This document shows, piece after piece, positions 1 through 64,000 of a DNA stretch of 64,000 bases. The position numbers and the translations under genes were made by a program. How positions within the stretch are numbered: the stretch's first letter is position 1; every line of letters begins with the position of its first letter. Origin of the DNA: Halichondria panicea (lineage: Eukaryota > Porifera > Demospongiae > Suberitida > Halichondriidae); NCBI RefSeq assembly GCF_963675165.1, contig NC_087391.1:1941001-2005000 (forward strand), written 5' to 3'. The notes beneath the pieces were generated by a model. It searched no databases, was not told where the DNA came from, and was given only the letters and a program-made list of their open reading frames with translations.

Positions 1-332
1 GTTAAAGTTTTAGTTGTCTTTACAGATAGGCTACATTCGTCAATAAGCGACTGATTAGCACGTGCCACTACACATATTGTTCGAGTGAAACAATGGTAGA
101 CAATGTTTTTAACAACTTATGCGACTGTATGTACAATACACCACAAAAACATTGTCAAATGCCCCAAGGATATATACATATACCATTGTATTCCTGCAGT
201 ACACATACAGTTATTATATTGTTCTCCAGTTAGAAATGTATGTAGACAACTTATTTTTGGAATTTCAAATATGTTTAATGTACACGTATATATATAACGT
301 AATACAATAATCAGTAAGTGCTAAAATACAAA
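1..332. repeat. Duplicated intergenic flank, also at 37237-37565
   Basis: No gene is seen here. The segment matches 37237-37565 almost base for base with small indels. At the second locus it begins with the base immediately upstream of the start codon of the transporter gene at 35629-37236. Position 1 of the window therefore corresponds to the base just upstream of an ATG, and a paralogue of that gene probably lies just off the left edge (inference). The 3' end of the segment is the downstream flank of the gene at 333-2060. Confidence 0.8.
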
Positions 333-2060
333 TCAATTTGGGAGATATCTGTCGTAGGTTTCCTCGACCAAAGTATGAACACTGACTATGTCATCTCTTT
401 CTCTCCTCTTGTACCAGCGAGCAAGTAGACAAAACAGTACAAGCCCAACCAAAGCCACTGCAAAAGTCACGGATGAGTAGATCAACAGGACAAGCGACAA
501 GCTATCTTTAGAGAATGAGAAGGAGTTTATCTCATAATTAATCAGAAAGGCTATTGAAACAGAAGATGTGAAAATAGACCAATAATGACCCTGCAAAAGA
601 CAGTGCATATTATAAGGTGACTGAGCACAAAGAAACTCCATTAAAGAAGGATATAGTATCAAAGTAACGATAGCTACACTCAAAGCATGGATGCAGGCTA
701 GTGCAATGTGAATATCATGGTAGTAATAGAAGTACACACAGATCAATATGCAGAAGAAGGAGGTAATCACAATAAGCAGGAAAGACACACCAATACGTCG
801 GATTGAGCTTGGAGTCAAGTGTCCAAATAGTGGGAAAATAACGAGCTCATGCACCACAAGGAACATAGCAGCAAGCAAATTCGGGTTATATGTGAAAAAC
901 TTAATTAAATGTGAGTGGCAGTGTTGGCTCTCTGTTGCATTCGCACCAATGCCAGGAAGAAATGGCTCAGGTTCTAACACATCTAAAATGCTCGATTGCA
1001 TTTGGAATGATAACAAGCTCAGCCATATAGGTATAGTCAGAACTATCATCCTTAAAATGGTTTTCACATCTTCAACTTGCTCTACTGTAAATGGTCCACC
1101 ATACTTTGTCTTCCCCAGATCTAGTCTAGAAGGTATACCTTCTTCCCAGTATGTAAAGGAACTGCGATTAGTAGGAGATTTGTGTTTTGCAGCATACTTC
1201 AAGACACAATAGATTGTCTTCATAGACTGTGGACATTTTGGTTCAATAATAAGCCATTTTGGAGTGAGGAAAAAGTCCGAGATGAGAACAATTGACATGC
1301 TAACTACAGATAACAAGCTCCAAACTGTTGCAAAATCACTTCCGAAGCAAAACGAGCTCGTGGTAGAATAGAACTCACTAAACCACATACCAAAAAGATA
1401 AGAAATGACAAACCATGTTAAGAAACAGGTTATGTTGGAGGCTGAGCTGGCAGGCATTTGATCCAGACCAAGTTGTGGCACAGTGACCAGTATAGCTGCA
1501 CTACCATATCCTAGAGACAAAGTAAACGTTACTATCCCAATACTCAAACTATGTGGGAAATCCACAATGGACAAATGTTTGTTTATCACCAATATACACT
1601 GCAAAATGGAAGTTACAAACAATAGTATGAATGCAATCTTCGCCGATCGGTATCGCCCAATAAAGTTAGCAGCAATGTAGCCAGTAAGCAAAGCCACAAT
1701 GACAAATATGACTTCAGGTACAATAATGAAAATCGGGTCATCGTGTAAATTAAGCAGCATCGTAAGATTGTCCAAAGATCCATACACAGAGTTGACTAGA
1801 ACAGTCCAAATGAGCACTAACACAGCTGCCTTTGAAGAGATCTTTCGTGCTCTGCATTTAGGCTTAAGGTAATGTCTGCGCCTTAGGATAACGTTTTCTG
1901 TCACAGGTTGCTTGATTGAAATGTTTTCTTCTGTTAGAGAATTCACTGTACCTGGCTCAGTATCATAAGTAAGAGCCCTGGACGCAAAAACCACACGCTT
2001 TGTTGATGACTTTTCTACATAATACTCAGAAGTACTCATACTCAAACTTGGGTGCGCCAT
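333..2060 (-). CDS. SLC15/POT (PTR2)-like transporter, clade 1, intact
   Basis: Intronless 575-aa reading frame for a polytopic membrane protein with about 12 hydrophobic helices. The family call rests on POT landmarks in the right order: a degenerate GxxADxxxGRYR motif at residues 127-138, GLDQMP followed by NIT (the POT GADQ region), a cytosolic loop with [18 protein letters not shown] that matches the SLC15A3/A4 loop, and AQSPYNM near the penultimate helices, the usual POT Q-A/S-P-x-x-M element. POT proteins import peptides or related solutes with protons. The ExxER motif of the first helix is absent, so coupling and substrate are unknown. Residue 131 is Ala where all the sister genes except the frameshifted 38008-39710 copy have Asp. 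The C-tail ends in VEETYDRYL. The start gives the M-A-x-P-S-L-S-M N-terminus shared by the clade. Confidence 0.88.
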   Translation of the reverse strand: MAHPSLSMSTSEYYVEKSSTKRVVFASRALTYDTEPGTVNSLTEENISIKQPVTENVILRRRHYLKPKCRARKISSKAAVLVLIWTVLVNSVYGSLDNLTMLLNLHDDPIFIIVPEVIFVIVALLTGYIAANFIGRYRSAKIAFILLFVTSILQCILVINKHLSIVDFPHSLSIGIVTFTLSLGYGSAAILVTVPQLGLDQMPASSASNITCFLTWFVISYLFGMWFSEFYSTTSSFCFGSDFATVWSLLSVVSMSIVLISDFFLTPKWLIIEPKCPQSMKTIYCVLKYAAKHKSPTNRSSFTYWEEGIPSRLDLGKTKYGGPFTVEQVEDVKTILRMIVLTIPIWLSLLSFQMQSSILDVLEPEPFLPGIGANATESQHCHSHLIKFFTYNPNLLAAMFLVVHELVIFPLFGHLTPSSIRRIGVSFLLIVITSFFCILICVYFYYYHDIHIALACIHALSVAIVTLILYPSLMEFLCAQSPYNMHCLLQGHYWSIFTSSVSIAFLINYEINSFSFSKDSLSLVLLIYSSVTFAVALVGLVLFCLLARWYKRRERDDIVSVHTLVEETYDRYLPN

Positions 2061-3901
2061 ATCAACAGTTACAGAGTTACTTTCTTATTTACTATACAGA
2101 AAATAAAAGCAGAGCTTGGAGGATATGTGCATGTGACTAGCCAAATATAGGAACTCACAATCAGTATTAATTATAAACAATACCCTTCCTGACCACTACA
2201 CTCCTGGGTTCTAAGAACCCTACTACACATACTCCAACTATCACATAGCATTACAATAGGATGAGTTCAAGGCATTGGCATACACAATATTGTGCAACCT
2301 TTACATGTAGATCAAAGAGTACTACGAGTACATACATTGTAGCTGTGACCACAAGGGCTTTAACCCATGAGCAAAAGCCACAGGCAGTGCTTTAACATGT
2401 CAACAGCCACAAACAGAATAATAAAAGATTCTTTGTTCGATAATTAGGGAGAGTCTGAACTTGAAGACATTGAAGTGCATGAATTGAATGTAGCAGATCC
2501 AAATGAGCAGTTCGATTGTAGTTGCTGCTGTGAACTGTAGGTAGGAGCCGTGATTGTATATATATATATATACACTTTGTAGCAAGGCCAGGGGAGCAGA
2601 AATTCCAACAACTCGGTAACAAACTTAAGTAGGCTCTTTCTTTTAGCCTTTGTTTTAAGTCAGTGAAAAACCTCGGTTTTTCTTGCTTGTCACGCTCTCT
2701 TTCGGGATCTAGCACTAGAGGTGGCAGCTCGTCTAGAGCCCAGCATTTCATTCAGTCATCCTAGCTAGCTAACTTTTCTCAGCTGCACGGTTGCTATCTG
2801 ACGTCAATGGTTGCCAATGGATGTAGGTAAGGAAGTGACACAAATTACCACACGCAGTTGGGACGTATCAAGATTAATAGCACGATGTCCGAGGGCGCGT
2901 AGCCTCGTACCTGTGCATCTAACACGGGAATTAATTAGTATGTGATACCACACATATTGTTCGAGTGAAACAATGGCACACAATGTCTTCTAACAACTTA
3001 AGTGACTGCATGTACAATACACCACGAAAACATTGTCAAGAGCCCCAAGGATACAACCAACCTGCTGATCGCTGAAATATCAATCACTGCTACCTTACCC
3101 CAGATGAGCAGTAAAAGATCCAGAAGATCACCTACACGCCAGACTCTTGTTCAATCGAGGAAGATAAGTCTCATCTCCAAAGATCTAGGAGAAACCTTAG
3201 TAGAGATTTTAAATTAAGTGCATTGATCAATGTTGTACAGTTTGGAGTGAGGAAGAAGTCCCTTGATGGGGCCAGTAGCTATCTCTGAAACTGCTGATTA
3301 GACAGAAAAATAGCGCCGACTCAGATATTTACACTTCTTACTTATTCTGTTCGCATGTGATCTCAACTTCCTTCCAACCTCCTCTGATGATCTATTTTTC
3401 CCATTTTTAACCCCACCCAGTCACACCCAAAAAACTTGTGAACTCCCTAACAAAATGGGCGGAAGGTGAAAAGGATTCTTGATGTTTGGAACTGCAGGAT
3501 GACACTTAATGAGGTTGATACCAGCGTACACCCTCGGCTATACCGACAAATAATGTCTCAAAGAGTACTCAAGCCTTAAAAGTGCCAAAAATAAGGCGAG
3601 GGGCACATCTAGTTCGAACCATAGGTAAGGGGGCATGCCCAAATATGGGTGCTTTACGAAATACTTTGATTTTAGCATAGATAGAAATGAGAGGGATTGG
3701 AAACGAAAACGTTTGCATGAAACACTCCGTTATAGGGCGTGGCTAAAACTACATTTATAGTCAGCATGCTCATTACCTGTCTTGACTACCCTACAATGTG
3801 CTGTACATAGAAAATTGATCACTGTTTAACGTTGCTAAAAAGACAATCTACGTAGCTCTAAAAGGTCGACTAAGCCACTCAACCACATCACCTAACAAAT
3901 T
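2061..3901. other. Intergenic; duplicated transporter flanks, no gene
   Basis: The first 350 bases are the 5' flank shared by clade-1 transporter genes, including the block around 2126-2230 that recurs upstream of the copies at 7863, 9855, 12887, 14945, 18407 and 39710. About 2500-2790 recurs at 10516-10780. About 2940-3060 is the 3' flank seen also at 100-180 and 5900-6000, so a whole gene copy was probably lost between. A (TA)n run lies at about 2557-2573. A short stretch near 3238-3262 resembles an internal piece of the transporter frame. No convincing open frame is present. Confidence 0.6.
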
Positions 3902-4798
3902 AAAGCACCTGATGCCTCGATGGAGGTGCCAAAGCTACATAACATAAAGCTACTAATAGCTTTTATACACATAAACATTTGTTGCCCAGTGAGTGGGCAG
4001 ATCAAAGCAATCCAGTGCTCAGTATATGGCATGTTGCATCACTGCCATGGATACCATATATTGCACTGGATTATATGCACTTGCACTGTGTGTAAATGCA
4101 GTAGATTTAGATATCCATTTGGAACTTATGCCCCACCATCTAACCCAATACTCATTTGGTCCCTTTTATAGGCTACTACATGTATATACTCTTAATAGTT
4201 TTAGTGGTATAAGAAAACCTAATATGGAATTCAGCAAACTTATGAATACACTAAATTCCTTCAAAACACATGTCTTTTATTACGACTTATATGACCAGTC
4301 AGACGAGTTTAATGTCATTGGGCAACAAGTTAGTTATTGCAGGCGCCCTCGTTAACTAATACTTAATTTTGCTGTATGCAGGCAGAATCTAGAATCACAG
4401 GAAAACTCAATGAGTGGGTAATGATGACCATGATTGTTATTAAAAACGATAGATTCCAAAAGTTCAAGTCTAAAATTCAATGGCTGCATCAGCAGAGCCT
4501 TGCAGCTCTCTTCTCACTCCCAATAGCTAGCGTTCTAGTGCAGAGCTAACTACTAAGTAGAATAGCAACACTTGGTGAACAAGTTTGTTATGTATATACT
4601 CATCTGAAAAAGCTACAATAGCATTCCAAGTAAGCATAACTCGAGAACGAAGCAATATTTTGCAAATCCATAAATTAAAATCCAAATGACTAGAAGCCTG
4701 TAGAAACTCTTTATTGATCCTTGAGCAGCTGTAGTAGTCTTTATAGACACACCGACACACTACCGTATACTTTGCTTGCGCATGCCAACCGAGGCATA
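3902..4798 (+). repeat. Dispersed element R1, copy 1
   Basis: One of five copies of the same non-coding element (others at 24417-25160, 30656-31180, 51472-52022 and, inverted, 62750-63246). One end carries GATGCCTCGATGGAGGTGCC; the other carries a tract ending in a GCATGCC...ACCGAGGCATAA signature. The two ends share a short inverted ATGCCTCGG. This copy is longer than its relatives because of extra sequence at about 4150-4370. No transposase frame is visible, so it is probably a non-autonomous DNA element. Confidence 0.75.
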
Positions 4799-5389
4799 AT
4801 AAACGAAGGTGTGGTAGGTCAAGGCCCGTGGTGTGTTTTAAAGCAGTTTGAAGGACTATACTGCAAACATTTATGAACAGTACAGCTTATGCAAACATTT
4901 ATACAGTACAGCTTATCCATAGCATGAAGACATTCTATGTATATTGCACTCAGTTAAGAGACATAATAATCAAGTCAAGCAATGTCCTTTGCTGTTTTGA
5001 CTTCACAGGAGGGAAGGAGAAAAGTTAACAAAGAGTAATTCAAGCTAAACTCAACAATAACGCAACCTTGTACACAGGGGGCCTGGTCGTTTCCAATCCC
5101 TGTCTTTTTCTATCTATGATTTTAGCAACTTTGTGTGCTCTCTGTGACATTTCTGATGGACGCAGTGCAGGGCATTACGACGCATTAACGCGTCAATGGC
5201 AGGTTAAGAGTTAAACTGGGAAACAGGCAAACTGCTGCTACAGAGCTAGTTCTGTCAGGTCTCAGAGCATGGAACTTGAGATTTTTCAGATTAGCTGACT
5301 CCAGAGGAGGTACGACATCCCCGAGTCTTAAAGACCCACATTCCTTATTATATCCGTAACCTAGATCAAACAGTGCACAAATCAGACTT
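4799..5389. other. Intergenic, nothing recognised
   Basis: No open frame with recognisable content and no clear relation to the duplicated transporter flanks. Confidence 0.5.
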
Positions 5390-5435
5390 CTACATCTGAC
5401 TCAGAACTACTCATACTCAGCCTTGGATCCACCAT
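5390..5435 (-). pseudogene. N-terminal remnant of clade-1 transporter gene
   Basis: On the minus strand these bases encode a start codon and about 15 residues ([16 protein letters not shown]) matching the N-terminus of the clade-1 transporters. They are followed upstream by the same 5' flank as the intact copies. The rest of the gene is missing, so this marks a deleted copy. Confidence 0.7.
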
Positions 5436-6129
5436 AGTTTCACTATAATGTAAAAATCGAGAGCTTTGAGGATCTGCATGTGACTAGCCAAATATAGGAA
5501 GTCACAATCAGTATCGACTATAAACAATATCCTTCCTGACCACAATACTCCTCGGGTTCTCAATACAACGAATGCACCTACTCCAATGATATAGCATTAT
5601 AATAGGCTCGGGTTCAAGGCATGGCATACACAGAATTGTGAAACTTCTAAGACGGAAAAAATCGTGAGTACTACAAGTACATAGCTATGACCACAAGGAC
5701 TTTAACCAATGAACAAAAGCCACAATTAGTGCAGGGTCTGGCATTGGAGGTGGCGTCAACCCCAACTTGTAGGGACTGTTAGGGTTCCATTCAGTTATCG
5801 TACTTGCTCATTGTACATGTGACTCATATTACGTATAACTATTATGCGTACTTATAGTGCACATGATAATTATATCTACTACATAAGCGGCTACTGTGAC
5901 ACCACACATATTGTTCGAGTGAAACAATGTTTTCAACAACTTATGTGACTGTATGTACAATACACCACGAAAACATTGTCAAATGCTCTAAGGATATACA
6001 GTGGCAACCATTGTATTCCGGCACTGTTTATGGTTCGGTAGATAGAAATGTATGTAGCCAATTATGTAAAATATTAACAAAATATTCAAAGCAAACGTAT
6101 AATTAAACAAAAATACTAGCCAGTAGGCA
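5436..6129. other. Intergenic duplicated flanks
   Basis: Contains the shared clade-1 5' flank (about 5480-5740) and the shared 3' flank (about 5890-6129). Same arrangement as other intervals of the array; no gene seen. Confidence 0.6.
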
Positions 6130-7863
6130 CTAGAATACAGATCTATTTGAGATATATCTGTCGTAGACGTCCTCAACCAAAGTATGAACGCTGACTATGT
6201 CATCTCTTTCTCTCCTCTTGTACCAGCGAGCAAGTAAACAAAACAGTACAAGCCCAATCAAAGCCACCACAGTAGCCACAGATGAGTAGATCAACATGAC
6301 ATGCGCTAAACTATCTTTATGGAATGAAAAGGTACTTATCAGTAATGTTATAAAACTAGAAGAACTGACAATACACCACACATAGCCCTGCAAAACACCG
6401 CGCATATTGTAAGGTGACTGAGCAGAAACAAACTCCATTAAAGAAGGATATAGTATAGAAAGGACGATAGCTTCACTCAAAACATGGATGTAGGCTAGTG
6501 CAATGTGAACATGATTGTAGAAATAGAAGTACACACAGATCAATACGCAGAAGAAGGAAGCGATCACAATTAACAGGAAAGATACGCCAATACGTCGGAT
6601 TGAGCTTGGAGTTAAGTGTCCAAATGGTGGGAAAATAACGAGCTCATGGACCACAAGGAACACAGCAGAAAACAAATTCTGGTCATATGTGAAAAACTTA
6701 ATTAAATGTGAGTGGCAGTGTTGGCTCTCTGTTGCATTCGCACCATTGCCAGGAAGAAATGGCTCAGGTTCTAACACATCTAAAATGCTCAATTGCATTT
6801 GGAATGATACAAAGCTCAGCCATAAGGGTGCAGTGAGAGCTAAAATTCGTAAGAGAGTTTTCACATCTTTAACTTGCTCTACTGTAAATGGTCCACCATA
6901 TTTTGTCTTCCCCAGGTCTAGTCTAGAAGGTATGTCTTCCTCCCAGTATGTGAGAGCACTGCGATTAGTAGGGGCCTTGTGTTTTGCAGCATACTTTAAT
7001 ACACGATAGATCGTCTTTATAGACTGTGGAGATTTTGGTTCAATAATAAGCCATTTTGGAGTGAGGAAAAAGTCAGAGATGAGAACAATTGACATGCTAA
7101 CTACAAATAACAAGCTCCAAACTGTCTCAAAAACACTTCCGAAACAAACTGAGCCCGTGGTAGTGGTATAAGAGAACAAACTGATCCAAATACCCAAAAA
7201 ATAAGAAGCGATAAACCATGATATGAAACTAGTGATGCTGGAGACTGAATTGTCAGTCATTTGATCAAGACCAATTTGCGATAGGGTGACCAATAGAATA
7301 GCTGCACTACCGTATCCTAGAGATAAAGTGAACGTTACTAACCCAATTCTCAAACCAAGTGGGTACTCCATGATGAACTGTCTGACTATCACCAATATAC
7401 ACTGCAGAATGGAAGTTACAAACAATAGTATGAATGCAATCTTCACTGATCGGTATCGTCCAATAAAGTTATCGGCAATGTAGTCTGAAAGTAATAACAC
7501 AAGGACAAATATGACCCAAGGCACAATAGCAGAAATCGGGTCATCGCTCAAATGAAACAGTATCATAAGATTGCTCAAATATCCAAATATAGAGCTGACT
7601 AAAACATTCCAAATGAGCACTAATACAGCTGCCTTTGAAGAAATCTTCCGTACTCTGCATTTAGGCTTGAGGTACTGACTGCACCTTAGGATCATGTCCT
7701 CTGCCACGGGTTGCTTGATTAAACACTTTTCTTCTCTAAGAGAATTCAATGTACCTGGCTCAGTATCATTGGTTAAATCTCTGGACACAAAAACCACACG
7801 CTTTGTTGGTGAGCCCTCTACATCAGACTCAGAACTAATCATACTTAGTCTTGAGTCCGCCAA
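6130..7863 (-). CDS. SLC15/POT-like transporter, clade 1, intact
   Basis: Intronless 577-aa transporter, a close paralogue of 333-2060 and 16695-18407. It has the YIADNFIGRYR motif with the conserved Asp retained, although the usual preceding Gly is itself Asp here (LLSDYIAD). The GLDQM/NSVSSITSF region, the [18 protein letters not shown] loop and the AQSPYNM element are all present. The polar N-terminal region (about 70 residues, rich in Ser, Thr and Glu, ending with a basic KPKCRVRK stretch) precedes the first helix. The C-tail is [20 protein letters not shown] followed by YISN. No in-frame stop or frameshift. The substrate is not predictable because ExxER is missing. Confidence 0.88.
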   Translation of the reverse strand: MADSRLSMISSESDVEGSPTKRVVFVSRDLTNDTEPGTLNSLREEKCLIKQPVAEDMILRCSQYLKPKCRVRKISSKAAVLVLIWNVLVSSIFGYLSNLMILFHLSDDPISAIVPWVIFVLVLLLSDYIADNFIGRYRSVKIAFILLFVTSILQCILVIVRQFIMEYPLGLRIGLVTFTLSLGYGSAAILLVTLSQIGLDQMTDNSVSSITSFISWFIASYFLGIWISLFSYTTTTGSVCFGSVFETVWSLLFVVSMSIVLISDFFLTPKWLIIEPKSPQSIKTIYRVLKYAAKHKAPTNRSALTYWEEDIPSRLDLGKTKYGGPFTVEQVKDVKTLLRILALTAPLWLSFVSFQMQLSILDVLEPEPFLPGNGANATESQHCHSHLIKFFTYDQNLFSAVFLVVHELVIFPPFGHLTPSSIRRIGVSFLLIVIASFFCVLICVYFYFYNHVHIALAYIHVLSEAIVLSILYPSLMEFVSAQSPYNMRGVLQGYVWCIVSSSSFITLLISTFSFHKDSLAHVMLIYSSVATVVALIGLVLFCLLARWYKRRERDDIVSVHTLVEDVYDRYISNRSVF

Positions 7864-8158
7864 ATCAAAAGTTATAAGAGTTACTTTCTGTCATTTGCTA
7901 ATACAAGAACTTTAAAGATATGCATGTGACTAGCCAAATATAGGAACTCACTATCAGTATCAATTATAAACAATACCCTTCCTGACCACAATCCAACTGT
8001 TCATAGCATTATACCGTATAGCGCGAAATTTTGCGAATGGCCTCTGCACATAATTATAGTTCTGCAGATAGTTAGAATGTATGTAGCCAATTATGGAAAA
8101 TATCAACAAAATAATTATGTTCAAAGCAAATGTAAACAAAAATACTTGCCAGTACGTG

Positions 8159-9855
8159 CTAGAATACAGATCTATTTGAGATATATCTGTCGTAAACGTC
8201 CTCAACTAAAGTATGAACGCTGGTATGTCATCTCTTTCTCTCCTCTTGTACCAGCGGGCAAGTAGACAAAACAGTACAAGCCCAACCAAAGCCACTGCAA
8301 AAGTCACGAATGAGTAGATCAACAGGACATACGCTTTCGGGGATAATTGACTTATCTCATAATTAATCAGTTGAGCTATTGAAAGAGAAAAGATGACAAT
8401 ACACCACACATAGCCCAGCAAAAGGCCGCGCATGTTGTAAGGTGACTGAGCAGAGACAAACTCCATTAAAGAAGGTAATAGTATCAAAAAATATATAGCT
8501 TCACTCAAAACATGGATATAGGCTAGTGCAATGTGAACATGATGGTAGAAATAGAAGTACACACAGATCAATACGCAGAAGAAGGAGGTAATCACAATAA
8601 GCAGGACAGACACACCAATACGTCGGATTGAGCTTGGAGTCAAATGTCCAAATAGTGGGAAAATAACGAGCTCATGCACAACAAGGAACATAGCAGCAAG
8701 CAAACGCAGGTCATATGTGAAAAACATGATCACATGTAAGTGGCATTGTTGGCTGTCTGTTGTATTCGCAACATTTCCAAATGGATCAGCTTTGAGTATA
8801 ATTATATACAATGTTCGATTGCATTTGGAATGATAAAAAGCTCAGCCATAAGGGTGCAGTGAGAGCTAATATTCGTAAGAGAGTTTTCACATCTTCAATT
8901 TGCTCTACTGTAAATGGTCCACCATACTTAGTCTAGTCTATAAAAGGTATACCTTCTTCCCAGTATGTAAAGGAACTGCGATTAGTAGGAGATTTGTGTT
9001 TGGCAGCATACTTCAAGACACAATAGATTGTCTTCATAGACTGTGGAGATTTTGGTTCAATAATAAGCCATTTTGGACTGAGGAAAAAGTCTGAGATGAT
9101 ACTAACTACAGATAAGAAGCTCCAAACTTTCTGAAAATCATTTCCGAAACAAACCGAGCTCGTGGTATGAGAGAAATCACTAAACCAAAAACCAAACCAG
9201 AAAGAAGCGAAAACCAGGCTATGAAACTAGTGATGTTGGAGACCGAGTTATCTGTCATTTGATCCAGACCAATTTGCGGTAGGGTGACCAATAGAATAAC
9301 AATACTACCGTACCCTAGAGATGAAGTGAACGTTACTAATCCAATTCTCAAACCAAGTGGGTACTCGGACTGTCTGACTATCACCAATATACACAGCAAA
9401 ATGGAAGTTGCAAACAATAGTATGAATGCAACTTTCGCCGATCGGTATCGTCCAATAAAGTTATCGGCAATGTATCCTGAAAGTAAAGCTACAACGACAA
9501 ATATGACTGCAGGCACAATAGCAGAAATTGGATCATCGTTTAAATGAAATAATATCCTCATATTTCTCAAATATCCAAATGTAAAAATGACTAGAACATT
9601 CCAAAGGAGCACTAATACAGCTGCCTTTGAAGAAATCTTTCGCACTCTGCATTTAGGTTTGAGGTACTGGCTGCACCTTAGGATCATGTCCTCTGTCACG
9701 GGTTGCTTGATTAAACACTTTTCTTCTCTAAGAGAATTCAATGTACCTGGCTCAGTATCATTAGCTAGATCTCTGGACGCAAACACCACACGCTTTGTTG
9801 GTGAGTCCTTTACATAATACTCAGAAGTACTCATACTCAGCCTTGGGTCTGTCAT
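8159..9855 (-). pseudogene. Clade-1 transporter pseudogene
   Basis: The full extent of a clade-1 gene is recognisable from the start codon at 9855 to the position of the ancestral stop at 8159-8161, but it is broken several times. A one-base loss near 8222 shifts the last residues after RRERDDI. There is inserted/AT-rich sequence near 8800-8815. A deletion near 8930 removes part of the YGGPFT loop, and about 13 bases are missing near 9100. The two longest remaining pieces are 8206-8811 (C-terminal half) and 9106-9855 (N-terminal half). It sits between an intact copy and another pseudogene. Confidence 0.88.
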
Positions 9856-11156
9856 AGAAACAGTTACACACTTACTATAATATCCGCTAATACAAGAGCT
9901 TTAGGATATGCATGTGACTAGCCAAATATAGGAACTCACAACCAGTATCAATTATAAACAATACCCTTCTTGACCACTATACTCCTCGGGTTCTCAATAC
10001 AACTAATGCACCTACTACATGAACCTACTCCAACTGTTCATAGCATTGTAAAAGGCTCAGGTTCAAGGCATATATACACATTAGCTTCTATGACGTAGAT
10101 CAAAGAGATTGTGAGTACTGCGAGTACATATATATTGCAAGGTTTCATCTAGGATTAAATATTTGGGGGTGAAGGTTTGGGCGCGCGGAACAGTTAACCA
10201 CACCCCCTAGTACATGCTAGTGCATGTAGATGAAGTTACATATTGGACATCATAGACAGTACTAATGTGATGTCATTAATTTTGGGGAGAGGTTCACCCA
10301 TGCCCCCCCCCCCCCTCATTAGATGAAACCAAGACTACTCTTGATGAAACCCTGCATAGCTGTGACCATAAGGGCTTTAACCAATAAGCCCAGTCGGCAG
10401 CGCTTCACCCAATTATCAAGAGAATAATTAGCCACACACAAACACAACAACAATAGCCACATAATTAATAATCGTTAAACATGTTCTTAGTTCGATACAT
10501 TGGGGGATGCCGGCATATCCAAATGAGCAGTTTGGTTGTAGTTGGTGTTGTTGCGAGCTGTAGGTATGAGCATTGTAGCAGGACGGCCAGGAGAAGCAGA
10601 ACTTTCAACAACTCAGAAACAAACCCTACACTTTTCCTTTGTTTCAGGCCCGAGAAACCGGAGTTTATTCGCTTGTGGCTGCTTGTCGCAGATGCCCAAA
10701 TCCAAAGGACTGTTAAGTCATCCTAGCTAGCTAACTTTTCTCTGCCACACAGTTGCTATCTGACAACAATGGTTGCCAAACGATGTACAGTGTTCACGTA
10801 GTTAAGGAAGTGACACAATTTATGTATAACTATTATGCGTACTTAGTGTACGTGATAATTATATCTACTATATACATAAGCAACGGCTACTGTGACACCA
10901 CACATATTGAAACAATGGTACGCAATGTTTTTAACAACTTATGTGACTGTATGTACGTATGTATAATACACATTGTCAAAAGTTCCAAGGATATACAGTT
11001 GGATAACAGTCGTATAACCATTGTATTCCGGCACTGCACCTAATTATAATTCTGCAGGTAGTTAAAAATAATTACACGTAGCCAATAATTTAGTTGATAG
11101 TTTCCAAACTATCAACTAAATGCTCTCAAAGCAAATGTAAAAACAAAAATTACGCA
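9856..11156. other. Intergenic duplicated flanks; no gene
   Basis: Clade-1 5' flank (about 9900-10140), a roughly 190-base insertion containing a poly-C run near 10302-10316 (absent from the paralogous flanks), the 2500-2790-like block (about 10516-10780) and the 3' flank (10850-11156). No coding frame recognised. Confidence 0.6.
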
Positions 11157-12887
11157 CTAGAATACAGATCTATTTGAGATATATCTGTCATAGACGTCCT
11201 CAACCAAAGTATGAACGCTGACTATGTCATCTCTTTCTCTCCTCTTGTACCAGCGAGCAAGTAGACAAAACAGTACAAGCCCAACCAAAGTCACCACAGT
11301 AGCAACGGATGAGAAGATCAACTTGTGATGCGCTAAACCATATTTAGAAAACGAGAAGGTAGTTATCAAATCGGATATTCCACTAGAAGAAATGACAATA
11401 CACCACACATAGCCCTGCAAAAGACCGCGCATATTGGAAGGTGACTGAGCAGAAACAAACTCCATTAAAGAAAAGATATAGTATAGAAATAATGATAGCA
11501 ACACTCAAAACATAGATGTAGGCTAGTGCAATGTGAACATGATGGTAGAAATAGAAGTACACACAGATCAGTACGCAGAAGAAGGAGATGATTACAATAA
11601 GTAGGAAAGACACACCAATACGTCGGATTGAGCTTGGAGTCAAGTGTCCGATTAGTGGGAAAATAACGAGCTCATGCAAAACAGGAACAGGGCAGTAAGC
11701 AAACCCAGGTCATAAGTGAAAAACTTAATCACATGTGAGTGGCATCTGTTGGCTGTCTGTTGCATTCGCAACATTTCCAAATGGATCAGCTTTGAGTACA
11801 ATATTATTTACAATTCTCGATTGCATTTTGAATGAGAAAAAGCTCAGCCATAAGGGTGCAGTGAGAGCTAATATTCGTAAGAGAGTTTTCACATCTTCAA
11901 CTTGCTCTACTGTAAATGGTCCACCATACTTTGTCTTCCCAAGGTCTAGTCTAGAAGGTATGCCGTCTTCCCAGTATGTGAGAGCACTGCAATTAGTAGG
12001 GGCCTTGTGTTTTGCAGCATACTTCAAGACACGGTAGATCGTCTTAATAGATTGTGGAGATTTTGGTTCAATAATAAGCCATTTTGGAGTGAGGAAAAAG
12101 TCTGAGATGAGAACAATTGACACGCTAACTACAGATATCAAGCTCCAAACTGTCTGAAAATCACTTCCGAAACAAAACAAGCCCGTGAGAGAACTCACTA
12201 AACCAAACACCAAAAAACCAAGAAGCGACAAACCACGCTATGAAACTGGTGATGTTGGAGACCGAGTTGTCAGTCATTATTTTGATCAAGACCAATTTGC
12301 GGTAGAGTGACCAATAGAATAGCAAAACTACCAAATCCCAGAGATGAAGTGAACGTTACTAACCCAATTCTCAAACCAAGTAGGTACTCCATGATGGACT
12401 GTCTAGCTATCACCAATATACATTGCAGAATGGAAGTCGCAAACAATAGTATGAATGCAATCTTTGCCGATCGGTATCGCCCGATAAAGTTATCAGCAAT
12501 GTAGCCCGAAAGTAAAGCCATAACGACAAATACGACTGCAGGCACAATAGCAGAAATCAGGTCATCGTTCAAATGAAACAATATTGTTAGATTGCCCAAA
12601 TATCCAATTATAGAGATGGCTAGAACAGTCCAAATGAGCACTTCTAATACAGCTGCCTTTGAAGAAATCTTTTGCACTCTGCATTTAGGTTTGAGGTACT
12701 GACTGCGCCTTAGGATACTGTCCTCTGCCACGGGTTGCTTGATTAAACAGTTTTCTTCTCTAAGAGAATTCACTGTACCTGGCTCAGTATCATTGGTTAG
12801 ATCTCTGGACGCAAACACCACACGCTTTGTTGGTGAGTCCTTTACATAATACTCAGAAGTACTCATACTCAGCTTTGAGTCCGCCAT
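11157..12887 (-). pseudogene. Clade-1 transporter pseudogene
   Basis: Start (12887) and stop (11157) positions of a clade-1 gene are preserved, but the frame is broken at least four times. There is an extra base near 11474, a one-base loss near 11675 in the CATGCAAAACAGGAAC stretch, an extra base near 11743 and a four-base gain near 12275. The remaining open pieces are 12270-12887, 11725-12231, 11383-11679 and 11157-11504. The loss near 11675 is shared with the copy at 38008-39710. Confidence 0.88.
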
Positions 12888-12984
12888 ATAAACAGTTATA
12901 CATTAATTTTACTTTCACTATAATATCATTTGCTAATACAAGAGCTTTAAGATGCATGTGACTAGCCAAATATAGGAACTCACT

Positions 12985-13803
12985 ACAGGGTTTTGCAGAG
13001 TTCTTGCAACATGAACTTTTAACCAGTCTGCGCATGCGTAGAGATCTGCCACCATGTGATCAGTAAAAATGGATTCTAAAGTGAAGTCCAGGACTTGTAT
13101 CACTATGTAGCCAGCTGAGGCAAGCAGTAAAATCAGAAGTGGGCAGCCCAGAAGTCTATCTTGGGATGGTGTTGTCACTGTCAGTGGTCCTACAAGGCTG
13201 AAACACTGCCATTCGATTGAAGTCTTTATAAGGATACGGCCAACTTAAAATGTGTACAAAAGAAGGCCGCAAGATATATTACATGTCCGACTACAAAACT
13301 AGGGTATTAAAGCTTCCTCTTCTACCAAGTTCCTATTGGTTCGAACTCATGCATGGATGTATTGTTTTGACCACGATGTTAATCCCACTACAGTGAACTC
13401 TGCTACATTCTACAACATCCACGAGTTAGAGCTGGCACCACTGGTTGCAAGCTCGAAGTTTAATACACCAGGCTATGGTGACCTCTGCAAATTTTAACTC
13501 CTGCTGATGTATTAAACTCATGCTGCACTCACAAGATCACTATAATAAATTAATTTGGGGTTCAGACACTTCCACGCTGGAGTACTCTGGCTCACCAATT
13601 ACATCGTAATATCATTTCTGTACATATCACCCTCCACTGTTATAATTATGTGAAAAGAGAGTTTTGAGGCTGCCTTACTCATTTCCACACACATGCACTG
13701 TACTGACCCTTAGCTAATAGTCTGCGGTGAGATCAAAGGCAGATCTCTGCGCATGTGCAGACCGATTAAAAGTTTATGTTGCAAGAACTCTGCAAAACCC
13801 TGT
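12985..13803. mobile_element. DNA transposon-like element with ~65-bp inverted termini
   Basis: The ends are inverted copies of each other over about 65 bases, starting CAGGGTTTTGCAGAGTTCTT and ending in its complement, with a few mismatches. The insertion splits the 5' flank of the pseudogene at 11157-12887. Paralogous flanks (for example 7940-7965 and 18480-18505) run straight through this point, so both occupied and empty sites are visible. No transposase is encoded. The CAGGG terminus recalls hAT elements, but I could not find a clean 8-bp target duplication. Confidence 0.75.
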
Positions 13804-14227
13804 GTCATGCAGTATCGATTATAAACAATACCCTTCCTGACCACTATACTCCTCGGGTTCTCAATACAACTAAGACACCTACTACATGAACCTACTCCAA
13901 CTGTTCATAGCATTATAATAGGCTCGGGTTCAAGGCATGGCATACACAGAATTGTTTAGTATCTATGGCGTAGATCAAAGAGATTGTGAGTACTGCGAGT
14001 ACATAGCTATGACCACAAGGGCTTTAACCAATGAGCCTCAATCAGTGCCCAGTGGGCAACGCTCTACCCAGTTTTCAAAACAATAATTAGCCACACACAC
14101 AAACACAACAACAATAGCCACCAAGAGTAGATAAGAGTAAGAGAGTTGAACTGCTAGTAAAAGTATTTGCCTGCTCCTGCATCATCACTTGATACTAATT
14201 TGTTATGTTAATTAGCAACACTTCCCA
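13804..14227. other. Rest of duplicated 5' flank
   Basis: Continuation of the clade-1 5' flank after the inserted element, followed by AT-rich sequence. No gene. Confidence 0.55.
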
Positions 14228-14455
14228 GAAGAGGAGGTCCGATAACCATGCACCTAGCATTCTGAATATTTGTCTTTACAGATGTTGTTGAGAGAGTTAG
14301 AACTCCCCTATTACTAAAACTAGACCTAAAACAATATCAGAACAGAGGGCTAAGTCTAAAAAGAGTGTAACACCTACCTCTAAAAGCAGTTTTTTATAAA
14401 CATGCTGATTTAGCAAACATTAATGTTAGGCGCACGGTTGTCGGACCTCCTCTGA
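14228..14455. mobile_element. Small MITE-like element, ~40-bp inverted termini
   Basis: The left end (AGAGGAGGTCCGATAACCAT and following) is the imperfect reverse complement of the right end over about 40 bases. It lies at the truncated end of the adjacent transporter fragment and has no coding capacity. It may have taken part in the truncation (inference). Confidence 0.6.
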
Positions 14456-14540
14456 CTTCCCAGAAACTGCACATGCTGATTGTGCAGTTCCTGATACAGG
14501 AAATGCTACAAAACACAGACCACATTTTACAAACATAATG

Positions 14541-14945
14541 CAATTTTTGTCGATTGGTATCACCCATTATAGTTTTTGGTAATGTATCCTGAAAGTAAAG
14601 CCACAACGACAAATATGACTCCAGGCACAAATCTGGTCATCGTTCAAATGAAACAATATCGTTATATTTCTCATGTAAAGTTGACTAGAACATTCCAAAG
14701 GAGCACTAACACGGCTGCCTTTGAAGAAATCTTTCACATTTTGCATTTAGGCTTGAGGTACTGACTGCGTCTTAGGATCATGTCCCCTGCCACGGGTTGC
14801 TTGATTAAATAGTTTTTTCTCTAAAAGAATTCACTATACATGTACATGGCTTAGTATCATTAGTAAGAGCCCTAGACACAAAAACCACACGCTTTGTTGA
14901 TGAGCCAGACTCAGAACTACTCATAGTCAAGCTTTGGTCTGCCAT
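14541..14945 (-). pseudogene. N-terminal fragment of clade-1 transporter
   Basis: From the start codon at 14945 the sequence follows the first ~150 residues of the clade-1 proteins ([18 protein letters not shown]...), but with indels, including one near 14660, and an abrupt end near 14541. The 5' flank upstream is the standard clade-1 flank. Confidence 0.8.
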
Positions 14946-15385
14946 ATCAACAGTTATAAGTTCCCTACAATATCATTAATTTGCTAGTACAAGAGCTTTA
15001 AAATGCATGTGACTACATGTATCCAAATATAGGAACTCACAACCAGTATCAATTATAAACAATACCCTTCCTGACCACTATACTCCTCGGGTTCTCAATA
15101 CAACTAAGACACATACTACATGCACCTACTCCAACTGTGCATAGCATTGTAGTAGGCTGGGTTCAAGGCATGGCATACACAGAATTGTGACGTAGATCAA
15201 AGAGATTGTGAGTATTACTACTACTACGAGTACATAGCTATAACCACAAGGGCTTTAACCAATGAGCCACAATGGGTGTCTCTATTCATTGGACTGGACC
15301 ACTGGATTGGACTACTGGACTCTCCAGATTTTTCTTTAATAAAACAGAAGTACAGTAGATATACTAATATAGCAAATTTTTACTT
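14946..15385. other. Duplicated 5' flank
   Basis: Clade-1 5' flank as far as about 15270, then unrelated AT-rich sequence. No gene. Confidence 0.55.
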
Positions 15386-15742
15386 ACGGTATATCTTCTA
15401 ATTTATCGGACAGTAAAAAATAATTATTTTGAAAATTGTCCGGGTATAATTGGAACAGTAGAGCATGCAAAGTGTCCGGAACAAGCAAAGCAGCTGCATG
15501 CGAGCTAGCTAAATTTAATAGAATAGCGTGCAACTGAATAGTTGCACTAGCTATCTAAAACTAGCTACTCAAAGCTATCTAACTGCAGCACTGTAAGTTT
15601 TTCTTGCCATCTATGAATGTAACTCAACTTTTCAAGGTATTGTCCGGCACTAGAGTGTCCGTTGTATTAGAACAACGAAAATTGCTCAAAAGAGTGTCCG
15701 GGGTAATTAGAAGTGTCCGATAAATTAGAAGATATACGGTAT
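15386..15742. mobile_element. MITE with perfect 23-bp inverted core
   Basis: TATATCTTCTAATTTATCGG plus ACA near the left end is perfectly inverted near 15712-15736 at the right end. The outer bases (TACGGTATA) are nearly inverted too. TGTCCGG-type sub-motifs recur inside. No coding capacity. The ends resemble those of the MITEs at 24054, 25758, 44474 and 60236. Confidence 0.75.
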
Positions 15743-16694
15743 TTATTTTTACAATATAATTTCACCTTTAACTTCATTATTTTCCTACTGCGCATGCGTC
15801 CATCCTAAATACCTCATGGTCTTTACATAGTAATGGAGAAGGAGAAGATGATTGTGAGCAAGATTTATCTAAACAATCAAGCAATGTTGTACGAAATTGT
15901 CAAACAGTTAAGACACAAATTGTTCACTGATTCTGTTCTTTTTCTCATAAGGTTGGCATTTCCTGACCACTACACTCCTCGGGTTCTCAATACAACTAAG
16001 ACACCAACTACATGCACCTACTCCAACTGTTCATAGCATTGTAATAGGCTCGGGTTCAAGGCATGGCATATATACACATAGCTTCTATGACGTAGATCAA
16101 AGAGATTGTGAGTACTGCGAGTACATAGCTATGACCACAAGGGCTTTAACCAATGAGCCTCAATCAGTGCCCAGTGGGCAACGCTCTACCCAATTTTCAA
16201 GACAATAATTAGCCACACACACAAACACAACAACAAAAGCCACCAAGCTACACGGTTAGCTAACTTTTCTCTGCCACACAGTTGCTACCTAATGTTTTGC
16301 GAGCATCAAACATGTGCGAACTTTGCGATAGTTGATCAATTCGCAACAATAAAATCCGCAAAACCTAAATTATTACTAGTAAATACACACGATCATTGCC
16401 AGAACGCAATAGTTAGATCGCAAAGGGTCAAATTTCCTGCTGATTTGGCTCATTCGCAAAGGTTTTTCACCCGCAAAATATTCTAGTAATACGGATCTGA
16501 CAACAATGGTTGCCAAAGGATGTACAGTGTTCAGGTAGTTAAGGAAGTGACAAAATTTTCGTATAACTATTATACGTACTTTATGCGAACTTAATGCACG
16601 CGATAATTATATCTAATACATAATAATTATCAACAAAATGTTCTAAGCAAAATAATTTATAATTATTGTAAACAAAAATACTAGCCAGTACGCG
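15743..16694. other. Intergenic, duplicated flanks
   Basis: About 15955-16260 is a further copy of the clade-1 5' flank with no gene attached. About 16495-16694 resembles the 3' flank of the array. An open frame at 16292-16486 has no recognisable content and overlaps an AT-rich insert. Confidence 0.5.
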
Positions 16695-18407
16695 CTAGAA
16701 TACAGATCTATTTGAGATATATCTGTCGTAGACGTCCTCAACCAAGGTATGAACGCTGACTATGTCATCTCTTTCTCTCCTCTTGTACCAGCGACCAAGT
16801 AGACAAAACAGTACAAACCCAACCAAAGTCACCACGGTAACAACAGATGAGTAGATCAACATAAAATACGCTTTCGAGGATAAGTGACTTATCTCATAAT
16901 TAATCAGTTGAGCTATTGAATCAGAAAAGATGACAATACACCACACATAGCCCTGCAAAAGACCGCGCATATTGTAAGGTGACTGAGCACAAACAAACTC
17001 CATTAAAGAAGGTAATAGTATCGAATAAATGATAGCTACACTCAAAACATGGATGTAGGCTAGTGCAATGTGAACATGATGGTAGAAATAGAAGTACACA
17101 CAGATCAATACGCAGAAGGAGGAGATGATCACAATAAGCATGAAAGACACACCAATACGTCGGATTGAGCTTGGAGTCAAGTGTCCGATTAGTGGGAAAA
17201 CAATGAGCTCATGCACAACAATTAACAGGGCAATAAGCAAACGCAGGTCATAAGTGAAAAACTTTATCACATGTGAGGCGCATCGTTGGCTGTCCGTCGT
17301 ATTCGCACCATTTCCAAATGGATCAGCTTTAAGCATGTATACAATGTTTGATTGTATGTGGAATGATAACAAGCTCAGCCATAAGGGTGCAGTGAGAGCT
17401 AATATTCTTAAGAGAGTTTTCACATCTTCAACTTGCTCTACTGTAAATGGTCCACCATACTTTGTCTTCCCCAAGTCTATTCTACACGGTATGTCTTCTT
17501 CCCAGTATGTGAGAGCACTGCGATTAGTAGGAGATTTGTGTTTTGCAGCATATTTCAAGACACGGTAAATCGTCTTAATAGACTGTGGAGATGTTGGTTC
17601 AAAAATAAGCCATTTTGGACTGAGAAAAAAGTCAGAGATGAGAACAATTGACATGCCAACTACAGATAACAAGCTCCAAACTTTCTGAAAATCAGTTCCG
17701 AAACAAACCGAGCTTGTGGTATGAGAGAACTCACTAAACCAAACACCAAAACAGAAAGAAGCGACAAACCACGATATGAAACTAGTGATGTTGGAGACCG
17801 AGTTGTCAGTCATTTGATCCAGACCAATTTGCGATAGAGTGACAAATAGAATAGCAAGACTACCATATCCTAGAGATGAAGTGAACGTTACTAATCCAAT
17901 ACTCAAACCAAGTGGGTACTCCACAATGGACTGTTTGACTATCACCAATATACACTGCAAAATAGAAGTTACAAACAATAGTATGAATGCTATCTTTGCA
18001 GATCTGTATCGTCCAATATACTTATCGGCAATGTACCCTGAAAGTAAAGCCACAATGACAAATATAACTGCAGGAACAATAACAGAAATCGGATCATCGT
18101 TCAAATGAAACAATATATTTATATTTCTCAAATATCCAAATGTAAAGTTGACTAGAACATTCCAAATGAGCACTAATACAGCTGCCTTTGAAGAAATCTT
18201 TCGCATTCTGCATTTAGGCTTGAGGTACTGACTGCGCCTTAGGATCATGTCCTCTGCCACGGGTTGCTTGATTAAGCAGTTTTCTTCTCCAAGCGAATTC
18301 AATGTACCTGGCTCAGTATCATTAGTAAGAGCCCTGGACACAAAAAGTACACGCTTTGTTGATGAGCCAGGCTCAGAACTACTCATACTCAAGCTTGGGT
18401 CCGCCAT
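16695..18407 (-). CDS. SLC15/POT-like transporter, clade 1, intact
   Basis: Intronless 570-aa frame, the third complete clade-1 copy. It has GYIADKYIGRYR with the conserved Asp, [16 protein letters not shown], and the loop [18 protein letters not shown]. The extracellular loop after the central helix differs from the 333 and 6130 copies (MLKADPFGNGANTTDSQ instead of VLEPEPFLPG) and is instead like the 8206, 11725 and 38478 copies. [17 protein letters not shown] and the [11 protein letters not shown] tail are intact. Its N-terminus lacks the five-residue acidic insertion of the first two copies. With the fragments at 18661 and 19243 it forms a block repeated at 38008-41106. Confidence 0.88.
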   Translation of the reverse strand: MADPSLSMSSSEPGSSTKRVLFVSRALTNDTEPGTLNSLGEENCLIKQPVAEDMILRRSQYLKPKCRMRKISSKAAVLVLIWNVLVNFTFGYLRNINILFHLNDDPISVIVPAVIFVIVALLSGYIADKYIGRYRSAKIAFILLFVTSILQCILVIVKQSIVEYPLGLSIGLVTFTSSLGYGSLAILFVTLSQIGLDQMTDNSVSNITSFISWFVASFCFGVWFSEFSHTTSSVCFGTDFQKVWSLLSVVGMSIVLISDFFLSPKWLIFEPTSPQSIKTIYRVLKYAAKHKSPTNRSALTYWEEDIPCRIDLGKTKYGGPFTVEQVEDVKTLLRILALTAPLWLSLLSFHIQSNIVYMLKADPFGNGANTTDSQRCASHVIKFFTYDLRLLIALLIVVHELIVFPLIGHLTPSSIRRIGVSFMLIVIISSFCVLICVYFYFYHHVHIALAYIHVLSVAIIYSILLPSLMEFVCAQSPYNMRGLLQGYVWCIVIFSDSIAQLINYEISHLSSKAYFMLIYSSVVTVVTLVGFVLFCLLGRWYKRRERDDIVSVHTLVEDVYDRYISNRSVF

Positions 18408-18660
18408 ATCAACAGTTATGATTTCCTTATTAATTTGCTAATACAAGAGCTTTAAGATGCATGTGACTAGCCAAATATAGGAACTCACAATCAGTATCAA
18501 TTATAAACAATACCTTTCCTGACCACTACACTCCTCGGGTTCTCAATACAACTAAGACACCTACTACATGCACCTACTCCAACTGTGCATAGCATTATAG
18601 TAGGCTGGGTTCAAGGCATGGCATACGCAGAATTGTTGTAGCTTCTATGAGGTAGATCAA
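18408..18660. other. Shared clade-1 5' flank
   Basis: Standard 5' flank (CATGTGACTAGCCAAATATA and following) upstream of the 18407 start codon. It matches 39720-39960 closely. Confidence 0.6.
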
Positions 18661-18757
18661 AGTCCAGGGCTCAGTATGAGCCCTGGACACAACACTTTGT
18701 TGATAAGCCCTCTACATCAGACTCGGAACTACTCATACTCAGCTTTGCGTCCGCCAT
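18661..18757 (-). pseudogene. N-terminal remnant of clade-1 transporter
   Basis: A start codon at 18757 and about 30 codons related to the clade-1 N-terminus ([17 protein letters not shown]), then a jump. The same remnant in the same context is at 39961-40064, so it predates the block duplication. Confidence 0.7.
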
Positions 18758-19242
18758 ATTATAAACAGTTATACATTTACTCTCACTTCTATAATATCAT
18801 TTTCTAATACAAGAGCTTTAAGGATAGCATGTGACTAGCCAAATACTATCAGTGTCAAACAATTCCCTTCTGTGTACTATTCATAACATACAATAGGCTT
18901 GAGTTCCGGCATGGCATACCATATAGCGGGTAATCTTCGGGGGAAGGGGGGGGGGGCAAAATATTTGGGGTTGAGCAATAATTCAGCCAGTTCGTGAATC
19001 TTATTTTTGTGGTTGCTGCTTGCACTGCGGGTAAAGGTACATGTAGTCAAGTTCACTTCATTTGTGGGTAAAATACTTATGGTCCACTGCCACGAAAATC
19101 CCGAAAATGTTGCCCCCAGGAAATTACCAGTACACAGAAATGAAATAAAAATTAGTTAACACAATTAAAGCATTTGGTATAACATTTTTGGAAGGTGACA
19201 AGGGAAAACAATTTTGAGTGTATATGACTGACATACACGTAA
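18758..19242. other. Intergenic; duplicated with 40065-40545
   Basis: Follows 40065-40545 with indels, including a poly-G run near 18940-18956 absent from the other copy. Contains a TACCATATAGCGGG sequence like a MITE terminus. No gene. Confidence 0.6.
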
Positions 19243-19765
19243 TCAATTAACATCAGGTCTTTCGGGGAGATATCGGTCGTATACTTCTTCCACCCACATA
19301 TGAGTCGTAACATCGTCTCTAACTCTCCCCGTATACCAGCGAGCAAGCAGACCGAACGATACCAACCCTATCAAACTGAGCAGAGCAGATACAACAGTAT
19401 GCACTAATAAAACAACCTTGTTATCTTCAAAGCCACGCGTCATGTAATAGACCAGGCTGGCGATTGCATATGTGAAAGAATTGATGCACCACACATAGCC
19501 AAGAAGGAGACCGCGCATATTGTAGGGAGACTGAGCAGACACAAACTCAACTAAAGCAGTCAACATCAATAAGGCGATCAGACACAAACTGAACGTGTGG
19601 CCATAAGCCAACACAACTGGAATATAATTCGTAGTAAATGGACAAAGAATGTTCAAATTGCAGTAAGCACAGTTGCAGCACCAATACGTGCCTAAATAGC
19701 AGGTAAATCGCCAGCTCGTAAATCACAATGAATGAGAATCATAGCAACCAAGTACCAATCATTGT
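19243..19765 (-). pseudogene. C-terminal fragment of clade-2 transporter
   Basis: Close copy of the last third of the intact gene at 40546-42168 ([17 protein letters not shown] and the [11 protein letters not shown] tail are readable in 19243-19656). There are indels near 19640 and 19700 and a sharp end at about 19765, just before a poly-C run. The N-terminal two thirds are gone. Confidence 0.85.
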
Positions 19766-19903
19766 CCGCCCCCCCCCCCCTGTATGAAGCCCTGAATTAA
19801 TTAATAAGGCTGGTATACAAGCTAGCACAATGAAGCCAATTGAAAACTAAACACATTTCTTACTAGAAACTAAACACATTTTTATACCATCTATCATAAC
19901 AGA

Positions 19904-21460
19904 TTAGTATAGAGTACTTCCAAAGCTGTGATTGTCAGAAGCGAGATATTTTTCATAGGCATCTTCCACCCACCTGTGTGGAGTAGCTATATCATCTCTC
20001 ACTCTCATCTTGTACCAGCGGCTCAATATTTCCAACAATACGAAACCAGTGACACTCCAGAGAGTTGCCATCGAGCTGTAGGCAATCGAACAATATCGAG
20101 GGTCAGAACACACTGTGTGGAATACCCCTGCTATAATGTTAGCGACAATGTTTGACATAATTATAGTCATTTGACCACATAATAGCCCTTTCATTTGGTG
20201 CGGGGATTGTGCACAGACAAACTCAATGGCAAAAGTTAGCAGGATCACTTTTAGAGGGGCTGAGATCAGAGAATGCATGATCCAAAACCAGTCCGAGTCG
20301 TAAGGATCAGTTAGCTCTTTGTTATAGTCTAGACCTGAGACCACTAATGAGATACCATCGTAAAAAATGAGGCAAATCCGATTTTCTTCAAGGTATAATG
20401 GGCACTGCAAAGAGAAGCTCATAGATTGCTATAAAACCAACCACCCAGAGCGACGTTTCATAGGAGAATGACCTGATCATGACATCGCTGTACAATTTTG
20501 GGAAGCCAATATCGTGGATTCAAAGTCTTTCACATACGCAAACTGCTGAAAAAGATAGTATAAAGTGAAAATGAAGCCAAAGGACACACTGAGAGCAAGC
20601 ATTCGCAAAACATTTTTCACATTCTCAGTTGTAAACGAATCTCCATATCCCAAGTCAATTCTAGAGGGTATAGCATCTTCGTAGTAAGTGAGAGCACTGC
20701 GATTGAAGGAAGCCTTGTGCTTTTTAGCAAACTTGAGAACTTTGAAAATCATTTGGAAGGATTGAGGATGCTTGTGTTTTAAAATAAGCAACTTATTCAA
20801 AAGCAAAAAATCGGAGCACAATACAATGCATAAAAAAACTACTGGCACAAGAGACATGACTTGCAAAGAGCTGTTTCCCTCGCCTGCTCAGCAGTCGGTT
20901 AGAACTCTCTTAAATAACGAGTGGATCCAGTTCCCAGCATAGAGACAGGCCACAAACCATACAATGAAACTTGTCACATTAGCTGAAGATGCATCAGGCA
21001 TTTGATCAAGACGTACTGCAATGAAGTTACCAAAATCATAGTTCGACCACAAAATGAATCAACATGAACAAAATTGAAGATGGAGCATACACAAGGTCTT
21101 CGGCAATGGGTGAATCGACGCAAAGTTGGAGTACGGAGGCCATTATTGAAGCTACAAAGTAAATCAAAAACCAGCTCTCACCATAGTGAAGTTGCCACAC
21201 TTAGTATCAGCTATCCATCCAGACAGTAATGCAAACACAAACCATGGAACATAGGGCAGAAAGATAACGTCGGATTAAGGTGCTCTCTATTTTCAAACAC
21301 TGTTAGAAATGCTGTGAACAGGTTATCCAAAGAGCCAAAACCAATACTAACAAGGAATGTCCACAGCAAAATTAGAAGAGCGCCTTTTGAAGTAATTTTA
21401 TCCGAGTCCACCTAAATCTGTACCTTACTTTATAGCATCGCCATCTGGTGAAATTGAGGC
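19904..21460 (-). pseudogene. Transporter pseudogene, clade 6
   Basis: A diverged member of the family in pieces. 21211-21460 has the basic KVRYRFRW stretch and the first helix (ITSKGALLILLWTFLVSIGF). 20477-20866 has the KHKASFNRSALTYYEDAIPS loop. 19904-20422 has AQSPHQMKGLL and a VEDAYEKYLAS tail. Frame changes lie near 20440, 20880-21200 and 21411. Its N-terminal basic stretch is most like that of the gene at 42362-44020. A second, more decayed copy is at 27547-28655. Confidence 0.82.
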
Positions 21461-21932
21461 TTCTCAGTATAAACAACTGGTTGATTGACTGGTAGATCGA
21501 GAGTGCCAAGAAATTCATTACTGAGATATGGCAGCCACCAAGCATATTCAACAGCAAGGGGAAAAAGACAGAAAAAACAGTCAAAACACCACCCAAAAAC
21601 TGGCAACCAAACTGGAAACCACTCTTATTATGAACATCTTATGTGTATAATTTGCGATACCTTGAAAATGACAATGTATGCACATCATTTACTATATGAA
21701 AGGCACCTTAATTTTACCCTGTGACACGGTATATACATTACTGTGCTATGATAATTGTACTGCACTTAATTGAAAGAAAGCTAATTGAGAATACTATCAC
21801 GTGACTATGTGACTATAGTGATGCCGTGTGAGTACATAGTGATGTCACATCATTAGTCTAAAAGGACACGTTGAAAGGTTACTGTATAGTATATGAACAT
21901 GTAGTAGTTAGGCAAATGTAGCTAGGCAAAAC
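21461..21932. other. Intergenic, upstream of the Delta-like gene
   Basis: About 21547-21600 also occurs at 28856-28908, the outer edge of the duplication that includes the clade-6 pseudogenes. The remainder would be the promoter and 5' UTR of the gene starting at 21933; no specific element is recognisable. Confidence 0.5.
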
Positions 21933-23979
21933 ATGAAGATTAACTTTGTATTGTTTTGGAGTGTGGCAGTCTGTGTGTGTGCAAGTTTCATCTCCGTGAG
22001 TTATATACTAGCTGTAGCATCCATAATTATATATATATATATATATAATTATGTGTATGAGTACAGGTGAGAGGTGAATTTACATTATCAGTGAATTTCA
22101 TCAACTACACCAACCCAACCGGACTGTGTGCTGACTGTGAGACTGAATTGGGAGATGTGACAAGTGCTGACCAGCTAGTACCAGTTTGCTGTGATGAGCT
22201 ACCATTCATAAACACCAATTGTGACAACATAGGAGAGGGGAGATGTGACACCAGGTTCCGTTGGACCATCAGACAATTTGGTGCTACGCTAGAGACACGA
22301 GCCCTTAGTATGCACTATCCTAACGCTTCTTCCTACTTCTTTACCAACTGTAACAACTTACACGACACTTCTTGCCCATTCAGTGAAATGAGCACAACAT
22401 TCGGTCAAGGTCCAACAGCACTACTGGGAGTAACATCCAATCCTCTGCCTGTTTCAAAAACAGATTTTACTGTGTGGATGGTATGTGGTGTTCAATCTTA
22501 TACCATTTTGATATGATTGAACTTTTTATATATAGGGACGAATCCAGTTTTTCATAGAAGCTGTGGACAGTATGCTGCCAAACATAATAGACAGTTTGTT
22601 GATTGACCTGGACAACCTCCAACTTGGAGCAGACTTAACAGAGGAGATGACGTTCACTGGATTCCACAATATATCTTACATGACCATGACTTTTAGAGTC
22701 GAGTGCTCTCCTGGTTTCTGTGGACCTGACTGTATGACCACACCTCAGAACAATCCACAAGTGGCGACATGTCAAACTGATGGCACTCTAACATGTACTG
22801 ATAATCGATTAGACCCTTCACCTTTTGTAGCCTGCAACGACTGCCTCTACAACCTGGATATTACTACTGGCTGTTCTACCTGCTTGGATGCCAACTATGA
22901 CCTAGCCACAAACTGCACCCAGTGCCTACCCAACAGAGATCCCTCTACCAATTGCTCCCAGTGTCTACCAGGCTGGGACATCACCTCGAACTGTACTTGT
23001 TGCCTACCCAACAAAGACCCAGTCACCAACTGCTCTCTCTGCCTACAACCAGACAGGTTCACTGATACAGACTGCAGTGTGTGTGCTCTACCAGGAGGGG
23101 ACCCAGCAACACTCTGTCAAACATGCTTGGATAACTTTAATCCTACCTGCACTGAGTGTGTGGCTAACTATGATCTGAACACCAAATGTTTGTCTTGTCT
23201 ACCAGGCTATGATATTAATAGTGTATGTACAATTATGCCTTCTAGGACGAAATATATCCACAAGATGTACTGCCTGCCTGTCTAGATTCACTGGAAGTAA
23301 CTGTGAACCTGGTGAGTGCTATACACAACACTATACATGTACACAGTCAACACAGAGTGTGCTTGGCATATAAACAAAAGCATCGATAACCAAAAATAAT
23401 TACACTTGCTATAGAATCTATAGAAACTTCACTAAGTGTGGGACTGGTGGGTGGTATCGCTGGAGGAGTGGGTGGAGCTTTGCTACTCATCATTCTAGTA
23501 ATGGCCATGCTCCTACTTACAGTCCGTATCAGAAAGAGTGGTAACCAAGACATCAGTACTGCCACTACTACAGGTGAGGCACTAGACACATAAACTAGCT
23601 ATGCACTTGCTATAATGACTTCATCGATGCACGCAGCAATTAGCACTGATCAACACTAGTCTGACTGCTTTAAGCTTTTTAAATCCATGCAGACAAAAAA
23701 GTTACAGAAGTCATGGAAATGAGTCAAAATCCCGTGTACATCAGTATGAGTACAGCTGAAACGCATACCACGGACCATGAACCCATACAAACACGTCCTA
23801 ACATACTCAAAGGGATTAATGCTGAGGCTAACCACACCCACCAGTATGAGACTGTGGACACACCCATTGAAATAAATCAGAACCCTGTGTACAATATTGA
23901 AGCTGACTATGAGAACAATGATCTGGGACCGACAAGAAATGAGCAGCTACCGCCGGAATACGATTATATTCAAGTGTGA
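21933..23979 (+). CDS. Delta-like (MNNL/DSL-type) single-pass receptor or ligand
   Basis: Six coding segments: 21933-21995 (signal peptide, MKINFVLFWSVAVCVCASF), 22067-22480, 22536-23220, about 23246-23311, 23415-23573 and 23693-23979, about 558 aa. The second segment begins VRGEFTLSVNFINYTNPTG, which resembles the MNNL start of Notch ligands (GxFxLxxxxFxNxxG) and is followed by several Cys. The third continues GRIQFFIEAVD and then TFRVECSPGFCGPDC, which resembles the first half of a DSL domain (YRVxCxxxYxGxxC). Its second half is not canonical. Next come about ten 13-16-residue repeats of the form CxxCLPxxDPxTN instead of EGF domains, then one TM helix (GGALLLIILVMAMLLLTV) and a tail with two QNPVY motifs and YENN. 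I infer a Notch-ligand relative at the cell surface. A frame change of one base near 23228-23240 needs either a 25-bp intron or an indel. Confidence 0.75.
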
Positions 23980-24053
23980 AACTATAATACAGCCTATTTC
24001 CTTTTATTCTTGCTACATAATTGCTAATGTGTATAAAAAAGTCTATGGTATAC

Positions 24054-24196
24054 CATATAGCGGGTAATTTTCGTTGGTGCAAATTTTCGTACAAATACTT
24101 CTTTTCGTACAGCTCGGATAGTGACGTTGAATCTATTGCGGTAAAATAATTTTGTAGTTTTAATTTTCGTATTCAATACGAAATATTCCGCTATAC
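24054..24196. mobile_element. Short MITE, TATAGCGG termini
   Basis: Left end TATAGCGGGTAATTTTCG, right end the approximate complement (CGAAATATTCCGCTATA). About 143 bp, no coding content. It lies just downstream of the Delta-like gene and may fall in its 3' UTR. Confidence 0.6.
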
Positions 24197-24416
24197 AGTG
24201 CCAATCTACACATTCCTATGACATCACATATGACATCATATCGAGTGCACTATCCTTTTATCCACGAGCATCATGTAACGGATAATTATGCTACTACAGA
24301 ACTTCCATGGCCATTCTTAGACTTTTAGCTAATCTGAAGCTATTACTCTATGATGATGATTTAGCATGGGCACAATAAACACCCATAAAAGGTCAATCAA
24401 CCACCTGCCAATACTG
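24197..24416. other. Intergenic, nothing recognised
   Basis: AT-rich sequence between two mobile elements. No frame or known motif. Confidence 0.5.
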
Positions 24417-25160
24417 GTGAACCGCAGGTGCTGATGCCTCGGTGGAGGCGCCAAAGCTTTTAAATTATGGCAATGAAGCTACAGTACTAGCAGACTATTT
24501 AAATACACACATGTACAACTATACGTTACACACGTAGAGAATGGTGGAAAAGAGTAGGAAAAGATCGACCATGATTGTTGCTAAAAAGGGTCCCAAATCC
24601 ATAATTGTTAATCGCTTTGTAGCTTTTTTATTTATCTCGCGAGCACAGCCGTCAGAAGGGGGAAGGACATCTGGTAGAAGTGGCCGCTTTTCCATGGGCC
24701 CATTTCGGAATGTTGTAGCATCAATCAGATTTCCGGTTTCTAACATTTTGGATGTGGTTTTACATAACCTGTAGAAATGCTATACAGCTAGATTTAGAAG
24801 CCTAGAAGCTAGATTAAAATATTAAGCTGCTGTTATTCGTGCCATGAAGTTAAAGTAAGAGCTTCTTCTAGTCATGTTTTCTTGGATTAAAATAATGCTT
24901 TGTTCTCAAGTTAGTACTAGAACGCGAGCTATAGTGGTAGCTGCAAGAATCATAAACCTGCAGCCATTAATAAGTATCGACTTTGAACTTTCAGCATCCT
25001 TTTCATGGTCGATCATTTTCCACTCTTTGCACCATGAAAATGTAGAATTGTAAATTGTACTGTTAGTTTAATGTTAGTCTGTTATAGTACTGTAGCTTCA
25101 TTGCCGTAAAACTTTGGCGCCTACACCGAGGCATCAACACCCGCGGTGCTTCCATTTGAT
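24417..25160. mobile_element. R1 element in fold-back form
   Basis: Both ends carry the same R1 terminus in inverted orientation. The left reads GCAGGTGCTGATGCCTCGGT...GCGCCAAAGC...GCAATGAAGCTACAGTACT, and the right is its complement ending in GAGGCATCAACACCCGCGGT. The inverted repeat runs over roughly 60-70 bp. The other four R1 copies have different left and right ends, so this is a rearranged, head-to-head version. No protein coding. Confidence 0.72.
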
Positions 25161-25555
25161 CAGAAATGGTATTATGAAGACTTAGTATTATAATCAATGC
25201 TTACGTACACATCCAATTACATAATACAGCTACATGTATGAAGTTCGACATTTCCAACTCAACCTACGGAAGTGATTACACTCACACCTTGTCATCACTA
25301 TTACTAAATGCTCAGTCCCTAACTATAGTATACCAAAAACTGAGAATGTGCAACGGAAACTCAAACTCTAATGCTGTACACAGAGTGAATGCACGTAACC
25401 ACCTTCATGCCGATGTAAAGAGTGTCCTTGTACTGTTGCCCGTGCTCCTCAAACTCAAAGGAACCGTTGTAGCCAACACTCCAGCTACCGCTATTATCAA
25501 CTGGTGGTGCATGGGGGGGGGGAGGGGAAAAGTATAAATATTGGTAAACCTTAAT
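25161..25555. other. Intergenic, nothing recognised
   Basis: An open frame at 25238-25537 has low-complexity composition and no recognisable domain, and I do not call it a gene. A poly-G run sits near 25513-25524. Confidence 0.5.
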
Positions 25556-25720
25556 GTTACTACTATCCGGGTATATTTTAGCGAATTTGTAATAACGCTA
25601 AAATCAACCTTAAACTCATACATCTTTTGAAATTATTGTGCTAATGAATTTGCTGCTATTAGTATCGTAAAACCAGAGAAAAATTTGAAACACTAAAATT
25701 ACTACCTGTCGTATAGTAAC
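25556..25720. mobile_element. 165-bp MITE with 6-bp target duplication
   Basis: Starts GTTACTACTATCCGGGTA and ends in an approximate inverse (CTACCTGTCGTATAGTAAC). It is flanked on both sides by CTTAAT (25550-25555 and 25721-25726), a direct target-site duplication. A related, larger copy is at 54738-55095. Confidence 0.8.
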
Positions 25721-25757
25721 CTTAATGTATAGTGCAAGACAGATTACTACACTGATA

Positions 25758-26092
25758 TACCATAATACCTCGATTTAAAGCGACACTTTTGAAGCCAGAG
25801 GTCACTTCGTTTGGAGGTTGAAAAATTATATTTAAGTCCTGGTCGCATATTTAAAGGGTCGCATCTAATTAGAGGTAACTTTACAGAGTCTACTTGCCTC
25901 GATTTCAGGCTGCTTAAAAACACTGATTTTCCAGTGGGCTACAATCGAGGCTAGGGAGTGGCTACATTTAGAATGCGACATTAAAAAAATAATTGTCTAC
26001 GCAGCTGTCGCTATTTTTAGAGGTCAGAAAATTGCAGAAGCTCATGGATGTCGCATATTTGGAGGGTCGCCTTAAATTGAGGTCTTACGGTA
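25758..26092. mobile_element. MITE with TACCRTAA...CCTC termini
   Basis: Left end TACCATAATACCTCGATTTA, right end its near complement (TTAAATTGAGGTCTTACGGTA), matching over about 28 bp. The interior is non-coding. Confidence 0.72.
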
Positions 26093-26573
26093 ATTATCTG
26101 ATATGTAGCTATGGTAATGAATACTACAACAATGGCACCGTACATTACAATAACTATGACCAGCTATCTTACTGTCTAAAAGATCGGAGTTGACTACTAC
26201 ACACGCTTTTCTAGTATAGAGAACAGACAGATTAAGCCACTATATAATTATATGTACAGACAGACAGCTCTTTGAAATATCATTTACAAGAAGCTCCATG
26301 CATGCATGCACCATAACCCTAAGCAAACCATATGGCTCACCTTTTCCCAGTGGAGGGTGGACATCAAAGAATAACCTTTCTTGAATGTACCAGCTAGATG
26401 GCGTATTCACCAAAGTGGGTCTCATCTCACCTATACAGTGCATGTGTGGAAAATTTATGTAACCTGACTCTGTGATAAATCACTAATTGTTCTATGCAAT
26501 TTATTGAGTAATACAACTTCCTTGCACAGTCTATAGCCGAATATAAATATACGCATTCTCAGTAAGGGGGACA
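26093..26573. other. Intergenic, nothing recognised
   Basis: AT-rich, no supported gene. Confidence 0.5.
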
Positions 26574-26640
26574 GTATAAAATAGAATGTGCCATGTAGCG
26601 TAAGTCCGACTTATGCTACATGGCACATTCTATTTTATAC
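26574..26640. repeat. 67-bp near-perfect palindrome
   Basis: Arms 26574-26606 and 26608-26640 are reverse complements over 33 bases with one mismatch (26600 against 26614, a G:U pair in RNA) around a single central C. A transcript would form an almost perfect hairpin. Confidence 0.85.
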
Positions 26641-27546
26641 AGTCTAGTTGCTATGGACGCCAGAGGGATGACAGGCAGTCCAACATAGTAGGCCGCATCC
26701 AGGTGATCTAACAAAGAGCTATACACAATTGTGTGAGAAGGACGGTATTTATATCAGGTCCAGACGGAGTCTTTGTCGCAGGGTGATGGAGTGATTGACT
26801 CTGAGGTTCTCTCTTTCTTCAGGGGATGCCATATAGAGATGGTTGCCTGGGGGTAGGTATATTACTTGCAAGGGTTGTGAACTTAGTTGTGTTGAAGTTT
26901 GACTTCGCTTGCAGATCAGCTTTCACAGAATTATTCAGGAGAGATGTTGGCTTTTTCTATGGCTTTTGCATGCAGCAGCCTTTCTAATACTAGCCGCAGC
27001 TAATACCTTCAACAACAACTTTTGGGGAAATAAATTGTAGCCAATGGTATCAACACTTCAATCTTGAGCATTTAGGTATATACAACTACCCACCTATTGT
27101 GGTATTCTACTCTCTAGACTGGATGTGCACTGTGAGAGTCACGATTATTAATTATGTCTCAGTGATCTTGCATGTGTTAGACTAGTCTGTTAGTTGTGCT
27201 GTGTTAATGCCATCCCATCACAGAATGATCAAGATTTTTTATTTTGTGCATGTGCGTTCATGTTTGCCAGTTGCACAAAAAGAGGGGAAAAATTATCCTT
27301 TTTTTGCTCCCCATTATCTTGAAAAACGTGCCTATTATTATTCTGACATAATTATACAAAAGACGTTATACGGTAGGCCATCACTGACGAGTGTCCTGGC
27401 CCCCCTGCATGATTTAAGTGCAATAAATTAATAGGACTGGTATACAAGCTGGCACAATGAAACCAATTGAAAACATAATTATGGTTTCTTAAACATGATA
27501 TCACTGATCTATAATATATACTTCCATATATAAATAATTATAGCTG
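26641..27546. other. Intergenic
   Basis: Nothing recognised up to about 27400. From about 27405 the sequence follows 19775-19903, the 3' flank of the clade-6 pseudogene. Confidence 0.5.
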
Positions 27547-28655
27547 TTAAATGATATGATTGTCAGAAGCGAGATATTTTTCAAAGGCATCTTCCACCCA
27601 CCTGTATGGAGTAGCTATATCTCTCATCTTGTACCAGCAGCTCAATTGTGCACAGACAAACTCAATGGCAGAAGTTAGCAGGATCACTTTTAGAGGGGCT
27701 GAGATCAGAGAATGCATGATCCAAAACCAGTCCGAGTCGTAAGGATCTGTTAGCTCTCTGTGATAGTCTAGACCTGAGACCACTAATGAGATATACCATT
27801 ACAACTATCGTAAGAAATGAGGCAAATCCGATTTTCTTCAAAATGGAAGGTATAATGGGCACTGCAAATGGATAAAATGAGAAACTCATAGATTGCTATA
27901 AAACCAACCACCCAGAGCGACGTTTCATAGGAGAATGACCAGATCATGACATCTGTACAATTTTGGGAAGCCAATATATCGTGGATTCAATCTTTCACAT
28001 ACAATAACTGCTGAAAAAGATAGTATGAAGTGAAAATAAAGCCGAAGGACACACTGAGAGCAAGCATTCGCAAAACATTTTCAACTTCCTCAGTCGTAAA
28101 CGGACCTCCATATCTCGATTTACCCAAGTCAATTCTAGAGGGTATAGCATCTTTGTAGTAAGTGAGAGCACTGCGATTGAGGGGAGCCGCTTTTTAGCAA
28201 ACTTAAGAACTTTGAAGGAAGGATTGAGGAAGCTTGTTTTAAAATAAGCAACTTATTCACAAGTAAAAAATCGGAGCACAACACAACACATAACGAAATT
28301 ACTGACACTAGAGACAGGATTTGCAATGGGGTGTTTCCCTCGCCTACCCAGCAGTCGGTTAGAACATAACGAGTGGATACCGTTCCCAGCATAGAGACAA
28401 GCCACAAACCATACAACGTAACTTGTCACATTAGCCGAAGATGCATCAGGCATTTGATCAAAACCTAACTGCAATGAAATTACCAAAATCATGGCTCGAC
28501 CAGCAAAACTTAATCTACATTAACAAAATTGAAGGTGGAGCATACACATGGTCTTTGGCAATGGGTGAATCGACGCAAAGTTGGAGTACAGAGGCCATTA
28601 TTGAAGCTACAAAGTCAATCAAAACACCAGCTCTCACCGTAGTAAAGTTTCCACA
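27547..28655 (-). pseudogene. Transporter pseudogene, clade 6, second copy
   Basis: Paralogue of 19904-21460. The tail (VEDAFEKYLAS), the deleted AQSP region (about 180 bp missing near 27648), the KSGSPQSQ-like remnant of the loop and the [15 protein letters not shown] region are recognisable in different frames. Similarity stops near 28655 and returns briefly at 28856-28908. It is clearly non-functional. Confidence 0.82.
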
Positions 28656-29136
28656 TCTGGCACTCGTGCATGTGTCACAACTATTACATATACATGTATG
28701 CTTTAAACAATGAAATCACAAGATCACAGATAATGATAATAATAACAAACGATGCTTTACTACATAGTATGTGCATACGTTAACTTATAAATGCCTATAT
28801 AGTACGCAGTACACTGTTCTAATGGCTGACTAAGCATGTCCTCACCTAAGTACATTCAACTGCAAGGGAAAAAGACAATAACAAAAGTCAAAGCACCACC
28901 CAAAACCTATTACAGTAAGTAGCAAATACAGTACATTAGCTATAATCTCCAGCAGCAAACCTACCATGAAAATGAAAATTTTCACGAAAAAAAAAATTTT
29001 TTGAGGATAGAGGTTCAAATGACCACACCCCTAGAGCATAGAGACTGGAAGTAAAAAATGCAAAATTTCGAAGTTGGGGCACGAAATGTTAACGCTATTT
29101 GGTATTTTACTGTACAAGCGTCAACGATTGGATAAT
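28656..29136. other. Intergenic, downstream of CCT4
   Basis: 28856-28908 matches 21547-21600, a duplication edge. A short sequence near 29000-29030 (GATAGAGGTTCAAATGACCA) recurs at 29380-29400. No gene. Confidence 0.5.
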
Positions 29137-32100
29137 TTAGGCAGGAAGTGGTGTAAAACTCACAATATCATCAATTTTCAAGATGCTCCGGACAGTCTCT
29201 GAGGCCAGCTGTATGGCTGAAGTGGACACTAACAGAGGCTGCACCACATTCTCCTCAAGAATATCAGTTATGGTGCCCTATAGGGAAACAACAACTGATA
29301 TTAAAGACATAAGGCATAATACCGTAGACACTCAAGAGCTTATATTTCGCAGATTGCTCAAACTAAACATTTTAAGATAGAGGTTCAAATGACCACAATC
29401 CTACAGTTCAATACTGGAAGCAAACAATGAGTCGAGAGGTTCAGGCCAATCCGCAAAAACCATTATTTTTTGCTTTTCGAAAATAAAGCGGCTATGCGGT
29501 ATATATCAGCCTAATAGGGTGCCCATGCAACAGTGAATTATAAGATCATAGTTTCGAGATTGAACCTGCTGGATACTTGCAGGAAAACACTCCACGTAAC
29601 GTCTCCATAGCAAGAAAAAAATTATTACACTCAGTTGAAATCAATATTTTTAGTTTAGATAGTGGCATGGCCCACACAGGTAATAAATACACCTATTGTC
29701 GCACTCTGGTGGGTAATGCACTAAAGTTCATGCAAACACCACCAGAACATTCTACAGTAGAACATTGATTATCCGGCTCTCCATATCCAGCTGGGCAATT
29801 TTCTCTACAATAGGGTCAAAGTTCAACTAATAACCAGAAAATGGATGCACTCCTTAATGCGTATGCACTTAGTGCAGACGATCACGTGCACTAAATTTGC
29901 ACTTCTGTTTATCAATTAAGTGGATGGATCAAGGTGTGGTTTATCCATTCGCATAAGGCCTGCTTTTGGAACCAAGGCATCTGGATAATCGAGGTTTGTA
30001 CTGTATACACCTCCACACTATAAACACTATAAACATGCAGTGTCACTCAATCTCACCTTCCTCACGTTGATCCCGGCCGTCTTCTCCCCATTAGCATGCC
30101 TCTTCCTGAGCTCAGTAACCACACCAATAGGGTTGAGACCAGCATTCTCTGCCAGAGTGTAGGGGATCACCTCCATTGCATCGGCAAACCCACGAACACA
30201 GTAGGCCTCCATCCCACTCAGAGTCTGAGAGTACTCCATTAGACGCAGAGCCACCTCTGTCTCAGGAGCACCCCCACCTGCAATCAGAGCCCTGCACACA
30301 AGATACGAGGAAAATCATTAGCGAGATATGGACACCCTGATCACACAGTAATTTGAATGGACATTAATAGTGGAACCTTATAGATTCTAACTATCCCAAG
30401 GGAGCCCCAAACTGTGCCAGTACAGCAAGATTCAATGTATTGCCCACATGATTGTAGACAATACTTTTATGACTCGAGAGTACTGATGAATCTCTCAAGT
30501 CTCAAACAGCAGTCTTCATCTGTTGTAGCAAGATTCAAGAAAGGCAAACCACAGTGGTCTAGATAATGCCTGCTGGATACTTGCACAGCATACCAAATAC
30601 ACACACTAATCAAACACAATTATTAGGAGTGGCTTAATAATAAAAAATACACCAATGAAAGCACCGCAGGTGCTGATGCCTCGGTGAAGATACCAAAGCT
30701 ACATAACATAAAACTACTGATAATTTTGCTGCATGCAAAAACTCACAGAGTGGGTAATGATCGACTATTATTATTGTTAAAAACGATCTATGCCAAAAGT
30801 TCAAGTCTAAAATTAATGGCTGCATTAGCAGAGCCTTGCAGCTCTCTTCTCACTCTTGCAGCTACCAATAGCTAGCGTTTTAGTGCAGAGCTAACTACTA
30901 AGTAGAGTAGCAACACTCAGTAAACAAGTTTGGCTACGTGCTCTTCTGAAAAGGCTGCAATGGCATTCCAAGTAAGCAAAACTAGGTATAACTCGAGAAC
31001 AAAGCATTATTTTGCAAATCCACGAATTAAAATCCAAGTAAACATGACTAGAAGCCTATAGAAACTCTTACTTGCACTTGATTCATCCTTGAGCAGCTGT
31101 AGCAGTCTACACAGACAGACAGACAGACACACAAACACGCTACCGTATACCTCGCTTGCGCATGCGCACCGAGGCATAACAAAGGAAGTACAGAACTGCA
31201 CCTTGTTTTGACGAGGCACCTGATGACACAGAGGGCGTCATGAATGGAGCGGCCAGCTTCTTCCAGCACAAGCTTGTTAGAACCTCGCACGCACACACTC
31301 ACAGTCTTCGCAGTAGACACCATGCCGGTGATCTAGGCACAAATTAATGAGACCACATGAAACTCATAAGAACACTAAGTAGTGTACTACCGTACCCTCA
31401 CAAAAATAAACTCATCCCCTTTGAAGTTTTTGCACAAGGGATCTTGACTCTAAAATACACGCAAACAGAACGAAGAGTTTGAGCATGCGCATGTAGTCCC
31501 ACTAAAACGAAAGTCAATAACGGGCTAGACATTTCAGACTGAGTCTACATCTTACAATCGATTCTACGACACAAGAATTTAGTTCGCATTCACACAGGAA
31601 CTGCTTTCGTCTGCAATTCCTATACATTGTTTGTACTTTACAAGTTTTCCTCATTACTCAAATAATTATACTTACCTTGACAATTTTGCTGGTTCCCATC
31701 GGAATCTCCTCGACCAAAGCGGCACTGGCAAGGTGCTCGGGGAGAAAATGGTCCAGACTGGCTACTGGTCGGCAGCCCAGGGTCTACAGAGGAAAGTACC
31801 TAACATTACCACTGTAGCCAGTAGCTTTGACTAGGAACGTCAAGAACAGGCAAGACAAGCTCTTTAACAGTATCGAACATTAATTGAAGTACATGTACAC
31901 AACTTCTCTGAAAGCTATCAATCTTCCCCTAGGCACACTCTAAACTAAAATACGTACATACTGTCCGTATGTAACTCTTAGATATACCAAGCACGGAGAT
32001 AAAGTGATGGTGACCTCCCCTCCTTTACAAAGGCACGGTATACTACTACCACTCACTCACCCTGCAGATGAACTCCACGTCTGTTCTCTCAATGTCCTGG

Positions 32101-35100
32101 ACCACGAGGATCTTCATCTTGGCCAGGAAGTGCAGGGCCATCTCATTGGTAGCATCTCTGTAAAGGAAAGGACAAAACACACTGAAACCTTTAAGAGGAC
32201 ACTTTAGGTAGTTATTGGTTATTATTGAGCACCCTGGTCTCGGGGGTAGGTGCTCTACTTGAGGGGGGGGGGGGTTTCTACTGAAGTATGCCACCAATTT
32301 TATTCACTTTCCACATAAAATTTAACATCCGCAATTAATATAATAATTATACTGCCCGTTTATACATGTACATGTACATTGTAGACAATACTTTTATGAC
32401 TCGAGAGTACTGATGAACCTCTCAAGTCTCAAACAGCAGTCTTCATTTGTTGTAGCAAGATTCAAGAAAGGCAAAACTACAGTGGTCTAGATAATGCCTG
32501 CTGGATACTTGCAAATCATATAATTGCTAATGGAAGGCAGTCAGCTCAATAGATACAATATGACCGCCATCTGCCCAAGTCGCAAATAAAGGATGATGGT
32601 GCACTTCTACAAAGTAAAGCCGTCAACATATAGTTATGATTGAGCCATACTCAACAGACACTCAGTTAGCAAAAAGTTATTCAATATCCTGTGGTAACAA
32701 TGCCTGCTACAAGCGTGAAAACTTCCTAGGCTAATGAAAGCTAAGGAGAACACACAAACTCTTGAAGACACATACCTGAGAATGGACTTCTGGATGAGCA
32801 GCACGTTGCAGCCTGCCTTCTTGATCTTCTTGCAGATATTGAGAATGTACTGTCTCTCTTCTTTGAGGATGCGGTCCATCTGAGAATAGTCTGACACTAT
32901 CACCTGGTTCTCCATCTGCAAACAGAACCATTGCCATAGTTACGGGGTGACACGTACAGTACATGCAGAATAACAGACTAATTGTGCTAGAGCCAGAATA
33001 AAATATTCCATTGCCAGTCTCAGAAACCAAGGCAGGCAACAAAATTAATTGCTGATCTTTACCATAGAAAACACCTATTTGGCTAGGCATTGAACACAAT
33101 AGAGTACAATTTGACCATTTACAGAAAACTGGTTTTAAGCCCCCTAGAAGGTACCTAGCAAAAATGCAGAAATTCAGGCCTTGGCCACTTAGCTAGCGTA
33201 GACAGCATACTCACGTCTGTCTTTGGTGGTGAGATACAAAACTGAATGAGTCCTATCTTAGCCTTTTCCACGCGAGTGACCCCTCCAGCCAAGTGAGAGG
33301 CCTTCTGGTCCAACACTAGTCCCTCTACCAGCTCAGTGTCCTCAACTGTACCTCTGTAGGAAAAAGAATGGCATTTACGAGTTAGTCACTGCAAAGAAAA
33401 GTAATACATGGCTACTACTGCAAGGCAATGGATTCGTTATGCACAAAGGTATTATATATTACACAACTAAGAAAGGATTGTAACTGCACAGTGTGTATAC
33501 ACATGTACTCAATGCTATAAGCACCTACATGTACATGTATGCAAGCCAGTGCCATTTACACTCCAGGCTAACTACATTGTTTGTACATGTAATATTTGCA
33601 GCATCATCTTTTTATCAGAAACCGTTATTAAAAAAAAAGAGCTACGTATAATGTGTAACTTACCCCAGTTTCCTCACAAGTTTAATATTGTTGAGGTCGA
33701 CATTGGTAGCAGTGGCGGGGTCAATCACCTTAAGTACAGCATCCACCGAGAGTGGAGCCAGCAGGCTGGAGTACTGGGACACCACCTGCACACCAGTGTG
33801 TGTGAATGGGGAGAGAGAGGGGGTTTTCATGATGGGAAACTAGTACACAATAGCATTAGGGGGGAGGTATAGTTGTAAAGAAAACTGTACTATGAATGAG
33901 AAAGTGTGACGCAAGTACACTTTTCTATGAGCATACGTCTACATGTATATATTATTAAGACCTTAGAGTTGAGTGAGGTGGTGGCGCTCTTGAGGAGGGA
34001 CTCACGGTCGTCAAGGGTAACTGGGGTCGACATCTCAGTGAGGACCTCGGTGGCTTTGACAGCTGCCTTCTGGAATGAGTCGGAAATCGTTGTGGGGTGG
34101 ATACCTGTAAAACGGAGCACGAATTGTAAAGGGTGCCATACACCTTACACCAATATCAGGACTGATCGGCTTCGGTAATAATGCTAACAGAACACGCCAC
34201 AACTATGAGAGCATGCACAGAGGGCGCACTATTGGGCCTCCGAGATCATAATCCAAAACTAGTGTAGCTATAGTACTTCACCTTTGTATGCACAATACGT
34301 ACATGCCAATCAATGCATAATATTTATCAGGATGTCATACAGGGGAAAGGAGGGATACCCCCCCCCCCCCTAAAATGTTGTATTCATGCACCAGTTGTCG
34401 GACTGAGTGTCCATAGCTGGGGTATTGAAATAACAGCTGACATTTTTTCAGCAAAATTTTCTGATTACTTTTCTTATTTCCCCCTCTACTTTAAAATCCT
34501 GTATGACACCCTGTTTATGCTCTCTGTGATCCGGCACAGGGATAAATTTTGAGGCCACAGTAAAGAACACCCACTAAGATACCTTTCTCCAGCAAGTTCT
34601 GACTGGCGTTGAGCAGACTCCCTGCAATGACCACCACAGAGGTAGTTCCGTCACCAGCCTCAATATCTTGTGCCTTGGAGAGCTCCACCAGCTGAGCAGT
34701 GTGGTTGTGTGTGGGTGGGAGAGTAATACTGTCACTGAGCATACGTAAAGGAATACAGCTCATAAATTTCTTTATTTCACTTTCGTTTATTGTTAATCTT
34801 TTCTTTACAGTGCCTTCAGCTTTGAGAGTAAATACCATGCACAATAGGGTGAGTAGCTAGTTGTAACTTAAATCTATCTCAAGATTGGAACATTTCTAAG
34901 AAATTGTGCTGATACCATTGTATAGGTGAATGAATAAGCTACAACATTATTCAAAAATATTTCCTCAAAAGTTGTTGTAGCGGGAAATCATTTTAGGTGA
35001 AAATGGGGGTACATCGTAAAAAAATGTGTGTAACATCAAATATCTCCGGAACTAAAGTATTTCTGGACACATTTTTTGTTACATCAAAAGATAGAAAATA

Positions 35101-38100
35101 TTAACAATTAAAGTGCAAAAACAATTAGACCTTAGACGACAAAATTAATTTGCTTGAGTTCCATCGCTAAGCGAAAAGGCACCCAAAATACACCATAATT
35201 GAGTATTAATCAGTACGTGTACTTATGTAAGCTATACGTAACCATGCATAATATTATGTTAGGTTAACTATTCAGGAATGTTGTGCCAAAGTTCCAAACT
35301 TTAGCCGAAAACGATTGGTCTTTTCCATTGCTAAGCGATTGTCCACTATAGAAAAATGTTGGTGTTATATAAACCAACACATACCCACCACCTTTGATTG
35401 CCATGGAAATCTTTTTGGATATGTTTTAGATAATTTGTTCACCGTTATCATCATATTTTCTTAGAAATGTTCCAACCCCAAAATATTCACATTTATGCAC
35501 CAATACACACCAAATTGCGTTTATTTACTCTCTAAGCTGAATGCACTGTAAAAGGAAATTAATAACATTATCTACATGTAGCCAATATAAATTATATCAC
35601 ATTGAGGTTATATATAAAAAAAACCAGTTCAATTGTGTTCATTCTCTTCATTCTCTGAGAGGTATCGGTCATAGGCATCCTCCACCCATTTTTGAGGGGT
35701 GGCTATGTCGTCTCTCACTCTCCTCTTGTAGCAGCGGGCCAGGAGGTAGTACAACACAAACCCAGCAAGACTTAACAAAGCAGCCAGTCCAGTATACAGT
35801 ATCACTATCCACGGGTGAGTTGATCTAAGATCATGAAGTACTTCGAACAATATTTGAGCTAAAATGTATGTGACTACATAGATACACCACACATAGCCGA
35901 GCAGAAGGCCTCTCATATTGTAGGGCGACTGGGCACACACAAATTCCATAGCGGAAGTCAGTAACGAGATAAGAAGAGCGGCCACGACAATAGAGTGAGC
36001 ATATGCCAACACTATGTGGACAGGGTGGTTCGTCACATAGTAGTAAATACTCAGATGTACACACACAAAGTTCACGATGAAGATTGCAAATGCTATAAGG
36101 CCAATTCGTCGTATGGAGCTTAGAAATATGTGACAGATCAGAGGGTACATGAATAGCTCATAAACTACTACTAGAACAATACACCACAGGTCCCATTGAT
36201 AAGTGAAGTAGGTCAGTACAGTTGTGGTACAGTTGGAGGCTCCATCGAAATGCAGCTCATAATCAAACAGATCAAAAACGCTCAGAAACATATGAAAAGC
36301 GACGAGGATTATCGACATGGGTGAGGTAAGAGCTAAAATTCGAAAGAGAGTTTTCACATCTTCAACTTGCTCTGTAGTGAACGGTCCACCATACCTGGAC
36401 TTGCTCACGTCCATTCTTGAAGGAATGTCTTCCTCCCAGTATGTGAGAGCACTGCGATTGATAGGAGCCTTGTGTTGCTTAGCAAACTTGAGAATTCGAT
36501 AAATAATTTTCAGAGACTGCGGTGACTTTGGTTCAATTATCAGCCATTTTGGAGTTATAAAAACATCAGAAATGAGAACAATAGACATGCAAATCACTGG
36601 AAACAAGCTAAAAACAAGAGCATACTCCGACCCAATACACTGAACACCAACATTAAAAGAAACTTCGGCTAACCAAAACCCACCGAACACAGAAGCGACA
36701 AACCAGGCGATGAAACTGGTAATGTTAGTTGATGAAGACTCAGGCATCTGATCCAGACCAACTTGAGGCAACGTCACTGGAATTATGGCACTACTGCCAT
36801 GCCCAATAAACTTGACTATAGTAGTTAGTGCAATTGCCAGGCTAGCATCGATGTCAACGGCATTTTCAACAACAAACAGAAAAGATTGAAGCAAAGCTGT
36901 CACAAACATTAAAACCATCCCCATCTTAGCAACACGGTACTGCCCTAAATATGTGTCCGCCAGCCAACCAAAAAAGACGGCACTGAACGGCCACAGGATA
37001 TAAGGGACAACACTAACAATCACACTGCCCTCCACTTCAGACACACCAACGTACTTATAGGTCATAGCATCGATCATTACAGAGAGAAAGAAGTTCCAGA
37101 CGAGAACTAACAGGGCTGACTTGGAAGAAAATTTTCTCCATCTGGGCTTGAGGCATTTCCTGTAGTTGGGCTTAAGCTGCTGAATACATACAGGTGGTTC
37201 AACTTTTTCAGATATGCTAGCCAAATTTTCAGACATGTTAAAGTTTTAGTTGTCTTTACAGCTAGGCTACATTCGTCAATAAGCAATGGCTACTGATTAG
37301 CACGTGCCACTACACATATTGTTCGAGTGAGACAATGTTTTTAACAACTTATGTGACTGTATGTACAATACACCCCAAAAACATTGTCAAATGCCCCAAG
37401 GATACATATATAGTGGCAACCATTGTATTCCTGCAGTACACATACAGTTATTATATTGTTCTCCAGTTAGAAATGTCAACTTATACTCGGAAACTTATTC
37501 ATGGAAAGTATCAACAAAACGAAAACGTTCAAAGCAACTTAATATAAAAAATACTGGCCAGTACGTGCTAGAGTACAGATCTATTTGAGAGATATCTGTC
37601 GTAGACTTTCTCAACCAAAGTATGAACGCTGACTATGTCATCTCTTTCTCTCCTCTTGTACCAGCGAGCAAGTAGACAAAACAGTACAAACCCAACCAAA
37701 GTCACCACAGTAGCGAAGGATGAGAAGATCAACTTGTGATGCGCTAAACCATATTTAGAAAATAAGAAGGTGATTATCAGTTTGGCTACTCCACTAGAAA
37801 ACATGACAATACAACTTATGTGACTGTATGTACAATACACATTGTCAAAAGTTCCAGGATATACAATTGGATAACAGTCGTATAACCATTGTATTCCGGC
37901 ACTTATAATTCTACAGATAGTTAGTATATGTAGCCAATTACGAAAAATATCAACAAAATGCTCAAAGTAAATGAAAAATACTAGCCAGTACGCGTTAGAA
38001 TACAGATCTATTTGAGATATCTGTCGTAGACATCCTCAACCAAAGTATGAACGTTGACTATGTCATCTCTTTCTCTCCTCTTGTACCAGCGAGCAAGTAG

Positions 38101-41100
38101 ACAAAAAAGTATAAGCCCAACCAAAGTCACCACAGTAACAACGGATGAGAAGATCAACTTATGTTGCGGCGCTAAACCATCTTTAAAAAACGAGAGGGTA
38201 GTTATCAGTAAGGCTATTGGATAAGAAATGATGACAATACACCACAAGTAGCCCTGCAAAAGACCGCGCATATTGTAAGGTGACTGAGCAGAAATAAACT
38301 CCATTAAAGAAGGATATAGTATCGAATAAATGATAGCTACACTCAAAACATAGATGTAGGCTAGTGCAATGTGAACATCATGGTAGAAATAGAAGTACAC
38401 ACAGATCAATACGCAGAAGAAGGAGGCAATCACAATAAGCAAGACAGACACACCAATACGTCGGATTGAGCTCGGAGTCAAGTGTCCAAATAGTGGGAAA
38501 ATAACGAGCTCATGCACAACAGGAACAGGGCAATAAGCAAATTCTGGTCAGAGGTGAAAAACATAATCACATGTGAGTGGCATAGTTGGCTGTCGGTTGC
38601 ATTCGCAACATTTTCAAATGGATCAGCTTTGAGTATATATACAATGTTCGATTGTATTTGGAATGATAAAAAGCTCAGCCATAAGGGTGCAGTGAGAGCT
38701 AATATTCTTAAGAGAGTTTTCACATCTTCAACTTGCTCTACTGTAAATGGTCCACCATACTTTGTCTTCCCCAGGTCTAGTCTAGAAGGTATGTCTTCCT
38801 CCCAGTATGTGAGAGCACTACGATTAGTAGGAGATTTGTGTTTTGCAGCATATTTCAAAACACGATAGGTCGTCTTAATAGACTGTGGAGATTTTGGTTC
38901 AATAATAAGCCATTTTGGAGTGAGGAAAAAGTCAGAGATGACAACAATTGACATGCTAACTACAGACAATAAGCTCCAAATTGTCTCAAAATCACTTCCG
39001 AAACAAACCGAGCCCGTGGTGTGAGAAAAATCACTAAACCAAACACCCCCAAAAAAAGAAGCGACAAACCACGCTATGAAACTAGTGATGTTGGAGACCG
39101 AGTTGTCGGTCATTTGATCCAGACCAATTTGAGGTAGAGTGACAAATAGAATAGCAAGACTACCATATCCTAGAGATAAAGTGAACGTTACTAATCCAAT
39201 ACTCAAACTATGTGAGTACTCCATGATGGGCTGTCCGACTATAACCAATATACACTGCAGAATGGAAGTTACAAACAGCAGTATAAATGCAATCTTTGCC
39301 AATCGGTATCGCCCAATAAAGTTAGCAGCAATGTAGCCAGTAAGCAAAGCCACAATGACAAATATGACTACAGGCACAATAACAGAAATGGGGTCATCGT
39401 CATCGTTCAAAGGAAGCAATATCGTTAGATTGCCCAAATATCCAATTATAGAGCTGACTAGACCATTCCAAATGAGCACTAACACAGCTGCCTTTGAAGA
39501 AATCTTTCGTACTCTGCATTTAGGCTTGAGGTACTGACTGCACCTTAGGATAACGTCTTCTGTCACAGGTTGGTTGATTAAACAGTTTTCTTCTGTTAGA
39601 GTATTCACTACACATGGCTCAGTATTAGTAAGAGCCCTGGACGCAAACACCACATGCTTTGTTGATGAGCCAGACTCAGAACTACTCATACTCAAGCTTG
39701 GGTCTGCCATATCAACAGTTATGATTTCCCTATTAATTTGCTAATACAAGAGCTTTAAGATGCATGTGACAAGCCAAATATAGGAACTCACAATCAGTAT
39801 CAATTATAAACAATACCCTTCCTGACCACTACCCTCCTCGGGTTCTCAATACAACTAAGACACCTACTACATGAACCTACTCCAACTGCATGTTCATAGC
39901 ATTATAGTAGGCTCGGGTTCAAGGCATGGTATACACATTAGCTTCTATGAGGTAGATCATAGTCCAGGGCTCAGTATCATTAGTAAGGGACACAACGCTT
40001 TGTTGATGAGCCCTAGCTCTACATCAGACTCTAAAGTACACTTACTCAGCTTTGCGTCTGCCATATAAACAGTTATACATTTACTTTCACTTCTATAATA
40101 TCATTTGCAAATACAAGAGCTTTAAGGATTTGCATGCGACTAGCCAAATATAGAAACTCGCTACCAGTGTCAAACAATGCCCCTTCTGTATGCTACTCAT
40201 AACATACAATAGGCTTGAGTTCACGGCATGGCATACCGTATAACGGGTAATCTTTGGGTTTATAAGCAATAATTTAGTCAGTTCGTGGATCTTATTCTTG
40301 TTGTTGCTGCTTGCACTGCAGGTAAAGGTAGTCAATCGCTTCATTTATGGGTAAAATATTCGTGGTCCAGTGTTCAACCACGAAAATCCCGAATATTTTG
40401 CCCCCCAGAAATCACCAGTACACAGAAATGAAACAAAAAAATTTGTCAACACAAAAAGCATGGAATTTGGTATAACATTTTTTTATATAATTAAGGGTGG
40501 TGACAAGGGAAAAACAATTTTGAGCGTATGTGACATACATGTACATCAATTAACATCAGGTTTTTCGGGGAGATATCGGTCGTATACTTCTTCCACCCAC
40601 ATATGAGGAGTCGTAACGTCATCTCTAACTCTCCCAGTATACCAGCGAGCAAGCAGACCGAACGATACCAACCCTATTAGACTGAGCAGAGCAGATATAA
40701 CAGTGTGTACTAATAACACAACTTGGTTATCTTCAAAGTCACGTGTCATGTAATAGGCAAGGCTGGCGATTGCATATGTGAAAGAATTGATGCACCATAC
40801 ATAGCCAAGAAGGAGACCACGCATATTGTAGGGAGACTGAGCAGACACAAACTCAACTAAAGCAGTCAACATCAACAAGGCGATCAGACACACACTGAAC
40901 GTGTGACCATAAGCTACCACAACAGGAATATAATTCGTGTAATAGTAGTAAATAGACAGAAATATGCAAAGAATGTTCAAAATTGCAGTGAGCACAGTTG
41001 CTGCACCAATACGTCGAATGCTGCTTGTAACTATGTGCCCAAATAGCGGGTAAATCACCAGCTCGTAAACCACAATGAGAACCATAGCAACCAAGTACCA

Positions 41101-44100
41101 ATCATAGGTGAAGTACTGCGCGACTTGTGACGAGCATCGCTCATCTAAAACCGTTCCATTGAAATCTGCTAGAGACATTGTGTTGCCATACATGTTAAAT
41201 GACGTAAGAGTTATCCAAAGGGGAGTCGTTAGAGCCAAGATTTGTAGGAGAGTTTTCACATCTTCAACTTGCTCTATCGTGTACGGTCCACCATATTTTG
41301 ACTTCCCCAGGTCTATTCTAGAGGGTATGTCTTCCTCCCAGTATGTCAGAGCACTGCGGTTAACAGGAGACTTGTGTTTAGATGCAAAATTCAAAACACG
41401 GTAGATATTTTTTAGTGACTTCGGCGATTTTGGTTTAATTATTAGCCATTTTGGAGTTAAGAAAAAGTCTGAGATGAGAACAATCGACATGCATATCACT
41501 GGAAACAAGCTCCAGACAGTAGCTAAATCGTCCCCAATACAAACTGCAACTATGGTCGTTGAAAACTCACTAACCCAAAAACCAGCAAATACTGAAAAGA
41601 CAAACCAGGCAATAAAACTAGTAATGTTTGTGACGAAGCAATCAGGCATTTGATCTAGACCGATTTGAGGCAAGGTGACCAATAGAATAGCTGCGCTGCC
41701 ATAACCTAGAGACACTGTAGGCGCAACCAACCCAATTCTCAAACCAAGCGGGTAATTTTCATCAGGCGAATGCTTTGCTATCACAAGCACTGATTGCAAG
41801 ACAGACGCTACAAACAATAGTACAAATCCAATCTTGGCTGTCCTGTAATGTCCGAGGTAAGTGTCTGCAATCCAACCAGAGAGTAGGGCAACAATAATCA
41901 ACATTGTGAAGGGGAAAACATTAGAAAACGCTTCTTCATTCAGATGAAACAGATAAATGAGATTGTCCAGCGATCCAAATATACAGTTCACTAGGAAGTT
42001 CCAAATGAGCACTAACACAGCTGCTTTAGAGGAGAATTTTCTCAGTTGAAATTTAGGCTTGGGACATCGACTAAGCCTTGGAGAGCGGTCATCTGCCTCC
42101 TCAGATTGCTCCAATGGTTTTCCTTTGTCCTGAGCTGGTAGAGTCTCTCTCATTCGTGTAAACGACATAATATATTACAAGCCTACTCTCACTAAAGAAA
42201 ACAGTTGTTTATTTAACTTATTTGCAGAGGTCAAATAAAACAAAATTCATACACATTCCACACACACACATTGGAAAATTACGATCATGAATATATCTAG
42301 TCTACATGCATTAATTAGAAAAAATGATATACAGAATTTGTACAACGCGAATGTAATGTAGCTAGGTAGAAACTCCTAAGTACCGATCGTAGGCATCTTC
42401 CGCCCATTTGTGTGGAGTAGGTATGTCATCTCTCTCTCTCCTCTTGTACCTCCAGGCTAGAACGCAGTATAACCCCAGACCGACAACACTGACACCAGTG
42501 GAAGTACCACTGTACACTACATTAGAGTGCCCTCCCCCAATAAGGATAATAGCCGTACCAACCAGCATGTACGAAAGTAAGTTCAAGAACCAGAAATATC
42601 CCAAAACAACACCACGCATTTTATATGGAGACTGTGCGTAAAGCAGCTCTAGCATTGAAGTCATCCATAGGACCTTCAAGAACCCAGCAACGGCGGCTTG
42701 AGGATAGCTTAGCCACGGCCATGTCAATTCTGAATTGACACTTTGGGCAATATACAGTCCAAGATAAATAACATTCAGCAGCGTGACTAAAAATGATGCT
42801 AATCCAATTCGTTTTAGTATGCTCGACTCAAACATACTTGAAATGAAGGGATATATAGCAAACTCGTAAATGATCGTTCCTAGTACATAGGTATTACTAT
42901 CATTGTCTATGATGTATGTGATAAATGCACCTACACACGACTTAGTCTCCGGTATGATTGAGGAGTCTTGACAGAGGTAAAAGGCTACCATGATGAAAAG
43001 TAACGGCACACTAATAGCAAGTAGTCGCAAAATTGTCTTCACATCTTCAACTTCCTCAGTGCTGTATGGTCCACCATACTTGGATTTACCCAGGTCAATT
43101 CCTGAAGGTATATCTTCTTCCCAGTAGGTGAGAGAACTGCGATTGAGGGGAGCTTTGTGTTGCTTAGCAAACTTAAGGACATGAAAGATGATTAGTAAAG
43201 ATTGGGGCGACTTGGGCTCAACAATCAGCCACTTTGGTGATAGTAAAATATCAGACAGGCACACAATGCCCACAGACAGTGCTGGAAAGAAGCCCCATAC
43301 TCGTAGATAATCAGTGGATGGATTAATACAAGAGACTGGAATATAGCTGGTTGAATCACACAACCAATATCCAGCTTGAATTGAGCATAAGAACCATGCA
43401 ATAAAACTAGTAATGTTTTCGGTGGAGGCATCCGGCATTTGATTTAATCCAAGACTAAGCAATGTAACCAATACAGCGGCTTGTCCAGCATAGCCAATAG
43501 CATTAGAAATTATGAGAATGGATACAAACAATCGGCTGTCAAACTCAAGTACTTTATCAGTAACCTGGTAAAGCACACAGTTTATCACTGTAGACAGAAA
43601 CAGCAGTAACATTCCAATCCTAGCTACCCTATAACTTCCCATGTAAGTGTCCGCCAACCACCCGCTGACAGGTGCGACGACAGTCCAGGACACATACGGA
43701 ACCAAGGTTACCAAATTACGATAAAGATCACTTTGAACTGTGTTCACTCCAAAAGATGGATACAAGTTATTAAGAGAAGCTGTTGAGTAACTCAACAGAA
43801 AATTCCAAAACAGAACTAGGAAGGCTGCTTTTGAAGAAAACCATCTGATTCTGTATCTTATTTTACAGTGACATTTTCTCAGCTCTCCTGATCTGTGAAC
43901 TGATATTTCATGGTTGTTTCCTTTTATACAAGGTGTTGTACTGGTCAACTTCGTTTGATAATAGCTTGCTTCTTTAGTAGACAGAGCTGTGCTATCAACG
44001 TCATATGCTAGCAGATCCATGACAGAGAAAAACAGTAGGCTATACACTTTACATGTGCAACAATCAAGTTTGTGCAAGCTCAAACAATGACTGACCTTAT

Positions 44101-47100
44101 ACGCTAACAATCAAGTTTGTGCAAGCTCAAACAATGACTGACCTTATACGCTAATGGAGTATAATCAGATGACATAACAAATACAAGTTCAACGGGATAG
44201 AAATAAAATATTGAAAAATACAAACTGTTGATATCCATAGACTGGGATCGACACATGTACATGTAGGCATCAATCATGCACTTCCTCCACCATTAATTTT
44301 CTGAGCTACAAAAACATGATTTCTCACTCATTTCTTGTAAAAATTTGCCAACACCTACGCGCTTTGGGTTAAATACAGCCACCAGGAATAGCTAGGCATA
44401 TCGCTTCCCTCCATTACACGTGTGCAAATCAATAAATTCAAAACTTATATACCGGATCTTATATAAGCATATATACCGTATATGCTTGCTCAGAGGCCGC
44501 TCTTGTATAAAGGCCGCACTCAAATAGTAGCCTCCCTCTACAGCCTATCTTCAGGAATCGCTCTCAATTTGTAGCCTCAGTGAACTTTGAGGCTATGTCT
44601 CTGTACATGGCAGCAATACATGTATTGTCATACTGGTAGCAGCTAGCTACTGCTTTTGAAAGACTTTCTCATGGCTGAAATCGAGTTTGTGCAGCTGAAA
44701 AGAATTTTTGATGTTGGAACGAAAGGTTGCTGAATTAGTTAGTAGGCCTAAATAACGCCTCTCTGCCAATATTTAGTAGCCCGACCCTCTGATCAGCATA
44801 TACGGTTTGATGACACCCACAAACAATTGTGCATGCACATACAGAGTAATTTCCCCCACCAAGGTACATGAATTAAATGAATGGTGCTACGTTTGCAAAA
44901 AATAGAACTACAGACACAATATTAAACATGATCAATGTCATAATTATTACTAAATAGTAGCCTGGATTCTCATCAAAAATCTATCAATCACCCCACTACA
45001 AAACAAGAACACACAATACTTTGAACCAAAATGCAAAGAGCACAAAATACATAAAGGTGCACTGATAACTTTATGACGGGCTTGATAGATATCGATCGTA
45101 GACCTCCTCCACAATTCTCTGAGCCACAAAACCATCGTCTCTCACTCTCCTCTTGTACCAGCGAGCCAAGAAGCAGTGAGAAATGAATCCAACCAAACTA
45201 GACGCAAGCTTGACAGAAAAACAGATAAGATTTGAACAATCCCGATCACAAATCGTATTCGATACCAAAGTTAGTGCTACACTTCCTGGCATTATTATAG
45301 AAATCACAAAGACGACATAGCCAGAGAATAGTCCTCTCATGCTGTATGGAGCTTGAGCACACACTAACTCCAGCGACGAAGTAAATAAAGCACTTACAGA
45401 AAGATAAATGCATATCCTATTCGAATACGAGAAGACAGAGTTATAATTGACTACACCGCAGTAAACGAGAATAGTGCATGTTAGGAATATGGCATTCACG
45501 AGGACCACACAAAACAGTACAATTCCAATTCGCTTCAAGATACTGGGTAGATAGTGTTTGATGAACGGGTATATGGTGAACTCGTACAACACAATGCAGA
45601 TGAGCAAACACCACATATCATGATATGTAAAGTAGTAAGCAACCTGGTTCAAACAAACAGAGGAGAACAAATCAACAGCTGTTGCGTTAAAAACGGAGTC
45701 TATTTGTGTGAGAGAAATGTTCATAGTCCAGAGAGGCAGAGTTACAATGAACAGTTTAAAGAAAGTCTTCACATCTTCAACTTGTTCCGTAGTGAATGGT
45801 CCTCCGTATCGTGATTTTGCAAGGTCCATTCTTGAAGGAATGTCTTCCTCCCAGTAAGTGAGAGCACTGCGATTGAGGGGAGCCTTGTGCTTGGCAGCAA
45901 ACTTGAGAACTTGGTAGATGGTCTTCAAGGACTGAGGTGACTTCGGTTCAATAATGATCAATTTTGGAGCGACTACAAAATCTAGGATAAGCACAACCGC
46001 CATACACAAAGCTGGAACAAGACTCCAAAACTGCATCAACATGGAACGAGCATTGCTATCAATACAAGCACGAATAATACTAAACAGACTATCAGAAAAC
46101 CAAAGTCCAAACCAAATACAAGAAATGAACCAAGCTATAAAGCTGGTAATGTTAGAGCTCGAGGCATCAGGCATTTGATCCAACCCAAGCTGAATAGAAG
46201 TAACTAAGCAAACAGATACTGCTATGCCAGTAACAGTGGATGATAAAATAACCAAAACATTCACAAAAACTGAATTGAATGGAACTCCTTCAGATACTAC
46301 AACACCAAGAACACAATAGCAAATTGATGAGACAAACAATAAGACAAATCCAACTCTAATCAGTTTGTAGCTCCCGAACCTCGCATCAGCCAGCCACCCA
46401 GACAAAGGAGCAAACACAAGATATGAGCAAAGTGGAAGAAACAAAATTAAGTTCCAAACATGCTTTTCATGTGTCAAAAACGAATCAAAAAACAACATCA
46501 TCAAAGTAATGGCAGCTAACATCACGAGAATAGTCCAAATTAAGACCAGTAGAGCTCCCTTGGAGTAGAACCATCTCAGACTGTAGCTACACATTCTAGG
46601 CCTAAACTGCATTGCTAAACAATAAGTACTTTCGTAAGGCAAGACATAAGATATTTCATACTGACACAGAACAATAGCGTCTGCTTTAATACACAACAGA
46701 AAGTAACTCTACCACAAACATGCCCGTGTTTCCGTAATGAATATTACTCACGTAATGGATAAGAGTTATTCTAAGTGAGGAACGTGAGCCTACACTAGAT
46801 CGTTCGTAATCAAAAACTTATACCTTTGCATAAGTGAACTAATCAAATAATTATGCTCAGATTGTGACCTGTCTAAAAGGAAAGCACCAAAGATGCTAGC
46901 ACCTCAAGGAGTGGACATGCGTACTATAGCTTGTATACCTGAACAATACGTACTTTCGTAAGGCAGCCATAAGATATTTCATACTGACACAGAACAACAG
47001 CATCTGCTTTAATACACAACAGAAAGTAACTAACTGTAAACATGTCCATGTTTCCACAACGAACATTACTCACGTAATGGAGAAGAGTTAGTTATTCTAA

Positions 47101-50100
47101 GTGAAGAACGTGATCCTTGACCAGACCATTCATAATCAATAACTACTACATGTATGCACAAGTGAACTAAGATAGTGATGAAAGCACCAAAGATGCTGAC
47201 ACCTCAGTGGACATGTGTAACTTGTGCATTATGCTGCGACTAGTTTTCTAGAAGGTTATAGAATCCTGTCTAAGCAAAACTAATATAATTATAGCTATTC
47301 ATTATTCATGATAAATATTCTAAGACTATGATTGCAGGTAAAGCAATAAAGAAAACAAAACAACCAGAGAAGTCCTATGTGACTGTGAGCACACTATACT
47401 TTGATTGTACACTAATCAGAATATCTAGGCCTCCAGCTTTCTTGCTTGCATACGCACCCTTCGTTACCATAGACTAATGTATAATCTTAAAGTATGTACA
47501 ATTCAATACAAATTACTAGCACATGCACACACATGTAAGTTCTCCATCAAAGCTTATACACTGTGCTACGTTTAAAACAATACAGACATTTTAAACAAAT
47601 CATAATCTAATTCACTATAGTATGAACTCACGATCTAAAGACTAAAACTGTACAAGCTTAAAATACGTATTCACACAAAACCTAAAAAGTTTAGTTTCGT
47701 GATTCATGGCAGGCTTTGTAGGTATCGATCGTAGACCTCCTCCACAATTCTCTGAGCCACAAAACCATCGTCTCTCACTCTCCTCTTATACCAGCGAGCC
47801 AAAAAGCAGTGAGAAATGAATCCAACCAAACTAGACGCAAGCTTGACAGAAAAACAGATAAGATTTGAACAATCCTGATCACAAATCGTATTCGATACCA
47901 AAGGTAGTGCTACACTTCCTGGCATTAATATAGAAATCACAAAGACGACATAGCCAGAGAATAGTCCTCTCATGCTGTATGGAGCTTGAGCACACGCTAA
48001 CTCCAGCGACAAAGTAAATAAAGCACTTGCAGAAAGGTAATTGCAAATACTATTTGAATACGAGAAGACAGAGTTATAATTGATTACACCGCAGTAAACG
48101 AGAATAGTGCATGTTAGAAATATGGCATTCATGAGGACCACACAAAACAGTACAATTCCAATTCGCTTCAAGATACTGGGTAGATAGTGTTTGATGAACG
48201 GGTATATGGTGAACTCGTACAACACAATGCAGATGAGCAAACACCAAATCTCATGGTATGTGAAGTAGTAAGCAACCTGGTTCAAACAAACAGAGGAGAA
48301 CAAATCAACAGCTGTTACATTAAAAACGGAGTCTATTCGTGTGAGAGAAATGTTCATAGTCCCGAGAGGCAGAGTTACAATGAACAGTTTAAAGAAAGTC
48401 TTCACATCTTCAACTTGTTCTAAGCAAAACTAATATACAGCTATTCGTTATTCATGATAAATATTCTAAGACTACGATTGCAGGTAAAGCAATAAAGAAA
48501 ACAAAGATGACAAAACTAGAGAAGTCCTATGTGACTGTGAGCACACTATACTAAGATTGTACACTAATCAGAATATCTAGGCCTCCAGCTTTCTTGCTTG
48601 CATACGCACCCTTCGTTACCATAGACTAATGTATAATCTTAAAGTATGTACAATTCAATACAAATTACTAGCACATGCACACACATGTAAGTTCTCCATC
48701 AAAGCTTATACACTGTGCTACGTTTAAAACAATACAGACACACAAAATCTAATTCACTATAATAATTATGAACTCACGATCTAAAGACTAAAACTGTACA
48801 ACTTAAAATACGTATTCACACAAAACCTAAAAAGTTTAGTTTCGTGATTCATGGCGGGCTTTGTAGGTATCGATCGTAGACTTCCTCCACAATTCTCTGA
48901 GCCACAAAACCATCGTCTCTCACTCTCCTCTTATACCAGCGAGCCAAGAAGCAGTGAGAAATGAATCCAACCAAACTAGACGCAAGCTTGACAGAAAAAC
49001 AGATAAGATTTGAACAGTCCCGACCACAAATCATATTTGATATTAAGGGCAATGCTACACTTCCTGACATTATAGAAGTCATAAAGACGACATAGCCAGA
49101 GAATAGTCCTCTCATGCTGTATGGAGCTTGAGCACACACTAACTCCAGCGACGAAGTAAATAAAGCACTTACAGAAAGATAAATGCATATCCTATTCGAA
49201 TACGAGAAGACAGAGTTATAATTGATTACACCGCAGTAAACGAGAATAGTGCATGTTAGAAATATGGCATTCACGAGGACCACACAAAACAGTACAATTC
49301 CAATTCGCTTCAAGATACTGGGTAGATAGTGTTTGATGAACGGGTAGATGGTGAACTCGTACAACAGAATGCAGATCAGCAAACACCAAAAAGCATGGTA
49401 TGTGAAGTAGTAAGCAACCTGGTTCAAACAAACAGAGGAGAATAAATCAACAGCTGTTGCGTTAAAAAAGGAGTCTGTTTGTGCGAGAGAAATGTTCATA
49501 GTCCAGAGAGGCAGAGTTACAATGAACAGTTTAAAGAAAGTCTTCACATCTTCAACTTGTTCCGTAGTGAATGGTCCTCCGTATCGTGATTTTGCCAGGT
49601 CCATTCTTGAAGGAATGTCTTCCTCCCAGTAGGTGAGAGCACTGCGATTGAGGGGAGCCTTGTGCTTGGCAGCAAACTTGAGAACTTGGTAGATGGTCTT
49701 CAAGGACTGAGGTGATTTCGGTTCAATAATGAGCAATTTTGGGGCGACTACAAAATCTAGGATAAGCACAACCGCCATACACAAAGCTGGAACAAGGCTC
49801 AAAAACTGCATCAACATGGAACGAGCATTGCAAGCACGAATAATACTGAACAGACAATTAGAAAACCAAAGTCCAAACCAAATACAAGAAATGAACCAAG
49901 CTATAAAGCTGGTAATGTTAGAGCTCGAGGCATCAGGCATTTGATCCAACCCAAGCTGAATAGAAGTAACTAAGCAAACAGATACTGCTATGCCAGTAAC
50001 AGTGGATGATAAAATAACCAAAACATTCACAAAAACTGAATTGAATGGAACTCCTTCAGATACTACAACACCAAGAACACAATAGCAAATTGATGAGACA

Positions 50101-53100
50101 AACAATAAGACAAATCCAACTCTGATCACTTTGTAGCTCCCGAACCTCGCATCAGCCAGCCACCCAGACAAAGGAGCAAACACAAGATATGAGCAAAGTG
50201 GAAGACCCAAAATTAACTTCCAAACATGCTTTTCATGTGTCAAAAACGAATCAAAAAACAAAAACATAATCAAAGTAATGGCAGCTACCATCACGAGAAT
50301 AGTCCAAATTAAGACCAGTAGAGCTCCCTTGGAGTAGAACCATCTCAGACTGTAGCTACACATTCTAGGCCTAAACTGCATTGCTAAACAATAAGTACTT
50401 TGTAAGGCAAGACATAAGATATTTCATACTGACACAAAACAATAAATAGCGTCTGCTTTAATACACAACAGAAAGTAACTCTACCACAAACATGTCCGTG
50501 TTTTCGTAATGAATATTAATCGTTCAAATGGATAAGAGTTAGTTACTCTAAGTGAGGAACGTGAGCCTACACCAGACCGTTCGTAATCAAAAACTTATAC
50601 CTAATGCATAAGTGAACTAATCGAATAATTATGCTCAGATTGTGACCTGTCTAAAAGGAAAGCACCAAAGATAGCACCTCTATAGGCACATTCATGCATG
50701 TATTATGAACAGTGGTTACTCTAAAGCAGGGAAGCAGGATATTGCGCCACACTTCACCAAAAAAGTAAGGGTGGAATTTAAAAAACAACTTTATGCACTT
50801 TTATATTCGCAACACTCGATCCCCTCACAAATTAATATGTCAAAGGTTTATAAAACTTAATGCCAAAAACGTTACCTGGGCGGCTCTGGCACTTATGCCC
50901 CACTGCGTATGTATTTTCTGGGGAAAACATTGCATATAATTATTGTTCTAGCATGTACGCCTGTGCAGTATGCTCAGCTGCTAACTAATTTTTGGTTTCG
51001 ATACAGGTTTTCGTTTTTCAAGCAGCTGCTAACCTTCTGTGTGTACAGCGTTTGATACCAACAATGAACCACTGTTAGCATGCAATCTAAAGAAGAGCAC
51101 ATACATTCATATCACTGGACCATAACTAACAGAATATTTACTGTATATACGAACAGTCGGTAATGGCAACTAACAGAATATTTACTGTATATACGAACAG
51201 TCGGTAATGGCAACTAACAGAATATTTACTGTATATACGAACAGTCGGTAATGGCAACTAACAGAATATTTACTGTATATACGAACAGTCGGTAATGGCA
51301 ACTAACAGAATATTTACTGTATATACGAACAGTCGGTAATGGCAACTAACAGAATATTTACTGTATATACGAACAGTCGGTAATGGCTATACTCGAAACA
51401 ATTAAAAACAATTTCTCAATCAATAATTAACTTATGAGATGTCATGTCAAACAGTCAACTCTACTATCAAAATGAAAGCACCGCTGGTGCTGATGCCTTG
51501 GTAAAGGTGCCAAAGCTATATAACATAAAGCTACTAATAGCTTTTATATAATTATCATGATGAACATCTTTGCATTAATTAATTTGCTGCATGCAGGCAG
51601 AATTCAGAATCAAATGAAAACTCAAACAGTGGGTAATGATCGACCGTGATTGTTGTTATAAACGATCGATGCCAAAAGTTCATGTCTAAAATTAATGGCT
51701 GCATTAGCAGAGCCTAGCAGCTCTCTTCTCACTCTTGCAGCTACCAATAGCTAGCGTTCTAGTACAAAGCTAACTACTAAGTAGAGTAGCAACACTCAAT
51801 GGACAAGGTTTTCTCTAAGGCACTCTTCTGAAAAGGCTGCAACGGCATTCCAAGTAAGCAAAACTAGGCATAACTCGAGAACGAAGCATTATTTTGCAAA
51901 TCCAAGAAAACATGACTAGAAACTCTTACTTACATTGATCCTTGAGCACCTGTAGCAATCTACACACACACACACAAACACACTATCGTATACCTCGCTT
52001 GCGCATGTGTACCGGAAGCATAATAAGCATACCGTAGTGCTAGCAATGATACTAACTATGCGAGCGGCTGCCATGTCGCTTTTTTCAAGGCCTGTAGAAT
52101 TCCCATTGAAAATGCACCATTTTCTCGAGGAAATAAATTAATCGCGCAACATTTTTGTAGCCTTATAATTGGCCAAAACTTTATGCTTGCATATAATTAT
52201 TTCTAGCACTACCGTATAGTATACCGTATAGCGGCAAGCCTGAATAGATAATTGAACTATAAACACACGCATCTACGGCACATTTGACATGAATAAGTGA
52301 TGATGTTCTAATTATGCATGTAATGGGTTGTGAAGTAGAGTGTGCAATGAACACAATTAAGTGTACAATCCAAAATGTACTACGTACATACAGCTCGTTT
52401 TTTTATCCATGCAGCTAATTGCGATGCTAGTTATGAACTAGAGCACTAAAGTGCAAACCCTCGGCTGGTGACATGATAATAAAGAAACCAGAGGGGTGAT
52501 ATACAATAAATGCAAGTGAATGTACTATTTATGACTGAGCACAGCAACCAGACTGGAGGCATGTGAGAACAGAGAACAAAGTTTAAATCCGACTAGGATC
52601 ACAGCAAAGAAGCCTAAACCTGTAGTCTTACAAATGGAGTCCTGGTGCTAGGATCGCGGAATCAGCAAAGAAGCCTTCCCAAAGACAACAAGCCACAATC
52701 ATAAATATTTTCCTCGAATAAAGGCCGTGTATAGCTAGCCATGTAGCCAACATGCAAGTTCAAGCTTCTTAGCTTTTATTCGACAACAAAGCTTCAATCA
52801 AAATCTTCCACTAGTAAAATAATAACTTGTTGTGTAAAGGCTATCCATGCTATCAATGCAGCGCTGTGGAATCCACGTGAGCAGGCTCAGAAATCACAAA
52901 CAGACCAGATGACTACTATAACCCGTGGCTACTCGCGCACCTTGGGTTAATAATCCTACAAATGGAACGCTAGGTACAGCGGGAACTTTAACCTACAATG
53001 CACCTATCAATGTCAATCCCAACTGCCCCTAGTACGGGTATGGGTGGGGCAACAGCATACATAGGGAATTGAAGCATCAACTGCATGACATCTAGGCAAC

Positions 53101-53813
53101 CTCGATGCTCTTTTTGGAATAAGTGCAATCAACACGGCTGTGTAGGTAAATGCGCATGCGCAATTATGTCAATTATGTCATATCAATTTTCCAGCCTCTG
53201 GGGCAGTGTTATAAAGATCAAATTCCCGCCTATGGCTTCATCTTGTACTGCCTATCCACGCGTTACAAGTACTAGGAGAGGTACTAGGAGAGGTAGGGCT
53301 TTGAATTCATGAATAATATGGTATCTACTGTGAGACCAGAAGTCATACATAGGGAATTAATCGCGCAACATTTTTAGGTTTTCTGATAGTAGTGCACTTT
53401 AATAATTACATGTGCTTCATGATTTTCCATCACTTACCATTCTGGCGACTGGATGAAGGACAGCCATCTGCTTGAGAATGGTGGCCCCATCATTAGTGAT
53501 TGTGACGTCTCCATTGCTCGACTGGATCATCTTGTCCATGCCCCGAGGGCCCAGGCTCGTACGAATGGCATCAGCCACAGCTACAGAGAACAACCATTTT
53601 TCACCATTTTCACCAGATACAGGTATTAGGTACAACTATTAAAATGGGTGGTCCATTGACAAGGGTGGAGTCTTCTCAATTATACCACCAGTTTGGATAG
53701 CTAAAGTTACCTTTTGCAGCAGTAATATTGCTCAACCTAACTTCAGTTGGCTTCTCCTTGTCTTTGAACGCTCGGTTACTAGGACCAGGACCTGCTTGAG
53801 CCTTAAAAGCCAT
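29137..53813 (-). CDS. CCT4: T-complex protein 1 subunit delta (CCT4), 12 exons
   Basis: One subunit of the eight-member TRiC/CCT ring that folds actin, tubulin and other cytosolic proteins using ATP. Exons, 5' to 3': 53813-53711, 53580-53438, 34691-34583, 34104-33962, 33785-33664, 33353-33215, 32915-32776, 32157-32061, 31783-31676, 31332-31202, 30291-30057, 29277-29137. All junctions are GT-AG and all phases agree. The sum is 1611 nt, 536 aa plus stop, close to the usual ~539. Landmarks: [20 protein letters not shown] (nucleotide site), [41 protein letters not shown] and [10 protein letters not shown]. The protein ends [11 protein letters not shown] by reading into the stop at 29137. A tiny further exon giving a more usual VNTR-like end is possible. 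Intron 2 is 18.7 kb and contains other genes. Confidence 0.96.
29278..30056. other. CCT4 intron 11
   Basis: No gene. A short repeat near 29560-29580 (TGCTGGATACTTGCA) is shared with the ends of the two repeats at 30449 and 32379. Confidence 0.6.
30449..30583. repeat. Intronic direct repeat, copy 1
   Basis: About 135 bp with near identity to 32379-32514, in another CCT4 intron and in the same orientation. No terminal inverted repeats or coding content were seen. Confidence 0.8.
30656..31180 (+). repeat. R1 element, copy in CCT4 intron 10
   Basis: Full-length R1 copy from GAAAGCACCGCAGGTGCTGA to CGCACCGAGGCATAAC. Its right end lies only about 20 bp from the donor site of exon 10, so it occupies most of the intron. 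It contains (CAGA)n at about 31110-31128. Confidence 0.75.
32379..32514. repeat. Intronic direct repeat, copy 2
   Basis: See 30449-30583. It lies in CCT4 intron 7, between exons 7 and 8. Confidence 0.8.
34885..35475. mobile_element. Element with inverted TTGGAACATTTCTAAGAAA ends
   Basis: Left end TTGGAACATTTCTAAGAAA, right end its complement TTTCTTAGAAATGTTCCAA. Looser inverted similarity extends inward. About 590 bp, no protein frame. It lies between CCT4 exon 3 and the nested gene at 35629. Confidence 0.65.
35629..37236 (-). CDS. SLC15/POT-like transporter, clade 3, nested in CCT4
   Basis: Intronless 535-aa frame. The N-terminus is short and unlike clade 1. The basic [20 protein letters not shown] stretch leads into helix 1, where ExxER is again absent. 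Residues 90-101 are [12 protein letters not shown], a good POT/MFS loop motif with its Asp. [20 protein letters not shown], the [20 protein letters not shown] loop and [17 protein letters not shown] follow in family order. The tail ends [18 protein letters not shown]. The base before the start codon begins the segment that is repeated at window position 1, so a sister copy probably lies just outside the left edge. Confidence 0.9.
   Translation of the reverse strand: MSENLASISEKVEPPVCIQQLKPNYRKCLKPRWRKFSSKSALLVLVWNFFLSVMIDAMTYKYVGVSEVEGSVIVSVVPYILWPFSAVFFGWLADTYLGQYRVAKMGMVLMFVTALLQSFLFVVENAVDIDASLAIALTTIVKFIGHGSSAIIPVTLPQVGLDQMPESSSTNITSFIAWFVASVFGGFWLAEVSFNVGVQCIGSEYALVFSLFPVICMSIVLISDVFITPKWLIIEPKSPQSLKIIYRILKFAKQHKAPINRSALTYWEEDIPSRMDVSKSRYGGPFTTEQVEDVKTLFRILALTSPMSIILVAFHMFLSVFDLFDYELHFDGASNCTTTVLTYFTYQWDLWCIVLVVVYELFMYPLICHIFLSSIRRIGLIAFAIFIVNFVCVHLSIYYYVTNHPVHIVLAYAHSIVVAALLISLLTSAMEFVCAQSPYNMRGLLLGYVWCIYVVTYILAQILFEVLHDLRSTHPWIVILYTGLAALLSLAGFVLYYLLARCYKRRVRDDIATPQKWVEDAYDRYLSENEENEHN
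37237..37565. repeat. Duplicated flank, second copy of 1-332
   Basis: 5' flank of the clade-3 gene joined to the 3' flank of a clade-1 gene, as at the left edge of the window. Confidence 0.8.
37568..37808 (-). pseudogene. C-terminal fragment of clade-1 transporter
   Basis: Encodes only the last ~80 residues ([20 protein letters not shown], then RRERDDI and [11 protein letters not shown]). At about 37806-37815 (GACAATACA) it runs directly into the 3' intergenic flank of the next gene. This looks like a deletion between two copies at a short shared sequence. The last 80 codons are still open. Confidence 0.82.
38008..39710 (-). pseudogene. Clade-1 transporter with one frameshift
   Basis: The frame is open from the start at 39710 (410 codons) and from about 38517 to the stop at 38008 (169 codons), with a single one-base loss near 38515-38525 (CATGCACAACAGGAAC where intact copies have one more A). 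Everything else is well preserved: [35 protein letters not shown] and VEDVYDRYL. The [12 protein letters not shown] motif has Ala in place of Asp, as in 333-2060. The same one-base loss occurs in 11157-12887. It could be a very young pseudogene, a polymorphic null or a sequencing error in a short A run. Confidence 0.8.
39711..39960. other. Shared clade-1 5' flank
   Basis: Matches 18410-18660 and the other clade-1 upstream regions. Confidence 0.6.
39961..40064 (-). pseudogene. N-terminal remnant of clade-1 transporter
   Basis: Start codon at 40064 and degraded N-terminal codons. It is the counterpart of 18661-18757 in the duplicated block. Confidence 0.68.
40065..40545. other. Intergenic, duplicated with 18758-19242
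   Basis: No gene. Contains TACCGTATAACGGG near 40235, like a MITE terminus. Confidence 0.6.
40546..42168 (-). CDS. SLC15/POT-like transporter, clade 2, nested in CCT4
   Basis: Intronless 540-aa frame. The N-terminus ([20 protein letters not shown]) is polar and unlike clade 1. The [20 protein letters not shown] stretch leads into helix 1. [12 protein letters not shown] with Asp, [16 protein letters not shown], the [20 protein letters not shown] loop and [17 protein letters not shown] are all present. The tail is [20 protein letters not shown]. It is the intact parent-like copy of the fragment at 19243-19765. No ExxER motif, so it is a transporter of unknown substrate. Confidence 0.9.
   Translation of the reverse strand: MSFTRMRETLPAQDKGKPLEQSEEADDRSPRLSRCPKPKFQLRKFSSKAAVLVLIWNFLVNCIFGSLDNLIYLFHLNEEAFSNVFPFTMLIIVALLSGWIADTYLGHYRTAKIGFVLLFVASVLQSVLVIAKHSPDENYPLGLRIGLVAPTVSLGYGSAAILLVTLPQIGLDQMPDCFVTNITSFIAWFVFSVFAGFWVSEFSTTIVAVCIGDDLATVWSLFPVICMSIVLISDFFLTPKWLIIKPKSPKSLKNIYRVLNFASKHKSPVNRSALTYWEEDIPSRIDLGKSKYGGPYTIEQVEDVKTLLQILALTTPLWITLTSFNMYGNTMSLADFNGTVLDERCSSQVAQYFTYDWYLVAMVLIVVYELVIYPLFGHIVTSSIRRIGAATVLTAILNILCIFLSIYYYYTNYIPVVVAYGHTFSVCLIALLMLTALVEFVSAQSPYNMRGLLLGYVWCINSFTYAIASLAYYMTRDFEDNQVVLLVHTVISALLSLIGLVSFGLLARWYTGRVRDDVTTPHMWVEEVYDRYLPEKPDVN
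42169..42361. other. Short intergenic spacer
   Basis: 193 bp between two nested transporter genes, AT-rich. It must hold the terminator of one and, in part, the promoter region of the other. Confidence 0.5.
42362..44020 (-). CDS. SLC15/POT-like transporter, clade 4, nested in CCT4
   Basis: Intronless frame. I place the start at 44020 ([20 protein letters not shown], 552 aa) because the open extension to 44110 is hydrophobic, Cys-rich and overlaps a tandem duplication of non-coding character. The basic [20 protein letters not shown] stretch precedes helix 1. [12 protein letters not shown] has the Asp. LGLNQMP has Asn where the other genes have Asp. The [20 protein letters not shown] loop and [16 protein letters not shown] follow. 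The tail is [10 protein letters not shown]. It is the most diverged intact member together with the 45071/48849 pair. Confidence 0.88.
   Translation of the reverse strand: MDLLAYDVDSTALSTKEASYYQTKLTSTTPCIKGNNHEISVHRSGELRKCHCKIRYRIRWFSSKAAFLVLFWNFLLSYSTASLNNLYPSFGVNTVQSDLYRNLVTLVPYVSWTVVAPVSGWLADTYMGSYRVARIGMLLLFLSTVINCVLYQVTDKVLEFDSRLFVSILIISNAIGYAGQAAVLVTLLSLGLNQMPDASTENITSFIAWFLCSIQAGYWLCDSTSYIPVSCINPSTDYLRVWGFFPALSVGIVCLSDILLSPKWLIVEPKSPQSLLIIFHVLKFAKQHKAPLNRSSLTYWEEDIPSGIDLGKSKYGGPYSTEEVEDVKTILRLLAISVPLLFIMVAFYLCQDSSIIPETKSCVGAFITYIIDNDSNTYVLGTIIYEFAIYPFISSMFESSILKRIGLASFLVTLLNVIYLGLYIAQSVNSELTWPWLSYPQAAVAGFLKVLWMTSMLELLYAQSPYKMRGVVLGYFWFLNLLSYMLVGTAIILIGGGHSNVVYSGTSTGVSVVGLGLYCVLAWRYKRRERDDIPTPHKWAEDAYDRYLGVST
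44059..44152. repeat. Tandem duplication, 2 x 47 bp
   Basis: 44059-44105 is repeated exactly at 44106-44152 (begins AACAATCAAGTTTGTGCAAG). It straddles the upstream ATG of the extended frame of the clade-4 gene. Confidence 0.92.
44153..45070. other. Intergenic with one MITE
   Basis: Apart from the element at 44474-44806, no gene or duplicated flank was recognised. Confidence 0.55.
44474..44806. mobile_element. MITE with TACCGTATATGC termini
   Basis: Left TACCGTATATGCTTGCTCAG...GAGGCCG, right its near complement (CTCTGATCAGCATATACGGT). Non-coding interior with a repeated AGGCCGC motif. Confidence 0.75.
45071..46612 (-). CDS. SLC15/POT-like transporter, clade 5, nested in CCT4
   Basis: Intronless. 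Start chosen at 46612 ([20 protein letters not shown], 513 aa) because the close paralogue at 48849-50381 starts at the same codon and lacks the 28-residue extension. [12 protein letters not shown] is the loop motif (Asp kept). [20 protein letters not shown], the [20 protein letters not shown] loop and [15 protein letters not shown] (Ala instead of Ser in the QxP element, closer to canonical POT) follow. The tail is [20 protein letters not shown]. There is virtually no N-terminal cytosolic tail compared with ~70 residues in clade 1. Confidence 0.9.
   Translation of the reverse strand: MQFRPRMCSYSLRWFYSKGALLVLIWTILVMLAAITLMMLFFDSFLTHEKHVWNLILFLPLCSYLVFAPLSGWLADARFGSYKLIRVGFVLLFVSSICYCVLGVVVSEGVPFNSVFVNVLVILSSTVTGIAVSVCLVTSIQLGLDQMPDASSSNITSFIAWFISCIWFGLWFSDSLFSIIRACIDSNARSMLMQFWSLVPALCMAVVLILDFVVAPKLIIIEPKSPQSLKTIYQVLKFAAKHKAPLNRSALTYWEEDIPSRMDLAKSRYGGPFTTEQVEDVKTFFKLFIVTLPLWTMNISLTQIDSVFNATAVDLFSSVCLNQVAYYFTYHDMWCLLICIVLYEFTIYPFIKHYLPSILKRIGIVLFCVVLVNAIFLTCTILVYCGVVNYNSVFSYSNRICIYLSVSALFTSSLELVCAQAPYSMRGLFSGYVVFVISIIMPGSVALTLVSNTICDRDCSNLICFSVKLASSLVGFISHCFLARWYKRRVRDDGFVAQRIVEEVYDRYLSSPS
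46617..47240. repeat. Clade-5 5' flank duplicated in tandem
   Basis: 46617-46930 is repeated imperfectly at about 46941-47240 (AAGATATTTCATACTGACAC in both), and again at 50390-50690 upstream of the third copy. The middle copy has no gene attached. Confidence 0.7.
47271..49562. repeat. Direct tandem duplication, unit about 1.15 kb
   Basis: 47271-48420 and 48421-49562 are direct copies. Each has intergenic sequence beginning TCTAAGCAAAACTAATATA followed by the C-terminal half of a clade-5 transporter gene. The junction is exactly at 48420/48421, where the first copy of the gene stops and the repeated intergenic DNA begins. Confidence 0.88.
47704..48420 (-). pseudogene. 5'-truncated clade-5 transporter
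   Basis: Only the C-terminal 233 or so residues (from DVKTFFKLF to VEEVYDRYL) remain, with the frame still open. It was created by the tandem duplication at 48420/48421, so it lacks the native promoter and first six or so helices. Very similar to 48849-49560. Confidence 0.88.
48849..50381 (-). CDS. SLC15/POT-like transporter, clade 5, nested in CCT4
   Basis: Intronless 510-aa close paralogue of 45071-46612. Differences include loss of three residues in the loop before ARSMLMQF and conservative changes in helices 1-2. Same motifs: [60 protein letters not shown] and VEEVYDRYL. It is the copy nearest the CCT4 promoter. Confidence 0.9.
   Translation of the reverse strand: MQFRPRMCSYSLRWFYSKGALLVLIWTILVMVAAITLIMFLFFDSFLTHEKHVWKLILGLPLCSYLVFAPLSGWLADARFGSYKVIRVGFVLLFVSSICYCVLGVVVSEGVPFNSVFVNVLVILSSTVTGIAVSVCLVTSIQLGLDQMPDASSSNITSFIAWFISCIWFGLWFSNCLFSIIRACNARSMLMQFLSLVPALCMAVVLILDFVVAPKLLIIEPKSPQSLKTIYQVLKFAAKHKAPLNRSALTYWEEDIPSRMDLAKSRYGGPFTTEQVEDVKTFFKLFIVTLPLWTMNISLAQTDSFFNATAVDLFSSVCLNQVAYYFTYHAFWCLLICILLYEFTIYPFIKHYLPSILKRIGIVLFCVVLVNAIFLTCTILVYCGVINYNSVFSYSNRICIYLSVSALFTSSLELVCAQAPYSMRGLFSGYVVFMTSIMSGSVALPLISNMICGRDCSNLICFSVKLASSLVGFISHCFLARWYKRRVRDDGFVAQRIVEEVYDRYLQSPP
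50382..51126. other. Intronic spacer
   Basis: To about 50690 it is the clade-5 5' flank. The rest is unique with no frame. Confidence 0.6.
51127..51386. repeat. Minisatellite, 6 x 44 bp
   Basis: Six near-identical head-to-tail units starting at 51127, 51171, 51215, 51259, 51303 and 51347 (last slightly short). Each begins TAACAGAATATTTACTGTAT and contains the small inverted pair ACTGT/ACAGT. Confidence 0.95.
51472..52022 (+). repeat. R1 element, copy in CCT4 intron 2
   Basis: From ATGAAAGCACCGCTGGTGCT to the GTACCGGAAGCATAA end; internal order as in 30656-31180. (CA)n near 51960-51980. No coding. Confidence 0.75.
52023..53375. other. Intronic sequence, nothing recognised
   Basis: No supported gene. 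An ATTAATCGCGCAACATTTTT motif occurs at about 52136 and again near 53357. A TACCGTATAGCGG MITE-like end is at about 52222 without a visible partner. Confidence 0.5.
53376..53420. repeat. Short direct repeat, also at 54251-54301
   Basis: AGGTTTTCTGATAGTA...GTGCACTTTAATAATTACAT occurs just inside intron 2, next to the exon 2 donor, and again about 440 bp upstream of the CCT4 start codon with a 6-bp difference. Confidence 0.85.
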
Positions 53814-54737
53814 GGTTCAGTACATGTACCTAGAGCAGTTTTTAACAACACGTGTACCTTACGCCTTAGTTATGCGCATGCGCATTAGCAGCAGCGATCA
53901 CTACCAAAGCGCGGCCTGGACCCGAGACTATGCTGATGCAGAGTTTGTTCAGAGCTCGCTGATATCATTATGATATGGTCACTCAGGTTAGATCTGGAAT
54001 CAGCATGGTATACATCTATTGTGTAATTACTTGTTTCACTCCTTGTTTTTTATGTGCGGAGTCAGTGAACATGCAGTGACGAAAAGTCCACGTCAAAGTT
54101 GACGGTTAGCTAATCTTACTGCTGACAATCAGTGGCAAATTTGATTGGCAATACAAGTTTCACAATATTCATAATGACCTGAGTTTGTATAAATATAGTG
54201 TCGTGGACCATATATGAAAGAGGAAAGAACGTATGGTGACTACTATAGCCAGGTTTTCTGATAGTAAGTCTAGTGCACTTTAATAATTACATGTGCTTCA
54301 TTACCCACAACGTTACTGCATGCGTAGTACAATCTTTTAGCCACTTGATTTGAGCCTCAGTCTGCTGCCTCACTTCTCCACACAAGAATTAATCTGAAAG
54401 TATCAGCGATAGCTATATAAACCTACTACATGTATATATATCGTAGGTTTATATATATTATTATATGGCTTGATGAATCTTGCTCATGCATGCATGCAAT
54501 AAAACACTGCTACAATATATTTGTGGGTTGTCATGATATTGCCGAAACTCTGCACTAAAACCTGTAGCTATAGTCACCATACGGTCTTCATGTACGGCCC
54601 TGTGAGGCTATAAGCTTGTACTCTGAATACGGATAAGTTTAACACTTATCAAACTCCACGCAATAAGCTCGGCCTAAAATAATGCTACATGGTGTTACTG
54701 CATGCTATTCTTATTGTTACTATAATTATTAATTATT
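53814..54737. other. CCT4 upstream region
   Basis: Presumed promoter and 5' UTR of CCT4. No TATA or other element that I can support. 54251-54301 repeats 53376-53420. Confidence 0.5.
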
Positions 54738-55095
54738 GTAAACGGGTACTAATTTTAGTGAATTTTAGCGACTTTGTAATTAACGCTAAATTAAGTACGC
54801 GCTAAAAATAAAACGCAATTAAAAAATTATAAATCTTTTTATTGTCTTTTTTCTTTTTTTCTAATGTACTTTTGTATAATGTAAGTTTGAGAGTATGCTA
54901 AGCAAGCTAGCCCTAAATTCTTCATCTGTATCTGACTCCAAACTTTCCATTCAACCTTAAAACTCATATTTGTACATCTTTTCAGATTTAATAATTATTG
55001 TGGTAATGAATTTGCTACAAATCCGCCAAATTAGTATCCTAAAAACAGAGAAAAATCTGAAAACACTAAAATTACTACCCGTCTATAATAGTAAC
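54738..55095. mobile_element. MITE related to 25556-25720
   Basis: Shares termini and internal blocks with 25556-25720 (for example ACTAAAATTACTACC near the right end and AACCTTAAA...CTCATA inside) but is about twice as long. It ends about 8 bp from the stop codon of the large gene at 55104-59384, so that gene's 3' UTR probably lies in the element. Confidence 0.7.
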
Positions 55096-55103
55096 ATAAG
55101 TTG

Positions 55104-58100
55104 TTAATCAGCTAATAGGGGTTCACGCAATCCTGCCTCTCTATTTGTATAATTGTTGGCTGCAGCCAGTAATGGTGTCACTTCACTTTCTTGTTTACTT
55201 GTATAATACTTGCTCTGCACCGAATTTAGCCTTTGCATTAGTTTAAGCCATTTGGACGACTTTGCAATATAGAGGAGATGAAAGTGGTATATGATAATGA
55301 TGATGGTTGTAGCAAATACAATTCCTACGAGTGAATTTACCAATGTTGTTGAATTAGCTGAAGATTCAAACACCGAGAGTATAATCAGGTTTATATACAC
55401 TGATATCTCAATAATGTTAACGTAAATGCTCTTGTATATTCTGATATAGAACCATGCGATAACTATTACGGCAGTGAAAGACACGTTAATACTTTTGGTT
55501 GTAGCTGCAGAAGAATTGAAAGAAAATACTACATAAAGTGCACAGCGAAGTAGTAAGAGAAATCCAGTCCAGAAACGAGTTTGTGCATTATACGGAGCGT
55601 AGTAAGAGTCTAGAAGCGGTTTTATTTTGAGTAATGGCCTATTTAACCATCGAAAATATTTATTTCCTGAAATGCGGTACAGCTTATAGCCAAATAGTAG
55701 AACAAGAGTGTAAGGGAGTACTAGCAAGATAAGTACTAATGTAATCACGACCATTAGTATGATATGCTTAAGTTTGAAGTAAGGAACATTTGCATCTTTT
55801 AACCAAACTATGACTGTTTTATTGTTCGGGTATTCAAGTGTTCCGAATGAATAAACTTCGATGACAATCTTCAATATCTTTGTGTAGGACATAAGTAGGA
55901 GGGTGGCCAACACTGCAATAGGATTAGAGCCTATCAGCTTAGTTAAGAGTATGGAATATCTACTTGCAACTATGATTAGACTGACCAATGCCCAGACGTA
56001 GAGTGGGAATACAAATTGTAGCCATGTGTGTGCATATGCATCCATTCCTCTATAGAAGCAGGTTTGAAAACCGAAATCAAGATTTATCCATGCGATAAAT
56101 ACTGTCAAAATATTGGATGAACTAGGGAAAAACAATTGCCTGTTTGCTTGTATGATATTGGCATAAAGAATAACACTGTTTATCATTCCTGTTGCCACGG
56201 TGAGTCGTATGATAGATAGAAAGATAACCAAGACTACTCCAGCAGCACCAAAAGCAGGCAACAATGCTAGATATGAGTTCGAACACATTCCACATGCAAC
56301 GTCGCCAAGCATAAGGCTGTAGTTAGTGGCACAAGCTCCACAGAGGAATCCAGTTCGGTTTAGATTACATTGAGTATCTGGTTGCTTTAACGTAATGTTT
56401 ACGTGTTTACTGGTACAGTATTGCACAGGACATCTCTCAAATATTATCAATCCTTGATAGGTTCCATTTTTGTAAAGAGCATTTAGCCAGAATTGGTCGT
56501 TGCTTTTTCGTGTAATGTATGCTCCATCATCTGCAATGATACATTCAGCATTAAATGCTTGTAATCGTTCCTCACATATACAGTGATCACCAGACAGACT
56601 GAACGCATTCGGACAAGGCCAAAATTCAACTCTTACGACTGCCTGAGCCTGTCCTGTATCCCTGCAAGATCCATTGGGATAAATTACAAGGTTTTCATTA
56701 TGTTGTGTGGAATACATAGTGTATTCGGTTAGACTGCATTTTGCGTCCAAGTTTTGAGAACTTTGATTTAGTTTTAGCCTGGCAGTGGGGCTAAGCTTAG
56801 CAGTTACAGTTGTGCTGGTGATTGTATCTCCTTGTGACAGTGCCAGAAGGGACACAGAAAATGTTTGTCCTCTTTGGGTTTTAACTGGAAATTCTTTAGA
56901 ACAATTGTATTTTTGATTACTCTGGCAAAAACACAGTATATACGTTTGAGAGGACATTGCTTTCGTGTTTAGAATTTTGTCTCCAACAAGTACTGTGTAC
57001 AACACGTACGCTATCACGTTATCTACACCAACTATGGTGAAAATTCGACACTTGTCTAATAACCCTCCATACAAAAAGTTTCCATCAGCCTCTGCTGAAT
57101 CATTATATGAGTTTATAGCATACAAATCACTGTTATTGTTGTACCCTAGCAGATTTAAGAAACAATCTGGGAGAGTTACGGTTTGATCCTCAGTCTCTTC
57201 ATCCATTAAGAAGGCACACTGGATTGGTGATATGCTATCATAGTGGTATATTGCACCCCCATACTGTGTGGCGTAATTGTGTGATGTAGTTAGAAGGACT
57301 TGTCGATTCAAATTTAGTGTGGCTCCGTTCTCAAAATACATAGCTCCTCCGTTTGGTGCAAAATTAAAATTGAATGTAACCTTATTCTCAAATGTAATGT
57401 GAGAGTCAGCTACGTATATTGCTCCACCACCAGTTTTTTCAGCTTTATTGTTCTCGAAAAGGCTGATTCCTTTAAATAATATCTCATTCCCAGTATAGCC
57501 GTGAATAGCCCCACCATAATATCCAGCTTTGTTATTTATGAAGGAGGTTTCACCACTAAATGACACTCGTGACATATATTCAACACTCATAGCACCACCA
57601 CTTTCTAGCGCACTATTCTCCTCGAACTTCGTAACACCAGAGAAACATACTGTCGCCTTTTTTGTTGTGATTCCTCCTCCTATATGCCCGCTATTTTTAG
57701 TTATTCTTGTGTAGCCACTAAAGTTGAGATGACTATTGAAGACACTAAAGGCAGATGCTGAATTGCCAGAAATGTTCACGTTGTGAAATGTTATATTATC
57801 CCCCACAGAGAGCACTGCTCCGCCAACTTCCCCAGCTGTGTTATTGATGAAGTTTAGTGATGACATCACTGAGGTACTAGTTATACTGTTAAGGCTAACA
57901 AAAGCACCACCTTGCTGACTCACTGCAGTATTTCCAATAAAATTTATGGTTCCAGCTCCCATTCGCAATGTCGAAAGTCCAATCGCTAATCCTCCTCCAA
58001 GAGTTTGTGCGGAATTGTTAACAAAATCAATATTAGATCCATTAAGCGTAGCGGTGCTGTAGGCTATGTAAATTGCTCCACCCTGTTGAGCATGATTGTT

Positions 58101-59384
58101 GGAAAACAATGCATTGCTTGACAGGATAAATGTTGAATAAAGTACATTTATGGCACCTCCAAATCCATCCTTTCCATTGAAATCAACAAAGTTGTTCCTA
58201 AACTGGCTACTTCCAGACAGCTTAATATATCCATGTTGAAAGTGAATTGCACCACCATACATTCCACCATACATTCCACCTGCTGAATTTTCCATGAATT
58301 TATGAGTATCTGTATCAAGTTCTCCCAACTTCAACGAACAACCGTCTCCCAAATAAGCACCACCTGCTTGCTTGGCTGTATTATGTGCAAAGTGAAGGTG
58401 ACAAGAGCTAAATAGTACTGTTGATTTTAGGCTATATATTGCTCCACCATAGATGCCTGCAGAGTTGTTTTCAAACAACGCCTTGCCAGATAGAGTGAAA
58501 TTAGATGCCAGTAAGTGTAACGATCCCCCAAAGTTTGCATTATTGCTGACAAATAAGCTGTTCCCATTAATTTGTAAGTGTCCACTCTCTGTGTATATTG
58601 CACCACCATTATCATTTGCTATATTGTCTGTGAACTCCACTTTGTTACTATAAAGAGAGTTCAAGGGCAATATTTCGTTGTTCAAGTTACCTTTCAAAAC
58701 CAGTAAACTATTGCTTACATAAATTGCTCCCCCACACTTTCGAGCTTTGTTTCCAGTGAACAAACTACCACTGATTGTGATACGGCTTCTTCGAGCATAC
58801 ATAGCCCCCCCATTGTCACCTTTGTTTTCTTTGAACGAGCAGCTCATAATTGTAATGTTTGAATTGCTAATGTAAATTGCTCGAATTGCAGACGTTCTGA
58901 TTTGACCTGTAGAAAACACTTGGAAAGAGGAATTTTGAAACGATATTTCTGTACTATCAACTACAATAAATGCAGAAGTGCTCATGCCAGGAGTTTCAAC
59001 AGAATAAAAAAACATCATATCTTTGAACAGTAAGTTGGATACATTTTGGAGCTGCAACAGCGTTCCTGTCTTGCAAATTATCGTTACTGTAGTAGTACCA
59101 TTTTCTCTTATGAATTTTATATCGGAAACACTTGTCAAGTTGATTGCATCATGCAAACTATGATTCCCAGACAGAAACAAAAAAATTGCTCCTGTTTTGA
59201 AATAAATCTTGCTGTGTTGGTTGTACTGGTCTAAAGTAAGACATGGTTCATTCCCATAGCAGCTTGCATAATTAGATGGTGATGACGAAGCATTCGATGG
59301 CTTTACATAGAAGTCTTTGCTCAATGTAGTACTGATAAAGACCAATGTCAGGATTACTATTATGACTAAAAGTTTAGACTCCAT
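55104..59384 (-). CDS. Pmp-like beta-helix repeat protein with multi-TM C-terminus
   Basis: Intronless 1426-aa frame. Residues 1-22 form a signal peptide (MESKLLVIIVILTLVFISTT). About residues 160-730 are repeats of the chlamydial Pmp type, GGAIY followed by FxxNxA and GG (for example GGAIYVSNSLL, FVNNSAQTLGGGLAIG), expected to fold as a right-handed parallel beta-helix. A Cys-rich region of roughly 800-1035 follows (CNLNRTGFLCGACATNYSLM near its end). Residues ~1040-1370 contain about eight hydrophobic helices, and the cytosolic tail holds EVTPLL, which fits a dileucine sorting signal. N-glycosylation sites are abundant outside. The layout suggests a large cell-surface adhesion or sensing receptor (inference); the function is unknown. 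A MITE ends just past the stop. Confidence 0.85.
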   Translation of the reverse strand: MESKLLVIIVILTLVFISTTLSKDFYVKPSNASSSPSNYASCYGNEPCLTLDQYNQHSKIYFKTGAIFLFLSGNHSLHDAINLTSVSDIKFIRENGTTTVTIICKTGTLLQLQNVSNLLFKDMMFFYSVETPGMSTSAFIVVDSTEISFQNSSFQVFSTGQIRTSAIRAIYISNSNITIMSCSFKENKGDNGGAMYARRSRITISGSLFTGNKARKCGGAIYVSNSLLVLKGNLNNEILPLNSLYSNKVEFTDNIANDNGGAIYTESGHLQINGNSLFVSNNANFGGSLHLLASNFTLSGKALFENNSAGIYGGAIYSLKSTVLFSSCHLHFAHNTAKQAGGAYLGDGCSLKLGELDTDTHKFMENSAGGMYGGMYGGAIHFQHGYIKLSGSSQFRNNFVDFNGKDGFGGAINVLYSTFILSSNALFSNNHAQQGGAIYIAYSTATLNGSNIDFVNNSAQTLGGGLAIGLSTLRMGAGTINFIGNTAVSQQGGAFVSLNSITSTSVMSSLNFINNTAGEVGGAVLSVGDNITFHNVNISGNSASAFSVFNSHLNFSGYTRITKNSGHIGGGITTKKATVCFSGVTKFEENSALESGGAMSVEYMSRVSFSGETSFINNKAGYYGGAIHGYTGNEILFKGISLFENNKAEKTGGGAIYVADSHITFENKVTFNFNFAPNGGAMYFENGATLNLNRQVLLTTSHNYATQYGGAIYHYDSISPIQCAFLMDEETEDQTVTLPDCFLNLLGYNNNSDLYAINSYNDSAEADGNFLYGGLLDKCRIFTIVGVDNVIAYVLYTVLVGDKILNTKAMSSQTYILCFCQSNQKYNCSKEFPVKTQRGQTFSVSLLALSQGDTITSTTVTAKLSPTARLKLNQSSQNLDAKCSLTEYTMYSTQHNENLVIYPNGSCRDTGQAQAVVRVEFWPCPNAFSLSGDHCICEERLQAFNAECIIADDGAYITRKSNDQFWLNALYKNGTYQGLIIFERCPVQYCTSKHVNITLKQPDTQCNLNRTGFLCGACATNYSLMLGDVACGMCSNSYLALLPAFGAAGVVLVIFLSIIRLTVATGMINSVILYANIIQANRQLFFPSSSNILTVFIAWINLDFGFQTCFYRGMDAYAHTWLQFVFPLYVWALVSLIIVASRYSILLTKLIGSNPIAVLATLLLMSYTKILKIVIEVYSFGTLEYPNNKTVIVWLKDANVPYFKLKHIILMVVITLVLILLVLPYTLVLLFGYKLYRISGNKYFRWLNRPLLKIKPLLDSYYAPYNAQTRFWTGFLLLLRCALYVVFSFNSSAATTKSINVSFTAVIVIAWFYIRIYKSIYVNIIEISVYINLIILSVFESSANSTTLVNSLVGIVFATTIIIIIYHFHLLYIAKSSKWLKLMQRLNSVQSKYYTSKQESEVTPLLAAANNYTNREAGLREPLLAD

Positions 59385-60235
59385 TAATTATAATTAATTG
59401 TCAGATCTTTATCAGTTGCATATACACAAAGTGACACTATACTACTCTATAGTATAGCATTGCTTTTATAGAATTTAATGCCGGTGGTCATAATCACTTC
59501 CTTGAATGTTTATAGTTAATGCAGTATGATATCATGCATGTGCATGTGATTATGTGTACAATAATTATCATGTGTGTATACACTACATGCAGTCCACTAC
59601 TTTCATCATGTACGTTTGTGCATGCAGATCTGGTTTTCCATGCATCTATATAATTATATTAAATCCGCAAACTTAACTATTAGTTTTGGAGAACTCATGT
59701 ACGTAGCTCAACTCTACCGAGAGTATTAAAATGGCCGAATCCTCCTTGTCTTTTTATGGAGCTTTGTACTTAAAAACTGGCACTATAATTATGATTAATT
59801 CTCTGTCTCCAATAAAAAACAGTCATTTGTTATAGCAGGAGTGCATTCAGGTTGGGTTATTACTTTCAGGCATTGTTTCCATAATAATCTGTTTGCTTTA
59901 TCCAGTGTATCGGCTTCAACCATAATAGCATATATAACTGTCTCCCTATACAAAAATTATGAACTGTTATTATTTTAGCAATTTACTTTCAATACGACAT
60001 TGTTTACCAACTTCAGCCGGGTTTGAATAAGTTGGTTTTTGGATGTAAACTAAATATCTGTCCCCTATGAAAAACAGTTATTTGTTTTAAGTTAAATAGC
60101 GCTTTACTTTCAGTTACCAACTTCCAGCCGGGTTTGAATAATCTCACTGTTAGTTTTTCAAGTTGGATATGAACTCATGTACGTAGCTGAATATCTTCTC
60201 AACTTGAATTATTCGTCCCAATTATTTGTTTTAGT
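59385..60235. other. Upstream region of the Pmp-like gene
   Basis: No gene. An imperfect local duplication is present (CAGCCGGGTTTGAATAA near 60015 and 60128; AAAAACAGT(C/T)ATTTGTT near 59815 and 60072). Confidence 0.55.
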
Positions 60236-60421
60236 TACCGTATAGCAGGTATATTTCAAGGGTATAAATTTTCGCGGATGTGCCTTTAGAAAGATTTTCG
60301 CGGATTTAATTTTCGTGGAATAGCGCCTTTTTTGCAGCATGCATGCATGAAATATTAAATTCGCGGTTATAAATGTTCGCGATTCATGCCTAATCCGCGA
60401 AAACTAAAAAATACTAGCGGT
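60236..60421. mobile_element. MITE with TACCGTATAGC-like left end
   Basis: Left TACCGTATAGCAGGTATATT, right AAAATACTAGCGGTA. Internal TTTTCGCGG and CCGCGAAAA form a second inverted pair. Related in ends to 24054-24196. Confidence 0.65.
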
Positions 60422-61484
60422 ATGATATTGATAGTATCAGTTTTCAAAGTATGGCCCGCGAGACTATATAGTTCTCTCACTAGCCTCGTACCCAGTTGTC
60501 TCTATAATAACGCTAGGTCGCCAAGTTGTTCGCCCATCCGATATAAAGGTGAAAACTCGACTTGGGAACAAGGCTAACACGCACTAGCACTCAGGGCTTC
60601 CAAAACAACTAAATACAGGAAATACTCAAATTAAGTACTTTGACTTTTAGTAAAAAAATCCCTCACAAATCTCTCGCTCTCAGTGTAGCGGTTTACATTC
60701 CTTGTCGTTTTACTCTACGTACCTAGTGGAGTCTTGCAATTAATGATGTGGCTGATCACTATAATGCTGATAATATCATTTATTATATATAATTCAGGCA
60801 TTGAAAAGGAAATCGTTCAGCCTCTGCCGTACAAAACATACAGAATTCGAGTGTCAGCCTCTGTATAATAATACTATTACCATCATTAAATGAATTATCA
60901 CTGCCATCATAATTAAATTATTAAAATGATGGATAAACCCGGTGTATTAACATAGACAATAATAGTGCATGTACGTATATATAGCATTGTTGCATGTGAA
61001 CCTGTATGTAAAGTCATCGTAACTGGCTACATTACACAAGTGCAGCATCAGTACCAAAACAATGTTAGCGAAAACACAAAAATAGTGTATACGTAGATCT
61101 ACAATGTGTTTTTCACAGTGCACTGCAAATTAATATCACTGCATCCCTCCGATTACAGGAGTTGGCACACAGATACTGCTGCTTGGTACTCAGTACCAAT
61201 GGTAGGCTGGGAAGCAGTCAATCTTCTGATTCCAATGACAATGTATAGTTGTACCAATGAACTAAAGGCCCAATTATGGTAACCATTTCAAAGGCGGCCT
61301 GAAAACGAGGCTAAAACTAATTACATTAAAGGTCAAAGTACTTTGGGGTATGTATCAGCCCCACCCACAGCCCCGGCAAGACAATTGGAAGCTACGGTGC
61401 AGTGGAAGTACGTACGTGACCTCTATTAGCCTACAGCTACATTACAAGTTACAGGTCTACGTGCAAGCCATTCAGCCAGCGTAT
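60422..61484. other. Upstream of the S1P phosphatase gene
   Basis: No gene recognised. The reading frame of the next gene is open from 61350 upstream of the start that I chose. Confidence 0.5.
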
Positions 61485-63852
61485 ATGATGGGCAACACAC
61501 TGGCTCAGACTGTTCAATTTCTGAGGGACCCAAATCTGGTTAGAACATTTCAAGAGTTCTGTGGTGTCCAGGAAGTGCTGATGGAAAACACACTCTATGC
61601 AATTCCAGAGAGTGAAACAGACTCAGAAAATGATGAAATTGGCCCTTCAAATTCAAGGGAAGAATCAAAATCCTCTCGAAAAGATCAAAGTTACAGGTCA
61701 AGTGGTGACAATGTACGATTTAGACAAGGCCACAGTCGTGAATCCAGTGGTGATGTTCCACAATTCAAGCGGGGCCACAGTCGCGAATCTAGTGGTGATG
61801 GTCCACAATTCAAGCGAGGCCACAGTCGCGAATCCAGTAATGATAGCAACATTGCTCAATGGCTGAGACGAAAAACAAAATACCGTCACCGTATCAAATC
61901 TTCTCCCTCTGCATCTCCCACTCACAGCCGAACCTCCTCATTGGATTCTGAAATAGACCCCACCTTACTCGAACCGTTACAAGTCGAAGTTATTGTCGAA
62001 AGTTATCCATTCCTTGACCTCTATTTCAGACTAGCCACCGAGTGTGGACATGAACCATTCTATATCACTTTTATCCCATTTATCTTCTGGAATATTGATG
62101 GTTTCCTGGCCTATAAAGCCATTGTGCTGTGGAGTATTTCTATGTATGTGGGACAGGCGTGTAAGCAGCTTTTCCAATGGAAACGACCAGCGAACCCTCC
62201 TTCTTTCAGACTGCAACAAGATCCGAATCTAGAGACTGAATATGGCTTTCCATCGACGCATGCAACTGTATCAACCGTTATGCCATTCTATTTTTTCTAT
62301 GGAACCTATGGACGGTATGAGGTAAGAGTTGTGGGTGTGATCTCGTGGGTATACATGTCCATGTGATTATGTAATGTGTACTGTGATAATTATGACTGCG
62401 TCTGTCAGTGAGTGGGTGTTAATGTTGCTAAGTACAACACAATTTATGATTTTGCTCTCTTTGCAGTATCCTTTTTGGTTTGGACTTCTATTGGCTTGTA
62501 TATGGACATCATCAGTTAGTTTCAGTCGTATCTATCTAGGAGTGCATTCAATAATGGTAAGTCCTGTTCCAATTTATGTACATGTAATACTCAACAATAG
62601 GTTTCCTTCACATTTTATTCCGAGGAAATATATAAATGGCATTTGACATTACTTTATCCTTTGTGCAGAGGGTTATATCCTTTGTTGATTTTGTATGGTA
62701 AATTTTTTGAAGTATGTACGTACGGGCATGTACTATAAATATCCCTTTTTATACCTTGGTTGCGTATGCGCAGCAAGGTATATGGTAGTGTGTTTGTGTA
62801 GACTGCTACAGCAGCTCAAAGATCAATGATCAATGAAGTGCAAGTAAGAGTTTCTTCAATTATTGTGACATTTTCTTGGATAGCAATTTATAGATTCGCA
62901 AAATAATGCTTCGTTCTCGAGTTATAGCTACTTGGAATGCCATTGTAGCCTTTTCAGAACAGTACGTAACAAAACTTTCCCATGGAGTATTGCTACTCTG
63001 CTTAGTAGTTAGCTCTGCACTAGAACGCTAGCTATTGATAGCTGCAAGAAAGAGCTGCAAAGCTGCACTTTAATAGCAGTTTCATACAAAAGTCATCATT
63101 TAATTTTGAATTTTTGGCTTCATTTAGCAACGAACATGGTCTATCATTTCCCACTTTTTTGTAAATTTAATAGCTAGATCTAGTAGCTGTAGTTGCTTCA
63201 TATTTGGTGCCTCCACCGAGGCATCAGCACCCGTGGTGCTTTCATTTGAACTGTTCAACTGCACCAAATAATTGACTCATACATACCTACGTATGCACAC
63301 ACATAGGACATTATTGGTGGTATCTTCGTCGCCATAGTCATCCTTCTCATAACATTACCAAATATGGACTCCATTGACCAACTTTTGAGACACTCTGACT
63401 ACTACATAATCTACGTGGCTATCTTTGGGGTGATATTCCTAGTCTACATTTACCCAGTGAACCCAGATAATTGGTCACCAGACAGAGGAGATACAGCCGC
63501 CATTATAGCTTCCAGTGCTGGTATTGTGGTGGGTTACTGGTATCAGGGAGCTTTCCCTGGTGATCTACTCCCAGGGCCGTTTGTGACTGAGCTGCCTTCG
63601 ATTCATGTTATCAGTTTATCTTTTGTTCGGTTTGTAGTCGGAGTTCTTATTCTCTTGCCGACACGTTTTGTGATGAAACTGATCTGTTTCAAGCTGCTGC
63701 CAGTCTTGATGCCTACTCATGGGGTAAAGGAAGTGATACATAGACCCCTAGTTGAGCTGCCTTACAAGATCGTTACTTATGGTGTTATTGGATTCAATGC
63801 AACTTGCCTTGTTCCTATCGTTTTTGATATTTGTGGAATATCAAGAGGTTGA
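61485..63852 (+). CDS. SGPP: Sphingosine-1-phosphate phosphatase (PAP2 superfamily)
   Basis: ER-membrane lipid phosphatase that removes phosphate from sphingosine-1-phosphate. Exons 61485-62321, 62467-62556 and 63307-63852, all phase 0, 490 aa. I chose the ATG at 61485 or 61488 because MGNTLAQTVQFLRDPNLVRT plus FQEFCGV aligns with the SGPP N-terminus. An in-frame ATG at 61350 would add 45 residues of unlikely sequence. All three PAP2 motifs are present: KQLFQWKRP (KxxxxxxRP), GFPSTHATVS (PSTH) and SRIYLGVHSIMD (SRxxxxxHxxxD, its Asp supplied by exon 3). Several hydrophobic helices follow. Between the N-terminal motif and the first helix is a Ser-rich linker with three copies of a 16-residue repeat around GHSRESSGD (61720-61850). 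Intron 2 holds an R1 element. Confidence 0.93.
62750..63246 (-). repeat. R1 element in SGPP intron 2 (inverted)
   Basis: Full R1 copy in reverse orientation, from TATACCTTGGTTGCGTATGC to GAGGCATCAGCACCCGTGGT. It makes up most of intron 2. Confidence 0.75.
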
Positions 63853-64000
63853 TCACTACTCCAATGGACTTATATCTAGTTTGTAATAATTTTCTCAGTG
63901 CTGAAGCTTATTCTTTATAGATACATGCAGGTGTACAGTATTCTATAACAATTCTGATCATTGACAAGTAGAATATTCGTTAAAAGCCCTATATAGCAGG

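Follow-up and report, generated by a model that had tools for sequence, protein, structure and literature searches.

Gene families nested as tandem clusters within one intron of another gene have been described in insects. Intron 2 of flotillin-2 (83 kb in D. melanogaster) is occupied by GMC genes that run opposite to the host (PMC1891103), and the TipE/Teh cluster is located in the last intron of CG18675, with nesting gained or lost in related species (PMC3240667). Single-exon genes within the introns of other genes are also common in the compact genomes of sponges, with 2432 counted in Aphrocallistes and 3358 in Amphimedon (PMC10282587), and same-strand pairs account for 76 of 296 simple nested pairs in human and 55 of 248 in mouse (PMC8467205). 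The locus analyzed here lies in a 64,000-nucleotide stretch of the Halichondria panicea genome (C15:1941001-2005000, hereafter the window), where intron 2 of a predicted CCT4 gene holds an array of transporter genes. As in the GMC/flotillin-2 case, a tandem family of uniform orientation occupies one large intron in the 5′ part of a widely conserved gene to which it is unrelated; the guests there are antisense (PMC1891103), whereas those in CCT4 are sense to the host. The accessible text of the flotillin-2 report mentions no repeated host 3′ half, whereas CCT4 exons 3–12 occur four times and the transporter cluster extends beyond the gene. The TipE/Teh locus likewise is a family cluster nested in one intron, but that cluster is old and stable, and the accessible part of its description reports no multiplied host exons (PMC3240667). 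The single-exon form of the guests is shared with the nested genes of other sponges, although these are presented as genome-wide counts, and the available portion of that report describes no tandem array whose host also has a repeated 3′ half (PMC10282587).

Nested single-exon genes and intronic gene-family arrays are known, and the nesting observed here is ordinary in kind. What is less usual is the combination of a same-strand array with a host in which one 5′ end is followed by four copies of the 3′ half. A literature search, to which subscription journals were mostly closed, found no report of CCT4 nesting or of this transporter expansion in sponges. Partial tandem gene duplication accompanied by gene conversion between copies is a known phenomenon, and the CCT4 locus shares with it the mosaic identity, the independent lesions, and the presence, downstream of a complete gene, of 3′ copies that lack a promoter. 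It differs from that phenomenon in that the downstream-type copies of CCT4 evolved under strong protein constraint and in that the apparently working gene spans the transporter array.

The host gene was rebuilt on the minus strand of the window from 12 exons with GT-AG borders, which join into 1611 nt and a single open frame of 536 amino acids plus a stop. The coding part of exon 1 (53711–53813, 103 nt) was delimited by open frame and splice borders, and is followed by exon 2 (53438–53580, 143 nt, donor GTAAGT). The remaining exons are exon 3 (34583–34691), exon 4 (33962–34104), exon 5 (33664–33785), exon 6 (33215–33353), exon 7 (32776–32915), exon 8 (32061–32157), exon 9 (31676–31783), exon 10 (31202–31332), exon 11 (30057–30291), and exon 12 (29137–29277), which together make up what is referred to below as module B. 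This reconstruction reproduces the 12-exon, 1611-nt in-frame join of the initial annotation, and the view taken there that the host looks functional apparently holds, the frame being intact across the spliced exons of module B. The 18.7-kb intron 2 that it had reported corresponds exactly to positions 34692–53437, or 18,746 bp. In order, introns 1–11 measure 130, 18746, 478, 176, 310, 299, 618, 277, 343, 910, and 779 bp; intron 2 apart, the ten introns range from 130 to 910 bp. The total gene span is 24.7 kb, and the six other groups of matches to the chaperonin family PF00118 that were measured in the assembly span 2.6–5.6 kb; further groups occur on C6, C8, and C14. When the exon-core protein (531 residues, lacking five junction residues) was used as a query, the best matches were CCT delta chains (E 1.1e-237, residues 6–525), and the best non-delta eukaryotic match was an epsilon chain (7.5e-101). 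With delta far ahead of other subunits, sequence similarity identifies the host as CCT4 (TCP-1 delta, the chaperonin delta subunit), an essential protein-folding gene. A scan of prokaryote genomes returned 72 loci, which were archaeal.

Intron 2 contains five open transporter frames, all wholly within the intron and on the minus strand, with lengths of 535, 540, 552, 513, and 510 amino acids for T1 to T5 when counted from the first Met. In the direction of host transcription, these are T5 (48849–50381), T4 (45071–46612), T3 (42362–44020), T2 (40546–42168), and T1 (35629–37236). Four broken pieces of the same family, also on the minus strand and sense to CCT4, are interspersed with them, namely the C-terminal piece of a T4/T5-like copy (47713–48429), the N-terminal pieces of a T4-like copy (46916–47031), a T6-like copy in two frames (38011–39740, with the frame changing near 38520), and a C-terminal piece (37574–37981). 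All nine of the intronic copies listed in the initial annotation, five open and four broken on the CCT4 strand, were therefore recovered. Against structures, T2 alone matched SLC15A3 (E 1.4e-8) and SLC15A4 (E 1.2e-7), and a profile built from eight transporter proteins matched SLC15A4 at 1e-15, SLC15A3 at 4e-11, and a bacterial POT at 3e-7. None of the seven transporter frames scanned matched a Pfam family at E 0.001, and a rescan of four of them at E up to 5 or 10 gave unrelated sub-threshold matches only. By homology, the nested genes would belong to a divergent, SLC15A3/A4-like branch of the SLC15/POT family and are predicted to be peptide transporters. Because Ka/Ks is 0.35 in both the T1B/T1A and the T4/T5 pair, these genes look maintained, if loosely.

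The stretch of intron 2 between exon 2 and T5 consists mostly of dispersed repeats and single-copy DNA. An earlier copy of exons 3–12 was sought there, and no trace was found. Two segments tried as CCT4 remnants, 51576–52026 (3072 first-look candidates in the assembly, 40 scored) and 52430–52960 (1689 candidates, 40 scored), were rejected as dispersed repeats; they represent two families with very many copies in the genome. Positions 53040–53392, beside the direct repeat described below, matched themselves and gave three weak partial matches. Intron 2 also contains three exact tandem copies of an 88-bp unit at 51124–51387.

The transporters continue well past the host gene. At least 81 transporter matches were obtained in the assembly from the 80 candidates scored out of 594, and all 17 matches listed in the head-to-tail cluster at C15:1887120-1991357 are on the minus strand. 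Beside the five intronic genes, six open copies (535–575 amino acids) lie among the downstream modules described below, and two further open frames, of 558 and 564 amino acids, lie past them. Between module B and module A, the minus strand of the window (333–18437) carries open frames at 16695–18437, 6130–7890, and 333–2084, plus broken copies. The initial annotation had pictured the expansion of a gene family within the intron of a housekeeping gene; the intronic array is instead one end of this larger cluster, and exons 3–12 of the host were multiplied too. Since the array is the end of one head-to-tail cluster, the shared strand is one property of one array and does not reflect many independent same-strand insertions. 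The cluster did not simply grow in an intron: because exons 3–12 recur as four tandem modules interleaved with it, the host 3′ half and the transporters were duplicated together.

In the direction of transcription, the four modules on C15 are B, A, C, and D. Module B (window 29137–34691) is the only intact one, and the other three lie past the left edge of the window. Module A (C15:1934042-1939173) has an in-frame stop and three indels in exon 6, module C (C15:1911499-1916968) is without exons 3–5 and its exon 6 contains an insertion of 4 nt, and module D (C15:1897898-1901525) is without exons 8–10, such that the lesions differ among A, C, and D. A copy or remnant of T1 is located directly upstream of each of the four. 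Modules A, B, and D can be aligned at the nucleotide level across the junction between T1 and exon 3, and C likewise has T1 in front of it; the join in B is for this reason not a one-off misassembly. In module B, the DNA between T1 and exon 3 includes an insert (34808–35545, minus strand) that does not occur in modules A and D and whose T1-proximal part, from 35124, is common to C. Exons 1–2 with their flanks (window 53429–53920), on the other hand, were found once in the 131.46-Mb, 39-contig assembly that was searched; this query gave one extra weak match (104 bases, 74%), in a different gene of the chaperonin family on C11. A second CCT4 was not found in the assembly, so exons 1–2 have no other partner there. 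Elsewhere, chaperonin-family stretches were observed as closely similar copies separated by a few tens of kilobases, at C6:3184448 and 3215587 and at C14:6086331-6092486 and 6105357-6109822, which may reflect frequent segmental duplication or uncollapsed haplotypes.

The divergence between modules varies along their length. Modules B and C differ by 0–0.7% in introns 6–10, and A and D by 1.1–2.4% in introns 3–7. Between B and A, the introns differ by 6.9–20.6% from intron 3 to intron 8 and by 1.8–4.6% from intron 9 to intron 11, and the two are 98.7% identical over positions 25775–29559, which cover exon 12 and downstream DNA. As such identity is found despite the divergence of introns 3–8, the modules are mosaics formed by exchange between copies. 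The high-identity blocks are short and switch partner (about 8 kb for B–C and 3.8 kb for B–A), and their neighbors are 8–18% divergent.

Codon changes were then counted between modules, omitting exon 6 for A and C, exons 3–5 for C, and exons 8–10 for D. Across module types, changes are mostly silent, with 3 nonsynonymous versus 18 synonymous for B–A (P 5.3e-9 under neutrality), 4 versus 21 for B–D (P 7.4e-10), 1 and 10 for A–C, and 2 and 10 for C–D. The A–D pair, with 5 nonsynonymous versus 7 synonymous changes (P 0.013), is much nearer neutral, and the B–C pair, with 0 and 2 (P 0.057), carries little information. Differences common to A and D versus B (and C where present) comprise 12 synonymous changes and 1 nonsynonymous. 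Because B and A differ by so few amino acid changes relative to silent ones despite the divergence of their introns, both module types coded for protein during most of the time over which they diverged, and the module lesions look young. For the neighboring T1B/T1A pair, Ks is 0.061, similar to CCT4 B–A, and Ka is 0.022 versus 0.004 for CCT4 B–A. Module A has been partly exchanged toward B in exons 11–12, and D-private changes in these exons may for that reason be older than D. Modules without exons 1–2 of their own may have stayed under selection because they were alleles or complete genes until the rearrangement took place, or because splicing from the one 5′ end reached them.

Exons 1–2 are flanked by a direct repeat on the minus strand. 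One copy (R′, 53376–53420) starts 17 nt into intron 2, and the other (R, 54251–54301) ends 437 nt upstream of the CCT4 ATG; the two are identical at 45 of 45 aligned bases, with one 6-nt gap. A 28-base core of the repeat has two matches in the assembly at up to 2 mismatches, namely these two copies, and its reversed control has none. The 45-bp repeat, as a templated filler or small duplication, is likely the scar of a rearrangement that put the array beside exon 2. Alternatively, an 830-bp piece may have moved and been flanked by a target-site duplication.

Taken together, these observations are probably best explained by a CCT4 gene that stood beside the transporter cluster and was broken up by duplication, deletion, and exchange. 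We infer that CCT4 would originally have adjoined a tandem cluster of single-exon SLC15A3/A4-like genes, and that repeated rounds of segmental duplication and deletion, with exchange among the copies, then broke it up. The unit multiplied would have been [transporter T1 – CCT4 exons 3–12 – downstream DNA]. The outcome would have been one 5′ end, with the promoter and exons 1–2, heading the four 3′ modules. The 45-bp repeat would mark a rearrangement, 17 nt beyond exon 2, through which the transporter array came to follow that exon directly. Transcription from exon 1 would now run across the array, with exon 2 cis-spliced to exon 3 of module B, which alone is complete, and the nested transporters would have promoters and ends of their own. 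Weighing against this account are the T-poor exon-3 acceptor and the two AATAAA hexamers before it (see below), the single occurrence of the junction between exon 2 and T5, the nearly neutral A–D pair and the scant information in B–C, and the failure of the search between exon 2 and T5 to find an earlier copy of exons 3–12.

The exon-2 donor (ATG|GTAAGT) and the exon-3 acceptor are ordinary, on the same strand, and in the right order, and CCT4 probably now depends on the splicing of exon 2 to module B across the array. The exon-3 acceptor has T at 2 of 20 positions, the fewest of the 11 acceptors, and pyrimidines at 12 of 20, which is not the lowest value (exons 2, 5, and 7 have 10–11). Two AATAAA hexamers (34771–34791, minus strand) are located 85–100 nt upstream of exon 3. 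In intron 2 as a whole, AATAAA occurs 5 times versus 7.4 expected from base composition, and ATTAAA 6 times versus 10.0. Within 400 nt after the stop (162 nt for T3), one of these hexamers follows T3, T1, and T8, and neither was present within 400 nt after the stop of T5, T4, T2, T6, T7, or CCT4 modules B and A. Transcriptional interference has been documented for human nested genes (PMC3192792), and the exon-3 acceptor and the two AATAAA hexamers upstream of it would be candidate places for it at this locus.

Other histories were weighed against this one. In the first, CCT4 was intact when a single transporter entered its intron 2 and multiplied in place, and the copies of exons 3–12 further downstream would be by-products, dead on arrival. 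Such nesting has precedents, as sponges commonly have nested single-exon genes (PMC10282587) and gene families housed in introns are known from the insect arrays (PMC1891103, PMC3240667), and the T1 copy before exon 3 in four of four modules is what would be expected if entry into intron 2 had preceded the multiplication of the modules. Modules dead from birth should, however, accumulate about 3 nonsynonymous changes per synonymous change, and the ratios observed are 3:18 for B–A, 4:21 for B–D, and 1:12 for the fixed differences between the A/D and B types. The direct repeat 17 nt after exon 2 also points to a later rearrangement at the border of host and array, and we regard this simpler history as rather unlikely. 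It is very unlikely that haplotypes or collapsed repeats were falsely joined in the assembly and that intron 2, the extra modules, or both are unreal. The order B, A, C, D, in which B resembles C and A resembles D, is what two haplotypes placed end to end would give, other chaperonin-family matches (C6 and C14) are near copies too, and the junction between exon 2 and T5 occurs once, with no second copy for a cross-check. Set against these points, there is no N in the window or in the 114-kb region read, exons 1–2 were found once, each copy has different lesions, and the T1–exon 3 junction recurs in diverged modules; short high-identity blocks that switch partner next to divergent neighbors are also unlike two haplotypes.

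Two further readings concern how the halves of the gene would be joined. Exons 1–2 and exons 3–12 might be separate RNAs joined in trans, with no RNA crossing the array; a glass sponge is reported to possess a trans-spliced leader (PMC10282587), and at least two array genes (T3 and T1) have AATAAA just after the stop. The accessible text of the glass sponge report concerns short leaders, however, rather than two gene halves (PMC10282587), no promoter for exons 3–12 was identified, and an ordinary donor and acceptor on the same strand and in the right order make cis-splicing the simpler explanation, leaving trans-splicing extremely improbable. We also consider it quite unlikely that CCT4 once had, and in some animals of this species may still have, one 5′ end with several interchangeable 3′ cassettes, exon 2 being spliced past runs of transporter genes to different exon 3–12 modules separated by tens of kilobases. 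Were this true, it would explain both the selection on promoterless modules of both types and the tolerated loss and re-joining of cassettes until one was left.

Under the favored history of break-up beside the cluster, followed by cis-splicing to module B, the locus is a concrete case of an essential, compactly built gene straddling the tandem cluster of another family, in which the copies, their lesions, and what may be a junction scar can still be read, and it would be a good place to study how a gene survives break-up by duplication. At this one locus, two questions can be put to the test: can a chaperonin gene be transcribed through five genes in the sense direction, and can long-range splicing from a shared 5′ end keep promoterless 3′ copies under selection? 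The locus is also a warning for annotation, as the four modules are easily miscalled as four CCT4 genes, or the gene as truncated at exon 2.

Several other features were observed in the window. Cysteine-rich open frames are located downstream of module B on the opposite strand (22061–23285, plus strand) and are partly repeated after module A; neither of two such frames had a Pfam match. Two open frames are present on the plus strand at 61266–63852, the first of which gave a weak match to the PAP2 superfamily (E 3e-5, below the curated cut-off). Sponge genomes encode numerous PMP-repeat proteins and are rich in single-exon genes of the SLC15-like type. Upstream of CCT4, a 1427-codon open frame on the minus strand (55104–59387) contains Chlamydia-type polymorphic membrane protein repeats (Pfam PF02415, E 9e-21).
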